Positions 1-64,000 of a DNA stretch of 64,000 nt are shown here, piece after piece. The notes under the pieces are model-generated. The model was not told where the DNA came from and did no database searches. It saw only the letters and a list, made by a program, of their open reading frames with translations. The stretch is from assembly GCA_019055375.1 (NCBI GenBank), contig JAHQIW010004555.1, positions 310,001-374,000 of the forward strand, given 5' to 3'. Both the position numbers and the translations under genes were made by a program. How positions within the stretch are numbered: position 1 is the stretch's first letter; every line of letters begins with the position of its first letter. This DNA is from Parelaphostrongylus tenuis (lineage: Eukaryota > Nematoda > Chromadorea > Rhabditida > Metastrongylidae).

Positions 1-130
1 ATTATTCGCTTCGAGAATTGACAGCATTCTTGGAATCCGAAGATGACGAATTCTATGAGCACCGTATTGATTTGTTGCTTGAGAGATAGTAGAAATGCGT
101 TCAGGTTGATGGCATCATACTTAGAATAGC
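1..130 (+). pseudogene. mariner transposase, C-terminal remnant
   Basis: Reading from base 9, the sequence encodes a peptide containing DDEFYEHRIDLLLER followed by two stops. It matches in order the C-terminal end of mariner-family transposases, where a similar 'ERGI..LPERW' stretch precedes the last residues. The same segment occurs in the second mariner copy at about 2.05-2.16 kb. Only the extreme C-terminus lies in the window, so the rest of the copy, if present, is upstream. It is a dead fragment with no 5' part visible. Confidence 0.75.
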
Positions 131-1419
131 TGTATAGTGTTGATAAGAAATTTTGATCACTTTTGGTTCGTAAATTTGGTGTTCATCTTTCTAGTGTCAT
201 AACTTACTTGAAGATCTAAGATTAAATAACCTTCGAGAAGATAATATTCAATTGCGCTCGAGTTAAGTTGAATTGCTCAGAGGTTGTTCATTAGTATTTG
301 ATCGTGCTTTTAGTTTTCTTGCGCTGTTTTCAAGTAGAGTTCCATCTTTTTTGTCATACCAAGCATTGACAATGTGCTAGCCACACTTGAATTTCCTCTT
401 TGGTTCGTCTGAGTTCTGCATAAGTCATACTACTACATCCAAGCATAGCTCAAATGTATCACATTATGACTGCCCCAGCTAACATTTACCGTGCTTTCAT
501 TTTCTACATGTGTTTATCATGCGTTCTTTTCTCATTACAGCGCATTTGGGTATCTTGTATGTATGACAAGAATTTAACCCATCATTCAGCCAAGGTTCTG
601 CCACCTTTTAGGGGATAGTTTTACGAACGGTTTAAAGCACAGTTTATCAAGTTGTCGACACCAAACCGAGAGTGAACAAGAAGGCACTAACTTCGATGTA
701 AATGAAGGATCCGTTGTATCAGGTCAAAAAATACAAAAAAAGTGATCTAAAAATGACTAACGTGATTTTGGTGAGCTCATCAGTGGGTGGTTAAGATCCG
801 CGCGCTACCTAATAACCGTTAGGTAACGGCAATATTAGTGAATTGAATCAACTACTGCCGAAATGGGGTGAATCGATTTACTTTTATGAATAATTCATGA
901 TCACTTCTTTAAATGGTTTCAAATGAACGAAAAACATATTCGATAGGCGTTGTTGTGACCGTTTTGCAAAGAAGAAAACAGTCGTTTAGTTTTGTTCCAA
1001 AGTGGAAAATATTGGACTGGAACAACTTTTTCTCTCCTCTCTTCAAATTATAGCCCTACTCTAATTATCGCCCTAATGCATTACAAGTTATGCGAACCGA
1101 TATATTTGAAAGATAATTGACACGCCTTGATTTATTCTGCTTTGTAAGCGGCAATGAAGAAGAGAATATGTACATGACCAGTACGCTAGTCAAACATGTT
1201 ACCAGAAATTTCGGGAGTGTCAAGAAATTCTTGAAATCGTTGTACTGATGTTGAACACATATCCTCTAGCATTCAGGTCGAAGAGTTCAATACTGATATG
1301 TACTACCAGACCAAACTATCAGGTCTCCAACAAAGTTTCCGATTGATAAAGAAATTCAAAATTATTTTTCTAAGTAATCGAAAGTATCAAGTAATAATCA
1401 CTGAAGTATTTTCCTTCTG
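131..1419. other. no gene recognised
   Basis: AT-rich sequence without a convincing exon. The first part may include 3' non-coding sequence of the mariner fragment, because 'gatcacttttggttcg' resembles the region after the second copy. Nothing else identified. Confidence 0.4.
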
Positions 1420-2280
1420 TATGATTATGATTTGGTCGAAGATTTCCAATGTTCGGACGAACAGATCTGGGAGATTTTGAAAGATGTAGGCAAATGGCGC
1501 AAGGGCAATTGGATTCCGCACGATCACGCACAAGTTCAATAAAGAACAAGAGAAAGCAAATCGCGCAAGCTCATCCTCGTCGTCATCGCCATTCTTCGTT
1601 TATGAACAGATTTGTCACTGTTGATGAGAAGTGATTTTTTTCATGAGCCAGCGTTGTCCAAATCAGTGGTTGTCACCAGGTCAGCAAGAAACATCAACAT
1701 CGAGACCAAATCGATTTGCGCCAAAAGCAATGTCGATCATTTTCTGGGACCGAAGGGGCCGATTCATTGGGACTTGTTGCAAACCGGTCATACCATTAAC
1801 GCTGAGCGATATTGTCAGCTACTGACTGTTGCAATCAAGCAATTCCACGTCACCGCCGTCGCCAAGTCATTTTGCTTCAAGATAATGCAAAGCCATACGA
1901 TGCCAAGAAAACAAGGAAGAAGTTAACCGATTTGGGCTGGGAGCACTCCGATCATCGCCGTATTCGTCAGACGCGTGTCTCCGTTCGATTTCCATCTCTT
2001 CAGATCATTGGAGCACTAGTTGGTCGAGAAGCTTCGAGACGCAACAAATGAATCATTTGCGTCGAGAATTGACTGGTTGGCTTGCATCGAAGAATAATGA
2101 GTTTTATGAGCGCGGAATTGATTTTTTGCCGGAGCGTTGGCAGAATTGCATCCAGGAAACGGATATCACTTCAATCAATGTTACTTGGTACTTTCGATCA
2201 CTTGGAAAAAATCAATTTTCAAATTTTTGGATAAAGTTCGGAAATTTAGTTGGAGATGTAATATTGACGATTGGTTGCTA
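1420..2280 (+). pseudogene. mariner transposase pseudogene (frameshifted)
   Basis: Successive pieces of a mariner transposase occur in the right order but in different frames. They are a segment near 1420-1510 (GKWRKGNWIPH-like), NRFVTVDEK around the first catalytic Asp region at about 1600-1630, NQWLSPGQ plus RPNRFAPK at about 1660-1730, IHWDLLQTGHTINAERYCQLL-like residues at about 1760-1820, LLQDNAKPYDAKKTRKKL with the second Asp at about 1875-1930, a frameshifted DFHLF-type segment near 1990, and the C-terminal NEFYERGIDFLPERW at about 2095-2140. At least three frameshifts and stops break it. The N-terminal DNA-binding part is not recognisable. The pattern is closest to the mauritiana/irritans-like groups by memory of motif spacing; subfamily is uncertain. 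Confidence 0.85.
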
Positions 2281-2404
2281 ACAAAATCGATACCTTGTGT
2301 CGGAGGAGTAGTAATAGCAAAGCAGGAGCTCCGCGTTTAGTAATTTGCAAGCGCTACCGAAAAGAATGAGATGCGGGTGTAACTTACATTGAGATTCAAA
2401 GTTT

Positions 2405-3530
2405 TGCGTTTCACTGAACTGTGTATCACCTGTCACCTGTCGCCTGTTGTCCCTTTGATTCAAATGACTCGAACGGGCAGCAGCAGTACTTCCATTGTTC
2501 GCTACCACGTGCAGGAATAGCCCAGTGGATCCTCCTCGCTCTGGGATTTGTTAAGCATCAAATCTTCCTTCCAAGCTCTTTGTGAAGAAATTGGACCATC
2601 GGGCGATGGTCTTTCTTTGGAGCGCTTGACATCCCGAGGAATCCAGTCCATAACGGCTCTTGCACATTAGTTGACGACGAAGCGCCTTATTTGTCCGGCC
2701 CACCTTATTTTCGACAGCCTGACGTGTAAAACGGCATCTTTGATCTTTGATCGTTGACGTAGATTGGAACTGTGTATCCTCTCCCTCATTTACGAGATGC
2801 AAGATACTCCTAACATCGACCTTTCGACTGCGCATTCAGCAACCGTTCAACGCCAAGTAATCTTTTATCCTGCTTATGTAGCGATCAGGTTTCTGTTGAT
2901 GCTCTTTAGTGCCCCTAAAGCTTCTTGTTTCCTCCTGCTCAACTCTGGAGTTAGCTTGTTCATCATGTTGCCGTTCCTCATAAACATCGTTTTCATCAAT
3001 CAGTCGGAGACTAATCTTTTCACAGGCGTTGTCAAGATCGCTCAACATTCGTTTTTCCCGAGTAATGCTTGGTTTCTTAAGGGCGATTTCATTAACGAAG
3101 CGAAGATGATTTATTTGTCGACCATCGATTTTTACTCCCATATCGTCCCATTCTAATGTTCGCATGACGTTTTGGAGGGTGGTTGTGATTAATTTTACGA
3201 GATTGTATCGCCTCATCGAGCCTCTTTTCTTACCTCGTTAGTAATACGAATTTAGAAGGGCAATATTTTGGTTGTGAAATCTTAGTATAGCTCACGAAGT
3301 ATCGATATGTACCGAGTAGGGTCCCCCTGACTCTCCAGAGCCTCTGCAACTGCTTGTGTATTCACTGAATCAAAATCTTTTTTCAAATCGTCGAACATGA
3401 GACGAGCACTCTCTTGTACTCTCGTAAAACTTCAGTGAGTCTTGTGATCGTGTGATGTGCATATCGTATTTCTATAATCAGAAATGTAATTCATTTTTGA
3501 GTCCTCCTAACCAGGCTGCAGTGGGTGAAT
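2405..3530 (-). pseudogene. RTE-type LINE, 3' part of reverse transcriptase ORF
   Basis: On the minus strand the sequence runs, with frameshifts, through regions typical of the nematode RTE-1 reverse transcriptase. These are an 'REYK..' segment and degenerate LKKAFDSV-like residues near 3.40-3.45 kb, RTLEWDDMGVKIDGRQINHL at about 3.10-3.18 kb, LRFVNEIALKKPSITREKRM at about 3.06-3.12 kb (the catalytic FADD-type box is changed to FVNE), and RSNFFTKSLEGRFDA near 2.55-2.60 kb. The 3' end at about 2.41-2.45 kb carries a short GGTGACA/GGTGATACA repeat tail, as RTE elements usually do. The copy is 5' truncated and inactive, because the active-site acidic pair is lost and stops are present. Confidence 0.8.
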
Positions 3531-4014
3531 GCGTTATTTGTGACCCTATCATTTATTCAATGAGAAGTATTTCCTTGTGAATTTAACAGCCGTTAATAAT
3601 TTTCTGTCAATCTTTTCACTTGAGAGATTAGTGTAGTATAAAAGGAGAAGGCAAGCTACGAACAATTTTCAAGCTTTTTGAAAGTGAAGGCTCTCGCAGT
3701 GTCGCATGTTAAGCCAATCATCAAGGGGGACTTTGCTTGTGGTGTAATGTTTGTTTTAGAGTTTTTATAATGGTGTTGTGGGCTGAGGATGACACCTTGT
3801 ATTTGGCTATAATTTTTTAGGACATTGATTTAAAAACGAGTTTATCTAGAGAGGAAACTCGCAAAAAATAGTAATCATAGACGACACCTTAGTGGCAGGT
3901 CAGAAACGCAGTGAATGTGTTTTGCGTGCCATGAAAAATTGCAAATGGAGTTTCATATTCGACTTTTTTAAATTTTTGCTACTAAAACATCCTATATACG
4001 TTTCTATTCAACTG
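3531..4014. other. no gene recognised
   Basis: AT-rich sequence between the LINE fragment and the first hammerhead foldback element. I see no exon or repeat I can name. Confidence 0.4.
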
Positions 4015-4430
4015 TTTTTGAGGCCTCGCTCAAACCTCGTTGTAATCTGACATAATATTTTAAGCCTTCCGGAGGTCTGTATGGCACTTCGAGTGCTAGA
4101 CGTACGCTTCGGCTTTCATATCAGGCCTCATCAGTAGCGCATGCCTTTCGGTTCAACCGAGTCCATACTTATAGGGGTACTGACGTCGAAAATATTACAC
4201 TGCACGCAAGGTGAAAAGATCACGTGACATCGCAGTGACAGTTGACTGCTCGATAGTTGGTGAAAGAAATATAGCAGTACCTTCTTGTAGGTTGTCAGAC
4301 CGAAAGGTATTTACTACTGCTAAGGCTTGATATGAAGGCCAAAACATTTGTCTTAGCACTCGAAGTACTATACAGACCTCTGAAAAGCTTAAATATGCTG
4401 TCAGATCATATTCAATGTATAGTCTGTAGA
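4015..4430. mobile_element. hammerhead-bearing foldback element, copy 1
   Basis: Left and right arms are inverted copies. The left arm has 'aatctgacataatatttt' then 'aagcctt', and the right arm has the reverse complement of a closely related string near 4380-4410. Each arm holds a hammerhead-like core. The left one (minus strand, 4083-4145) is fairly well kept. The right one (plus strand, about 4321-4375) is eroded to CTGCTAA, stem II GGC/GCC, AAAAC. The inner part carries the string 'ctgctcgatagttggtgaaa' shared with other copies. No coding capacity, so it is probably non-autonomous. Confidence 0.65.
4083..4145 (-). ncRNA. hammerhead ribozyme-like motif (type I)
   Basis: On the minus strand, CTGATGA is followed by a GGC/GCC stem II with a long loop, then GAAG (canonical GAAA, last A changed), then CGTACG-TC forming a minimal stem III and the UC cleavage position. 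Flanks pair as stem I: GCGCTA with TAGCAC (5 of 6) and GGCA with TGCC. The core change makes activity doubtful. Confidence 0.6.
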
Positions 4431-5371
4431 ATGTTTCAAACTTTCGAAGTTGATATGTTATTAAATGTAACATGCGATCAAAACCGCTTCGTTAACAAGG
4501 ATAATATCCAGTCTATGGCTGGCCCAAGTGAAACATTCATACCTTCAGAGGTTGAATGTTTATCAAAATGGAGCATGTGATGATTTAGTGTTCAGCGAAA
4601 TCATTATTATAAGTTCACGAATCCTGACAAAATCATTGTGACAACAAGGTTTAGTGACTGCTTATGTAGACGATGTAGACCGAAGGCATTGAGCAGCCGC
4701 CTCCAATCTCACACTACACATCTAATATTGTGAAAATTAGATCAGTTGAGATGCGAGCAATTTCATTTGTTATACACATTCTTGTTGGCTACATTTTCTT
4801 ATGTGTCTTAGATGTTATGGAGTAAAATAGAAAACTGAAATGTTATCGAAAATGTCTTGAAAATTTGCTGCAGAAGCAGTAGAACAAGCATTTTCATGCG
4901 TGGTTGGCCTACCCATAGTTGTTGATTATTATTAGGTTATAGATGGTTTGGATGTTTTTTCTTCTTTGTGGGATCGTCTTATTGAACTTTGCAGGTGGTC
5001 GACGGCATTGAGACAAGGTCTAGGAGTCGAGTAATTCTGCATGTGAAACTCGTAGAATTCTTATTGCAATCATCAAAAAAGGTGACGTATGTGATGTGAT
5101 GCATAGATAGTCATCGTGCTGATAACTTAGTCTACTTTGTGTGTGTGTTTTTTTTTTTCAAAATTTATAGTCATGTATCTCGTTTTAGTTTCTCCTGTTT
5201 TTTAATCTCCAGTAGCTTCATCACTTAACCTACTTAGATCTGACTTAGTATGTTGTGATCACAGAGTAATCGCGTTTTGTATTTTCTTGTGATTGCTTCG
5301 TAGGAAAAGGTTAACTGGTAGAAAACTCACTTAATATCGAGTAGTTCGTCATAGTTTGATTTGACAAATAG
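4431..5371. other. no gene recognised
   Basis: No convincing exon. There is a T-run near 5150 and a weak acceptor-like site at about 4994, but no supporting open frame. Confidence 0.4.
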
Positions 5372-5731
5372 GTGATTGAAAATCTCGGTTTGCTGGCTGT
5401 TCATATTCAGCCGGTTTATCTTCATTTCGCGAGTTCACGCCCTGAAGTTTGCGTGCTTGTACATCTCAGAAAACAAAACTATTCGCTGTGCATTTTGTTT
5501 CTGCCATATTGTTTTTTCAAGAGAATTCTTATATTTGCTCTAGTCCTTTCAATCCCTGTGTATGTCATTTCAATTCTTCTATGCATTGTGATAGGCTATA
5601 AATCATTGAAATTGCTGATCCCTCAATCTCGCCTAGCATTCGATGACAATTTATTTCTCATTTGCAGAGTTCTATACGAGTCATTTGTAGTAGTTAGTAC
5701 TATTTTCTTATTATCACTCAAATTTCTGTGA
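5372..5731 (+). CDS. uncertain hydrophobic ORF, possible degenerate membrane protein exon
   Basis: A 119-codon open frame with two strongly hydrophobic stretches (about residues 45-58 and 60-80, the latter LVLSIPVYVISILLCIVIGY) ends in another hydrophobic run. The pattern could be part of a nematode seven-transmembrane chemoreceptor, but I recognise no family signature. AT-rich noncoding DNA often gives such hydrophobic frames by chance. No clear start context or splice sites. Confidence 0.15.
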   Translation: MIENLGLLAVHIQPVYLHFASSRPEVCVLVHLRKQNYSLCILFLPYCFFKRILIFALVLSIPVYVISILLCIVIGYKSLKLLIPQSRLAFDDNLFLICRVLYESFVVVSTIFLLSLKFL

Positions 5732-6399
5732 CACGGTGTCCACTATAAAGGATTGCTGTATTGCTTGACAACCTCACCGTTCATCATTGATTTTGGTCTC
5801 TACTCACAACTTAAAGGCTTGTAAGACCTGACACTTAACGTAGTGCATTGGGCTTTTTGCCTGTTAATTTGTTAATTTATACTGTAATGGTGCTGATTAG
5901 TGATGATACACATAGAATGAAGGCTCCTCGTTTAACCACTGCTTATGCTCACAAGAAATTCTGAATGGTATTTGGGTTGGTTTCAAGCATATTTGAAGAA
6001 GTGCAGCATGAGAGTCTGTTTCAAAAAGAGACTTGATGTCATTTTAGTGACTCAACCGCATACTTTTTGTCCTACAACTTGCCATTTGTCACCTGTGAAG
6101 CTCTTCCGAAATGGCCTACTTAGATTTTATAATTCCGAACGGGATAGGGGAGTGTCACGCACGGGCAATGATGCTGTTTACTTCTACAAAGACCTGGTTC
6201 AACTCTGCCCAAATTGTCGAAGATACATACCCTTTCGTAATGCTGAGATTGGCACTAGACTTGCCAGGGTTGGCCCACTGCACGAGAGTGTCCTAACACG
6301 CTAAGAAATTACAAAGAGAGTCGATTCGGCTTGGAATCAGCGACATCCTTGAAGATATCGCAGTCATCAAACAGCATTCAACCCAATGCTAGGATTTTG
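5732..6399. other. no gene recognised
   Basis: A 119-codon plus-strand frame at about 5945-6304 exists here, but its composition is not protein-like and it has no splice context. Nothing else identified. Confidence 0.35.
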
Positions 6400-7100
6400 C
6401 GAGTCCGAGTGGTTTATTCCGTTGTCTGGTAACATGAATATTCGACACCATTCGCATATCAGGAATCTTTCTCAGAGTGCTAGTAATCATTCGAAAGCTT
6501 AAATCTCTGGCTGAGATGCTACATGGCCGGTTCTTCGAAGACGCTGCTATATTGCTGAAATATTCAAAATAAGATCATGTTTCGCGCGATATCGCGTTTG
6601 TTTTCTTATCTCGCTTATATATGGCTGGACATACCTCCTTCCCAGAATGCTGTACTCTTTCGATAACAAGAATCTCGAAGAACTAAAAAATGTGCTCACT
6701 CTTTGGAAAAGGTCTTTTGATCGCACTGTAGGCCAAACAAAACATTTGTGTTTTATACCTCGCCGGATAAACTCCTTCTCTCAACTATTAGCAATCATTC
6801 GATACCGTAATTTTCAGTGATTTCAAAGATGCGCTTATTTTCTGGGAAGATCAGAGCAATCAATAGAGCACGCGCCCCAGATTGGACAAATGCGGGTACA
6901 AGTCTCGCCTGTCGCAAATGCTTTGCACAGCACTCTACATCAGTCTATATATTTATAACATCGTACCACCGCAAGAAGCGGTTTGATAAAAAGGATTTCT
7001 ATTTGGTTACTAACACTGCTATGATTTCTTACTCACGAGAAAGGTCGTTTGTTCATTTGTTCCCGGATAACAGAAAAGAACCCGAGTGGAGTATGGATAG
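6400..7100 (+). repeat. dispersed repeat R, copy
   Basis: Contains 'cattcgaaagcttaaat' followed by a 'ggccggttcttcgaagacgc' type segment, then a 'gctgctatattgctg' segment. The same order recurs at 41.95-42.15 kb and, more diverged, at 17.93-18.07 kb. This defines a diverged interspersed repeat of roughly 0.7-1.2 kb. No coding signal. The ends are not resolved by eye. Confidence 0.5.
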
Positions 7101-7439
7101 GAGGTAGCTAATAGAATGCAAGAAGTGCTCCAAAAAATATATGGAGTTGTTTCATCAATAAATCTATTGAATGCTATAACTGGCCCAAATAAGCTAGTGG
7201 CTTCCAACTCTTTATTAGCTGTCGCGAATCATTGAGCAACGAAAAATGGAAAATAGTTTTATGGGCATTAGGAATCAAGGAAATCATCGGGGAGTTGAGA
7301 ATTGTTAATACAATGAGCCTCTCCCTAACTTCGTATGCCCCATTATATTCCCTTTTTACTGCTTGTTCATATCGATACCACGTTCGTCTTGTCATATATA
7401 CTTCGCGACATCACCAACTATTCTTTTTTATGTAAAATC

Positions 7440-7550
7440 AGTTAGAATTCTTTTTATTCAACCGCTTTAGCGGTGATACAATGTTTATAATTTATAATCA
7501 ATAGCGCTGAATGATGTGCGAAACTCTGAATATCAGACGGTAATTGAAAC
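7440..7550 (-). mobile_element. SINE family B, 3' end fragment
   Basis: Minus-strand copy of the family B tail: the small stem-loop 'accgctttagcggt' next to a run giving '..aataaaaagaattc', and a diverged 'gcacatcatt' segment. The tRNA-like head is missing or too diverged. Confidence 0.55.
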
Positions 7551-7658
7551 AGCATTTCACCCTTACGGGAGCTCGCGTTGACTTTTTGCATTGCAGACGC
7601 TTCGGTTGTGTTATCACTCCATCTGCCCGGAGTTCTTTCGTTCTACTCTTTTTAAGAA

Positions 7659-7884
7659 GGCGCCGTGGGCGAGTGGTTGTGATACTCGTCGCGGCGCTCG
7701 TGGAGCCGAGCTCCACCTGCGAACACTCTCTGATGGTCAACAAGAACTCCCTATGGTTCGGCACAACCAGGCTATCCTCGAGATTGCAAGGTGACATGCT
7801 CGACCAGTGCTCTACGTCATTCAAGAAGACGAAAACGAATCGAATGCAAGATGTACTGGAATTCGCATAATAAAAATTGTGATG
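7659..7884 (+). mobile_element. SINE family A (tRNA-derived), copy 1
   Basis: Begins GGCGCCGTGGGCGAGTGG, which resembles the 5' end and internal A box of a Ser/Leu-type tRNA. A 'gagccgagctccacc' segment stands where a B box would lie. The body then has 'actccctatgg', 'ggctatcctcgagattgcaa' and 'cattcaagaag', and the tail is 'gcataataaaaattgtgatg'. Six other copies in the window share this order. Non-coding; presumably Pol III-transcribed and LINE-mobilised. Confidence 0.8.
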
Positions 7885-8267
7885 AAGAATCGTGTAAACA
7901 AATAAGAAATAATCTCTTTGTGAGAACTAGAGCGACGCTGACTACGATAATTTTTTCTAAAGCGACGGATAACGTTTTGGCATTAAATTTCGCTTTCCGA
8001 TCTCGCTTCCTAATTTCGCTCTCCATTTTCGATTTTGATTTATATGCGATCATTTTCGTGTGATGACGCACCGATGGCTTTTCCCGTGCAAGGGATTTAG
8101 CGCGGCTCTCAGGAAGGTAAAACTGTCAAAAAGGAATAGTCCGTAAAGTAGTTCTTGATTATTCAAATCGAGTTCTAAAAAAAGTCTGTTTTTCAATTCA
8201 CTTCGCAATTCCTCGTTAACCACCTTTGACAACTCAAGGGTGTTTCATTGTTTTTATCATGTTTCCA

Positions 8268-8692
8268 TTATACGATTATTCTTAACAGCCCAGTAGATGA
8301 GCCGAGTGCATCGAATGCAATGACATGGTCCCTAGTCATTTTAGCTTCTTTTGCCTGTTTTAGGGATTCTGAAAAAGGAACCCAGGCTAATCTTTAAGTA
8401 CATGATGTACTTTGTTTAATTACCTGTGATTGTACCGACGTTGGAATCGAAACACTTCTTGTCGTCCAAGGTGAGCTCCCCTCCTGATTGGTATTTGGCC
8501 TATCATCATACTCCTTTCCCAATACATTTTCTATTCAATGATTAGATTAGCATGTATTACTTACCTCGCATCTCAATGACATTTGTTCGAATTTCAAATT
8601 TCTCCAGATGAGGAAACTAATTTCATTCCCTCCATACTCTGCCTTGACGTTTTCGTCTCGAACAAATTTCGATCTAGCATAAACAAATAGAC
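8268..8692 (-). CDS. candidate three-exon 3' end of an unidentified protein gene
   Basis: On the minus strand, three exons are suggested at 8692-8565, 8483-8424 and 8368-8268. Junctions look good: acceptor ATTTCCAG at 8693, donor GAG/GTAAGT at 8564, acceptor AATCAG before 8483, donor ACAG/GTAATT at 8423, acceptor TTTTTCAG before 8368. The introns are 81 and 55 nt, a normal nematode size. Two readings are possible. Using all canonical junctions, the frame gives NEISFLIWRNLKFEQMSLRC, then EGSSPWTTRSVSIPTSVQSQ, then a stop after two more codons. If exon 1 instead starts at 8616 (acceptor AATTAG), the frame gives EKFEIRTNVIEMR, then GGELTLDDKKCFDSNVGTIT, then ESLKQAKEAKMTRDHVIAFD and a stop at 8268-8270, all in phase. 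I do not recognise either product. Upstream exons are not identified. Confidence 0.5.
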
Positions 8693-9559
8693 CTGGAAAT
8701 AGTTCTTGCTTAATTTATTCATAAATTCTGATAGCGGGTCTGTGTCAATAAGATCTTCGCTGGTTTCAGTCTAATTTTCTCGTTTATTGGAGCGTTTCTT
8801 GCCTATACAAGGTTGTCTTATACGAGTAGTACGAAGACAAAACGAGTGTCGCGCTACATATAAACTTCCTCTATATTTCCTAGAAGAAGCTGAACATTTC
8901 TTTCGATCTGTCTCCAAAACATATCCAATAAGTGTTCGAATGCAGGTGTAGAAGGTGCTATATGGCGATTTTTTTCATTGAATAATATACTGTTTTCTAT
9001 GTTTCGTATTTTCTTGGACGATCAAATAACTACTTATTTTTGCCCAAATTGAATGAAATATCTTCGTTCGCCACTTGATCACGATCATTCATAGTCAAAA
9101 AGTCTTTGATCCAGTTGAGATTTTGTATTTCGTTTCTTTATCATATGCAAGGATTGCTTTTTTTACCTATCATAATCGAGGTGCGGATGCGTTTTCACTT
9201 TTCTTTCTAGTTCTATTTTCGTTGATTATTAAGCAAATACGGGAATGTTTGGAAATGTTACTCGGTCAACCTTTCGGCACCTTTGTTTTCTTCGCAGGAG
9301 CGAAAATTGAGGTCAGCGGTCCATAACCTTTAGTTCATGCCATGTTGGTCTCCGTAGTCGCATCGAGTCGACTCCATTGGAGTAGAACACCGCTTGAATT
9401 TTTTTCATATGGGACTCTTTTATAAACGGTTGTCGATCGAAACCATCCATTTTGATTAGCTCTCACGGTGGGAATCCCTTCGGCAGTGGCGCACTCATTA
9501 TATTAATCGGTTGTACCATAAGTTCTTTCACATTTCGTCACTTTTGTTGATCTCGTTAT
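8693..9559. other. no gene recognised
   Basis: Possible intron or upstream sequence of the 8.3-8.7 kb candidate gene. An 83-codon hydrophobic frame at 9075-9326 (plus) lacks support. The stretch near 9300-9560 may be 3' sequence of the mariner copy that follows. Confidence 0.35.
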
Positions 9560-9860
9560 TGTCTATTTCAAGAAATAAACCAGTCAGCAATATAGTCATC
9601 AACATGATTAATGATATGTAGCCATTTACTGAGAAAAGATTGAATGTCTTCCTCTTGGAAAAAATGTGGCTGGCGATCGAACAAGCTGGTGAGGTCATCT
9701 TCGAACTGATTGTAGTCCTTGAATGTCTTCTCCCACAGGTATTGCTTCAAATCGCGATAGAGATGATTATCCGGTGGAGCAAGATGAGGGCTATACGGTG
9801 GACGTGGTATGAGGTCCAATCCACTTTTCTAATATGTGGCAAGGTGACTTTCAGCCGATA
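9560..9860 (-). pseudogene. mariner transposase, C-terminal part
   Basis: An uninterrupted minus-strand frame includes RPPYSPHLAPPDNHLYRDLK, the conserved block around the third catalytic residue of mariner transposases. It is followed by YLWEKTFKDYNQFEDDLTSL, then an SKWLHIINHVDDYIADW end. This differs clearly from the copies at 0-2.3 kb, so it belongs to another mariner lineage. The sequence just upstream (about 9820-9860) is frameshifted and the N-terminal two thirds are absent. Dead fragment. Confidence 0.85.
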
Positions 9861-10065
9861 TCATTTAGATAGCGAGCTATGGTGCTATTTCAGTACCTAA
9901 GGGTCTGCTCATGCTACTGGAACAATCTTAAATATACAACTTTTTGGTAATAACCCGGTTTGAAACAGAGTTGTTATGCATCAATATTCGAATGTTTTTT
10001 AAGACCTCTATCAAAATTTTAATACACCCCACATTATATTCTAAGCCTTTCATGAGGTCTGTCAT

Positions 10066-10125
10066 GGCACTTATTAGTGCCAGACGAACGTTTCGGTCTT
10101 TTGACCTCATCAGCAGCATGGTGTC
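10066..10125 (-). ncRNA. hammerhead ribozyme motif (type I), intact core
   Basis: Minus strand: CTGATGA, stem II GGTC/AAAA/GACC (perfect 4 bp), GAAA, then CGTTCG-TC as minimal stem III plus UC cleavage site (predicted cut between 10083 and 10082). Stem I proximal ATGCTG/TGGCAC pairs 5 of 6. The distal GACACC/AAGTGCC half is partly eroded. All conserved catalytic-core bases of the hammerhead (CUGANGA, GAAA, UH) are present. Confidence 0.75.
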
Positions 10126-10847
10126 TTTTGGTTCAGCCAGTTCCTTGTAGGTAAGTATGTCCCTACATCTAAAGGAATCGACACCGAATTTGTTACACTA
10201 GCTGTAGACGGAATATATCACCCTACCTGCAGTGATAACAAGCGCTGTATGTCAAGTGATAAGATCACCTAACATTGCAGTGATTAACAGTAGATTGCTC
10301 ATGGCTGGTAATAGGTTAGGTAAAAAGTTCTGAGAAAATGCTTGTAACTTTTTTGGTTGTCGGCTATTTTCTGTTTTTAGGCTCATTTGAAAGCCCGTCT
10401 TCTCCCGCGTTATTGGCATATAATTTATCTATTTATTTCAAGATGGTGTTAACAAGCGAGTAAATTAGATTGTTGATGACGCACGAATGGCTGTTGGGTT
10501 CAAATGAAACGGTGGCAAGTGATCGCATCAATCTGGCTTCAGGCGAGGACAGTTGCCAAATGTACAGTATACAGGTGGCCAGAAAGTTTGACGAAGGTGA
10601 AGAAAGTACTTGTACTATTGGTTTTGTCTTTGTTCGGGTGTGATAAGTGCATAAATGAATGTTTCGCAAGCACTCTCTCAGAATTTTTCCTACAACCTAT
10701 TAAATTGAATATTAGCTATATATTCGACTGTTTTTTTTTTCAAATCTCGCTTAATAAAAGGCTTTATGAAAGGCTTAAATTATATTGTCAGGGTAATCAG
10801 ACTATAAGGGTTGTATACTCTCCTACAATGATTTGGCTGAACCGAAA

Positions 10848-10907
10848 GGCACCGTGTTACTGATGAGACCCAGGGGCCGAAACGTACGTCCAGCACTAAT
10901 AGGTGCC
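10848..10907 (+). ncRNA. hammerhead ribozyme motif (type I), intact core
   Basis: Plus strand: distal stem I GGCACC with GGTGCC (6 of 6), proximal GTGTTA with CAGCAC (5 of 6), internal loop TAATA, core CTGATGA, stem II GACC/CAGG/GGCC (3 of 4), GAAA, CGTACG-TC. It mirrors the motif at 10066-10125 on the opposite strand. The core bases are complete. Confidence 0.75.
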
Positions 10908-10971
10908 ATAACAAACCTCGTGAAGGGTTTAAAATATACTTGACTAATCAGGTATAATCAGACTTGATTTT

Positions 10972-11199
10972 TCATGCCAAGGGTAAATAAAGGCCAGATT
11001 TGTAAATATTACCTTCTAGTGTTCTTTTGAGAAATTGACAACACTGAAAATCTGGGAGGGGAGGAGAGTATTCCTGACAGTGATGCTGATCACAGGCACG
11101 TTCTACACCCGTGGGAACGACGAAGCCCATGGTCTCTGGGTGATTGCGGAATTCATACTTGACTTGTTTGGAGAAGTACACTTTATGCAGTGAAATCAT
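10972..11199 (-). CDS. uncertain exon-like ORF
   Basis: A 75-codon minus-strand frame with mixed composition, for example YFSKQVKYEFRNHPETMGF and ERACDQHHCQEY, and base content richer in G+C than its surroundings. A TTTTCAG site inside (near 11045) followed by 31 nt and GTAATA could be a short exon junction. No family recognised. The first part overlaps a plus-strand candidate exon at 11225 only by adjacency, so at most one of them is likely real. Confidence 0.25.
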   Translation of the reverse strand: MISLHKVYFSKQVKYEFRNHPETMGFVVPTGVERACDQHHCQEYSPPLPDFQCCQFLKRTLEGNIYKSGLYLPLA

Positions 11200-11224
11200 T
11201 CATGTCCGACTATCTGAGTTTCAG

Positions 11225-11500
11225 AGCAGAATTGAGTTGACATCATTCCACGGTATAGATAAGGAATACGGCATCTTCAAGCAGCAGCGGAACACACCAC
11301 GCAGAAAGAACGAAGACCTGCGTGTATACGAAGTGTATTCAAAAAGTGTTTGGATAGACGAAGTGAATCCAAAAAGTGTTTGGATCTACACGTTAGATGT
11401 GGATGACAGGTCGTGCAAAAATTTACATAGCCCCGCGTCACATTGCTTGTACTTGATTAGATCTGTCAATTCTTTCATCCGTGATTGTCTTTATGTTTAG
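11225..11500 (+). CDS. uncertain exon with internal 30-nt tandem duplication
   Basis: Follows GAGTTTCAG, a plausible acceptor, and stays open for 91 codons. The encoded peptide is rich in charged residues (GIDKEYGIFKQQRNTPRRKN) and contains a duplication of ten residues, EVYSKSVWID then EVNPKSVWIY, from a 30-nt direct repeat at 11330-11389. No family recognised. It could be a diverged gene fragment or chance. Confidence 0.3.
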   Translation, partial: SRIELTSFHGIDKEYGIFKQQRNTPRRKNEDLRVYEVYSKSVWIDEVNPKSVWIYTLDVDDRSCKNLHSPASHCLYLIRSVNSFIRDCLYV

Positions 11501-11554
11501 ATAACGGTCCGGTTCGGCTACTGTTAGGTGCTTTTTGACCTCTGTTATAGAATT

Positions 11555-11735
11555 TCTAGTGTTTTCAATACATTTTTCGCAATGTTATGATGTTTCACAT
11601 ATTCCTAAGGGAATTGAGTGATGAGCAAAAATTCGACCCCAAACGGAAGTCGAACCCGTGTTCATTCATACCGAGGACTTGTGCTACTACCACACCACCG
11701 ATATACATTCGCTTCACCACTCATTCTTAAATGAT
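11555..11735 (-). mobile_element. SINE family C (tRNA-derived), copy 1
   Basis: On the minus strand a tRNA-like unit has A-box-like TCGGTGGTGTGGTAG and a clear B box, GGGTTCGACTTCC, with 'gctcatcactcaatt' downstream. The flank 'ttcgcaatgttatgatgttt' is shared with the 29.0-29.4 kb copy. No mature-tRNA cloverleaf can be drawn, so it is a SINE rather than a tRNA gene. Confidence 0.65.
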
Positions 11736-12484
11736 GAAGAATTCTTCATTTTTCATTTTTTTATGAATGTTGTTAATTAGCTATTGCGTCGACTCTCACT
11801 GGGAAATTCTCAGAGATTTGTCTTAGGGCGTTTCCACGTCTTCAATCTCAAGCAGTTGTCATTATGAATTAGATAAATTTGGCACCGAATTCTCGAGATC
11901 GAAGCTACGGGAGCTTCGTTAGTCCTGTCGTGGTCGAACTATTGCTGTATATGTATTATTACAGAGAATCTCTAGTCGTTTTGCTACATTTCATTTGCTA
12001 CACGTGCTTATGTTCATTCTATCATCTCAATCTTCCGTTTGAAGATGCAAATAATCCTTGATTTACATGGATAGTTTGACTGTGGTCAATCTGTAGAGAA
12101 GTGCAGTGAAATGCATTTTTATGGCTTACTGTTCAAATAACTGCCTTTTTTCTCTTTTGGTTACCAACTTAGGATTTCACATCGTTATGTGCGATTGCTT
12201 AGGAAAAACACGACCCTGTCTCGGTCTTTTTAGCTGAATGCCAAATTGATGCTCTCTGTGTCAAGCCTAACCTAAGAGAGAGGGTTTTTTTGTCATTTCA
12301 TAATCAAAACGCCAAGCTAAATCTGTAAGGCGGGCTGTTATGCGACCAAGCAGACAGCTATTGTTTTCTCGAAGTCGAAGAGCGCATCGCCGTCAACCTC
12401 CATATACTCTTATGAATGATGACACGTGGATTTCGTTGTTGATCACTGAACTACTCATCATTTCTACTCAAAATCGCTTATTAA
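11736..12484. other. no gene recognised
   Basis: No exon or repeat identified in this AT-rich stretch. Confidence 0.4.
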
Positions 12485-12660
12485 GTCTTTACAGATTTCA
12501 TTTTATTTGACCGCCTTTAGCGCTGGTAAGATATCATAATATATCCAATGATAAAGAACGATGTGCAAAAACATTTCCGTCAGCTGGGATTCCAATCAGA
12601 TTTCACCGTATCCGGGGGTTGAACTGTTGCACAAACAGATAACGCGTTGTAGCGTAGAAA
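12485..12660 (-). mobile_element. SINE family B, copy (left half of head-to-head pair)
   Basis: Minus-strand orientation: the tail stem-loop 'accgcctttagcgct', 'aacgatgtgcaaaaacattt', then the tRNA-like part up to 'gcgttgtagcgtagaaag'. It abuts a plus-strand copy that starts within the shared 'agagtgatgtcaaaac' string. Confidence 0.7.
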
Positions 12661-12800
12661 GAGTGATGTCAAAACGGGCGTCCGTAGTGCAACGGTTTAG
12701 CATGCGCCCTCGGATAGGATGAAATCTGGGTTCGTATTTAGCTGACGGAAAGGTTTTTGCACATCACTCTTTATCATTGGGTATATCATAATATCTTTAC
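12661..12800 (+). mobile_element. SINE family B, copy (right half of head-to-head pair)
   Basis: Plus orientation: 'gtgatgtcaaaacgggcgtc', A-box-like CGTAGTGCAACGG, B-box-like CTGGGTTCGTATTTA, 'gctgacgg', and the body ending 'gcacatcactctttatcatt'. The inverted partner lies immediately upstream. Confidence 0.7.
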
Positions 12801-13059
12801 AGATTGTTAGAGAAATGAACTATGTAGAACATGTCAGCCGAAACCTTGGATCACTCAATATTGCCTTTTTATTATACATCCCTTCTAAGAAGTTTATAAA
12901 GTACACTAATTAATGTAGTCGGGATATTGATATTTTCAAAGCGCAAATAATTGAAAGAAGTTTCGAGACATTCCCACAACTTTCTTCATCAACTTTTCAT
13001 TAATGAATGTGAATAATTCGCTGTCCTCTCATTACTTCTAATTTTATTCAACACTTCTT

Positions 13060-13460
13060 GATATATCTTCCAGGAAATTGCATCTCTTTCACATTTTTTC
13101 CCAGAAATTTTATATTACTGTAAGAGGTTGATGAAAAGCATTAGCGGTTCATATTGAGCTGAAACCGCAGTTACTTTTGTGATTTCCTTCAAATGGCGAG
13201 TATGCTAGTGATCGACGTTGAGTTCTTCTGTATCACCTCGGGTAGTTTTAAGCGGATTAGCTTCGATGATTGCTTCACTGCCTTTCCCACGATTTCTGAT
13301 GAGGCTGGTGCGAAAGTCTATGCTGTCTAGCATTGTTGAAATGCGTCGCCTTTACGAATTTTTTTGAACCACCACCGCATTTCACATTCGTTAGCAGTTC
13401 TTCGTCTGAATATATTGCTATTGTTACGAGTTGTTTGCTGTTTTACGACCCAATTTGAAC
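13060..13460 (-). pseudogene. mariner transposase, N-terminal (DNA-binding) part
   Basis: The minus strand encodes, in pieces broken by frameshifts, FKLGRKTA, then ECEMRWWFKKIRKGDAF, matching the helix-turn-helix region of mariner transposases. These are followed by EAIIEANPLKTTRGDTEEL with NVDH (the second HTH), then a stop and HTRHLKEITKV. The order and spacing fit the first 110 or so residues of an irritans/Hsmar-like transposase. No catalytic part is seen, so it is a truncated, dead copy. Confidence 0.8.
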
Positions 13461-13719
13461 TTAGGGTGTAAACGCAGTTACTTTTGCGCCAATCAATACT
13501 CTTTCCATAGTTTAAAATTAATGTAAAGTAGATAGCAAGTATTACATCATTAGCAACAAGACATGAAATGGGAAATGCGCTTTAAGATGATGTATAGCAT
13601 AACCACAACTATACAAGAACATATTCCAATATCGAGCGGCGCAATTCAAGAATGTACAGATCGCAAGTACTTTTCCATCGACCTAATATCGATCACTAGT
13701 GTTTCGTTATCCTTACCTA

Positions 13720-14350
13720 TTTCCAGTTCTTAGAAACGACGCGTTTTCTGCTTAGGCTTAACGTTTTCGTAATCGTTCGATAGCTAAAATTTAGACAATC
13801 TAAATGTTCTACTCTATTTCTGAATAAACTCTGTAGTGTGCTGCAGAAGCTCTGAAGCGCTCGGCGTTGATCAATCCCTGAGAGATGCGCCATGCATTTG
13901 TTTTCAATTTTCAACTTCGTTTGAGGTGATTGAATGCATATCTGGCCATTACAATGATCGCGGTGGCTTGCCGCTGAACCGAGTCGGTGCTGCTTATCCT
14001 CTCAGTAAAGTCTGAGTGTGTTGTAGCATGAAGAAATGAAATAATGTTTTATACTCAGTACCCTTTTCGCTGGGTAGAGATTTTTTCTAGATTATGCTAT
14101 AAAGAGCTTTTAGAGTTAGTCATTAGATGGCCTGAATCTCGACAGTTTCGACAGTGTACTTGATTAATGAAAGGGTCTGCTTTGTAGCAGTCAAAAGAGG
14201 ATAGATTATTCACTTAACGCACATTTCTTGTCGGCCAGAGTGTGCGGGTGGTAGCCGATCGATCGCGCGGTTGATTGGCTGCAACGCTATTCACATGTAG
14301 GCGCTAATTTTGTTATAGAATTCAGAGGCTTCTCTCCGTTTTCGAGGAAA
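13720..14350 (+). repeat. dispersed repeat R, copy
   Basis: Contains 'tgaggtgattgaatgcat' then 'atctggcc' and 'tcgcggtggc', shared with 17.49 kb and more weakly with 51.77 kb. Farther on, 'ccgatcgatcgcgcggttga' and 'ttcacatgtaggcgctaatt' match blocks at about 18.3 and 61.1 kb. A minus-strand 65-codon frame at the left edge lies inside the repeat and is not trusted. Confidence 0.5.
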
Positions 14351-15149
14351 TATTCTAGATAAAACATTGACGCTGATGCTCCAAGATTTGTTCTACACGT
14401 TCACGTGGTCTTCGTTTATAGCCTTAGGCTTAGACTCAGTATCAGTTTAATTGGTGGTATAAAATAAAAATGAAATCAGAAGCCTGTAAAACGACAAAAC
14501 TAGATCTCCTCTTCAATTATAATACAAGAAGTTTGAGAATCTGTTGGAAATGAAAGAAAAACTCTCAAATAAATTACAGATGTACGCGCGAAAACGTGTC
14601 GAGTGTGAGACATGATTTTATCCATACTGCTGCAGCACACTAAAAAGGCTTTTTCAGAAATTGAATACAGGATTAACGTTTTTGATATTCATTGTTTGGG
14701 ATGTGCTTTCTTCTGCTGTAAGTATAGTATCCAAATTCCAACCAATTTCATGAAGTGAAAAGACCAAAAGAAAACAGCCAAACTGGCACATTTTCATTTG
14801 CTGGGGTCCGCGCAATTCGGGAAGACGGACCATCCAAGTATTCAATCAAATGAGTTAGATTTTTTTTAGTCCTCTTCAGTTAATAAGAAAAGAAATTAAT
14901 ATTCGGCATTGATCTCTGATAAATGATCCGTGTGTTCAGTTCTATAGGTATTATCAAAGAAGTTACCAAATGCATGTTTAGCTTGCCCAGCAGCTTTAAA
15001 ACATTTCTAATCCATTTTTCAACAATGAACATGATATTAGCCTATGTCAATTTGCTCCACTTCAAAGCATTGCTGTAAGCTAAAGATCAAATCAAGTACA
15101 CGCGCCTTTCCTCGCTTTCCTCTTTGAGCAGAGAAATTTCAGTGGGCTT
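14351..15149. other. no gene recognised
   Basis: AT-rich. It probably grades into the tandem repeat that follows. No supported exon. Confidence 0.35.
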
Positions 15150-15830
15150 TCAGTTATCATTCGATAACTAAAAGAGTAGCGGCTCTAATATTATGTTTGA
15201 TTTTTAGAATCGATTTTCTAGTGAGGTGCAGCAACGAGAAGAATTTCACATTTTTTATTCAGAGTGTAAAGCGTATTATGAACTCCTGTTTGATTGGTTT
15301 TATCACTAAGCAAACTTTTTTCACTAAAGTTTTAGGAGTATTTCGATAGCTAGAGATAAGGCAATTTTAACTGTAAACTTGGCTTGAACAAAGCTTTTTA
15401 TTGCGCTGTAGCAACGACGAGGGTACATTACGTTTCACGTTTCCTTCTTGAGATCAATTGTACCAAAAGTGTCAGTTTGGCTTTTCATGATTTTCTCAAC
15501 GGATACAGGTTCTCACGAACATTTACAGCAATCAATCAATAGTTGAAAAATTTGCGATTCAATTACTAAGCTTGTCTGCTGAAAGGGCATTTTGGTACGC
15601 TGTAGCGACGAAGAGGAAATTACGATTTGCCTGCAGAGTGTGTAGTGTGTTTTGCAATCGTGTTTGCTTGGCTTTTCGCCATACAGATTGTTTTCATGAG
15701 AGATTCATAAACCCTTCTGTAGCTTGATAGATAGAGTTCTAATACCAGATTTATTTTCTATATGGATCTTTTTGATGCTCTGTAGCATCGACGAAATTGC
15801 GTTCTATTTCTGATGCTCATTTAACGTATT
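15150..15830 (+). repeat. degenerate tandem repeat, period about 180-195 bp
   Basis: A box resembling GCTGTAGCAACGACGA recurs with the 'gca(a/t)cga' or 'gcgacga' core at 15231, 15411, 15605 and 15785, spaced 180, 194 and 180 bp apart. Between the boxes, related strings such as 'tttggcttttc' and 'cgataact/cgatagct' recur in the same relative order. Related single boxes occur at about 18.05, 37.43, 42.1 and 60.73 kb. Confidence 0.6.
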
Positions 15831-17075
15831 TTTAGCGATGCTAGTGTTCGTGTTTGGCACTACATAGACATTTAATGATAGTCAGGTAACTTCTCGAAAT
15901 AAAATTTGAATTTCAAGTATTAGTTCGAATTTAGAAGAGTCTTCATAGAGCGGTGAAATAGCTAAGAAAGGTTACGTTTTGCGCTCATAGTAGTTAGCAA
16001 TGGTTTAAAATTCAAGACGTGTTTATTTGCTTCGTAAAATCAAAATGAAGAGCCAATATCTAAAGGACGATGTAACAAAGTCTTTCTGCAATTGCGTCAA
16101 GCTTCGAAATTCTTCCGAAACGGAGAAAATTTCCAAACAAATAACGAAAATCGAGCCTTTTGGAGCGGCAATTGAAATCCCTGCACGCAGCGCCATCAGA
16201 GGGAGCGCGATTTTTGTTGTTTATTGAGAAATCGTTCTTCTGTCGCGAAAAATGTTCAGATTTATTTTGATGTTCTGATACAACACAAGTGTCTCTACAT
16301 GCTCATTTGCTTTTGATGCATATCTATCCCCTATGTGCCAAGGGAACTCAGAGGATGAAACGTAACCCTTTTTGCTCTTACGACACTCTATGGAAAAAAG
16401 TTTTACAACGAAATACTAGATCTAAAATCGTCGTGATTTATGTTATAAAACGGCAGCTGAACGATGACTGGAATGCTGTCTCCATAGCCTGAAAGAGTGA
16501 ACAAAGTAAACCGAGATTGAAACATAATTTTGTTTTTGCTATTGCAGCGCTGTGAAAAATTTTTTTCAAATGCACGTAAGGTATCGTTATCACCAAAATA
16601 AATTATCCTACTGAAAATCTAGAGAAAAAGCTTTCTCTACCAAAAAAGGCTCGATCCCAAAAAGATTCTCACTTTTCGTTGTCAGTGACCTGGCATCGCA
16701 TCTACTGTGCAACATCATTTTTGACGAACTAATCGTTTTTATTCTAAATTCGGCCACTGTGATAACATTTGAGTATTGTGCATTAAAATATATCAGAACC
16801 TGCAGATTTGCACTTAACTTCTTTGAGAAAACTTATTTAGTTGGCAGGATGACAGCATAAGCATAACTGCGTTATGAGAGAGAGCTTTTTAGTCGCACAT
16901 AAGAGTTCTTTTTGCACCAAGAGCATACGAGATGTTGGAAAGATACCCTAGAATTATTTCCGGAGTAGTGACAAACTTCTAATCAAAGAACAAAAATAGC
17001 GCGTCGGCCGCGAATCGCACTGCACACGGCGATTTCTACTGTGGTCCCGAAAGCGATAAGTCACCACCATGGGCG
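15831..17075. other. no gene recognised, diverged repeat R matter
   Basis: Contains blocks like 'attgcagcgctgtgaaaaat' (16545) related to the tandem-repeat box. Short frames at 16027-16227 and 16289-16492 have no splice support. Confidence 0.35.
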
Positions 17076-17276
17076 ATGTTCGTGAGGCATAGGTATGAAA
17101 GAGAATGTGCTGAGTTCAGCTTAGCTTGTGAAGACGAGCTATCTGCAAGTCCAACACCCACAAACAGGAAACATTTTCTCAATATAACAAGTTCTGTTCC
17201 AGTTGATTCTGATCAATTTGACTGCAAAAACTACTATTTGCTAAGAAATTCTGCTACAGAAACTCTTTTCGAGTGA
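17076..17276 (+). CDS. uncertain exon-like ORF
   Basis: A 66-codon frame including EFSLACEDELSASPTPTNRK and VPVDSDQFDCKNYYLL has protein-like composition and a possible acceptor (GAGTTCAG) at about 17122. It lies between repeat R blocks. No family recognised. Confidence 0.2.
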   Translation: MFVRHRYERECAEFSLACEDELSASPTPTNRKHFLNITSSVPVDSDQFDCKNYYLLRNSATETLFE

Positions 17277-17459
17277 AGAAGTTAGTGGTGGCAAGGTCTT
17301 CGATAAGATTCTTGACAACACCGTGTAAGATCAGAGGACATGAATAGTATCTCATCTTTGTGAAATATGGTGAAGATGGGAAGCTCACGCTTCTGTTCTG
17401 CAATTAGCCGTCCGGCTATCTGGCTTGACAACTTTATTGAATAAAAAAAGATTCCTAGG

Positions 17460-18665
17460 GGATACGGCATGCATTCGCCTTTGATTTTTAACCTCGCCTG
17501 AGGTGACTGAGTGCATATCTGGCCTTTATAAATATTCGCGGTGGCCTATCGATGTATCAAATCAGTGCTGCTTGTCCTCTTAGGCAAGTATGGTACCACT
17601 CTACGTACCGCGGAGGGATGGAAGGATTGGTGGGCCCTGGGGGCGGGATTGCCGTCGACATCATGTGCGACGCAGAGCACCTCTGAGCACTGCACCACTC
17701 GCGGTCACTTGAAATAGGAATGATTATCAACTACTTAACAATGCCTTCTTGTTCCAAGGGATCGCGTGGAGCTCATACAAAAGTGCCACAGAGCCGACGC
17801 TCTCTGAATTTTCACTGTAGTCTCCAAATAAATCGTTGTCGGACTCTCTTCTGATAGATTCAATGAGGAATCACCTCAAAGCGACTTAGTTTCTCTATAC
17901 TATGATTGCTTATAGGATCTTCTATGTTATCCAGGCAAATGACGAAGCGACACATTTCGCTGAACAAGAACCTAGTAGTCATTCGAATGCCTAAGTCTCT
18001 GACTAGTGCACTACTTGCTCCTCTTCTGAAAAGCCTTTTGTCGCGCTGTAGCAGAAAGCAAACATGTGTTTTACACACGCATGTTTCTCGCACAACAGAA
18101 CTGCTCCCTGGAGCTGTGATAGCCATTCGATATCGTAATTTTCCACAATCATAGGCTGTGCTTGTTTCTGAAAAAAAAAAACCGTTTCTCTGCAGTGTAA
18201 CAGGGGAAATAAGGGTGAGTCTCACATACGCGAGCATTTTTTTTTCGGCTAGTGTGTGAGCTGTTCGTAGACAGGTGGGAGAGAGGGGATGGATGCTGGC
18301 CGTGAATTCCATACGGTGATCGATCGATCTGTCGCACTGACGCACTACACATGTGAAGTGTAATTTCTGTTATTTAATTCAAGATTTTCTTTTCCGCTTG
18401 GAAAGAAACTCTATGAAACGTAGGACTGTGATAGCACAAAAATTTCTCTACACTATCATATGCTTTTCATGCCTTTAGAGAAGTAATAGTAAAAGCGCTC
18501 GGCCGATATTAAACATAATTTTGTTTTGAACGCTACAGCTTTATAAGGGTCTTTTCAAAAAAGGAGCTAGTACCGCAGTAACCAGAAATTCAAACTTTTG
18601 AATGGTTATTGACACTTATGAAAAATTTTTGTCCAGCAAAGGAGGTTGTATCTTCATTCGTCTCC
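17460..18665 (+). repeat. dispersed repeat R, longest copy
   Basis: Matches in order the copy at about 41.95-42.99 kb: 'ctgaaaagccttttgtcgcg', the 'tgcagtgtaacagggg' / 'atgcagcaggg' pair, 'acgcgagca', 'gatcgatcgatctgtcgc', and 'ttataagggtcttttca' followed by 'aaaaatttttgtccagcaaa'. The longest ORF of the window (161 codons, minus, 17860-18345) sits inside, but it is not preserved in the other copies and is rejected as a gene. Confidence 0.55.
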
Positions 18666-19294
18666 GGATAACACAAAAGATTCACATTGTTAGTTGACAT
18701 TCAAACGACTTTTACAAACGGAAATCTTAAGCCACTTATCAGCCTGGATTACTGCGAAGAATGAGTGAATCCCCGGACTGTCATCGAAAGTCGACACCTG
18801 AAACGCTATGCCACACCACGACGCGAGAAATCATTGAGCGAACAACTACAGCAAACGTGACAAATTTGAATTTGCCATTAGTACAGCTAACAAGAAACCT
18901 GCGCTCTAGTATTCTTTTAGCTTATTAATAGTCAAATAACTACAATTTTTAGTCAAATACATTTTTGGTCAAATAACAGCCACTTTTATACCTATTCATA
19001 CTCTCAGTCAAGCATGGAAATCTCGTTCTTCAGTTTCTGACGTAATGTATGACGAAAAACTATAGCTATTACCTGTTGTTACCTGCATTGTCGTCAACCG
19101 TCGAACTGCAAAGGGAATTGAAGTGTAAGATTCTATACATCTGTGTTAGCCATAAGTATTGCTCAGTGAATTGCACTGGTTAAAGGAACACGAAAAATAT
19201 TGAAACCATGATAGTAGACCACTCACTTGCACCGCTTTTGGGTCTAAAAGCACTACGTCTTTAGTTACTAGGGCTTCCCATGGTACAAGTTTAC
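18666..19294. other. no gene recognised
   Basis: Repeated 'gtcaaataac' motifs near 18930-18980. No exon or known element. Confidence 0.35.
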
Positions 19295-19440
19295 TCTTAT
19301 CGGACCCCTTATCATCTGCATCACCTGTCGTCCCGTTGATCGTCGAGTGACTCGAACGAGCATCAGCAACACTTCCATTTTTCCCTATCGCGTGCAAGAG
19401 TAGCCCTGTGGGTCCACCTTGCTCGAGGGATTCTCTTATC
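19295..19440 (-). pseudogene. RTE-type LINE, extreme 3' fragment
   Basis: The minus strand encodes ARWTHRATLARDREKWKCC, the C-terminus typical of nematode RTE reverse transcriptases, followed by the 3' tail with 'aggtgatgcagatgataagg'. It aligns with the 3' ends at 2.41 and 32.33 kb. Strongly 5' truncated, as usual for target-primed insertion. Confidence 0.75.
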
Positions 19441-20369
19441 GGACCTTGTACTTATACGACTGAAAAAATGCCTTTTTGCTTTGCATAAAACATCCCCTGG
19501 ATGGATTTCTGGATGTGGTATCCAGTTTGTCACATAGAAACTCTCAGCCAATTCACCTCTGGAGAATATCAAATAAAAGACCGTTTAAATATTCACATCT
19601 CTACCAGAAAGACGGAGAGTTTGAGATCAGACCTTGGTGCACATATGGGACAGAGGTTGATATCTGTCACGAATCACTCGAATCATTGTTTACGTTGCGA
19701 AGGAGTTATGTCTTTCTAATCTGTATAGACCTACTGAAATTGACTTATAAATATAAAGGGGGGATTGGCGGAAGAAGTGATTTCTAAAAAGACTGAAAAC
19801 GAGTATGCAATCAAATAGCCATAATAAGATAGGACGGAAGCAGTTATTTTTTTCTTACTTTCATCATCATTGACAAGTATTACCCAAGTAAGATAATGCG
19901 TATGTTTCGTTCAAATTAGTAGTTGAAAAAAGTCTTTTATGAAAAGACAAAAACGTAATAGTCGTTTTTTTCTCGACAGGTAGCATGTCACACTTGATGA
20001 TGTTGTTTCCTTTAGCTTCTACCAAATTCCACGTGCGGCAATTGAGTCTGAATCATTTTTTACGATTTCAAATTCCATGTGGAATAACTCTCAATTCTGT
20101 CTGATTTTGATCAGAGAACAACCTTTTAATAAGCAAGCAGTCTCATTCAAATTACTTCTTCTGGAGGCAAAAAAACCAAGGAAGCCTAATTATCGTAATG
20201 CAAAGCGGAAAGGACATTGGGTAGGGATACCTGCTATTAGTACACAGGAGGTTGCTGGTTCACTTCTCTACCAGACAAAGCAAACTTATCACCCAAGTCC
20301 TTTAGTTTGTGGGTGATGCAGTTTTACCAGATTGTAATCTCAAAGCTCTCTTTGATACATAGTTCTGAT
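19441..20369. other. no gene recognised
   Basis: No supported exon. A 'ggttgctggttcacttc' string near 20250 is B-box-like, and the block 20210-20480 could be another tRNA-derived repeat seen only once here. Confidence 0.35.
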
Positions 20370-20478
20370 TAGTGCGTGTAAGATGCCGTACTACGGCTTT
20401 CCTGAGAATCCAGAGCAAATCTACTTCATCAGAATCAATGACATCAGTGAAGAAGACAATTCTCGAACAGCAGTCTAA
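20370..20478 (+). CDS. uncertain terminal exon
   Basis: The frame from ATG at 20383 gives MPYYGFPENPEQIYFIRIND then ISEEDNSRTAV and a TAA stop. It is protein-like, but no canonical acceptor precedes it. The opposite strand is also open for about 58 codons, so a non-coding repeat cannot be excluded. Confidence 0.2.
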
Positions 20479-21119
20479 CTTATACCTAATTCTAAAAATA
20501 TTTGTGAAATGAAAAAGTACTCTAGTACATGCGACATGTGATGTTGGATCATGTAAATTAGTTATAACGAAGAATTAATAAAAGAGCTGTTGCGCTGGAT
20601 TCAAAGTAGGAATATTGTACTCACCGCTAGATTGCACGATGGAGACAATTCTCATGCACTTGCACTATGTTCTAAAAATGAGTACTTTCACGTTCATCAA
20701 ATTATAGTAATTATATCCCCACAAATTCTATTTTTTTTTGGTTTGCCAGTTTCGGTGGCTATATTAGGCACAAGTTGACCATTCAATTGAAACAATGTTT
20801 CTATCAAATTACTAAAAAGGTTTTTCGGGGATCAGTATTTCGCCATAGTGCGAACAAATTGGACAGTTCCAGAGCGCATACGCTATTTGAGTAGCTCCTA
20901 GTATATTCTTCCAATCGACTTTTTTTGAGCCTTGCTATTAACATTCACTATAGTGTGTAGAAATGCTTAGAACGTTTTCGAGTCGATATATCGATTGTTT
21001 GCGAGTATAATATGTAGATTGTAGGCTTCCATATTTTCTGGTCTGCTTCCGTACAAGTGAGTTGCACAGATGACGCTGTAGTGGAAAACTGTCTTTTATA
21101 TTAGATTGTTTTTGAAACC
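20479..21119. other. no gene recognised
   Basis: AT-rich, no supported feature. Confidence 0.35.
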
Positions 21120-21720
21120 TCGTTAAAATTTTATCCATCCTGACAGCAAATTTTGAGCCTTTCGTGAGTCCGTAATGGCAATTTATACAATGCAGTACAC
21201 GTGTTTCGGCCTTGTAGCCTTGTCAGCTACGCAGCACCTTTTGTTTGAGCCAATCCCTTCTGGGGGAAAATCACCTTACATAAAAGAGTCGTCGACGAAC
21301 ATGTTCCACCGCGTGTGAAGTGAAATTTCTCTTTACCCACGTATGACATATTACTGCATGTCCAGTGACATGATCGCTGGACATTGCAGTGATTAATATT
21401 CGATCGCTCAAGGCTGATATTTTTGATAATTAGTGCCTTTATATTCGACCGTTTTTAAATCCCGCTCAAAATTTATACATTTAGACAGCATATATTAAAT
21501 ACTCTCCGTTACTTGCAAGGCCGCTTGTCATCTTCACAGTGGCGTCAACCTAGCATCCCATGCCTCACGGCTCAAGGATTTGATGCCAAACTTGTTTGGC
21601 TAGAGTTCCGTCCGATGTACAAGGCTGACGATCACCTGTAGAGAAGATCTGACAAGTCTTAGTGCGATTATTACAGGAATCCAGATAGAACCTTCTCAAC
21701 CAGCGCTGAGCGACATTCAT
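21120..21720. mobile_element. hammerhead-bearing foldback family, copy 3 with eroded second unit
   Basis: The first unit starts 'gagcctttcgtgagtcc', has the hammerhead at 21177-21238 and the inner string 'ggacattgcagtgattaa'. At about 21450 a second tip-like stretch ('cccgctcaaaatttatacat') starts an eroded unit whose 'catgcctcacggctcaagg' corresponds to the usual 'ggttcagcc' region. Direct, not inverted, order. Confidence 0.5.
21177..21238 (-). ncRNA. hammerhead ribozyme-like motif (type I)
   Basis: Minus strand: CTGACAA (canonical CTGANGA with G8 changed), stem II GGC/GCC, GAAA, CACGTG-TA (2-bp stem III, UA cleavage site). Stem I proximal GCGTAG/CTGCAT pairs about 5 of 6 with wobble. The G8 change would be expected to abolish activity. 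Confidence 0.55.
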
Positions 21721-22835
21721 AAGGAAGACCAACAGTCTTGAAATAGCACCTGAACCAATAGGTGAGAACGAAGATTTTAGTGGATAGCAAATGAACGAAG
21801 CGAATTGAATGAAAGAAGTGCTGAGCTTAGAAGAATTAATGATGTCTAATCATGTAGGAAAGAGCGCGTTTTCTAGGGATGGCCTCCATCGTTATTAATT
21901 TTGGTGTCATCGTTTACTTATCCGAGCACACAACTCAAGTGTCAGGCTATTTGCTTCTGATCTTCTTTTCAATGTTTTCGTGATTCATTCACTTATATTA
22001 AACATAGTCAGTGCACTATTAAATACTTGAATGAGAATGTTTTTTTTGCTTTCTCAAGACCGTCAACCAAGTTTTTCCCAGAGTATCAAGCACGAGTCTT
22101 ATTTCAATTTCTCAAAATGTAGAACTATACATTAATTTCTCGTCCTATAGAAAATGTTTTGCTTACTTTGTTCTTGTTAATGCCGCAAGCTTGTTGATGA
22201 CGTACCACTCTACTTTCGTGACCCATTAAACGCATTATGAAATTTTGAAGTGTCAATGATTCACTTACATCGCTCACTACTCTATCTTGTTATAAAGCGA
22301 TCAAGGGCGATTGATTTATTGATATAGTTGATAAATTCAAAATTCTCCCAATTTCATGAATTTCCTTTAGACTGAATGAGAGGTGGAGAGAGTACTGGGT
22401 TCGAAAAGCCTTGCAGCAATAAGCTCAAGGTTTTTGGTTCAACGAGCTTGAGCAGTCATTTCACTCTTTCGGTGCCTAGTAAATAATAGAAGACCTATCT
22501 GCAAAAAGCTATCTTCATGCCACAAAGGCCAGCGTCCCATTCTTCATCTGTGATGAAAGCATAGAAACGTACAATCAAAGCTGTTTAGGGATTTCAGGAG
22601 AAAAAACTAGGCTGAAACTGGATGGCAAACATGATCGGAAATTTGCAAATTTCAAGTGGCAAACATGAAAGCTATAATACGTTTATACGTGAAGGATGTG
22701 GCAACGAATAAAATGAAGAAAGCGCAGACACTTGGGACAAATAAATAATGAATAATTTGAGTTAAAAAGTTCAACTCTCTGTAAAACGTGCCATTAGTAA
22801 TTGATAAGCGTGAATCTTAAAGACTAATCCTGATT
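21721..22835. other. no gene recognised
   Basis: AT-rich. No supported exon, RNA or repeat. Confidence 0.4.
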
Positions 22836-23068
22836 AGCTGACGCGAGGTTAGTAGTAGTAGCAGTAGTAGTAGTAGTAGCAGTAATAGCAGTAGTAATTC
22901 GCTGGCTGACTTTTCAGCGACTCGCTTTCTTGAGAGCCTAGACGTACGTCTAATTCAACGTCTAATACAACGTACGTCCACAATGAAGATGGTGAGTAGC
23001 CGAAACGTCAGCCATCGAACTACTACTGCTATTATTGCTACTACTACTAGCAACCTCGCGTCTGCTAA
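22836..23068. repeat. palindromic MITE-like element with AGT microsatellite arms
   Basis: Terminal inverted repeats 'gattagctgacgcgaggtt' and its near complement 'cctcgcgtctgctaatc' flank AGT-rich arms (22852-22895 and the complement at 23022-23050). The centre holds a second inverted pair around 'ggctgacttttcagcg' and 'cgaaacgtcagcc'. No coding capacity. Confidence 0.7.
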
Positions 23069-23255
23069 TCAAAATAAGCCTTTACGACTTCAGTATATTG
23101 GTCTATCTTTTTTTGTTGATCTTGGAAAATTAGATTGAGTAAAATAACTATGATAAGCGCTGAGATGCTGATATTCTACTAGGGGCTTAAGCCTGCCCAT
23201 CTAGTTAGAAATCGGACTGTATCCTGATGTTATCTAGATCTAATTTTCGACCAAG

Positions 23256-23441
23256 TCAAATGGATGGCATGTTTTCTATATCTTTTTTGACGGTTCTGTC
23301 AGTCTTAAATTCAGGAGTGTCAAGAAAATGCTCACTGCTATTTAGTTCATCTTTACAGCTATACTCAGTAGTGAAAAGCATAGATATCGATTTATTATCA
23401 AAACAATATGAGCCATATACGGCTTGTAAACATTTTTTGCT
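23256..23441 (-). CDS. uncertain ORF, possibly frameshifted gene remnant
   Basis: The minus strand is open for about 60 codons before TGA at 23256-23258, with protein-like residues such as YSCKDELNSSEHFLDTPEFK. A second overlapping minus frame, running to about 23560, also looks protein-like (KNTSTMMDIVNPYDTSAKAK). The two could be one reading frame broken by a frameshift. No family recognised. Confidence 0.25.
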   Translation of the reverse strand, partial: SKKCLQAVYGSYCFDNKSISMLFTTEYSCKDELNSSEHFLDTPEFKTDRTVKKDIENMPSI

Positions 23442-23929
23442 TTAGCCGACGTGTCATAGGGATTCACTATGTCCATCATCGTCGACGTGTTTTTCAATGC
23501 CTTCAATTTTATTTTGTTGCCTTGTTGATATAGAACATCCTAGGCGCCTCCCTTTTTCAATTGTAACAACCAGCCTTATCCGCCTGAGAATTATTCTATC
23601 TAGAAGATGTATTTTTGAAGATCAGGCAATTTTTCTAGTTCAAAAATCTTCAGAATTGATTTTAGGAATGAAAGGCAATTAAAGACATTTTGTTGACTAC
23701 TTTCGTCTCACACGATTTACCTATACATCTACTGTGCAGATCTCATCACTCCTTGCATTTCATTGTTTCCTCGCCTCCAAACCGAGTGTCCTTTTCCTTG
23801 AAATTTTTACGTGTTGGTCCGGCTGCTGATTGAGCATTGCATTATTCTTCATGAATGTCGTTGTACGCTGGTCGAATTGGTTGTCTTGAGTGCTAAGTCA
23901 GCTGGCGTTTCGAGCGTGGATTTGAGGAA

Positions 23930-24055
23930 CTGAGTTGGCCCCATACAACTGTGGTCTCGATTTCCCGACTCCGAAGCGATGATGCTTATTAAGCCTAGTT
24001 TAGAGTCTGATCACCACCGTTCACGTTACGTGCAGCGTCACTGCCACTGAGCTAT
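23930..24055 (-). mobile_element. tRNA-like unit (SINE family D)
   Basis: Minus strand: a textbook A box TAGCTCAGTGG followed about 75 nt later by GAAATCGAGACC, a diverged B box. The spacing is longer than in a mature tRNA, and flanking cloverleaf stems do not form. Single copy seen. Confidence 0.4.
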
Positions 24056-24062
24056 TCACTTC

Positions 24063-24275
24063 CTACAGTGGAAAAAGCGTAGTACGTTCTTTAATCTCAT
24101 CCTGAAGACTGTGGAATGTAGTGAGCTGGTAGCTCTGGGTTTTGAGAAGCTCATATGACATCACGTTTGTTATCTTCGACGCTTTGAAGAAGAAATAAGT
24201 TTGTTCAACCAGGAATATGTCAGCCAAGTGGAATTTATCCTGAGCATCACGCGAGTCTATCTTTTCAAAAAACAC
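24063..24275 (-). CDS. uncertain ORF
   Basis: A 70-codon minus-strand frame with an ATG start, MFFEKIDSRDAQDKFHLADI, and later MSYELLKTQSYQLTTFHSLQ. The amino-acid mix is protein-like and a stop follows. No recognised domain. It lies directly next to the SINE D unit, which weakens the case. Confidence 0.25.
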   Translation of the reverse strand: MFFEKIDSRDAQDKFHLADIFLVEQTYFFFKASKITNVMSYELLKTQSYQLTTFHSLQDEIKERTTLFPL

Positions 24276-24949
24276 ATAATTTTCCTTATCTTTCGCCTAC
24301 CATTGTCCGAGTGCTTTTCATTACGAAATTTAGGTAGGAGGTGTTGATGAAAATGAATGATTGTGAAAGTCACCGAAGAACTAAACAGCAGTCAGTGGAT
24401 TCACTTAAATATCATGACTGTCGCCATAATCGTGTGTAGAATGTTTGCAGCAGTTCATAGAGAGTAACGTTTGAGAACCAGTAGATGACCACGCACTGAA
24501 ATTTATACGTCATGTTCGTAAGCAATTTAACCAAATTGATGGTTGCACTAGCAGCATAGCATTATCCCGTGCATATTTATTAGTCAGCTTCGTTCTACTC
24601 ACGACTTCTTCTTCCACATCTATACGAAAATGCTTTGATTTCATGATTTATTGCGTACAACCGTTCTTCTCCTGCAGTAACGCCAGCATTCACTTGTGTT
24701 TCGGAGTTTACAATTTCATTAACTTGAGCATTACATCTAGAGAATCATCAGCAGTTACCAAGATGAGTCACTGAGCTAAATCTATAAGCATTGGCTTAAG
24801 TTGCAAAGAAAGTTTTCCCTACTGTTGTTCTATGCTTGTCTTCTTAATAGAAAAAGAACAAAGTCGATATCAGGTCATAAAAGGATAAAGCTAGATCTTA
24901 TTAGATCATTACTAGGTCGTTCCATAGCTTTTGGCACTTGAGCAATAAA
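24276..24949. other. no gene recognised
   Basis: AT-rich. No supported feature. Confidence 0.4.
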
Positions 24950-25290
24950 AGGCAAATTTTCAGCCAGAGATTATCAAATTTCCATGACTTTGGTATAGTT
25001 CAATTGTGCAAATCCTTGCGAAATTTTGGTGTACAACTTGCCTGCTTTTGCTTAGAAATGGAGCTGTCGCGAGGGCAAATTCTTATCACCGCCCCAAACT
25101 TTTAGATCTTGCGTGCCGCTTCACTAACATCTTCTATGTGCCATTCTTGCATGAGTAGCATGCCAATTTGTTCCCGCGACAGCTCCATCTCAAAGCAATT
25201 TTAGGCAAGCCGTATAGAAAATCTTTGCAAAAAAATGAGACCAAAATCATGCAATATAGTTACTTCTGGCTAAAAAAATTTGATATTCAT
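24950..25290. repeat. palindromic MITE-like element
   Basis: Arms 24955-25085 and 25168-25290 are inverted copies. The best-kept part is 'atggagctgtcgcg' on the left and 'cgcgacagctccat' on the right, flanked by 'acttgcctgcttttgctt' and its counterpart, and outwards by 'agccagag' / 'cttctggct'. The 80-bp centre is unpaired. Non-coding. Confidence 0.7.
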
Positions 25291-25306
25291 TGCTTTTTTG
25301 CTGCTT

Positions 25307-25570
25307 GGGGTGCCGTGGCCGAGTGGTTGTAAGGCTCTTCGCGGCACGAATGGAGCCGAGTTCCACCCCGCGCTACTCTTCCCCACCCCCCAACTGTCTC
25401 CGGCGATCAACAACAACGCCTTATATAATGCCACAGCCAGGCTATCTTTGAGATTTCAAGGAGATTCGCTCAACTAGTCTTTCTACGCTTTTCAAGAAGA
25501 AGACGAAACAACGGATTGAATGCTGAAAGTACTGGGATCCGCACAATAGAAAAAAAGCACTGTGAAGACG
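25307..25570 (+). mobile_element. SINE family A, copy 2
   Basis: Starts TGCCGTGGCCGAGTGGTTGT (the best-preserved A box of the family), then 'ggagccgagttccacc', 'ggctatctttgagatttcaa', and the tail 'gcacaatagaaaaaaagcac'. Full length. Confidence 0.8.
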
Positions 25571-26455
25571 GAATAATGAAGTGCATAAGTGTTTATTGCT
25601 CTAGTGACAAAGCTTATGGAATGGCCTAATATGTACAAGAAGTGTCATTAACTATAAAAAATGCTTCATAAACATGTTATTTTCAATATGGTAACTAATT
25701 ACCTTGCAAAAACTGACTATTAGGTGTCGGATTGCAATTTCAAAATGGGGCAAAATTTGATATTCTAATCAAAAGGTCAAATTTGCTGACATAAGCTATA
25801 TTATCTACATGTCAGATTCTTCATTTAGTCATTGGTGCATGAGGAGATTACTGGATAAAACCAACAATGGAAAGCTCTCATTTTCTTCGAACTTCCACCC
25901 AGACTATAATGAAGGAGCGTTTTTTTTTTCTTGACGGGTATCTCATTTACATGTACTATATTTGAACTATCTAATTCACTACAACTATTCGTATCTTCAC
26001 TCCCTTCACAACATAAGCGCTACCGTAATAAATATTTAGGAATACGAATAATAAACGGTTATTATAGTCTTCATTGACGTCTTCTGGCTGATTCCTAGTA
26101 ACTACGAAATGTGGAACAAATTCAAATAGAGAATGCCATTCATTTGAGTGTATATCGACGAATCGATTCAAGCGCATGATGTGAATTTATACTAAAGTAC
26201 AAGTATTAATCTCTCAAGAGATTGCCACTATTCTCTCTATTATGCATATCACATATGTCCTATTAGAACAATGAACTGAGAAATTCAACGTTTTACGGAA
26301 ATCTGTCCGATAGAACTTTCTCGGCGTCCCATATCTAAAAAAGACCACTGTTTGGCGTCCTGTATCTACAGAGGCAAACGAAAGTGATAATTCTATCAAT
26401 AAAAAGGCTATGAGGTGCTCACCGCATTGATGAGATCTTAGACTTCATAATCAGC
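25571..26455. other. no gene recognised
   Basis: A 68-codon minus-strand frame at 25971-26177 (NRFVDIHSNEWHSLFEFVPH) is mildly protein-like but has no splice context. Nothing else supported. Confidence 0.3.
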
Positions 26456-26641
26456 TTAGCAACTGCTTACATCTTTTAGTTCAGGGAAAGTATACACAGA
26501 GAAATGATAATACTTGATGATTCTAACAACTTTATGTAAATATGCGCTAACAAATTCGTGTATGATTACGAGCGCGTCGATTATGAATGTGAACCTTAAT
26601 GAGTAGCATTCATGAACATGACGTAGATAAATCCAGTTCAT
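26456..26641 (-). CDS. uncertain exon with good donor
   Basis: An open minus-strand frame beginning MNWIYLRHVHECYSLRF ends FPELKD at a GTAAGC donor (about 26468). A candidate acceptor, CCTCTGTAG, lies downstream near 26370 and would continue in phase as IQDAKQWSFLDMGRRESSIG. No family recognised. Confidence 0.25.
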   Translation of the reverse strand: MNWIYLRHVHECYSLRFTFIIDALVIIHEFVSAYLHKVVRIIKYYHFSVYTFPELKDVSSC

Positions 26642-26979
26642 TCAATCATAGCGGTCAATTCAATTGCGATAGTTGAGACTTAAGAAATTCCACTGTGTTC
26701 TCTGTCCAATTAGCCCAATATTTCTGGACTCAAAGCAGGAATGATCAATTTTATTTTTGGATAACTCCTATGATTTAGCATTAATCCCAGAAAAAAATCA
26801 TTATCGATCATTCAACACTTCCGATTCTTGTTTTGTGCAACTGTATTGTGCATCAACAATATTTGAAGAGGTAGATTTGATCGATTGAAGGAAGACGTAG
26901 ATTTGAACGCCTGGAACATGAAGTTTGAATCACTTTTGACAAACAGATCCTTCACATACCATATTGCTCAAGGGCGAGT

Positions 26980-27065
26980 GTGTCTCAATGGTTAGAGGTG
27001 CCTTGCTACTCTCTCTCTTACACACACACACACAGTGGTCAATTCAATCCTGTGTTCTAGACTCA
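26980..27065 (+). mobile_element. tRNA-like unit (SINE family F)
   Basis: A-box-like TGTCTCAATGG and B-box-like GGTCAATTCAATCC flank a (CT)n(AC)n microsatellite that has apparently expanded inside. The 'ggttagaggtgcc' string is shared with units at 30.05 and, more weakly, 35.44 kb. Confidence 0.4.
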
Positions 27066-28310
27066 CCAAGTCTTCAAATAAAAATTCCAGAGGTTAGCAA
27101 ATCTGCAGATGTTATCTAGAAGAATAGCAGAACTGAACTTGTACTTAGATAGGACATTATGAGTTATTGCATGAATTAGAAACTTGCCCAATCACCTCTA
27201 GCAATGCTTATTGATGTCGAATCCATGGCGCATTTCTTAAGAATTGATCAACGCCGAGTTTCTTATTCATTTCTTCATCTGATCGCTTAGAATATTAAAA
27301 TATACTTTTAATGTATCGATAGCTGACATTCTTCATGTATGATTAAGGAGATTTAGAAAAAAAGATTCTTCAGGTAACAACATAAAACGCATTAATTCAA
27401 ATCATATGAAGCGAGAAATTCAAATATTAAGATGTGATTGTTAATCTGTATTGGACTCTATCCAGAACGTAATTCACTTAGCGCAATACAGTGAGACACT
27501 ACCAGGATTGGGGGTTTCTGGGTTAATCGGTCTACGTCGTTGACAAGCATGGGTTTTTGTTGAATTAATGTTTAAATGCGTTTGGATGAGCATAAATCCG
27601 CCATTTACGAGTCTTCAAAGTAAAAATTCCTTTAATCAACTTCAACTTTTTCTTCTATCTTGTGGCTCCCGTAAGTTGTTTCAAGAACTGAAGCAGCCAA
27701 TCTGTTAATTGAATTGAGTATCGGATAGAAAGACGATAATATTGAAAGCTAGTTGAAATAGGAATAGAAGTCTTTCCTAGAAAGGTGTGATGTCACCTAT
27801 TCACATAACCTGGCGTCATGAATTCTCTAAATTTTATCACCTCGCTATCCGATTCGTCTTCTTCAGCCATCATTCATGGGGTCTCCATAAAAAAATTACA
27901 GCGTTGGCAAATCACCACTTGGAAATTAGTATTGACTGAGTAATCAGTGAAGACGTGGCGAATTGATTGCTTGAGATCGTCGTTCCACTCTTCGGCTCAC
28001 AAAATAGGAAAGGGGCTAAGAAGAGCTCGAGGGACTTCAAATTAGTGGTAAAGAGCTATGGTCACCAGATCGTGCGCAGCAAAATCTGTACGTACAGTCG
28101 TCAAAGGGTTATGTCTTTACAAGCGAACACCACGCTAACTATTTGAGTCATTTTATTTACGAATGTGCAACTGCATTTCTCAACCTGACTGGTGAACTTC
28201 GTGAACTTTCAAATCTTACTTTTATTATCCCGAAGAAGTAATTCGGCAATCGTCGGAGTTTATTCGCTATGAGGGCTCACTACAAATGTTCCAGTAACCC
28301 TTAGAGATTT
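27066..28310. other. no gene recognised
   Basis: AT-rich. A short string 'gtcttcaaataaaaattcc' near 27070 recurs at about 27615, hinting at a small diverged repeat. No exon supported. Confidence 0.35.
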
Positions 28311-28740
28311 TCATTCATACTTACAATGCAAAAAGTCGGACATGCGGACTTTGAACAAAGGAGGAAAAACCTCAGAGTTTATTTGTTTGATGAACAAATG
28401 ATACTTCGAAGTCAATAAATGTTTGAAAGTTGGTATAAATCTTGATTCAAGGATAGTAAAGTGATGTGATTGTGATGAATTTACTTTAGACACTAAAATC
28501 TCTTCAACACCACTCACTTGATAATCGGTAATGCTCAAAAATGTAACAATCTCAATCATGAGATATTATAATGACGCAGTACAAAACCTTCACAGATGGC
28601 TTACTGATCTGTCAGCTCAGCGTTGTTTAGTCGTCCATGAAAAGTCGCTTCTACGATATCGAATTGTAATGAAGGACATCCTTAGCTCGAAATCAGCGAT
28701 AAGTGTGTAGTGCAGGATTCCTTCTGACGACTGAGTCTCA
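28311..28740 (-). CDS. uncertain exon-like frames
   Basis: Two minus-strand frames lie here: one open for 82 codons from 28559, containing a GTGAGT and a terminal GTAAGT donor-like site, and one open for 47 codons (about 28735-28600) including ILHYTLIADFELRMSFITI. The second is protein-like. I cannot join them or assign a family. Confidence 0.2.
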
Positions 28741-28999
28741 CACAACTTTCCGTCTAATCATTTTGATATTTTGCAACTTCAAAATCGATGTCTTTGTACA
28801 ATAGCAGTAATGACAAACGTTTTATAGTATCCTAAGACTTTGCCGCCTTATATAGGCGGTGAAGAGTCGCGTGAATAGAAGGCGGAACGAGCACTTTTTG
28901 TTCGTTCCTTTTATCAGTTTCACTGCCCATGTAAGAAAGCAATAACACGAATTTTTTTGTACCACCTATGGTCTTCTAGTCTAAATTTGCGTATTTTTA

Positions 29000-29185
29000 T
29001 TAATCACAACCAAATTCCTAGTGCCTTTACTGTTTTTTTTCCGCAGTGTTGCGATGCTTCTAAACGCCTAAGAGAAGTGAGTGATGAGCAAAAATACGGT
29101 CTCAGACGAGAGTCGAACTCGCTTTTCATGCATACCGAGGACGCGTGCTACTACTACACCACCGAGGTACACTTGCACCACCACT
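29000..29185 (-). mobile_element. SINE family C, copy 2
   Basis: Minus strand: A-box-like TCGGTGGTGTAGTAG, B box GAGTTCGACTCTC, and 'tgctcatcactcac'. The flank 'ttccgcagtgttgcgatgct' corresponds to the copy at 11.56 kb. A further tail copy ('tcgcagcgttatgatgtttc') follows at 29.33 kb. Confidence 0.65.
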
Positions 29186-29284
29186 CATTCTTCAATATCT
29201 CTATGTTAGCTGCCAGCCACCAGTCTTTAACAGGTTTAGTTGAGTATGCGATTTCGCCCCATAAACCAAGTTGAGCTGACAGCC

Positions 29285-29995
29285 ATTATGATAAGTGATA
29301 CTCCAAATTTCTAGTGTTTTACTGCTTTTTTTCGCAGCGTTATGATGTTTCATACACACGTAACAGAACTTAAAATATATATTTAGATATTTTTGCTCAT
29401 CACTCAATTCTCTTCTTTTATCAATTAGTCATTCATGTGGTTTTTTTTTTATCGTGAACTTGCTAATTAACGTTATATTTTGAGTGTCCATTTTTTGATG
29501 AAGAGACGCAAGGTTGATATTACAGAGATCATTCAAAATAATCAATCGTTCTGAGCTTTCGCCTTTTTCAAAACACAGAAAGACCAAATTGACGCGCAGT
29601 CCACTTAGCCAAACACTTTCATAGGCTCGCAGATGAAGCTTAACACTCTCAAGAAGGAATGTACCCATTTGAATTCACGATATTCTAGAGGACTTTCTCG
29701 CAGAAAAAACTTTTTTTCTAAACTTTAAATAATCATTCGAAGGCATAATTTTCTGCAATTTGACTAATGTCTGTGGTCCACAAGACCTTTCTATCTTTGT
29801 AGCATCAAACATAATATGTTTCATATTTTGTTTGCTCTGTTTGCTCGGCTGTTGTCTCTCGGTGCTTTTCGCTAGATTATTGGCAGTCATTCCACAGCCC
29901 AAATCTCAACAAATTTGATGCAAACATTGGTCTCGAAAGGGTTTACACAGAGCGCTGTTATGGCGAAAAGAAACTGCGTTACGTATGGCTCGACA
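29285..29995. repeat. SINE C tail plus dispersed repeat related to 47.4 kb
   Basis: From 29876, 'ttattggcagtcattccaca' followed by 'atctcaacaaatttgatgc' aligns with 47426 onward ('ttactggcagtcatttaata', 'atctcgataattttgatgc') for about 110 bp. The rest includes minus-strand frames of 75-79 codons without splice support. Confidence 0.45.
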
Positions 29996-30039
29996 ATTGC
30001 ATGTACTATTCTCTAAATCTGATGCCATAGAATGAGTCG

Positions 30040-30160
30040 CTTGTCACTCGGTGGTGAGAGGTGCCCTGCGGCACACATGTGGTCGATGGTTGGATCCCGC
30101 GCTCAAGGTTCAGCAGGCTATCCGTCCCTCTGGGGTTTGCGAAGTGATAACAGTCATGTT
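30040..30160 (+). mobile_element. tRNA-like unit (SINE family F)
   Basis: 'cactcggtggtgagaggtgc' then B-box-like GATGGTTGGATCCCG, followed by 'cgctcaaggttcagcaggc'. The arrangement fits a tRNA-derived head. No intact cloverleaf. Confidence 0.45.
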
Positions 30161-31309
30161 TGGGAGAATAACATCACCCACTGCATAGACCACCACGAGT
30201 CATTGTAAGTGTCAGACATGCACTCAATTGTCCGTCAACAATGCTTAGTGAAGTCTACCGCATGAGGTATCCTTTGGAGATTTGGAAACGCTAAGAGCTT
30301 CATTGTTTGTCCTCTCATCCTCTGTCTCACTGAAAATTGAATCTAACCCATTACGCAAAGAGAGCTGCTCAATGGGCCTTACTCATTGAAACAAAATGAG
30401 GAACTCATAATTCCTATGATGCGGGTTCAATTTTTACAAGGTTCAACATCAAGTTTGTCGCTTTTATCTCAAGGTTACAATTTTAGACTCATTTCTTTGA
30501 TCAGGTGATTCTATTCTCTGTGGCAATTCAGCTCAAGTGTTATTTGCATCGTTACTGATCACGTCCATCATTGACATAGGATGGGGACCTCAAAGTTATA
30601 TGGAAGGGAGAAGATAGAGTAAACGGCACTAGCTAATTCCTTGGAAACAAATGATGCACTAGACTCCACTTTTGGCATCGTAGAGGTGATTGAACACATA
30701 TGAATAATGATCAACTCAGAATTGCTTGTTAATCAGCCAAGGCAGTGTTTTCATTTTTTCCCCACAATTTTGCTACGAACGATCCAAAAAAAAAACTAGA
30801 AAACTTGGTTATCCTGGAATTAGAGGTAAAGGAAGCAGCTAGGTATGTACTACGCAGCACCTTCACCTACTAGTCTTCATTCGCCCTGGCGTAACCTAAC
30901 GTTTTTTTTTCTTTTTTCTAGTGGTACTGTCATGTCAGCGATCTCTAGTTATCTGGTCATGAGTTTATGTAATATCATGGAATGGCAAATTGAGGATTAA
31001 AAGCAGAGGCGATGTCATCGTCTAGATGTTTCCTGGAAATGGATCATTACTGGATTAGCAAATGTCTTCCACCCACTCGATGGGCGTGATTATTTTGCAT
31101 GTTTTTTTTTAATGAAAACAAGCTTCAAATATAGCTGACAGTGCAAAGAACTATCTATGCGTGCACGTAGACCTCGCAACCGAGCTTGGAATACAATCAA
31201 TAGTCATGCTTTTGACAAAAACAATAAATTGGTGAGAATATTTTGTAAACTAACTTTCCTTTCCGACATTATCTGTTAATTATATCTATATAAACTGATA
31301 AGTTCGAAG
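30161..31309. other. no gene recognised
   Basis: AT-rich. No supported exon or repeat. Confidence 0.4.
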
Positions 31310-31545
31310 GGGGCGCCGTAGCCTAGTAGTTGTGATGTTTGTCGGGGCGCGCGTGAAGCTGAGCTACACCCTCCCCCCCTTCCTACGCACCCTCTCTGGC
31401 AGTCAGCAACAACGCCCTATGGAGCGTAACAGCCACGTTATCTTCGAAATTACAGGGAGACTCGCTCAACCGGTATTCTACAACGTTCAAGAAGTAGACA
31501 AAAAGCCACACAGTGAAAAAATCATTATGAAGAGGGATCAATAAA
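31310..31545 (+). mobile_element. SINE family A, copy 3
   Basis: Starts GGCGCCGTAGCCTAGTAGTT, continues 'aacaacgccctatgg', 'acagggagactcgctcaacc' and 'acgttcaagaagtaga'. The tail is partly replaced. Confidence 0.75.
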
Positions 31546-31589
31546 GTGTCAAAATGTGGCAAGTTACAAACTTTCAAAGGTGTGATAGA

Positions 31590-31790
31590 GATATCTCTAG
31601 TAGTAGACGTACGTTTCGGAGTTCTCGGAAGCCTCAGCAGTGCCACATGCCTTTAGGTTCACCTCTACGACCCATGTTAGCGGCGCCGAGAAAATATCTT
31701 TTTTTGTCAAGTGTAAAGATCACTTGATGTGACTTTCTTCCAGAGTGATTGATTGTCGATTGCATGGCTTACTACTGTAAGGCAGCATAT
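31590..31790. mobile_element. hammerhead foldback family, eroded copy
   Basis: On the minus strand a GAAA followed by CGTACG-TC and a preceding stem-like 'cttccgagaactcc' remain, but the CTGATGA box has lost two bases (CTGAGG). The 'cctttaggttcacc' string marks the usual neighbouring region, and the internal 'cttgatgtgactttcttcca' resembles other copies. Confidence 0.45.
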
Positions 31791-32094
31791 GTAAAATATC
31801 TTGTACTGATTACATTTGTTTGATTATTAAATCTATTTATTCAAAATAATCAGCTTTAAATGTTTGTTGACTAAGCCAAGATCACGAGGTTGATAAAAAA
31901 TAGTTTGTGGGAGTATTTGTAATGAAGGCGTAAAGTTCTTCACATCCTTTTGAGGTGAATTGTATATCTAAGCTAGTGACGATTCAAGTTTACCATTTGT
32001 AGCACTTACTTAACTGAATGACAGAAGTACAATTACCACAGCAGAGTGCGATATAGTAATGATTTATTTTGTTCGTTTACACTGCCCGTCATCG

Positions 32095-32327
32095 CAATTT
32101 TTCTTGTGCGCATCCCAGTACTTCTCTTATTCAGTTCGTTTTCCGCCTTTTTCTTGGATGAGGTAAAACACTGGTCAATGTCTCCTTGTAATCTCGTGGA
32201 TAGCATGGCTGTGGCGTTCCATAGGGCATTCTTGTTGACTGCCGGAGAGTGCGGTGAAGGGGGGAGGAGGGTTTAGAGCTCGGATAGACGCGCCCCACGA
32301 CGGACATCATAACCACTCGACCTATCA
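32095..32327 (-). mobile_element. SINE family A, copy 4, fused to RTE tail
   Basis: Minus strand: from GGTCGAGTGGTTATGATGTC through 'gaatgccctatgg', 'atgctatccacgagattaca', to the tail 'gcacaagaaaaattgcgatg'. The first few bases of the SINE are missing and replaced directly by the GGTGATA tail of the RTE fragment upstream on the same strand. Confidence 0.75.
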
Positions 32328-32745
32328 CCTGTATCACCTTTCGTCCCGTTGATCGTCGAGCGACTCGAGCAGGTGCCAGCAACATTTCCATTTTTCCTTA
32401 TCGCGTTTAAGAGTACCCCAGTGGATCCTTCTCGCTTTACGAATCTGCTAAACATCATAGCCGTCTTCTATGGCTTTAGTGAAGAAATCGGACCAATGGG
32501 TCGGTTGTCTTCTTGTATGATGATATCTCGAGGAATCCAGTGGGTAACGGCTCTTGTCCATCGGTTATCGTTGAGCGCATCACGTGTCCGGCCCACCTTA
32601 TTTTCGATATCCTGGCGTGTAGAACGGCGTCTCTGATCTTCGATCGTTGACGTAGATCGGGACTTCAGATCCTTTCTCTCATTCGCGAGATACGGGATAC
32701 TCCTAACAACAACCTCTCGACTGTGCGTTCAATGGCGCAAAGTGA
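32328..32745 (-). pseudogene. RTE-type LINE, 3' fragment
   Basis: The minus strand encodes ERTVERLLLGVSRISRMRER, then PDLRQRSKIRDAVLHARISK and IRWAGHVMR, a hallmark block of nematode RTE-1 reverse transcriptase C-termini, followed by frameshifted 3' coding sequence and the tail AGGTGATACAGGTGATA. 5' truncated near 32745. Confidence 0.85.
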
Positions 32746-32887
32746 TAATATAGTAATGCGCTTATAATTTACTACAACAACGTTGAGAATACCGTTCATA
32801 AACTCTTTTTAATGTCTTGTTCACAAATGACTGAATGCTGGAGTGATAAGTGATGAGTGTTAATTTTGAATCTTATCACCTTTGAGA

Positions 32888-32990
32888 CGGCGGTCTGGCG
32901 AAGTGGCTAGAGTAAGAATACACAAGTGGTTCCTGATTGGATCCTTCGTCCAGAGCTCGCGAAGCTTTTCATTCTTCAGAGGTCAAAGAA
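32888..32990 (+). mobile_element. tRNA-like unit
   Basis: GGTCTGGCGAAGTGGCTAGAG holds a good A box (TGGCGAAGTGG), and TGATTGGATCC stands at B-box distance. The downstream sequence 'gtccagagctcgcgaagctt' does not close a tRNA acceptor stem. Confidence 0.4.
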
Positions 32991-34374
32991 ATGCCAAGAT
33001 TTGTCTAGTATTATAAAAGCAATGATATGATAAATCGGTGTGCTAGTGCAAATCATTATACATACCAGATATGCATTCCGTCATCTTTAAAAAGGCCTGG
33101 TAGATTGCAATACATTACATATCCCTCAATAGGTGATTAAAGCCGATAGCTTTACCCTCTTTGTTAGTTCCTTTGCTTTATCAAATCAACTCCTACTGAC
33201 TAGATTGAAACTGTCGGGAATAAACATCATCAACATCAATAGTCTCATTAATGATGGCGACTGATTTCGTCACTGATGCCATTGATGATTGTACCTTCAA
33301 TTTTCGCTCATATTCACTTTGCTTACTTTTTCAATGTCACTAAGTGACGCCTACATGCTTCCGCTCATCAAGTTAGTCGTAATCATCAGCTCTCCAGCCC
33401 TCCAGTCGCCTGACTTGGATTTTTTAAATGTAAAACCGTCTGCTTTTGATGCACTCTATGATGTCAGTGTGTGCTGAGCTCCCAAGAATAGTTCCCGAGA
33501 ATGTTACGTATTCTCATTCTGCTCAGACTTAATTCCATTGCACGCATCACACTACCTGCACAATAGCATAATGAGAAACGAAAACTCACATTTAGTTACT
33601 TCAACGATGCAGGTTGTTCAAAAAGTTAGCTAATTAGTCATTAACATATCTTTATAATTATGCTACATACAGATACATAACTAGAAAACTTGGCATAGTT
33701 TCCACTATCGCGGCAGCGACTGGCTACTGAGCGATGAGTTTTCTCTTCCGCTCACTTTAATTTCTATTTATTTTGTAATTTTAGCGACATTTCTCACCAC
33801 ATAGTGTGCTGATCTAAAAATCTCTTGCATTCGACTCGTTTTCTCGCATTCATTTATGAAAGCTTTCAAATTTTGCTCGTGAGTTCGCTTGCTGCTTGAG
33901 GACATCGCATCTTCTTGGTGTAGTCAATGACTAGTCAATTCGGTTCTTCCTGGAGATGTGCGATAAGCGTATGAGTACATTTGTGGACCTTAATCACAAA
34001 CAGTTGTCACCTTTGGTGGATTGAGCAGTCCTCTCCAAAAAGCTCCGACACCAGCTAACCAGCTGCAACAGGAGGTGAGGCTTGGTGGTCCGCTGCGGGG
34101 CCGAACTATATTCTTCCTTCTATTGAGCTGCTTCAGTACCTGCGCTAATCGTCTGTCGGTTGGACCAATAAAAATCCATCAAAAGAAAATTGTCTTGCTT
34201 CTTTGTTAGGGCAGATCAACAACGTTACCCAAATATTTCGGTATCTGATGGGATGAGAGTTCGATGACCAAGGATAGAACTCTCGAATATCTCCAGTAGT
34301 AGCTGATTTGTAAAAGATTCTGTATTCTTTTATTACAGCATGGTCATGCATAGTTTTCTACAAATATCTAATAT
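32991..34374. other. no gene recognised
   Basis: A weak exon-like stretch at about 34010-34075 (VTFGGLSSPLQKAPTPANQL, then a GTGAGG donor-like site) and a 62-codon hydrophobic frame near 33.3 kb are the only protein-like spots. Neither is well supported. Confidence 0.3.
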
Positions 34375-34605
34375 TTATTATTTGTCAGCGTCAGTGAGTT
34401 CAATGCCGATAGCGACACCCGTGCCATACCGTCGACGGTTGGTTGGTGACAGATAGGTTCGTTGCAACTTAGAAAAAGTGGTGTCAAAACTGGCTTCGTT
34501 AGTGCAACGGCTTGAGCACGCACCCTCGGGTAGGGTGAAATGAGTGTTCGAGTCCCAACTGACGCAAAAGTTTTGCAAATCACTCTACATCAATAAGGTG
34601 ATTTG
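34375..34605 (+). mobile_element. SINE family B, full-length copy
   Basis: 5' flank 'tttgtcagcgtcagtgagtt' shared with 40.2 kb, then 'gtggtgtcaaaactggcttc', A-box-like GTTAGTGCAACGG, B box GTGTTCGAGTCCC, 'aactgacgcaaaagttttgc' and 'aaatcactctacatcaataa'. Confidence 0.75.
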
Positions 34606-35036
34606 AAATTGTACGGATTTTCTCTATAGAACATATTTTCTGAGAAATCTTACAAGTTTTTCCGAGTGATGAACGCCCATGTAGCTCTAATACAATGAAT
34701 TCATTTGTGGGATAACGCAGCAAGCTTGTATGTATTGAGGCACTACAAATTTCTATTATGTCTCATATTCAAGATTAGCGTCATCAATATGCTTTAAAAT
34801 TCTTAGAAGCTTACAGTGTCCAAGTTATTTCTATCCAACTATGACATCATTTCAATAAATTAGTGTCCTTTATATAGCACATATAACTCTATATAGCTTA
34901 CTTTGGTGAGCGTGTATAGCCCTCATAAAGCTCTATTCATCCACTTCAGAAGATGCTGAAAATTCATATTGATTGTATCAAGCCCGACTCTTTTTTTCTT
35001 TATGTCCTTTATCACTTTATCAGCCAAAATTTTCAG

Positions 35037-35349
35037 AGGTAGTGGTTTGTACCATCAATTTCACTTGAAAGAGAACTTTCAGCTTTTTCTCCTCCTCTAT
35101 AATTTTGCTAAAACGCAACATTTAGATTGCGGAGTTACTTTGTTTTGTCTCTTTGGAAGACATATTAACGGATTTAATAGATCCGGACATCCAATGACGG
35201 ACGTTCTCATGGCGGAGGCAATTTCCAAGTGCAGAAAAATCTTCCTGCTCGATTCATTGAACAACTTTGAAACTCGAATATATCAAATCATGGAATATCC
35301 TCTTTGTCAACAATTTTTATGCGGAGTGGCCGTTCATAGACTGTCGTAA
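35037..35349 (+). CDS. uncertain exon (open 104 codons after a strong acceptor)
   Basis: Directly follows AAAATTTTCAG, a canonical nematode acceptor, and stays open to TAA at 35347-35349. Residues include GSGLYHQFHLKENFQLFLLL, then FNRSGHPMTDVLMAEAISKC and LLDSLNNFETRIYQIMEYPL. I recognise no domain. A GTAAGG site near the end could be a donor. Confidence 0.3.
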
Positions 35350-35434
35350 GGCGATTGGCTAATAGCGGATGAATCAAGGAGAAACTGTTTTTTGTAGATA
35401 ACGTACCATAGATTACACTTTGTCTACTTGAATC

Positions 35435-35560
35435 ACGCGGGTGTAGCGCAGTGGTTGGAGGTACCACGCAGTATACACCGGATAGAGTTTGGTTTACATC
35501 CCGACATCACTCATCAGGCCTTCCATCTTTCTTAGGTCGGCAAATTGCTACCGTGCTTTT
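35435..35560 (+). mobile_element. tRNA-like unit (SINE family F)
   Basis: GGGTGTAGCGCAGTGGTTGG contains a perfect A box. GTTTGGTTTACATCCCG sits at the B-box position with two changes. 'acatcactcatcaggccttc' follows. No full cloverleaf. Confidence 0.5.
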
Positions 35561-37310
35561 TTGGGACTATAAATCACTGGGCTAGACCTAGGCTATTCTC
35601 CTGCACGTCGTATTAGTATAAGGCAAACATGCTTCTAATCAACTGCAGCAGTATGAATGGAACTGAATGCATGACGAGTCTCTCAGAAATTCATCAACGA
35701 CATCGCTTTATTTTTTGCTTTCGTTGCCTTATTCTCCACATTATTCCTTCTTTTACTTGCTTGATCCATTTTTTGTGAGTCATAAAGCGAGATTTGGCTG
35801 CATTTAATATCTTTTTATAGTCAAAAGCAATTGTGACACTCTCTGTTCGTGAATGTGATCCATGGTTTCCATTTTTTATTTTATTTCTAATGGATGTGTG
35901 ATACATTCAAAGCAATCTGTAACATCCATATAATCATATTTTTATGGTTGAATTTCGTCGCCAAGGCAGTGGGTTTCTTTCATCTGGAGTCCATCGCATC
36001 TAAGATGTTAAACTCTATGTTTATGAACCGATCAGAGTATTCAAACCAGAAAGGTACATATCAAAGGATCTTTGTCAACAAATTTGTGGTTCTCGTCGCT
36101 TTTGTCAATGAATATAAATGTCATTTCGATCCATTTCCGAGTTGCTCAGTTGTCGTCTAGGCGGCCCGCTACATTACTAAGCAGCATTATAATCTACGAC
36201 ACTATTATGCATGATTTATTGTTTTCTTCTAAGTTCGGTTTCCTGAAATCCGATAAAGACACTACTTAGCGATTACGATTCGTCACCGTAATACCAAACA
36301 TTCTCTTTATGTCATTAGTCTGTCTTTTCGGTCCCACCACCCCCACCTATTTTTCATCTTTCTCTTTCTTTACCGTATCCGACCGGTCGTCGGACCCATT
36401 CAGATATCAAACAGGAATAATGTAGATGACGCTCAATCACTTGAAATCAAATACATTCGAGGCTATCATCGCTATAATACATTTTGTATTGAATGAACGA
36501 GTGAAATGAATAATTATAGAACGAATGAAAGTGCTGCAAGTAGAGATTATTCGCGTGAAAAATGAAATCTATAACACATTCGAGCAAATTATATAGCATT
36601 TTGGAGTGTTCAACCACAAAACTCCAAATCAGTCAGAAAACATTCTTTTTTCAAAGGCGAAGCAATTGCCAATCCACTGAAATTTCCGTTCGTTGAAGTG
36701 ATTATGCGCATTAGTGGAAAAATTGAAAAAATTTTCCAAGAAGTCCAATTTACGACGTCTATAAGATATTAGAATAGAGAGATATCATTGTAGCTATCAC
36801 TCTGACGTCTCAGCTATTCATCAAGTTCATCAGAAATCGTGACAACTTTGGGCTATTGGAGTCGGTGGCAGATTCTCAACCGTAAAAAGTATTATTACTG
36901 TCGCAATCGTAGTTGATAAGCTAATACTATAATGAAATGAACTATAAAACGATTTGAACACTTCAGGCAAGCATTTTACGATATCACTGATCAACTGTTC
37001 AATATGTGGAGATAGCAATAATAAGTTCATCTCTTTTAGCACGTTCGAGGCGATAATCAATCGATCGTTTAGCGCGATCCGCTAACGGAGTGCGATTTTC
37101 GTTACTTGAATAGAAAAATTTTCCCTTGTTTTGGAAAAAGCATAGGTTTTCTGTATTGCTCTGATAGTTCATGATTTTGTATATACGGTGATTTGCTTTG
37201 TTGCATATATAACTCTTATATGGGAACAAAACCACATGTGCGGAATGTGATTTTCTTTTTGTTCTCACACCTGTATGAAGACCGCCTTCAAAAATTGAAT
37301 TCTATTTCAG
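35561..37310. other. no gene recognised
   Basis: Several 60-90 codon frames on both strands (35894-36160 plus; 36830-37268 minus) lack splice support or recognisable domains. Confidence 0.3.
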
Positions 37311-37405
37311 AATCAGCGAGAATTCAGCTATTGAATGAGTACGTGAAACTCAATGAAAACCAATCCACAGACCTTAGCCTTTCAAACGCAACGCTTCACC
37401 TGTGA
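37311..37405 (+). CDS. uncertain terminal exon
   Basis: Follows TTCTATTTCAG, a strong acceptor. The frame SARIQLLNEYVKLNENQSTD then LSLSNATLHL runs to TGA at 37403. The next bases (GTGAACG) could alternatively be a donor just before the stop. No family recognised. Confidence 0.3.
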
Positions 37406-37719
37406 ACGATAGCTTTATTTTCGTTGCTGCAGCGCAATAAATAACGAAGCCTCCCATAGAAAGGCGCATAGTTGAAATTGCAAGAATTCAAGCCTTTGAA
37501 TTACCCACTAAAGGTCTGGGATAAACTTTCTGTGTAGTGAAAGTGGTTTCTGAATGATTGTATAACAATGACAGGCATACGGTGTCGCAAACGGCTTAAC
37601 CCTTTCATAGTAACGAGTACATTTTTCTGCACCTAAGGCCCTTTAAATTGATTTTGTATAAACATCTGTTTAAGATCTCTTGGGTTATTTTGAGCCTTTA
37701 TTCATATCGTGAACCGAAT

Positions 37720-38013
37720 TGTACAACGACGATCTCAAGAAAATAGTTGGCCGCGCCAAAAGTGATTATTATTCACTGGATCAATCGTGATTTCAACCCG
37801 ATCACCATCCATCCTGTGATTTGTTGGTCATGAAAGGATTGAACCATAATTCATTTGTGATTCTCGGTCGCTCTGAACGCTATTTCAAATCAACTCCAAT
37901 GTTTTCCTCTTATGTGAAATGCAATGGTGCTCACAATGCTGAAATTATTTCAGATAGCTGGGTGATGCGAACAGATGGGATGCCAGCGGTCGGTATAGTA
38001 CGTCTCAGTCAAT
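37720..38013 (+). CDS. uncertain coding remnant or exon
   Basis: One frame runs TELYNDDLKKIVGRAKSDYY, an in-frame TGA at about 37788, then FQPDHHPSCDLLVMKGLNHN and on through FKSTPMFSSYVKCNGAHNAE. A TTATTTCAG inside could start a shorter 62-nt exon, and the segment ends at a GTGAGC donor-like site (38014). Protein-like but unassigned. The internal stop suggests either a pseudogene or a splice boundary. Confidence 0.3.
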
Positions 38014-39984
38014 CGGTGAGCTTTTTATCTGAATAGTCACGAAGTGAGCTAAACTCTAAGGGTTTTATAAGGCATCAGGAAGAGATAATGATCAAAATGA
38101 CCTGAGTGTGAATTAAATATTATTAATATAACTTCGCCTTCCGTCTTGTAATTCTTATGAGAAGAAGGACAACTTCAGTCACTCAGAAATAGTTTGACCT
38201 AAACTGAACACATTTATCTTTCTTTAATGGGCATGAATAAGTACTCAGGCGGTAGATTTCTCAAATCTGTACCACCAAATTTCAGAGTTGTTATCTAACG
38301 TTCGATTGTCGAACTCGGACATTCGTCTTACAGTTTCTACTTTTATTATCATTTATGTCGACCGCTCATTCATTGACATACTTCGTTGGCAGTGAGTTTT
38401 ATATGACTAGTTGTTAGCCATTGTCTTTTTTTCCTCCAGTTCTCAGAAAGAAATTTTGTCGGATCATTCATGACCACTGAAGCTGAAGGAATATTTTTAT
38501 AATGGCGTTGTCTTGTAATGTCGAGGAAGAGAGATCAAGGGAAGGAGTGAAACTCTCTTTAATATATTCCAAGACTACATGAAGTCATGGTGAAGGTTAA
38601 TCAGTGATCATGAATAATAAAGTGTCAGCATCATATATTTCTTGGAAATCGTTCAATTTTGTGAGGATAATATCTGCACATCTGGCACAATATGCAATGA
38701 GATATAAGAACGAAGTGAATCAGCCAAAAGCCGAAAAAAATAACAAAAATTTGAAAAACCACGAGATTTGTTCGCACGATCTACGGTGTAATATTAGGGA
38801 TTCTATAGAGTGAGTGAATAGAGTTCATTTCCAGTCACAGAGCGTTGAAATTATTTTTTGGGCTGATTTCGGTTTTTCTTAGTTTGTTTTTAGGTAGTAT
38901 CGATTCAGTTCATGATTTCAACTAGAAAAATTATAGAATGTAAATAACAAAATCGACATTCCATGTAATAGTAGCGCTTCGCTAATAGGTTTTACTAAAG
39001 ATATTTGGCAAGCGAGCATAACCCAAATTTTACAGTCTGATCACTTTTCTGTCGTGTTAGAACTTTCGCTTATCATTTCTTCCACATCTGTTATCCAGAG
39101 AATTCTAGTATCTGCAAAATTATTTCCTAACCATCTTAACCTTTTTCTATGTATATTGTCATTTGTGAGTTATTTGATGGTTTTCTTCATGAAATGTTGA
39201 TGCTCACTGGCTTTAGTCGGGCAAGAATCTAAAGGCTTCCAAAAGTTACTTTCGATTTTACAGTATGACATCTTACTTCAATTTATTTGAAGAAAGATGG
39301 GACTCGTTGGTACAAAAAATTGAAAAGTGACGTAATGCTGACATCACTTGCTTTCTCATTTCATCATTCGTTTCATTCGTGATCGTTCTTCTATAGTAAT
39401 CTCAGACATTAGTCTTGATTGTACCGATTTCAAGAGCAAAAACGAGGGAACTTCATGTCTGTTAACGATTCGTCTTCATCAGATGGATCTCGTTATGACG
39501 TCGTAAAGCATCTTATTAAAACAGATAATGGCTCCAATTAGATTTCACCGGATCCTTAAGGATATCCTGATGAGGAGGGGGAACCTCTCAATCTTTCGCA
39601 TGAAAGCTAATCTCCTGCTTCGAGTTTTATCTACTCGAAACGTTTGATATTTTCACTCGCAAACGATATTATCGATGTTAAGATTTCCTATAATTTTTTT
39701 TGTTAGTGCGCTTATAGTTGTATACTAAAATTTCTGGAAGAATTTCTAGCCTACAGCCACGCTTTCTTGGCGAAATAAGGCGCTTTCGAACGTTAACTGT
39801 GTAGTTGACTTTGTCATCTTCTTGCTTTACGTCGATTTTGAATGCTAGAAATTAACTGTGCCTACCTTTTTTCCAATAAATCCTCAAGATGATGTGTCAC
39901 TCTCTATGTTAACATTTCTATGATACCTGTTGCAATTTTTTGAATTTCGGAATAGGAATAATCAATGTTAAATATAAGAATTCT
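38014..39984. other. no gene recognised
   Basis: AT-rich, longest bland stretch of the window. No supported exon or repeat. Confidence 0.4.
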
Positions 39985-40150
39985 TTCTTATGTAACCTTT
40001 ATAACGGTGACATTATGATATAAATATACCTAATGATGTCGAATGATGTGCTAAGTTTTTGCGTTATCCGGGACTCTAACCCGCAGTTCACTCTATCCAG
40101 GGCGCGTGCTCTGATCCGTTCTACTACCGACTCCTGTTATGCCACCTCTT
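39985..40150 (-). mobile_element. SINE family B, left half of second head-to-head pair
   Basis: Minus strand: tail-like 'accgttataaagg', 'agcacatcattcgacat', a B-box-like CGGGTTAGAGTCCC, and an A-box-like segment 'tcggtagtagaacgg', ending at 'gccacctctttt'. Confidence 0.65.
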
Positions 40151-40194
40151 TTCCTAAATAAAATAAAAGGCAAGATTGCCTATAACATATGTAT

Positions 40195-40415
40195 CCAGTA
40201 TTTGTCAGCGTAACTAGGTTCAATGGCGATATCGACTACCAAACCAAACCGTTGACAGTTGGAAGTTGATAGGTTGATGCACTGATGCGCTGTAGCCTAA
40301 AAAGAGTGGTGACAAAACAGGCTTCGGCAGCGAAATGGGTTAGAGCACGCGACCCCGGACAAAAGAAAATGCGGGTACGAGTCCACCTGACGCAAGGTTT
40401 TGCACATCACTCAAG
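40195..40415 (+). mobile_element. SINE family B, right half of second head-to-head pair
   Basis: 'tatttgtcagcgtaactagg', 'gatgcactgatgcgctgtag', then 'caggcttcggcagcgaaatg', B box GCGGGTACGAGTCCACC, and 'acgcaaggttttgcacatca'. It pairs in inverted orientation with 39985-40150. Confidence 0.75.
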
Positions 40416-41487
40416 AGTAGTCTAGTTTTTCCCAATTTTTTCACCAAATATCAAAAGACACAGGTCCGTCATCTGACAACTCATAAGGCATCAGAAGGTT
40501 CAACTTTTGTTCTGGCTATTCTTTTATCATGTCAAAGTACGCTGTGAAATACAACCACAAGAGCACTGAGAAAGCTTAATCGCCGGCCGGACTGAGGCCA
40601 ACTGTGGTTACGAGTCCTACTTGTATCTCGGTTTTCCTGTGATTCTTTTTTAGTTCGTACCCTGTCGTGCTAAAAGAGTGAGCATAAAAGTTGAACATTG
40701 TGATTTTGACTACAACTTCAGTTTGACTAAGTCCACTGCTGATTTGTACTTCCTTGAAGAATTCCTCTGACGGGTTATTGCTACGAGTATGTTTTATGTT
40801 TTAGGTTAATGACTGAGATAAGGTAAAGCAAAAATCTTCAAACAAATGTGTCTCTCGTCCAAAAATATTTGCATTTTTCTTGTGGTGCTACGGTAACCAT
40901 GCTTTCAAATGGGTATCGTGGACTGTAAGCAGTGAGTAGTCGAAGACTATATTCTGCGTAGTCGCCTTTACATCATACATCACTCACTCCCTTCTTATCG
41001 ACTTCAAAATACAATTCCTTCTTCCGAATTCCGGCAATATGAAATTATCGTCCTGACCAAGTATAGTGCATGGAGAAATTAAAGAAAAAGAGCCATCGAG
41101 ATACACAAAGACTGTGTTTTGAGCACATCTGACAATGTCTTGTTCATTGTTCTACTAAGATACTTCCCTTGCAGAGATGTCGTCACTGATGCTTAAAGGT
41201 CGCACCTCAGCGCGCGGTTAGGTGGAACACTGAGTATTCGGTTGCTCTTGGGTATAACACGTTTTTCAATTACCATATGTAACAATTACTCATTGTCTAT
41301 AATGTACGTAACAGCTCAGCATAAAACATATGTGGCTCGTACGAAGACGAAAATGATTTAGTTTCCCAAGTATAAGCTAATGTATGTGGACTCATAGTGA
41401 AAAGGAAGAACTCTTGGAAACTGTAGATCATTGCCAGTAGTACACAGCTGGACTCTTCTAGAAATTAGAAAAGTCAGTCTTCTTCAG
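40416..41487. other. no gene recognised
   Basis: No supported exon or repeat. Confidence 0.4.
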
Positions 41488-41639
41488 CTCCAATCGTGAT
41501 CATGTCCCATGCAGTGATGCCGTCGACAGAGTCGTATACCATTATTAAATATGCGAGGATGTACCAGATGGATTACCTTCGTGTTCTATATGCAATGAAG
41601 ATTATAAAACACGGAGTTTTTGAATATCACAAATTCGAA
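41488..41639 (+). CDS. candidate internal exon, unidentified
   Basis: Lies between acceptor GTCTTCTTCAG and donor TTCGAA/GTGAAA, with two leading bases then 50 open codons: PIVIMSHAVMPSTESYTIIK, YARMYQMDYLRVLYAMKIIK, HGVFEYHKFE. Composition and codon use look protein-like. No domain recognised. If read through the donor the frame stays open 14 more codons. Confidence 0.35.
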
Positions 41640-41934
41640 GTGAAAATAACAGTTGAAAGAACTAATGAATACGCTTGAAGTATCACAAAGTTTTTAATGC
41701 CTTATGTTTCTTTTATTATCATAAAAATACTGAGTATTTTGAAAAATCAATGCTACAAAATCGTTTTGTCGTCTATTTTCCATGCCTCCCAAGCTTTTTT
41801 CAATTCGCTCAATTTTTTGAATGTGTTTCCCACAAATCCTTACGATCAAAATCGAAATCGGCAGGAAAAAGCACTAGAGAGAAAACAACAGTGTTGATCA
41901 AGTGATCTTGGAGGACACTGAACACTGGCCTAGA

Positions 41935-42990
41935 ATGGGCCATCAAATTTGGGTACTTCTGTCTTGTAAGACGACAAATGAATATTCGACCTCATTCCCT
42001 AGGCAGGGACTTTCCATAGGAGTTTTCAATTATTCGAAAGCTTAAATTACTCGTAAGAGCCTCAGCGGTCGGTTTTTAGAAAGCTTTTTTTGACGTTGTA
42101 ACAGATTACAATCCTTTTTGTTTCACACACTCATTTTTTCCGTAAGACGGAGCTCTTTCTTAGTGCTACTAGTAATCATGCGTTAGCGTAATTTCTGTTG
42201 GTTCCAATGTTGTGCTTATTTTTTGGAAAGACCGTTAACTGCAATGCAGCAGGGAAAATAAGTTAAATTTACCTACGCGAGCAAGTTGTTCTTGGTCAAT
42301 TCTCGGGCCATTGGGTGAGACTGCAAGGTGGTCTGACGTGATTACCGATCGATTTTTGAGCATATGAACGTGTAGAGGAAATCTCGTATTATGTGGATGT
42401 CTTCGATTCATTGTTGGAAGCAATTAAGACGTTCTGGCCTCCTGAATTCCATTTAGGTGACCATGATGATGATTGATCTGTCCCTATTCACGCCAAAATA
42501 AAAGCATTTAAAGTCTTTTTGTAGCAGAATCATACGTTTTATCTGGGGTTTTTTTTTTTAAGGCGGAGAAACAATTCTTAATTCAATAACCAAAATCGCA
42601 CTTTCGTAAGACGGGTCAAAAAACGATCGATCATCGTGTCAGCTCACCTTGTCTCCTGACCATTCGGTCCGTCAAATGGCCAAAGACCATTTACTCGCGC
42701 ATGCGGATTCAATCTTATCTTCCCTGCTGCACTGCAGAGAAACGGTTTTTCCCAGAAAACAAGCAAAGCGTTGGAATCAGCAAACAGCTATTAAATATTT
42801 ACTAATGTCCAAAAAAAGTGCTCCGTCCGGCGAAAAATATTCATGTGTGAAATATAATTTTATTTGAACTCCATAGCGTTATAAAAGGGTCTTTTCGAAA
42901 ACCGGTCACTTACTGCTTTAGCCAGAGATTAGGCTTTTGAATAATTACTAACACTCCCATGAAAAGTTCCTGTCCATTGAATGGGATCAA
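41935..42990 (+). repeat. dispersed repeat R, copy
   Basis: Aligns in order with the 17.5-18.66 kb copy: 'ttattcgaaagcttaaatta', 'tttttgacgttgtaacag', 'gcaatgcagcagggaaaata', 'tacctacgcgagcaag', 'gattaccgatcgatt', then 'ataaaagggtcttttcgaaa', 'gaataattactaacactccc' and 'gaaaagttcctgtccattga'. Confidence 0.6.
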
Positions 42991-43484
42991 ATATTTACTT
43001 TGTTGCCTTATAATGTACAGGAACCAAATTTTATACTACAGGGTTGTTGACTCAGAAGATTGAAATTTGGGTAAGGTGGCTGTAGACCAACGATGACATT
43101 GCTAATACCGTTCCACATGTGATATTTATTTGAATGTGGGGAAAAATGTCGAAGTTCTATCTTCTTCTTCTTTTCAGAAGAAAATATTTTTGCCGATGTA
43201 AAAATATGAAGAGAAAATAAAGTGTTCGGGATGGAACGGAAAACCATACAGTCTAGCTCTCATAGATCTCCAGTGCGTTAGGAAAAGTACGCTGGAAAAT
43301 TGACCGTCTGGAATGAGTTTGCCAACCACGATCTTTGAAAACTTGGACATTGCGCTTTCGACTCCGGAATGGACCGTAACTTTGCTTCTGGAAGTGTTAT
43401 GACATTTTGTCATCATAAATTTCTCTCATACTTAAACGATGTCAGGCTATATCATACCTTTTGTTCTAAGTGTTTTCTTAAGAG
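42991..43484. other. no gene recognised
   Basis: Short minus-strand frames (43008-43416) lack support. Confidence 0.35.
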
Positions 43485-43860
43485 CACGCTTAAATTTCAA
43501 TATGCCAGATAATCATTTTTTTGAGCCACGCATGTGCTCTATTGCTCATTAGTCGGGCGGTACTTTTTTCGTCTTTGGGCAACCCTCTCAGGGCGCTCAG
43601 TCCCCTATACTAAGAGTAGGCGACGACTAACATTCTACACTGACTTACAGTTTACACTGACTTACAGTGCAAAATGATTATCGTCGCAGTATAGGGGACC
43701 GAGCTTCGCGAGAGGATTGGCTAAAGACGAAAAGGGTACCGCCCCACTGATGAGACTGTCAAGGTTGAAACACGTATATTGTACTCTATAAGTCAGTCCT
43801 TGCATAACAGACCACATGCGTGGCTCAAAAAATGATTCTCTGGCATATTGATGTGAGGCA
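43485..43860. mobile_element. hammerhead-bearing foldback element, CACGCATG subfamily
   Basis: Inverted arms: 'aatatgccagataatc' with 'gagccacgcatg' on the left and the complement 'catgcgtggctc' with 'gattctctggcatatt' on the right. A further inverted pair is 'cccctatactaagagtaggc' and 'gcagtataggggaccgag'. The right arm keeps a hammerhead-like core at 43747-43771: CTGATGA, a weak stem II, GAAAC. The left core has lost stem II. Confidence 0.65.
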
Positions 43861-43966
43861 AGTTTTCAGTCTTTAGAAAAAAGCTCGTTCCATGTCGTCA
43901 ACGCCATGGTACTAATTTCAAACTAGATGATCATCTTTTTGACTCCAAGTTATACTCTTTTTTCAG

Positions 43967-44133
43967 CTTCCGTCAATCAGGTGGGATCGTCCAGTATCGG
44001 TCATGAAGAGCCAATTCTATCAAAGGATGACAAGCAAACAATTGTGATGTTCTGTCGATCTGCACTTTCAAATCCCGTCAATGTAATTTTTTCTTTATCA
44101 GTGCAATGTCTTATCTGTCGTTCTAAAGCTTAA
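43967..44133 (+). CDS. uncertain terminal exon
   Basis: Follows ACTCTTTTTTCAG. The frame SVNQVGSSSIGHEEPILSKD then DKQTIVMFCRSALSNPVN is protein-like, followed by a GTAATT donor-like site or read-through to TAA at 44131. Unassigned. Confidence 0.3.
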
Positions 44134-44579
44134 GCGACTATTTCGAATCTATGAAAAACACCATTTGCCCTTTTCCAATCTTCGAAATTAAAAAATCTCG
44201 CTGGTAGATTCGTTCACAGGCGAAAAATTGCACGTGATTTTGGCCTATTTCCAGTACTCATCACCAGCAAAACCAACTCATAGCTAGAATTCGTTTAAAA
44301 TCTGGATTCTTCATTGAAGTACGCGCACACCTCCGTCACATCGTCATGTGACAAAAGAATTCATTCAAATTTTATTCTCGATTAAACTTATACGAACTGT
44401 TAAAATTCCGGGATCGAAGACGACTCGAAGCTGATTGACGCGATAAGGTGTGTGGGCGCCGTCCGTGTTCTGCACTGCTGAGACTGGTGATGTGTGACGA
44501 ACCTACAACGACGATGCTACGTGCGAAAATTTTCATTCCACTCATGAATTTCTCACCCAAATCTCAAATTATAATCGAT

Positions 44580-44690
44580 CAGAATTCATTTTATTTCACC
44601 GCATTTGCGGTGGTATAATGTAACAATGAACCCAATAATATAGAGTGGTGTGCAAAAGCATTTGCGTCAACCAGGATCCCATTTAGTATT
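44580..44690 (-). mobile_element. SINE family B, truncated copy
   Basis: Tail stem-loop 'accgcatttgcggt', then (minus strand) 'gcacaccactctatatt' and 'gacgcaaatgcttttg'. Truncated before the B box. Confidence 0.6.
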
Positions 44691-44984
44691 TTGTTCTTTA
44701 TTTTTCCTCATGTTTTGCAAAAGATGGAAAATTCGATAAAAGAAAAGCAACTCTATTAACAAACCAGGCCACTAAATAAAATCATAATATTCAGTGCAAA
44801 AGCATCGTCATCGATATGGACTACAGCAAACACTGCTTTGATTACTGACTAGATCTAACTAGATAGAGATTTCCCTTGCGTCATTATTATCTATAAGTTT
44901 ATACATTGATCCGTGTGCTTCATATCGACGAAGTTTTTTAAGCTATCTCAAACAAATAATTTTTCACTAAACTTTTTTTCCCGT

Positions 44985-45235
44985 CTTCACACTGCTTTGT
45001 ATCGTTTTTTACTGTGCGTATTCCAGTACTTTTAGCATTCAATTAGTTTTCTTCTTCTTCTTCTTGAACGATGCAAAATAGCGGTAGAGCGCATCTCCTT
45101 GCAATTTCAAGATGACCTGGCTGTGGCGTTCCGAGGGGGCTCGTTGTTGACTGCCGGAGAGTGTTGGGAGGATATGGGATTCATTCCGCGTCGAGCCTCG
45201 CGCAACTCAGCCACGCGGATACGGCGCCGCCGTCC
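44985..45235 (-). mobile_element. SINE family A, copy 5
   Basis: Minus strand: GGCGCCGTATCCGCGTGGCT, 'ggaacgccacagccagg', 'tcttgaaattgcaaggagat', 'gttcaagaagaagaagaaga', tail 'gcacagtaaaaaacgata'. Full length with extra G+C near the 5' end. Confidence 0.75.
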
Positions 45236-45304
45236 TCCCCTCAAAATATAGTGTCTCCAGTAATTCGCTGTTAGTAATCTGATCTTTATTCTATGTAGAT
45301 GAAG

Positions 45305-45390
45305 GATAGATGTAACGCATCTGGTGCAGTAGTTAGGTACCCTGAACGCAAACATCGTCTATGGTTCGTTTCCGTGTAACCGAGGAAGCT
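45305..45390 (+). mobile_element. tRNA-like unit (SINE family E)
   Basis: ATCTGGTGCAGTAGTTAGG contains a good A box and TATGGTTCGTTTCCGTG a B box, about 50 nt apart. A 120-codon open frame from 45337 to 45698 overlaps it and is therefore not trusted as a gene. Confidence 0.5.
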
Positions 45391-46050
45391 ACGTCCTTCA
45401 GTCTTTCGGGTACGGCATCCTGCTATCTGTTCATTTTGTGAGCTTCGGAAACATTGATTTATTACATCGACAGGCTCATGAAAGTTGTTGTATATTAGCC
45501 GGATATGCAGTCGACAACCTCTACATTACACGAATGGAGTCAAATACATGGCCCACTCATGAGAGATCGATGCCTAACATTTTATCATTCATAAATTTTT
45601 GTAGAAAGATCTACAAGGAAATTATTAGTTCTTTGGGTTACAGTCTGACGATTGAACGAACTACACTCTCAATGCAGTTGATCTCAAAGCCTCGTTGATG
45701 TCATCGCTAATGGAAAAGCCTGAATATTTGATAAAGTTGTACGATTTCAGCGCGAGAAGATCAAGGATCCGTTGGAATTGCAGCGAATTTGTGGCACTTT
45801 GATTCGAGAATTCAAACGGCAACGAGACACTGAGATGGGAAAACGAACGTTGTTTTGAAGTATGTACTTTAGTGTAGTTTTGATGCACTCGGAATATATT
45901 TTGTGACATTTATACGGTATAAAACTCATATCTGTTCTTATATTTTAAGTCCTATAAATTAGCTTCGTAGGTTGTATTTGAATACTGAATTTTTTTCAAC
46001 AGGAATAATGTGCCTTAGTGTATATGATATTTGTCGGTCATTTTTAATGA
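45391..46050. other. no gene recognised
   Basis: Carries the rest of the open frame overlapping the tRNA-like unit. No splice support. Confidence 0.3.
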
Positions 46051-46257
46051 TCACCTCTTCATCTTCTCATTTACTTTTTCGCCATGGCGCGACATCACAT
46101 GCGTCACCATCGCACCGTGCGGATTCCAGCAGGTCTAGCGGTCGACTCGCTTTCTCGTATCACCGTCTACGAAGATCCTCGTAATTTACCCGCGTGTGGG
46201 TTTAACTACTACTCAAGGATCTCGCCATCTTCGCCACAAATGCCGCTGAATCAATAG
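46051..46257 (+). CDS. uncertain ORF with coding-like composition
   Basis: Open for 69 codons after a TGA. From ATG at 46084 it encodes MARHHMRHHRTVRIPAGLAV, then DSLSRITVYEDPRNLPACGF, and ends NQ with TAG at 46255-46257. G+C is locally higher and third codon positions favour C/G, unlike the neighbours. No acceptor is obvious and no family is recognised. Confidence 0.3.
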   Translation, partial: SPLHLLIYFFAMARHHMRHHRTVRIPAGLAVDSLSRITVYEDPRNLPACGFNYYSRISPSSPQMPLNQ

Positions 46258-46477
46258 TTTGTGGAATAATGAGATAGCCATGTTAGCGCGTTCAAACGTA
46301 GATTGGAGGTTGGATTATCCATGGCAAGTCTAGAACGTATTATAACACCTCGGGGATGGGAAGCTTAGTGGACTTAGAGCGGAGTCAAACCGAGGGTCGG
46401 GTCCGTCGTGCCATACGTGTGTTGGATGTAGTCACTACCACCACGATACCCGTGCCCTATGATACGCAGTGTGACCT

Positions 46478-46660
46478 ATGAGAAAGGACAAATCTGTGGA
46501 TGAAGAAAAAAAACTTATAGCCGAACAAATCGTCAAATTCTATCATTTGCATAATTATCCTCAGTGTTATGTGGATTATCCAACAAATGAAGTCGTTAAC
46601 AATGACTCAAATAATCGTCGATTTAAGTCCCTAAAATTCTCAAACAGCCTGTTTTCATGA
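46478..46660 (+). CDS. uncertain ORF
   Basis: The ATG-initiated frame MRKDKSVDEEKKLIAEQIVK then FYHLHNYPQCYVDYPTNEVV has protein-like composition and then degenerates. No family recognised. The 3' end overlaps the minus-strand candidate at 46623-46880. Confidence 0.25.
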   Translation: MRKDKSVDEEKKLIAEQIVKFYHLHNYPQCYVDYPTNEVVNNDSNNRRFKSLKFSNSLFS

Positions 46661-46880
46661 AGAAAGACAAGAATTTCCACAAACTGGCGTGATTATCTTC
46701 GGAGTTACTGCTCGGTCGGCTAAGAAACGTAGCGTCTTCCACCCAAGAATTGTTTTTAAATGGCGTTACGGCTCCAACCCGTCCCAAGTGGCGCTTAGGT
46801 TTCCTCTCAACTGCACTTCCAGTTTCTGACGAACGGCCGACAAAATCAAAACACCGAATCTCATCGGTCTCATCATTCAT
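46623..46880 (-). CDS. candidate ORF, unidentified protein
   Basis: An 85-codon minus-strand frame with an ATG start: MNDETDEIRCFDFVGRSSET, GSAVERKPKRHLGRVGAVTP, then FKNNSWVEDATFLSRPSSNS and a TAA stop. It is hydrophilic, charged, and has balanced codon use; it is one of the most coding-like frames here. The plus strand is open for 42 codons with a possible GTACTC donor, so strand is not certain. Confidence 0.35.
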   Translation of the reverse strand: MNDETDEIRCFDFVGRSSETGSAVERKPKRHLGRVGAVTPFKNNSWVEDATFLSRPSSNSEDNHASLWKFLSFFMKTGCLRILGT

Positions 46881-47419
46881 AGGTACTCAGCAATTAATCC
46901 AAGCGGTATCCCTCATTGTTGCGATAAATTCCATCGGCCGTAGTTACGTAATGTCCTATGTCCTCTCTTATATTTTCTAACAAACTTTGTGACAAAATTC
47001 AGGTATCAGAAACAGTTTGCGCCAGACCAGGCATCATTTTTCGCGTTCACAGTAGTCGCAGTGCTCTCCAGTCTCCAAGGCATTGGTCTCTAGAGCATCT
47101 CAATCCTCTGTTCTTGATTGGTTTCGCTTTGACTTCAAGTGATTATTGAGATAGAAAATCGCTGAGATGACCATCATACGGTTGAATTTCTTTAGGACCA
47201 CAGGGAAGAAAAATTTACTAGATTATTACTTGTACTATTGAGACCAACTATTTTTTATTTCCCGTTGAGTACGTTCTGTATTTTGCTTTACTCTTCAAAA
47301 TAACATATCGTAGACTGTGGCTTACTACACGACATTTTGCTTGATCTCTCTACAGTCTATTACGTCTTCTCATGAGTTTTGGCATTAGATCAATAAATAC
47401 GAATTTTTAAATATACATG
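46881..47419. other. no gene recognised
   Basis: A stretch after AAAATTCAG at about 47002 is open in two plus frames (one gives FAPDQASFFAFTVVAVLSSL) but cannot be joined confidently to an upstream exon. Confidence 0.25.
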
Positions 47420-47900
47420 GATTACTGGCAGTCATTTAATAGCCCGCATCTCGATAATTTTGATGCTAAGACTGATTTCGGAACGGTCCATATAGAGTGC
47501 TATTAAAGGAAAAAAAAATCGTGATTCGCACTCTGAGTAGTTAGCTCGCTTCTTGAATTTTGTAAACGGGTTTATTACGCAATGAAAAACAAAAAAGTTT
47601 TCGTACCAACAGAGCAATAGAAACAAGGCTCTTTTGCAGTTCCTATACAAAAAACCTAGAAATTTTCTCGGAAAGTGTCAAAAAATTACAAATAAGCGAC
47701 GCAGTGCGCAACGATTTTAACTATCGCCTCGAAAAAGCACGTCATTCGGCAGCCGCACGACTTTCTTACTCAATTGGAAATTTTTTCCCCCTACAGGGAA
47801 AATTTCTAGGATTTTCGTATGAGAGCTGCAGAGGCCACTTTGTTGCATCGTTCTATAGGTGCACATTTTTTTTGTTCCACATTGCCAAATAAACACGTTA
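47420..47900. repeat. dispersed repeat related to 29.9 kb
   Basis: The first 110 bp align with 29876-29990. The remainder has strings such as 'cgcaacgattttaactatcg' reminiscent of the repeat R box in the opposite orientation. Non-coding. Confidence 0.4.
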
Positions 47901-47954
47901 TGAAGTTTGAGAGACGAACTAACCTACTTCGAGTGCAAAATATGATTACCTTTT

Positions 47955-48545
47955 TGTTCTATTGGCGCTCTATACGGACCGCTTGAAGTGCTAAGGAGCC
48001 TCATTCGCGCTCCAGAACTCATCAATCATAGTCACTCGGTTCAGCCGATCCCTTGACTACACTCCTCTATGAAGGAATCAAAGCCGAACGATAAGTCACC
48101 GCAAGTCAGGTGACAGAATCCTTTGACATTGCAGTGACCAGGAATCAAGCTTGTTGGCTGGTAAAATGAATCATATCTCTTCATTCGAGCGATTTATTAC
48201 AGACCTCGCTCAAAAAACAATAATAGGCTGATTATGATTTAATATGTTCTAAGCCGTTTTTGAGGTCTGATAATTGCTAAACAGGCGCCTGTTTTGTCCT
48301 TATCTCACAAAGGGCTCAGAACATGTTATACAATATCAGGCTATAATTGTTTTTGGGCGAGGTCTATAAAAAGCGGTTGAAAGAAGAGGTACAACTCATT
48401 TCACCAGCTCCAAGCTCGATCGCTGGTCACTACAATGTCAGGATATTCTATCACCTGACTTGCGGCAATTTAATATTCGGCGTCGATTAGAGGGCTATAA
48501 CTTAAAGGGTGAACCGAAGGAGACGACATAGGTTGCCGGATGACT
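47955..48545. mobile_element. hammerhead foldback family, diverged palindromic copy
   Basis: Inverted blocks: 'ggttcagccgatccc' (48036) with 'gtgaaccgaagg' (48513); 'gcaagtcaggtgacagaatc' then 'ctttgacattgcagtgacc' (48099-48140) with the complement 'ggtcactacaatgtcagg' (48425-48465). The hammerhead cores are eroded; the minus-strand remnant near 48285-48315 keeps only the GAGATAAGGAC and AAAAC parts. Confidence 0.6.
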
Positions 48546-48889
48546 ACCACTAATCGATGTTTTATATATTATAAATTTGCTGTATCTTTCACTGATGCCA
48601 AAATTTATGAGACTTAATATCAACAACTTTTATTACAATTACAGGCAGTCCTTTAATCAAATACAGTTCCAGTACTTTCTGTTGCTGATCAAGCGATCGA
48701 TCTGCTTCAAACTGTTACCATATTCAAATAACATGATGCGCTAATGGATAGCCGTGTGACATTCGATTCAGTGAATAAATATTATTTGCGTTTTTTCGGT
48801 TGATAATAGGAAGCCATTGTAGACGATGAATAAAATGTTTGTGGAAATCAGTACCGACCTGCTACAAACAGAGAAATATCGAATTTTAT

Positions 48890-49125
48890 ACCCACTGATG
48901 TTGAGTGAGGTGCATAGGTTGATGTCGGGCGGGACTCGAAACCCGCATTTAACCCTTTCCGGGCGCGTGTGCTGAACCAGTTGCACTACCGATGCTGTCT
49001 TGCCAGCCCTCCGTCTACGCTACAACGCATCAACCTTTCAGCAACCAATGGGCAACGGTTTGACTTGGAACGCCATATCAGAACAAAAAGCTGTCAAAGT
49101 TTTACACATCATTCAACATCATTTA
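48890..49125 (-). mobile_element. SINE family B, copy
   Basis: Minus strand: 'gttgcagcgtagacgg'-like 5' part, A-box-like GGTAGTGCAACTGG, B box GGGTTTCGAGTCCCG. 'aggttgatgcgttgtagcg' upstream matches the 40.2 kb copy. Confidence 0.7.
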
Positions 49126-49465
49126 TTATATCTGTAACATTATATCACCACCGAAAAGCCGTTATATCAAGAAAATTCTATCGCATTTATGTTAGCTATC
49201 TCATACAGGCTCATAAGGACTACTGCAACCCAGAAAACGGAGATTTTCTTCGAATTGATAACACATAACGTACCGTCCAATCACAATGTCGCAATTTGAT
49301 CAGTATCTCTTTAGTGCACAGTGTTGATTAGAGGATTGGAAAGCTAGTTTTTCCAAAATCGTCTTCTAATTTTTTGCTGGCGTGATAGAGTAATTATTTT
49401 GAATGGTTTCTAAGGAACTTCAAAAAATGGTCTCGAACAACTATGATTACCGCAGCCTGCGGACG

Positions 49466-49669
49466 CTATGATGTTCGTACGGTACTCAGGGAGCAAAACG
49501 ACATCAAGGAATCTTTGACAACCCGATATTTCCCATAAGCCACCGTATTTCTGACGGATGTTGTATTATTATCGAGAAAGCCATAAAGGAACAGATTAAC
49601 ATTTTCTAGCCAAGAAGATAGACTTATTAATTGGCATAATATCGTTTGCTTCTCAAAGATGTGTTTCAT
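49466..49669 (-). CDS. uncertain ORF
   Basis: ATG-initiated minus-strand frame MKHIFEKQTILCQLISLSSW then LENVNLFLYGFLDNNTTSVR, 67 codons, protein-like. It is divergent to the plus-strand ORF that follows. Unassigned. Confidence 0.2.
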   Translation of the reverse strand: MKHIFEKQTILCQLISLSSWLENVNLFLYGFLDNNTTSVRNTVAYGKYRVVKDSLMSFCSLSTVRTS

Positions 49670-49702
49670 TACAAGCCAGTAGTATCGACGAGAAGAAGAA
49701 GA

Positions 49703-50029
49703 ATGACCGAGAACAAGGACTCACAATCCTATTACTACTCTTTCATTTCGTTGTTTACCAGTCAGATGACGATATTGTTTGCTTTCATATTATCGTCATT
49801 TCAATGCCTCGCATCTGCCCTCAATTGCCCAATAAATGGCAGTTACGATGCATCAAACGTATTGTTTTCCATTTGGGTGATGTTGCTAAGCCGCGAAAAC
49901 ATTTACACTAGGAGTTACAGCACTATTTTTCTATTGAAATCCTATACTTTTTATGTACAACACGTTCAAAATAAAGGGATCCAGACTTGTCCATCTTTTT
50001 GCCACTTTCGACATCTGTACGCCGTATGA
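49703..50029 (+). CDS. uncertain ORF with possible signal peptide
   Basis: From ATG at 49703 the frame is open for 108 codons: a hydrophilic start (MTENKDSQSYYYSF), then a hydrophobic MTILFAFILSSFQCLASA that resembles a signal peptide, then LNCPINGSYDASNVLF. If real it would be a small secreted or membrane protein. No cysteine pattern or domain recognised, and intronless ORFs of this length occur by chance in AT-rich DNA. Confidence 0.3.
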   Translation: MTENKDSQSYYYSFISLFTSQMTILFAFILSSFQCLASALNCPINGSYDASNVLFSIWVMLLSRENIYTRSYSTIFLLKSYTFYVQHVQNKGIQTCPSFCHFRHLYAV

Positions 50030-50214
50030 ACGGTGCACGCCTTCTATAACTGAACTCTGATGCTACCTTGTTTGCCTACCAAAAAAAAAAACACGCAAAA
50101 AAGACAGAGTTTATCCAGTTATTAACAGCTATCTAAATACTGCTGACTGGCAATGTTGAGCTTTAAAGAAGTTGGCTACCGAATTCGATTGATTTTACTT
50201 ACTGACACGACTCG

Positions 50215-50440
50215 CCATCACATTTTATTGTGCGGATCCCACTACTTCTAACATACGATTCGTTTCTCGTTCTCTTCTCGATAAAATACTGGTCGAGCGT
50301 CTCTCCTTACAATCTCGAAGAGAGCTTGGCTGTGGCTGTGACGCTCCATAGGGCGTTCTTGTTAACTGTCCTAGAATGTTATAGGGTGTGAAGCTCGGCT
50401 CCACGCGTGCCTTAACGAGCATCATAACCACTCCGTCACG
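50215..50440 (-). mobile_element. SINE family A, copy 6
   Basis: Minus strand: CGTGACGGAGTGGTTATGAT, 'gtggagccgagcttcaca', 'aagaacgccctatggagcgt', 'cttcgagattgtaaggagag', tail 'gcacaataaaatgtgatg'. Well preserved. Confidence 0.8.
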
Positions 50441-51167
50441 GCTCGTCCCGGTTCACTAATAATAACTCATTTATTCATATGACAGCTTACAAGTAAATAT
50501 GATCGTATAAGTATGCTGATGGAAGTTATCGATGTTCCAGCCAATACCGAATCTAGAAATCGTAGTTGTTTTTTCTGACAGAAATGCTGAAATAAGAATT
50601 GATCTGAAAGCCGGCTTGTTTTTGTACGCTAATCCTTCTCGAAAGTAAGAGATTTTCTTGTCAATTTCAGTTTACTCTTTCACTACGAATGCTTTTAGAT
50701 GTTAACTCTTTGAGAACTTCATAGTAGTGACCGTTTAGTAGTGCAAGGAAGTTTCTTCAATGAGGAAGGAGCTTGAGGTAACGTAGATCTTTTCGCCTTT
50801 GTACAGCCTAAATTACATGGAATAGTGATCAGGAAAGAATAATTAATAGTGGAACGATGTACAAATGGGAGTTTTGCTGTAGTCAACGATCCGGCGTTTG
50901 GCTGAAGTGTAGAGATGCCATAATGTCATAAAATAGAAAAGTTGCTGGCGAAGAATTTAATACATGTCTATAAACAAGCACAGAAGAATCGATAGCCGTC
51001 ATAGTTTATAGAAGCTTACAGGGCTACTCTTGTTGTGGTACTTTAGATAAGTTCAATATTACTACTCGAATAAACAAATAGATAAAATCACATCTGCTAC
51101 CCCTAAATTGTTTGTGCTAGACTACATCTTTCTAATGCTTGATTTCTCCCATGCGACTAACATTCAG
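50441..51167. other. no gene recognised
   Basis: No supported exon or repeat. Confidence 0.4.
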
Positions 51168-51333
51168 TACAGAAATCCTCTTGATGTACAAGTACGACTC
51201 CTCTAAACAATTTATGTTGTTCTCTTTAGCTTCCATCGAAATGTTGGATGTTCGTCTTCGTTCTGCCTCTGGACACCGAGATAAATCCCTAAACCTTCTT
51301 AGATCTTTAGCATTAAGGGCCCTTTACCTATGA
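51168..51333 (+). CDS. uncertain terminal exon
   Basis: Follows AACATTCAG. The frame includes YDSSKQFMLFSLASIEMLDV and RLRSASGHRDKSLNLLRSLA, stop TGA at 51331. Protein-like, unassigned. Confidence 0.25.
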
Positions 51334-51540
51334 AACAATGAGAGATTTTCTGGCTCCTGACTGTAATTTTTAAGTGTAATAGTAATTCATGTTTGGGTTG
51401 CTATTCCATTGATGGCAACGTTCGTGGGTTCATTTGAGTAACGGATTGGTTGAATTAAAATTAGAAGGCCAAATCGGCACTCAAAGTTTGTCCTATAGAA
51501 CAATCTTGGAAAACTAGTAAGTCAAAAGCTTGAGTAAACG

Positions 51541-52141
51541 CTAAATTGAGGCTTCTTCCAAACCAAACTTCATATGCCACGATTTTGAGCGCCTGTCAAA
51601 TAGTGCTGAGAATTTCGTGACAGTTGCTGAACTCCCACACAACTCTACGTTGTCAGTTAGTCTGCAACTGCTTCTTTGATTATTTACATTGACTGAGGAT
51701 GATGCTCTTGTAGTTGATAAATCCTCGAGTAATGCGCCACACATTCGTCTCATTGAGCATCTTTAGAGATAATCAAGTGCGTATCTGGTCATCACCATGA
51801 CTTTAATTGTCTTACCAATAATCAAGTCAGTGCAGGTATCCTACCACAATTATATTCGGTTGCAAAGAACATTTTGAGGCACTTCTAAAAAATTGAAAAT
51901 TCATGCATGAATCCCAAATAAAAACAATAGTAATTATTCTTTGAATAAAGACTATAGTTTTTCTACAACTTTCTGCCGTCGGTTCGCCAAATTTTGAAAA
52001 TTTGCTTGCTGTGCCTTCCCCCTCAACTTCGTTGATTTCATCGAATGCAGCTCTCTGTAAAAGACCCTTTCTACAATAATGACTCCATAAAACACGAACT
52101 ATCGTTGACAATGGAGGAGGCTTGTACCATAGCGAGAACAA
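51541..52141 (-). repeat. repeat R-related block with minus-strand ORFs
   Basis: Shares 'aatgcgccacacattcg', 'gtgcgtatctggtcatcac' and 'aagacccttt' with the R copies near 13.9 and 17.5 kb. Two minus-strand frames (70 codons at 51541-51753; 104 codons at 51827-52141 including RAAFDEINEVEGEGTASKFS) look somewhat protein-like, so R may once have carried coding sequence. Confidence 0.35.
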
Positions 52142-52254
52142 AGACGATTAACATCTAATCATTCAATGGGAAAAATCTCACATAAGAAATTATTATGTTT
52201 ATGATATGCTCAGGAGTTTACTTATGCTTGCTAAAGTGCTCCAAAACTTCCTTT

Positions 52255-52500
52255 TTGAATTCTTTCTATCTGACTGCCTCTAGCAGTGGCATAATGTTAT
52301 AATAAGCCGAGTGGTGAAAAGTGTTGTGCAAAAGCTTTCGCGTCATCTGAAATCTGAACCCGCATTTCCCCCTATCCGGGGTCGCGAGTTTAACCGTTGC
52401 CACAGTCGATATCCTTTTTTGACACCACTCTTTCTACGCTACAACGCGCTTATGTGTCAGCAGCCAATCTTCTTTTCAACCGTGGTAGTATTGATTGGCT
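52255..52500 (-). mobile_element. SINE family B, copy
   Basis: Minus strand: 'ttggctgctgacacataagc', 'tagcgtagaaagagtggtgt', A-box region 'gtggcaacggtt', B-box-like GCGGGTTCAGATTTC, 'tgacgcgaaagcttttgcac' and the tail stem-loop 'actgctagaggca'. Confidence 0.7.
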
Positions 52501-53114
52501 GATCGCGGAGAAATGAAAGCTTTGGTAAGCCTGGGATGAGAGGTTGCACCTAATTATCGTTGGCAACAAAGCAGACTGTAAAAGTAGGGTTATAAAAAAT
52601 GCATTCATTATCTGCAAAAGGTGAAGTCGCCGGAAGCGTTAGTCATTACATTTCATGAATACTTGTTAACGACCTCGCGTTAGACCAAAAAAAAAAATGG
52701 AGAGCTCGTTAGGTAATATGAACTGATTATAAAGGATGAGACAAGGGTTCATTCATCGCTCGAGGTACACAGATTCGCATATCGCTCAAGATTACTGGAA
52801 ATATATCTATAACATCACAACATTGTTATAGAAGAGGTAAAATGGAAAGGGATCTTGCAGATAACATAAATTAATTAATGCCCGAATCAATCAAAAACAA
52901 TTCAGAGGACTGACAATGCTTATAAGCCTTATCAAGCTAAGACAATCTTCTGCCTTAAAGATACTGCTTATTTTGATTGTCGCAAAATCTTACTAATACT
53001 TCTTGTTAAATTCAAAACAGAAGAAGCAATTTCTTTAAGGTGGAAGATTGTTTCAGCTCAAAAAGGCTTGCATGCATATAAAATTAGCAACAATATATTC
53101 TAGATATCTGATAT
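52501..53114. other. no gene recognised
   Basis: No supported exon or repeat. Confidence 0.4.
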
Positions 53115-53144
53115 TATGTGTTGAACCTTTATGAGGTGCGGTAT

Positions 53145-53205
53145 GACACTTATACAGTACTAAACAGCTGTTTCGCCTTTCTAGGCTCGCCAGTAGCACG
53201 GTGCC
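53145..53205 (-). ncRNA. hammerhead ribozyme-like motif (type I)
   Basis: Minus strand: CTGGCGA (A6 to G, a core change), stem II GCCT/AGAA/AGGC (4 of 4), GAAA, CAGCTG-TT (UU cleavage site). Stem I proximal GTGCTA/TAGTAC 6 of 6 with one wobble, distal GGCAC/GTGTC 5 of 5 with one wobble, internal loop TGTATAA. The fold is almost perfect but one core base is wrong. Confidence 0.65.
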
Positions 53206-53427
53206 TCTCGGTTCAGCCGATTCTTTACAGGGACACACTCTTACTTGTAGAGAAATTGGTGAATATTTTAATCACTACATGCCAGGAGATAAAATCCACC
53301 GACATTGCAGTGATCACAGCCTAGCAATTATGGCTGGTAGAATGAATCGTAACTTTTCTTTCGACTGTTTGTATAGACCTCGTTTTCAATACAATTGTAA
53401 TCTGATGTTTCGAGTCTTCTATGAGGT

Positions 53428-53500
53428 CTGGTGAAGCACTTATGCAGTATCGACAACTGTATCGCCTTTTCCACACTCGTCAGCAGCACGGTGCCTTTCG
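53428..53500 (-). ncRNA. hammerhead ribozyme-like motif, eroded
   Basis: Minus strand: CTGACGA (allowed core), poorly paired stem II ending AAGGC, GATA instead of GAAA, CAGTTG-TC. Distal stem I GGCAC/GTGCT. Direct-repeat partner of the motif at 53145-53205. Confidence 0.45.
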
Positions 53501-53565
53501 GTTCAGCAGATCATTTGCAGAGGACATACACCCGTAGTTTACCCGTGCATTTGCAGGTCGTAAGC

Positions 53566-53625
53566 CACCATGACACTGATGAGCTTGGAAAGGCGATACA
53601 GCTCTCTGGTATTGTATAAGTGGCA
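53566..53625 (+). ncRNA. hammerhead ribozyme-like motif (type I)
   Basis: Plus strand: distal stem I GCCAC/GTGGC (5 of 5, a paired change relative to GGCAC/GTGCC in other copies), proximal ATGACA/TGGTAT 5 of 6, CTGATGA, stem II GCTT/GGAA/AGGC (with one wobble), GATA (canonical GAAA), CAGCTC-TC. One core base differs. Confidence 0.6.
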
Positions 53626-53934
53626 TAGCAGACTGCACAAAAGCTTCAAAGCAAGTCATCAGATTATCAGATTATCATTGTTTTCGAGCGATATCTACAC
53701 GAACAGTCGAAAGTTAAAGTACGATATACTTCAAAGAGTGTAAGCTACTAGACTACCGATAGTGGTTGCTGAATAGCGAACATTGTCGAATTTCTGCTGA
53801 AAGACAAAGAAGTGTTCATGTCGATATCTAAACAAACACAAATATGTCAATTCGTCCTATCAGTAATACAAAATATTGAATAGTTCACCTTTAAAATGTA
53901 GTAATGGTCTCTTTGATTCATCAAAACCTTTAAT

Positions 53935-54120
53935 ATGGAATATTCAGAGTTCTGCGTAATCGGACAATCTGCCAATATGATGATATCAACAATAAATCAC
54001 CGTGTAGGAAAGCACAGCTCAATCCTACGGTCGTACTTCGATAATCGTACAGAAGCGTCACTTCCTGTTCCCTGTACTTCATTCTTTGGTGCAGTTAATC
54101 TGAACAAATATATTGAATAA
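53935..54120 (+). CDS. uncertain ORF or exon
   Basis: The ATG-initiated frame MEYSEFCVIGQSANMMISTI continues NHRVGKHSSILRSYFDNRTE and ends at TAA. An alternative frame after AATATTCAG (VLRNRTICQYDDINNKSPCR) is also open for about 33 codons. The two cannot both be right. Unassigned. Confidence 0.25.
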   Translation: MEYSEFCVIGQSANMMISTINHRVGKHSSILRSYFDNRTEASLPVPCTSFFGAVNLNKYIE

Positions 54121-54539
54121 ACACAGGTCAGTGCAGTGTTGATTCATTTTTCTGGCGAAGGCGGACAAACACCGCTTAATTGGAAAAATGTCACTGTACA
54201 CCCGAGTTACACATTTTGAAACACTTGGATGACGGCGAAACGAAGATCTGCAACAAGGTTGAGCGATTGTGGACGATCGCTAAAGAAGGCGAGGTCGTGG
54301 AAATGTTACGGGAATAACGTTTACTTAACAACCTTTAATTGATATATAGAGAAACTTTCAAGTGGTTTGGTGCGTAAGTCACTAATCACCAAAACCTGTG
54401 AAAGGTTGAGACATTATATCACTCTGCATCGGATTTTTGAGCGACGTTTTTTAACACAGTTGCTTAAAAGGTATAAAGGAACTACTACTAGAATCCTTAT
54501 AATCTGGGACTGCCTTGATTAACTACGAAATCACAGTAG

Positions 54540-54788
54540 ATGCGTAAAACTGCGACATCTATGTCTCTTGTAAGGTTGGCCGGAAGCAGAGAAGTTGTAT
54601 CACAAGAACAACAGCCATTCAATAGTAAAGAAATGAGCAGTCCCAAGACATTGGCCACGAAAGCCTTATCTGCTATCTGTCGTCGGCAAGACTTTCATGA
54701 TAAAAGATGCTTTCAACAGCTTTTAAATAAAGTTTTTAAGTCTATTTGTAACAAAAAGGTCGTTGGAAACTTTGGAGGGAGAATATAG
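54540..54788 (+). CDS. candidate ORF, unidentified basic protein
   Basis: 82 codons from ATG to TAG: MRKTATSMSLVRLAGSREVV, SQEQQPFNSKEMSSPKTLAT, then KALSAICRRQDFHDKRCFQQ and a lysine-rich end. It is hydrophilic and basic, with protein-like codon use. A TAG lies immediately upstream of the ATG, so the frame is self-contained. Could be a small protein, a first exon, or a remnant. Confidence 0.35.
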   Translation: MRKTATSMSLVRLAGSREVVSQEQQPFNSKEMSSPKTLATKALSAICRRQDFHDKRCFQQLLNKVFKSICNKKVVGNFGGRI

Positions 54789-54908
54789 ATTCAGGTAGCA
54801 CAAAACTACTTTATAGGTTCTGCAGCAGTCTTGTAACCACTTCTTTATCATAATAAATTGGTATCATTATTAAGAATTCAGAGAAAAGGTCATACATCTC
54901 TTAATCAA

Positions 54909-55324
54909 TCAGTTCAGATTAAGAGGAATCCTTGCGAAGTAGGATACCATGGAATTTATGGCGACCCTATGAAACATCATCGCACTATTGGTGAAAGAAA
55001 GCATCGTCTGCGAGGCGAATGTTAAAAAATCTTTGATTGTCAGAAGCGAATTTGCTCCTGATGCTTCATTGACACTTATCAAAAGATTATCAAAAAGTGC
55101 TCCAAATATGTGGAACACAAGACTGAAACGAGAACCGCTTTCCTAGTTCCACATACAGTGATGATGCAAAGGATGACTTGAAGGGCATAAAAGAACGTTA
55201 ATGGAAGCAGTAGCACAGAAGAGAAAAAATTGTCTAGCGTTGTATCAACTTCTTTTATGAATCTTCTCGTGCAATATTGAAGTGCTCTCCGTAATTGAAA
55301 TATATCAGTGCCCCTGTTCCTCAG
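54909..55324 (-). CDS. candidate membrane-protein exon pair (or frameshifted pseudogene)
   Basis: Two overlapping minus-strand frames. The first (55324-55079) runs RALQYCTRRFIKEVDTTLDN, then a hydrophobic FFSSVLLLPLTFFYALQVIL segment. The second (55122-54909), directly after CTCGTTTCAG, runs LVFHIFGALFDNLLISVNEA through NSAMMFHRVAINSMVSYFAR to a stop. A basic loop followed by a membrane helix is typical of polytopic receptors; a chemoreceptor is possible but I cannot name the family. A GTATGT...TTTCAG intron of 34 nt between them would not keep phase, so a frameshift (pseudogene) is as likely as splicing. Confidence 0.4.
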
Positions 55325-55562
55325 CTAGTGTTTTCAATTTTCTGACCCCCACAAGACGGTGACTGACATGGGCGTTCAATACGGGACGCTTTTCAGCATC
55401 TATTGATTACCGGAGGATAATGCTTTGCGTGAATTCATTCAAGCTCATCAATGCGATGCAGTCGCACCATCCCCGCAGTGGAGTATAGATCTTGTTATCC
55501 GACTTTATCTTTAATTATCGGCGGAATGAGATTTTCGTCCTTCATTATGATCCAACATTTCA

Positions 55563-55645
55563 TTATTGTCGTGTGTATGTACTGTTGTAATCGTGCCAAT
55601 CTGTGTGGAGTGAATCAAAATTTGAATCTATCTTCTCAATCACTT
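55563..55645 (-). CDS. candidate exon upstream of the membrane-protein segment
   Basis: Minus strand, directly after TTTCTCTTTCAG (a strong acceptor): VIEKIDSNFDSLHTDWHDYN then STYTRQ before a stop. It could be an internal exon if a donor lies before the TAA. The overlapping third frame (QQYIHTTIMKCWIIMKDENL) is also open. Same strand and spacing as the 54.9-55.3 kb candidate. Confidence 0.3.
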
Positions 55646-56057
55646 CTGAAAGAGAAAAACTACATCATTTGTACGAGCAGTTCTTGTTAGATTATCTGAG
55701 TTATGATCACAAAGTTACCATTATAGTAGAATAGCTCTATCATATTCTACTGAGTAACAAAAGGTTCCTGTCTTTCAAATCGTCTTTGCTGCTGAAGTGG
55801 CTCTTCAGAGCATTCATCACTCAGTAAAACTCGTACAAATAGCACTTCTAATAAGCGGAATCCTAGCACTAGAGTCACAACAGCAATTTTATTATCGAGT
55901 ATTCAGTTATCAACAAACACTGAACAATGAAACAAGTATTGTGACAGCTATTCGCCATCGCTGAATTGACGGCTCAACGACAAGCTATTGGTGCTAAACA
56001 AAACCGACTAAAGGATAAACTATTCTCTCTGAAATCTCCACTCATTTCTCTCAATAG

Positions 56058-56131
56058 AATTGGACCCACTCGGATCACTCAAAGAAGAAGATCTTGACGA
56101 AATATGCATTGATACGCCACCGTATCGATAG
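56058..56131 (+). CDS. candidate terminal exon, acidic C-terminus
   Basis: Plus strand, after TTTCTCTCAATAG: LDPLGSLKEEDLDEICIDTP then PYR and TAG. Short but compact and acidic, like a protein C-terminus. Upstream exons are not identified. It lies between minus-strand candidates, so it could belong to another gene or be spurious. Confidence 0.3.
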
Positions 56132-56251
56132 TGAGTCCTTCCTATGTTTTCAGCTCATTTGAAAAGATCGGTGAGCGCTAATATTATTTTGTTAATCTCT
56201 TCTCACTCGTCTATTATTGATTTATTGGCTTCACAACTCCACAGTATTTTG

Positions 56252-56538
56252 TCATGTATCCTCATGTTCTTTCACCCATTGATGGCTATATGATCCATAT
56301 AACTGGGACAGATATGACCTGAAATCCCCCCACTCGCTTTGAGGAAGACGCACATTTCCTTTAGCTAGCATCAATTTCATTGTAGCGAAATGTGAGATTT
56401 TTGAAAGCCATAAATGACCCCCATCAATTGGTGTTGACACTCGCATCTCAAACAGTGAACAAGATCCATAGCATCGTGCTTGGTGAACGACAGTGCAGTC
56501 GCCACTGATTAGGACCGAGCTAGGTTCCACAGCAATCT
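56252..56538 (-). CDS. candidate exon, unidentified
   Basis: Minus strand, after GTGCTACAG, open for 95 codons: SSVLISGDCTVVHQARCYGS, CSLFEMRVSTPIDGGHLWLS, then KISHFATMKLMLAKGNVRLP and QSEWGDF before a possible donor or the TGA. Three cysteines cluster early. Protein-like with codon use unlike the AT-rich neighbours. Same strand as the 54.9-55.6 and 56.8-56.9 kb candidates. No domain recognised. Confidence 0.4.
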
Positions 56539-56762
56539 CTGTAGCACATCATGACGATAAGGTGATGCAGGAGAATATTATTGATGAGAAGTGTGCTTGT
56601 ATCTTGACTTAGGAGAATGGAAGATGAATGCATTGAAGCACCCGGAATTTGCTATAGATGTCCTTTTTCAAAGCCATAGTGGGCAGCCATGTACTAACTC
56701 AGCAAATTCATCGTTATTTCATTCTCTGTTGTTCAACAATTGCTAGAAGAATACTTTCTTAC

Positions 56763-56942
56763 CGAAAGCACTTTTTTTGAAAAAGTAGAGCTCTTTGAAC
56801 CTGTTCGCCTATTTTCTTTGCCTGATAAAAATGCTGAAATTTTTCATTCCATTTCTCTAGCTGAGATAGATCACCTTTAGAATTCAGTAAAAGTATTGAA
56901 AATAATACTTCAGAGATTGGTTTGTCCTTATTATTGGAAATG
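56763..56942 (-). CDS. candidate exon with GTAAGA donor
   Basis: Minus strand from a GATTAG acceptor to donor TTTCG/GTAAGA: ISNNKDKPISEVLFSILLLN, SKGDLSQLEKWNEKFQHFYQ, AKKIGEQVQRALLFQKKCF. Predominantly helical-looking and charged. The phase at its donor does not match the next candidate (56538) directly, so an exon is missing or the join is wrong. Unassigned. Confidence 0.4.
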
Positions 56943-56990
56943 CTAATCAATAATAATCTTTCCTATGATTCAGCTGCCAAGGAGTAATGA

Positions 56991-57191
56991 AATTTCTTCG
57001 ACTCACGTCCCAACGTTTATTCTTCTTCTGAGGATACAAGCCTCATGAAAGAAACTATTATTGGTCAGTATGGTCGAGATGAACGGAAAGTCGATTTTCA
57101 AAATTTCATTGTACTTTGTGCAATTGATCATATCATGTCGTTTGATAAATTCTGGCACTGCATCAATGAACACCATATTTATGAAAAATGA
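56991..57191 (+). CDS. candidate ORF with weak EF-hand-like stretch
   Basis: Plus-strand frame open for 67 codons, with an internal ATG at 57045 and TGA at 57189-57191. After MKETIIGQ it reads YGRDERKVDFQNFIVLCAID then HIMSFDKFWHCINE. The 'G.....VDF.NFI.L' arrangement recalls EF-hands of the penta-EF/calpain type, but the first Ca-binding positions are not convincing and only one half-site is present. No splice sites confirmed. Antisense neighbour of the exon ending at 56942. Confidence 0.3.
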   Translation, partial: NFFDSRPNVYSSSEDTSLMKETIIGQYGRDERKVDFQNFIVLCAIDHIMSFDKFWHCINEHHIYEK

Positions 57192-57283
57192 AGTATTTCA
57201 AAAATTGGCATGATTATGGTATTGATCGACTGTGCGCTCTCTAGAGAAAATCTTAGCTAGAACTTGTTCATACTTTCTTTAAG

Positions 57284-57362
57284 ATAGAGCTGTCTTGGGG
57301 ACGACTTTGCTTGCTACTCATGCACAAATGCCGTGAAGGGGAAAACGCTAGTGAGCTGCGCG
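57284..57362 (+). CDS. uncertain short exon
   Basis: Between acceptor CTTTCTTTAAG and donor CTGCGC/GTAAGA. It is open in two frames (IELSWGRLCLLLMHKCREGE or SCLGDDFACYSCTNAVKGKT). The minus strand is open too. No way to choose. Confidence 0.2.
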
Positions 57363-57879
57363 TAAGATTAACGGAGCTTCCAATGGGCGGCCAAGAGCGT
57401 CTGATCCTCCACACTGTTCTCTTCAGTTTTAAACTATTTCCTGGACGTCCTTTGTGCAACCGTATCATCGCCTCAATAACTTGTAGTAAATAAACTTGGT
57501 GTTCATTGCTCTAATGCAGAAACTTGTTGAACGACTTAATAAATATCGAGTGCTGTAGGATTGTTTACTCATAGAAATCAATTGTTCTATCACAATTGAC
57601 GAGTATATGGTATGCGAACTATAGTGTATGCAAACACTGTCGAGTTGGACTCTTTATTGGAGTGGTGATCTTTCGAAAAAGTTTGACTCGAGTGATAACG
57701 AAGGCGAAGAATTACTACGAGGATGAACAACTATGTACAAGCGATTCGAGTCATTATCTCTGAAGAAGGCGAGGACGTAGAAACGTTGGCTGCGAAAATT
57801 CATTTCTCAACCTTGTAGTATCGTTTTATCGTGAAAGAAACTATCAACTATCAATTTGATGTTGACGAGGTAGCAGTGT
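57363..57879. other. no gene recognised
   Basis: Contains 'ctgaagaaggcgaggacgta' followed by 'gaaacgttgg' at about 57757, a string of the same architecture as the hairpin in the long-inverted-repeat element at 62 kb, possibly an eroded relative. Confidence 0.35.
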
Positions 57880-58060
57880 GTTTAGTGATGTAGGCTATGA
57901 GATTCACCCACTGGTTCGTCGCTCTCACAGCGCCCCTTTGCAATCACGCGGAACATCCTATAGGGGATATCACTAAGACGTCCACGAGATTCCACTCAAC
58001 CGGTGTTCTTCAACATTGACGGAGAAAATGGAATCCTCTGGCAGCCGTTGAAACAACCCT
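57880..58060 (+). mobile_element. SINE family A, diverged copy
   Basis: Retains 'cctataggggatatc', 'cacgagattccactcaaccg' and 'gtgttcttcaacattga', corresponding to the central body of family A. The head and tail are too diverged to recognise. Confidence 0.45.
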
Positions 58061-58334
58061 CAAAATCTTCAAATAACGTTGGGACGATGAAGACAAGGAA
58101 ACGAATTGATCGCTGGAAGTGCCGCAGTCTGCAATAAAACTGTGACAAAGATTTACGTACAAGAAAAGTAAATGGAAATTGTTATCAACAAAATAGTGTA
58201 GTGATAGTATCAAATCATGCATAAGAAAGTTCAAGATTGTTAGAGATTATTGTCCTCATGTGACTGATGACAAAGAAAGTCCGTTGTCTCAAGGACTTAA
58301 TTCGGATGTCGAGAAATCTCAAGATAAAAGTTGG

Positions 58335-58693
58335 ATATGCCTTGCAGTCATATCTAAGCCACGCATGTCAGTGGTCTGTCAAATAGGGCTGACTTATAAA
58401 GCCCGATACACGTCTTTCAATCTTACGATCTCGTCAGTCGGGCAGTTACCCTTTCTCGCCTTTTGCTAATCTCTGTGGGAGGTACAGTGCCCTCACTAAG
58501 AGTTAGCGACGACGAACGTTTTACACTCTATGTCCAGTGAAAAACTCACCAAACACAGAGTGCTGTACACTCGATTGCTCGTAGCTAGTATATTCAGTAT
58601 ATCATAAATTTCGTTTTGAGTGTTTTCTTAAGACCACAGCTCTGTTTGACATACCACTGACATGCGTGGCTCAAATATGATTGCAAGGCATAT
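58335..58693. mobile_element. hammerhead foldback element, CACGCATG subfamily
   Basis: Arms 'atatgccttgcagtcat' with 'gccacgcatgtcagtgg' (left) and the complement 'ccactgacatgcgtggc' with 'gattgcaaggcatat' (right). The left arm holds a well-kept hammerhead at 58385-58452. The right arm has lost its core. Confidence 0.65.
58385..58452 (-). ncRNA. hammerhead ribozyme motif (type I), core complete
   Basis: Minus strand: CTGACGA (position 7 is free, so canonical), stem II GATC/GTAA/GATT (one wobble), GAAA, then GACGTG-TA with UA cleavage site. Stem I proximal GCCCGA/TCGGGC pairs 6 of 6. Distal AGGGT/GCCCT pairs with one wobble, with an added ACT/AGT. The only deviation is G-G at the first stem III pair. 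Confidence 0.7.
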
Positions 58694-58879
58694 TGAAATT
58701 TGAGCTGTAGTCTTGAGAAAGCACTCGCAACAAAAGTTGGATAATTGAAATATCCCATTACCGAAAAAAGCAAGAAATTCATATTATACATCTATTTCGA
58801 GTGTTTTACTAAGATCACCCTCGAATTTCAATAGATCCTTTCATTATTATTTGAGCCAACATGTCATGTCGTCGGGTAA

Positions 58880-58942
58880 GGGATCTTGCACAGCTCGATG
58901 CACGTGTTTCGTCCTTGCAGACTCGCCAGTCGGGCAGAACTC
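58880..58942 (-). ncRNA. hammerhead ribozyme-like motif (type I)
   Basis: Minus strand: CTGGCGA (A6 to G), stem II GTCT/GCAA/GGAC (one wobble), GAAA, CACGTG then CA where UH is needed. Stem I proximal GCCCGA/TCGAGC 5 of 6. Two functional positions are changed, so probably inactive. Confidence 0.55.
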
Positions 58943-59352
58943 GCCGTCTTTCGATCTTTTTATTAGTCAGTTTTTCTCGGGAGCCTGCTCCTCCTGCAGA
59001 GAGATATCGAAGACGAACTTTCTACACTCTATAACAAGTGAAATATTCGCCAAACACGGAGTGTTGTACACTACATTGACCTTTGGCTAATATTTCTATC
59101 ATATTATGTCTTTATTTCGAGAGTTATATTAAGACCACGCTCAAATTTCAATAGATCCTTTCATTATTAATTGAGCTTGAAATGAAAACATAATATGATA
59201 AAAATACCAGCCAAAGAGCAATGGAGTGTACAGCACTTTGTGTTAGGTGAAAATTTCACCTGACATAGAGTGTAAAAGTTCGTCTTCAATATCTCTCTGC
59301 AGGGAGAGCAGGCTCCCGAGAGAACTGACTAATAAAAAGATTGAAAGACGGC

Positions 59353-59415
59353 GGGTTTTGCCCGACTGGCGAGTCTGTAAGGACGAAACACGTGTATCCG
59401 GCTATACAAGAGCCC
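59353..59415 (+). ncRNA. hammerhead ribozyme-like motif (type I)
   Basis: Plus strand: distal stem I GGGTTTT/AGAGCCC (7 of 7 with wobbles), proximal GCCCGA/TCCGGC 5 of 6, internal loop TATACA, CTGGCGA (A6 to G), stem II GTCT/GTAA/GGAC (one wobble), GAAA, CACGTG-TA. Only position 6 of the core differs from consensus. Confidence 0.65.
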
Positions 59416-59435
59416 TCACCAGACGACATAAAATT

Positions 59436-60104
59436 AAATTGGTGGCCAGCATCTTTTCGATGGATCAATTTACAGTTTGAACGATTTTCTTCACCATATT
59501 TGCTTAGGTTCGACAGGCATCCAGATAAAAGAACGGAAAGGCACAGCAATAGATTCATGTTTAGAATTCGGGATAAAAATGTAAAGGTGATGTTTTGACA
59601 TTTCCTTGAAAGGCTGAGAAGTTCTACAGTTCGTTACTGCAGAAGTTCAGATATTCTTCCGTCATCGAACAAGGTTTTTGAAGGAGCCTTTTGCTAAACA
59701 AAGACTTCTCACTAGTTTACATGAACATTGAAAAGCTTAGATCTCGGGAATTTCAGAAAATACTAAATCTCTAGAAAAGCCTTCCTATAGAGTCGTATTA
59801 GGTTAAAAACTATGTTTCATCGTATTTTTTGTCATTTCTATTTATTACGCCAAATTTGTATCTTTTCTTATCATGTTCAATGTCATTCGAAAGCTCGTAA
59901 TGGCGAGATTCTTGGTATGCAAGCCATTTAATTTTTTCTCTATTTGTATAATTTTCAATAGCTCGAATAAATGTAAGTGCTTTAGCAAATTATCGACTTT
60001 CGAAAAGCGTTATCTTGCCAAACATCGTTGCAACGACATGAAAAGATGGTAATCACATGAAGCTGCCTCGAAGATATTTGGTGGACGAGCTAAACGTTGA
60101 AAAC
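59436..60104. other. no gene recognised
   Basis: No supported exon or repeat. Confidence 0.4.
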
Positions 60105-60370
60105 CCTCTCTATTTCTTCAGTCTTTTGCAGTGTCAAAAGCGCAATATGTGGAGGAGTGTTATCTTGACTGCGCTCCGATAAGCTGACGCAGCCGCTTAT
60201 AACTTCGCCTTCACGAAACTTCTTGAACCATTTTTGTGTGGTTCGGTGATCAACCACCTTGTGTTTAAGTGCTCTACACAGTTTTTGTTCGCTTCGGTGG
60301 CAGTATTATCCAAGTAGAACGGAACGCTCAGGAAGATGTTCACGACTAAAGTTGTGAAGTTGACATTCTA
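60105..60370 (-). pseudogene. mariner transposase, N-terminal fragment
   Basis: The minus strand starts ATGTCAACTTCACAACTT (MSTSQL, then stops). It continues NIFLSVPFYLDNTATEANKN, with a frameshift to LKHKVVDHRTTQKWFKKFRE, the helix-turn-helix region of mariner transposases ('RT.(R/Q)WF.KFR.G'). The downstream part decays into stops. No catalytic domain. Confidence 0.75.
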
Positions 60371-60990
60371 AAGTATAAGAAATTTTCATGTAGTAACAGA
60401 ACAAAATCAAATGGTTCACATAGTTAAAATCTCAAAATCACAAGCTTTCGAATGATATAAAACATGATATATGAAAAAACCTATGAAATAAATTTGTTAT
60501 AAATAAATTTGAAAAATTTAAAAGATGCGGCAAAACATAAATTCCAACTTAATAGCAGCGAAAATAATGTTATGTTTCAACAAACGTCTCTCGTCATCGC
60601 AAATATCAAATATCGAGAGACAGAGCTCTCCTCTAGAGTTAAGTAGTCAGTTGATAACGTGGGTTTTCGGCGATTTTAGAAAAATGACAATGCTGTTTTT
60701 TTCCAAAGAGACCTTTTCTTAGCGCCTGTAGCAGTGAAGTGAAAATTGTGTTACACACAAGTAGCACGCGTTTTCATTATTTTTTCCAAGTCTTTCCTCT
60801 AATTTCAAGATACTCCATAATTCTGATGAATTGCCAATTGCACGAGAAACTTTGTTCTACCGCTTGTGTAGGCATAAGATTTTTATTTTCATTTGCCAAG
60901 TAAAACTCACTAATATGCCCTCTTATGAGTTTTGAGCCTATATCGGAGAAGCATGAGCACATACAGAGAAACTCATGGAGTAGCGGAATC
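60371..60990. other. no gene recognised
   Basis: The box 'tagcgcctgtagcagtgaag' near 60720 is a single unit of the tandem-repeat box. An 85-codon minus frame at 60777-61034 has no support. Confidence 0.35.
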
Positions 60991-61400
60991 ACATATTTTG
61001 TCGAGCAACTCCCTTGAAACGAAGAAGGAGTCATGAATTTAATAACAAAAAATCACTCGCTTTGTGTGTATCGCGCTGCGCGATCGATCAACAGCGCAAC
61101 TGATTCACAGCCAATCACCCATCCCATCCGCCAAAATGCTCGCCAAATGTAACTTAAATTCAATATCTCTGGTTATAAAGGCGTTTATTCCAAGAAGACA
61201 TTGTTAGGATACCCGAAACTTGCGCTACCGAACGGTTTTACAAATAGTCTAAAAGAAGAGCTTTGCCCAGTGAAAATTACGTGCGTTTCAAGCGCTTCAC
61301 GCGTGACCCCGCGATTTAATTTTTGGTACTATAGCAGTGTAAAAGGCCTTTTCAAAAAATAAGTACATTTTCCGAAATCATCGAGATTAAGCATGCGACG
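60991..61400. repeat. dispersed repeat R, partial copy
   Basis: 'gcgatcgatcaacagcgcaa' and 'cagccaatcacccatcc' correspond to the 14.26 and 18.3 kb blocks. 'tatagcagtgtaaaaggcct' followed by 'tttcaaaaaata' matches the 'gctttataagggtcttttca' block. Confidence 0.45.
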
Positions 61401-61954
61401 ATTGACAAGCAGTTTGCTAGAAAGTCTTTGTTCAGCTTAAGAGATCCCTTCGACAGCCCAGAAATGCTAGGTATGTGAGTGGTTTATGAACTTCAAGTCC
61501 TAGACAACGAAAACCATTTCTATCAGACCAGTGTTGAGTTAACCTCTTGCTTAATGTTCAAACATTCACTCCAACAAGATGACGTGAGAGGATACGGAAA
61601 TCACCTAAGTTTATTAGATAGGAATAATTGATACAATTGCACTTGCTTCCTCTCTTGATAGCTTTAAACTTCATTGTGGCAGGGTAGTTTCTGCATGTCT
61701 CACCGCGGTGAAAACAAAACTGACATAACAGCACGATTAGACAAGCAAAAAAATTTGACATTTCAGTACAGAACCTCAGCTAATTGATGGTGCCTTACAC
61801 TGCTCACCGCACTAAAGAGACCTCAAAATTACCTACGGTGAAAGACCGAGCGTGCCATCCTCTGTGAGACCTGAGAAACTGAAAATTTTCCTATAAGCAG
61901 AATGACCAGTCGATGCTTAGCTGAAAGGAGATTATGTAGTAATGTGATACATAT
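61401..61954. other. no gene recognised
   Basis: No supported exon or repeat. Confidence 0.4.
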
Positions 61955-62044
61955 GATAACATGTTTCGAGCCTTTCAAAAGATATGGTATAGCACTTATG
62001 CGTACTAGACAGGCTGTCTCGCCTTTTCAAACTCACCAGTAGTA
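61955..62044 (-). mobile_element. hammerhead element arm truncated by a nested insertion
   Basis: Starts 'tttcgagcctttcaaaagat', then (minus strand) the core at 62016-62039: CTGGTGA, stem II GTTT/GAAA/AGGC (wobbles), GAGA. The arm stops inside stem I at 'cagtagtac', where the long-inverted-repeat element begins. Confidence 0.55.
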
Positions 62045-63084
62045 CCTTTGAAAATGATAAGAAAAGCTTAGAAAACTAATCTTTATTTAGAGCTTCACGA
62101 GGTTGGTATCTTTTTCCCCAATCAATTGTTCTTCTTTCCGGTCGATGGGTTTTCGCGTTTGCTTGTGGGTGACGTTTCGGCGAATACGCCTTCTTCAGAG
62201 CCTGAACGTATCAATCGTTGTAGCGTTATTTATATGACTATATACTGTGAGAGAAAAAATAAATAAATAAATAAATAAATTGAAAATCTACGGCGTTGAT
62301 AAGCGATAACTAATTCGGGGAAACCACTCACCTTACCATCTAATCCAGGGACTACCTATGTTGCTAGCGCCAGGGTGACGTATGAGCCCGCCCCCCCGTG
62401 TCACTAGGTCAAATTATGGATAGGTGCCATCTGAGACCCATGCTAGAAAATCGATCTGAGATAAGGTGCCATGTGATTGGTTATGTTAAGGCACTCGCCC
62501 TTTTTTGGGGGGGGGGGGGTAGTAGTAGTAGTTCGAGGTAGTAGTCAAAATCCTAGGGCACGAAACCAAAAACATCGGCGCGAAAGACCCTTGAAGCTTT
62601 CTGGATAAATTTTAGAAACCCGCAAATGAACAAAAAGGGCGAGTGCCTTAACATAACCAAACACATGGCACCTTACCTCAGATTAATTTTCTAGCATGGG
62701 TCTCAGATGGCACCTATCCATAATCTAACCTAGTGACACGGGGGGCGGGCTCATACGTCACCTTGGCGCTAGCAACATAGGTAGTCCCTGGATTAGATGG
62801 TAAGGTGAGTGGTTTCCCCGAATTAGTTATCGCTTATCAACACCGTAGATTTTCAATTTATTTATTTATTTTTCTCTCACAGTATATAGTCATATAAATA
62901 ACGCTACAACGATTGATACGTTCAGGCTCTGAAGAAGGAGTATTCGCCGAAAACGTCACCCACAAGCAAACGCGAAAACCCATCGACCGGAAAGAAGAAC
63001 AATCGATTGGGGAAAAAGATATCAACCTCGTGAAGCTCTAATTAAAGAATTAGTTTTCTAAGCTTTTCTTATCATTTCCAAAGG
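62045..63084. mobile_element. 1,040-bp long-inverted-repeat element (foldback/MITE)
   Basis: Arms 62045-62506 and 62632-63084 are near-perfect inverted copies (few mismatches by eye over about 455 bp). They start and end CCTTTG/CAAAGG and hold 'gaaaagcttagaaaactaa', 'cttgtgggtgacgtttcgg', an (AAAT)n run of unequal length in the two arms, and 'gtgccatctgagacccatgc'. The spacer (62507-62631) has a 13-G run followed by TAG repeats. No ORF. The high arm identity suggests recent insertion or gene conversion. A clear target-site duplication is not visible. Confidence 0.85.
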
Positions 63085-63520
63085 TTCATATTATTAACAT
63101 GCCGAGGTTTCAAAAAAGTCGGTCTTTTGAGTTGCCACCATTAGTACGGTGCTCTTCGGTTCAGGCCGATCCCAGGGGAATATATTCCACTGATCGACTC
63201 CGAACAGTAGATTGAGGTGATATGATTCATTAATCACAACCAGGAACTCGACTACTGGTTATCGCAATGTCGAGGAAATTTATCATCTAACTTGCGATGA
63301 TTTGTTATTCGGCGTCGATTCCTTTATAAGTGGGGGCATATCCCTTAAGGATCCATTGAACCGAAGAGCACCGCATACTGTTGAGTCTGAAAAGACGAAA
63401 CAAGCTTGTCTAGTACCCTATAAATGCCATACCAGATCTCTCATAAAAGGCTCAAAACATACTGTAACATTATTAGATTATTTTGGTTTTGAGCGAGTTG
63501 TATAAAAGCAGTCGAATGAA
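63085..63520. mobile_element. hammerhead foldback element, copy next to the nested insertion
   Basis: Palindromic: 'acggtgctcttcggttcagg' (63154) with 'ttgaaccgaagagcaccg' (63356), and 'tgatatgattcattaatcac' with 'gaggaaatttatcatctaac' style inner blocks. The right arm keeps a hammerhead; the left arm's core is lost. Ends 'tttgagcgagttgtataaaa'. Confidence 0.6.
63366..63430 (+). ncRNA. hammerhead ribozyme-like motif, diverged
   Basis: Plus strand: CTGTTGA (A6 to T), stem II GTCT/GAAA/AGAC (4 of 4), GAAA, CAAGCTTG-TC (3-bp stem III, UC). Proximal stem I is mostly broken. Probably inactive. Confidence 0.5.
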
Positions 63521-64000
63521 GATGATTGTGTAGTACAACGCTTGTGTACGACTATCCAACAAGACGTTTTGAGTAAGCAATGAAGCAAGTCTTTCATGCT
63601 TAAAACAAATCGGTTTTGGAATGGTTCAAAGATTATTGACTAACTATCTAATATTTACTGCTTGTAATTTGGAGAGCCAGCTCATGTTAATTCGGATTAC
63701 AATGAAACTTCCAACAAAATTTATTAAGAGAACGTCGTGAGTAATATTAATGTTTCTTTGCTGATTGGAATTCAGCACATTTTCTATAACGTTTCTATAA
63801 CAATTAGTGTTGAAAATTTTGTTACAGAAGGCTCCTATTTTTTGTCTCCGTATTAAATGGCCGCCTAGCAAGCAATCAAATAGTTTTAGTGAAAGTGAGA
63901 AACATTGCATCTCTGCACTCGCTAGAAGACAAACGTAATAACACTGCCAATCTATTATTCGCTCGTGATGTTTTCACCAGAGATCAACCATTATTTTGGT
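63521..64000. other. no gene recognised
   Basis: An 88-codon minus-strand frame at 63644-63910 has no splice or domain support. Confidence 0.35.

Follow-up and report, generated by a model that had tools for sequence, protein, structure and literature searches.

The window, which is the whole 64 kb stretch of DNA analysed here, contains 15 type I hammerhead ribozyme (HHR) sites. We consider it probable, at roughly 60%, that these sites are non-autonomous metazoan retrozyme copies of a strongylid nematode, inserted by Penelope-type machinery that primes both target strands. The three-stem core (CUGANGA, GAAA and an open stem I), with its conserved pairing, is a type I hammerhead.

Hammerhead sites and their structure

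A covariance model (CM) trained on a 14-copy alignment from the window revealed the 15 sites, each with at least 36.5 bits; the next-best match scored 12.9 bits. The fifteenth site, at 43715-43816 (+), was found though it is absent from the training set. An earlier note on this DNA had counted at least 13 hammerhead motifs across the window, and the seven sites that it gave by a single coordinate are all present. Rfam was used as an independent library of HHR families on the window, and none of its matches there reached the gathering score. The best was Hammerhead_1 at 10854-10896 (+), with 31.4 bits against a cut-off of 34 and an E-value of 8e-4 for the window. HH9 matched at 10078-10118 (-) with 23.8 bits, below its cut-off of 52; its E-value is 0.18 over the window and 0.0028 over 1 kb. 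Hammerhead_3, at 59347-59394 (+), has 21.1 bits and an E-value of 7.7, which is chance level. An Rfam scan of 53050-53750 gave no family with an E-value of 1 or less. Rfam microRNA matches near 59 kb were read as the palindrome itself. The earlier suggestion that the family may not be described holds only within the searches made here; it belongs to an already known kind, the metazoan retrozyme, and most of its copies are decayed.

A descriptor with an exact core found two sites (10113 - and 10860 +) against none in ten Markov shuffles, and a descriptor allowing one core mismatch found five, against 0-2 in the shuffles. The relaxed match at 60823 (+) was judged to be chance because the CM gives nothing there.

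Unguided folding of the 14-copy alignment produced stem I and stem II, plus two non-hammerhead pairs. The full hammerhead structure paired 86.6% of cells in these copies, against 74.5% after shuffling and 30.5-45.9% when slid, and changes on both sides of a pair were observed in 36 cells against 12.9 in shuffled alignments. The structure was also applied to other loci, namely those that best match one copy (40 were scored out of 1588 candidates), so that one subfamily dominates them. Of 56 model matches in these best-matching loci, 52 were aligned; L012:3049, L027:1635, L025:1318 and L003:2058 were omitted as cut off, partial or weakest. The given structure paired 88.0% of cells in the 52 copies and covariation exceeded shuffles, and RNAalifold recovered from them just three pairs of stem II. 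The covariation test on aligned copies thus agrees, in the window and elsewhere, with the earlier claim that stem pairing is kept despite sequence change, and the bipartite stem I is supported by folding and by the CM.

Stem III has 2-3 bp. Thirteen window sites close it with a 4-nt loop, which is palindromic in 10 of them, by three different loops; so is the 4-nt loop in 20 of 39 copies among the best-matching loci. All core letters, read by eye, are intact in 4 of the 15 window sites (10113 -, 10860 +, 43747 + and 58437 -); most window copies are therefore fossils. By a strict rule that includes stem II, the core is intact in 10 of the 52 copies among the best-matching loci elsewhere.

The repeat unit and its head-to-head copies

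The unit is about 290-345 nt long, is self-contained and non-coding and carries one HHR, and its copies are circularly permuted or in direct tandem. HHR viroids, too, are non-coding RNAs with an HHR and a length of a few hundred nucleotides. Direct repeat periods in the window are 290 (locus D), 320 (E) and 343 (C), and direct HHR spacings among the best-matching loci elsewhere are 305, 306 and 286; the value of 286 comes from L002, where a 2856 bp segment duplicates locus D (83.7%). These values fit the size of about 290-320 nt that had been proposed. The only stop-free frame of at least 150 aa in the window (17860-18369) contains no HHR. Locus C (21095-21496, -) holds about 1.2 units with the period of 343, as 21095-21154 recurs at 21438-21496 with 75% identity; its HHR at 21164-21256 (-) scores 68.5 bits by CM and has the core change G8A. 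A decayed HHR copy lies at 31576-31669 (-; CM 50.9, A6C).

The unit also contains a hairpin, which was aligned in ten copies: 10240-10285 (-) in B; 4197-4240 in A, 21345-21394 in C, 53270-53315 in D, 48094-48139 in H, 58523-58568 in E2 and 59022-59068 in E, all on the minus strand; and 63258-63303 in F, 48426-48471 in H and 59227-59273 in E on the plus strand. In these copies 83.5% of cells are paired, against 77.7% shuffled and 28-43% slid, with 14 double-change cells against 7.5 shuffled. Circular folding of five natural units was not uniformly better than that of shuffles (z -3.9, -3.2, -1.4, -1.3 and -0.2).

The foldbacks described earlier are head-to-head dimers of this unit with hammerheads facing outward. 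The claims that both arms carry hammerheads and that the hammerheads sit in a mobile repeat are supported. The inverted arms are real, but there is not one fixed foldback, because the head-to-head junctions of A, D, F, G and H map by profile to different positions of the unit. A foldback of this kind is more plausibly the outcome of inserting head-to-head copies than a separate type of element. For the same reason, a snapback at the unit hairpin was dropped as the origin of the palindromes. Among the best-matching loci elsewhere, opposite neighbours within 600 bp are divergent in 18 cases and convergent in 2 (p 2e-4; 17 of 19 divergent without the duplicate L002). Arms within the five window pairs have a mean identity of 67.9% against 52.7% for all pairs, and 2 of 20000 permutations were as high. 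Comparison of the sequences speaks for an origin of the arms of one pair in one event.

Dimer G (43451-43848, both strands) has arms that, aligned with gaps, are 88.3% identical in the 326 columns free of them. Its plus HHR (43715-43816, C3 at 43747) is the site of 36.5 bits outside the training set, and its minus arm has lost the middle of the HHR and has a weak arm end (E 0.34). Dimer H (48004-48520, both strands), mapped by profile, has two arms each near one circle in a 75% palindrome and gives no CM match. Dimer E (58777-59434, both strands) contains a direct repeat, 58779-58856 and 59099-59176 (period 320, 86%), and HHRs at 58867-58959 (-) and 59336-59428 (+) with CM scores of 66.1 and 76.3, both A6G. 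Dimer E2 (58338-58729, both strands) has an HHR at 58374-58467 (-; C3 58437, CM 55.7) with intact core letters and a weak stem III. Dimer F spans 61942-63523 on both strands. Its minus HHR (C3 62039, CM 57.1) is interrupted at 62046 by a nested element, with the earlier part at 63136-63205, and its plus HHR is at 63349-63441 (CM 73.6). The nested foldback (62046-63134, both strands) carries outward hammerheads with C3 at 62198 (-) and 62929 (+). Its arms are identical in 437 of 462 columns, the right arm is about 51 bp longer, and it is flanked by the duplication 62034-62045 / 63136-63147 (11/12). Its geometry matches the retrozyme dimers; its hammerheads are minimal and of Penelope type.

Arm ends and target duplications

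Arm ends cluster in two zones, P1 and P2, about 40-50 nt apart and, by estimate, about 65 and 115 nt beyond the predicted cut site; a single constant 3' end was therefore dropped. On the profile, the bins were 112-149 for P1 and 150-200 for P2, chosen after viewing the histogram. With the window-built profile, 54 segments in 29 of the best-matching other loci end at P1 (30), P2 (20) or elsewhere (4). Two control profiles also give two end groups (32 and 17 of 55; 31 and 16 of 55). Among 16 pairs from the best-matching loci, 13 could be classed, with one profile only, and 11 of these were mixed P1/P2 pairs (p 0.008), two were of the same class and three pairs stayed unclassed. P1 is less sharp than P2, as its place shifts with the clipping of the training arms (peak at 120-125, or 132-137 with longer arms).

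In the window, inverted pair A has its P2 arm on the minus strand (HHR 4071-4163, core C3 4134, CM 68.3), ending at profile position 175 (177 and 167 in the control profiles). The P1 end of its plus arm (HHR 4288-4381, C3 4317, CM 52.4; A6C, G8A) was placed by eye only and was not recovered by the profile. In pair B, both HHRs keep their core letters: B- (10053-10143, C3 10113, CM 82.6), which is also the HH9 match, is a P2 arm, and B+ (10830-10920, C3 10860, CM 78.3), the Hammerhead_1 match, is a P1 arm ending at 132 (137 in one control). In longer-arm controls A+ and B+, which there partly match themselves through the arm or its own flank in the training, end at 159 and 198 and not at P1. 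At locus D, D1- (53132-53223, C3 53193, CM 91.4, A6G) ends in P1 at 129 (controls 139 and 133). D2- (53422-53513, C3 53483, CM 72.0, A14T) stands in direct tandem with it, 290 nt apart (53111-53238 against 53400-53529, 75.6%), and D+ (53546-53637, C3 53576, CM 74.8, A14T) is a P2 arm ending at 187. Dimer H departs from the P1/P2 scheme, and E fits on one arm only. A change-point test of arm ends on a gapped global alignment ran into unrelated flank.

Starts were mapped as well. A- starts at 192 and B- at 195, both ending at 175, and E+ starts at 195; B- is thus about one circle, from P2 to P2. In the best-matching other loci, 22 HHR-less segments begin no earlier than 90 and extend beyond 225; 12 of them begin at 178-206, adjoining P2. 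Stem-loops around P1 and P2 were 80.3% and 76.8% paired with covariation not clearly above shuffles, and RNAalifold found no structure for the P1 stem-loop.

Target site duplications (TSDs) of 11-14 bp were observed at two of nine window loci, F (61930-61941 / 63524-63535, 11/12) and E2 (58324-58337 / 58730-58743, 13/14), and at 3 of the 16 pairs from the best-matching other loci, which score at least 9 against a null rate of 0.006. The search found none at the remaining seven window loci and 13 other-locus pairs; for G it used boundaries that were later revised. The score of F (10) equals the best of 60 random places, and that of E2 (12) exceeds all 60. A second null gave p 0.001 and 0.0003 for F and E2; these are optimistic because the boundaries were set near repeats already seen, and they were not relied on.

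Insertion and relation to known elements

Outward-facing pairs with an extra tail on one arm suggest insertion by a Penelope-type reverse transcriptase. Retrozyme transcripts would cut themselves and become circles. The reverse transcriptase/GIY-YIG endonuclease of a Penelope-like element (PLE) would then cut both target strands, and each cut end would serve as a primer on the unit RNA, starting internally at either P1 or P2. Both cDNAs would be extended backwards through the hammerhead, over about one circle at most, and then be joined head to head; the 11-14 bp duplication would remain after repair. We propose only tentatively that a Penelope-type enzyme inserts retrozyme circles with both cut strands priming on the circular RNA, one starting at P1 and one at P2; in that reading, every inverted pair is the trace of priming from both ends. 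Passages of PMC11167929 report a PLE protein that cuts both strands and extends them, starting at two internal RNA sites whose spacing equals the tail. In vitro, according to the same passages, the start sites were alike on both strands and ribozyme cleavage was not needed, which counts against the model. No frame in the window is long enough for the reverse transcriptase and GIY-YIG ORF of a PLE, and nine window ORFs gave no match in Pfam.

The dimers of the same retrozyme could instead arise by self-priming, in which a cDNA made on an antisense template loops back and serves as its own template, either ahead of insertion or in its course. We regard this as unlikely. Part of PMC3846280 proposes this origin for PLE copies that stand head to head, the retrozyme unit has a strong hairpin, and the arms of one locus resemble each other; however, self-priming alone leaves the regular P1-versus-P2 difference of outer ends in 11 of 13 classed pairs unexplained, and the shifting junctions in A, D, F, G and H also stand against it. 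Still less probable is a reading in which the units, instead of being retrozymes, are solo inverted pseudo-LTRs (pLTRs) of a PLE, its coding part lost or elsewhere. Helix III and a looped stem I set the HHR here apart from the minimal form that a section of PMC7761336 describes for PLEs; the direct tandem and permuted units, at 286-343 nt, are too short to accommodate an ORF; and in both A- and B- the start and the end fall at one unit position. Solo and inverted pLTRs with tail and TSD do look similar in the passages of PMC3846280, type I hammerheads occur in PLEs according to parts of PMC7229834 and PMC7761336, and the window contains a foldback with minimal, PLE-type hammerheads. Inverted repeats with short duplications, and the many other inverted repeats of the window, would also suit a foldback or MITE-type DNA transposon containing hammerhead-like sequence by accident, an origin that is very improbable given arm ends that are not constant terminal inverted repeats, varying junctions, direct tandem and single copies, and covarying hammerhead pairing.

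Metazoan non-LTR retrozymes carry type I hammerheads (Cervera and de la Pena 2020, PMC7229834, in part), with a palindromic tetraloop in the amphibian ribozyme and a two-pair stem plus tetraloop in invertebrate ones, and passages of that paper name PLEs as a strong candidate for moving animal retrozymes. The published descriptions, as far as they cover these features, share with our copies a canonical type I HHR, weak helix III, multiple copies, short direct repeats, non-coding units in the range of 170-400 nt (here periods of 286-343) and, when present, TSDs above 4 bp (here 11-14 bp at some loci). In contrast, most copies here stand alone or in head-to-head pairs, not in long tandems, their arms end in two zones, and the majority are decayed. 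PLEs, in sections of PMC3846280, leave head-to-head repeats with short duplications and, in some cases, a tail at the 3' end of one arm, as do the copies here, and the HHR likewise lies shortly upstream of the ends (PAc cut site at 26, RT start at 111-118 into the ORF, in part of PMC11167929). Unlike the PLEs of these passages, the unit here is about 300 nt without an ORF and has a full HHR with helix III, the tail is about 40-50 nt against 30-40, and duplications are 11-14 bp against 8-10. Plant LTR retrozymes, in passages of PMC4918200 and PMC7761336, are also non-coding HHR RNAs of a few hundred nucleotides, but have type III HHRs, LTR, PBS, PPT and repeats of about 700 nt (PMC7761336).

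The retrozyme copies themselves carry the Penelope-like end pattern of head-to-head arms, one-arm tail and short duplication, which was tested outside the window. If the reading is true, the machinery moving animal retrozymes would be identified, Penelope head-to-head copies would have a general origin with a concrete two-primer model, and a strongylid nematode would join the retrozyme hosts; the word 'nematode' is absent from the main text of PMC7229834. A reverse-transcriptase fragment also points to a strongylid nematode.

Hammerhead sites and a probable retrozyme unit

The earlier note had claimed a dispersed family of type I hammerheads, and the motif is real: unguided folding of a 14-copy alignment recovered stem I and stem II. 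When the full structure was scored, with stem III and the outer half of stem I included, 86.6% of cells were paired, against 74.5% in shuffled and 30.5-45.9% in slid alignments. A covariance model trained on the 14 aligned window copies found 15 sites in the window at 36.5 bits or more, and the next best reached at most 12.9 bits. The site at 43.7 kb was outside the training set, yet it is among these 15. A sequence profile from 9 copies revealed six sites beyond its own training set, the weakest with an E value of 0.04. Rfam gave 0 matches in the window at the gathering score and nothing in 53050-53750; Hammerhead_1 scored 31.4 bits at 10860 +, just under its cut-off of 34 bits (E 8e-4), and HH9 matched more weakly at 10113 - (23.8 of 52 bits). 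Judged by eye, the core is unchanged in four of the 15 sites (10113 -, 10860 +, 43747 +, 58437 -), although stem III is weak at 43747 + and 58437 -. The stem III loop is palindromic, in three versions, at 10 of the 13 sites where it has 4 nt.

Sequence 3' of one hammerhead runs on into sequence found 5' of the next. At locus C, 60 bp are repeated after 343 bp; at locus E, 78 bp are repeated after 320 bp (86%); at locus D, two hammerheads follow one another in direct tandem with a spacing of 290 bp. Both these repeats and this continuity make sense if the unit is a circle of about 290-345 nt that carries one hammerhead. A further structure of the unit is a 20-pair hairpin, kept with covariation in 10 aligned copies. 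The only stop-free frame of at least 150 aa in the window contains no hammerhead. The unit has the anatomy of metazoan retrozymes as PMC7229834 describes them. The literature matches listed, PMC11620745 and PMC3653858 at the level of their listing entries, show no retrozyme or family of hammerheads from a nematode, and look-ups of the word nematode gave 0 in the searched text of PMC7229834, PMC7761336, PMC6155905 and PMC3088659. Nematodes may be among the species covered by earlier genome-wide surveys of hammerheads.

Inverted pairs and their ends

The foldbacks reported earlier do have inverted arms, and mapping of the loci on the unit now shows each as a pair of unit copies that meet at their 5' ends and whose hammerheads face outward. 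The unit position of this junction varies between loci. Across five pairs, arms within one locus are on average 67.9% identical, compared with 52.7% for chance pairs, and 2 of 20000 permutations reached the within-locus value, suggesting that an inverted pair probably arises in one event. We also sampled the host genome (481.5 Mb, 5105 contigs). The covariance model identified 56 hammerheads in 29 further loci; these loci are the top-ranking hits of a single copy and so belong mostly to one subfamily. Adjacent opposite hammerheads less than 600 bp apart were divergent in 18 cases and convergent in 2; four direct neighbours were spaced by 286-306 bp in three cases and by 526 bp in one. One of these loci, L002 (C3003:406122-409283), lies on the same contig as locus D at a distance of about 44 kb and arose from it by segmental duplication; the two are 83.7% identical over 2856 bp, flanks included, and L002 retains the three-hammerhead arrangement.

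To place the arm ends, a profile was made from read-through sequences of the window, in which the arms were clipped a little short of the first of two end zones, P1 and P2. Named by locus and strand, window arms end either at profile positions 124-132 (B+, D-, G+, F-) or at 161-188 (A-, B-, C-, F+, E-, D+, and weakly G-); E+ stops earlier, at 103, and E2- at 90. The A+ arm was not recovered by this search; the ends of A+ and E2 were assigned by eye or from the target duplication. In the other loci, 54 segments begin in a hammerhead, and they end at P1 (30), at P2 (20) or elsewhere (4). Control profiles with fewer read-through sequences and two arm lengths still give two groups (32 and 17 of 55; 31 and 16 of 55). 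The P1 peak shifts from 114-131 to 132-137 with longer training arms, indicating that P1 is a zone and not a base. In the longer-arm control, F- ends at 61940, adjoining its duplication at 61941, while A+ runs to 159 and B+ to 198, both partly matching themselves. Both ends were classed in 13 of 16 divergent pairs: 11 are P1/P2, one P1/P1 and one P2/P2. The expected mixed share is 0.48 (p 0.008), in a count from one profile only, with bins set on the histogram itself. Locus H is outside this two-end scheme and E conforms on one arm only. Stem-loops near P1 and P2 pair, with covariation not clearly above shuffles.

Some copies are flanked by target duplications. Locus F (61942-63523, an inverted dimer) has one of 11/12, whose score just ties with the highest among 60 random places, and E2 has one of 13/14; elsewhere in the genome, L003 (13/13, A-rich), L025 (11/12) and L026 (10/11) have them. 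Three of 16 genome pairs carry a duplication, against a null rate of 0.006; none was found at the other 13 or at the other seven window loci.

A proposed mode of insertion

Rotifer Penelope copies are described in PMC3846280 as having head-to-head inverted pseudo-LTRs, an optional 31-bp tail on one inverted arm and duplications of 8-10 bp. According to PMC11167929, a Penelope protein in purified form cuts both strands of the target and extends them, and it reverse transcribes from two internal RNA sites, the stretch between them being the tail. Inverted head-to-head copies, a one-arm tail and duplications are three marks common to Penelope elements, as these sources portray them, and the retrozyme copies, which carry all three. 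On these grounds, our proposal is that the retrozyme copies are inserted by a Penelope-type enzyme. Both target strands would serve as its primers, with priming starting at P1 on one strand and at P2 on the other; the enzyme, the circular template and the order of steps are inferred. A- and B- start just past P2 and finish at P2. This span is expected from a circular template, and a linear RNA ending there on both sides fits equally. Head-to-head pairs might also form by self-priming on an antisense template, a model set out in PMC3846280, but self-priming alone leaves the regular difference between the outer ends of a pair unexplained.

Nested foldback and other repeats

A foldback at 62046-63134 sits inside the hammerhead of retrozyme copy F-. 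Its arms are identical in 437 of 462 columns, the right one longer by about 51 bp, and it has an 11/12 duplication. With arms so alike, the nested foldback is probably the younger. Each arm carries CTGAAGA..GAAACGTC, with one extra A in the + copy. These hammerheads are minimal, without a helix III loop, and point outward as in retrozyme pairs. Type I hammerheads of this minimal kind, in which the non-conserved portion of helix III is missing, are reported for Penelope-like elements in PMC7761336.

The window also contains a reverse-transcriptase fragment (2554-3237), covered at 2839-3237 - by 23 protein matches labelled Angiostrongylus (20) or Nippostrongylus (3), which are strongylid nematodes. 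The piece 9571-9828, with no Pfam match, resembles a mariner transposase. Inverted repeats without a hammerhead match lie at 12528-12797, 22811-23092, 41964-43013, 47484-47981 and 59869-60469. Copies of a dispersed family, about 67-75% alike and in both orientations, are located at 7659-7912, 25307-25571, 31310-31503, 32061-32318, 44981-45172 and 50187-50442. A 160-bp repeat is common to 29037-29196 and 11573-11732 (79.5%); the former contains a tRNA match below threshold at 29098-29168 (-), and the repeat is possibly a tRNA-derived SINE.
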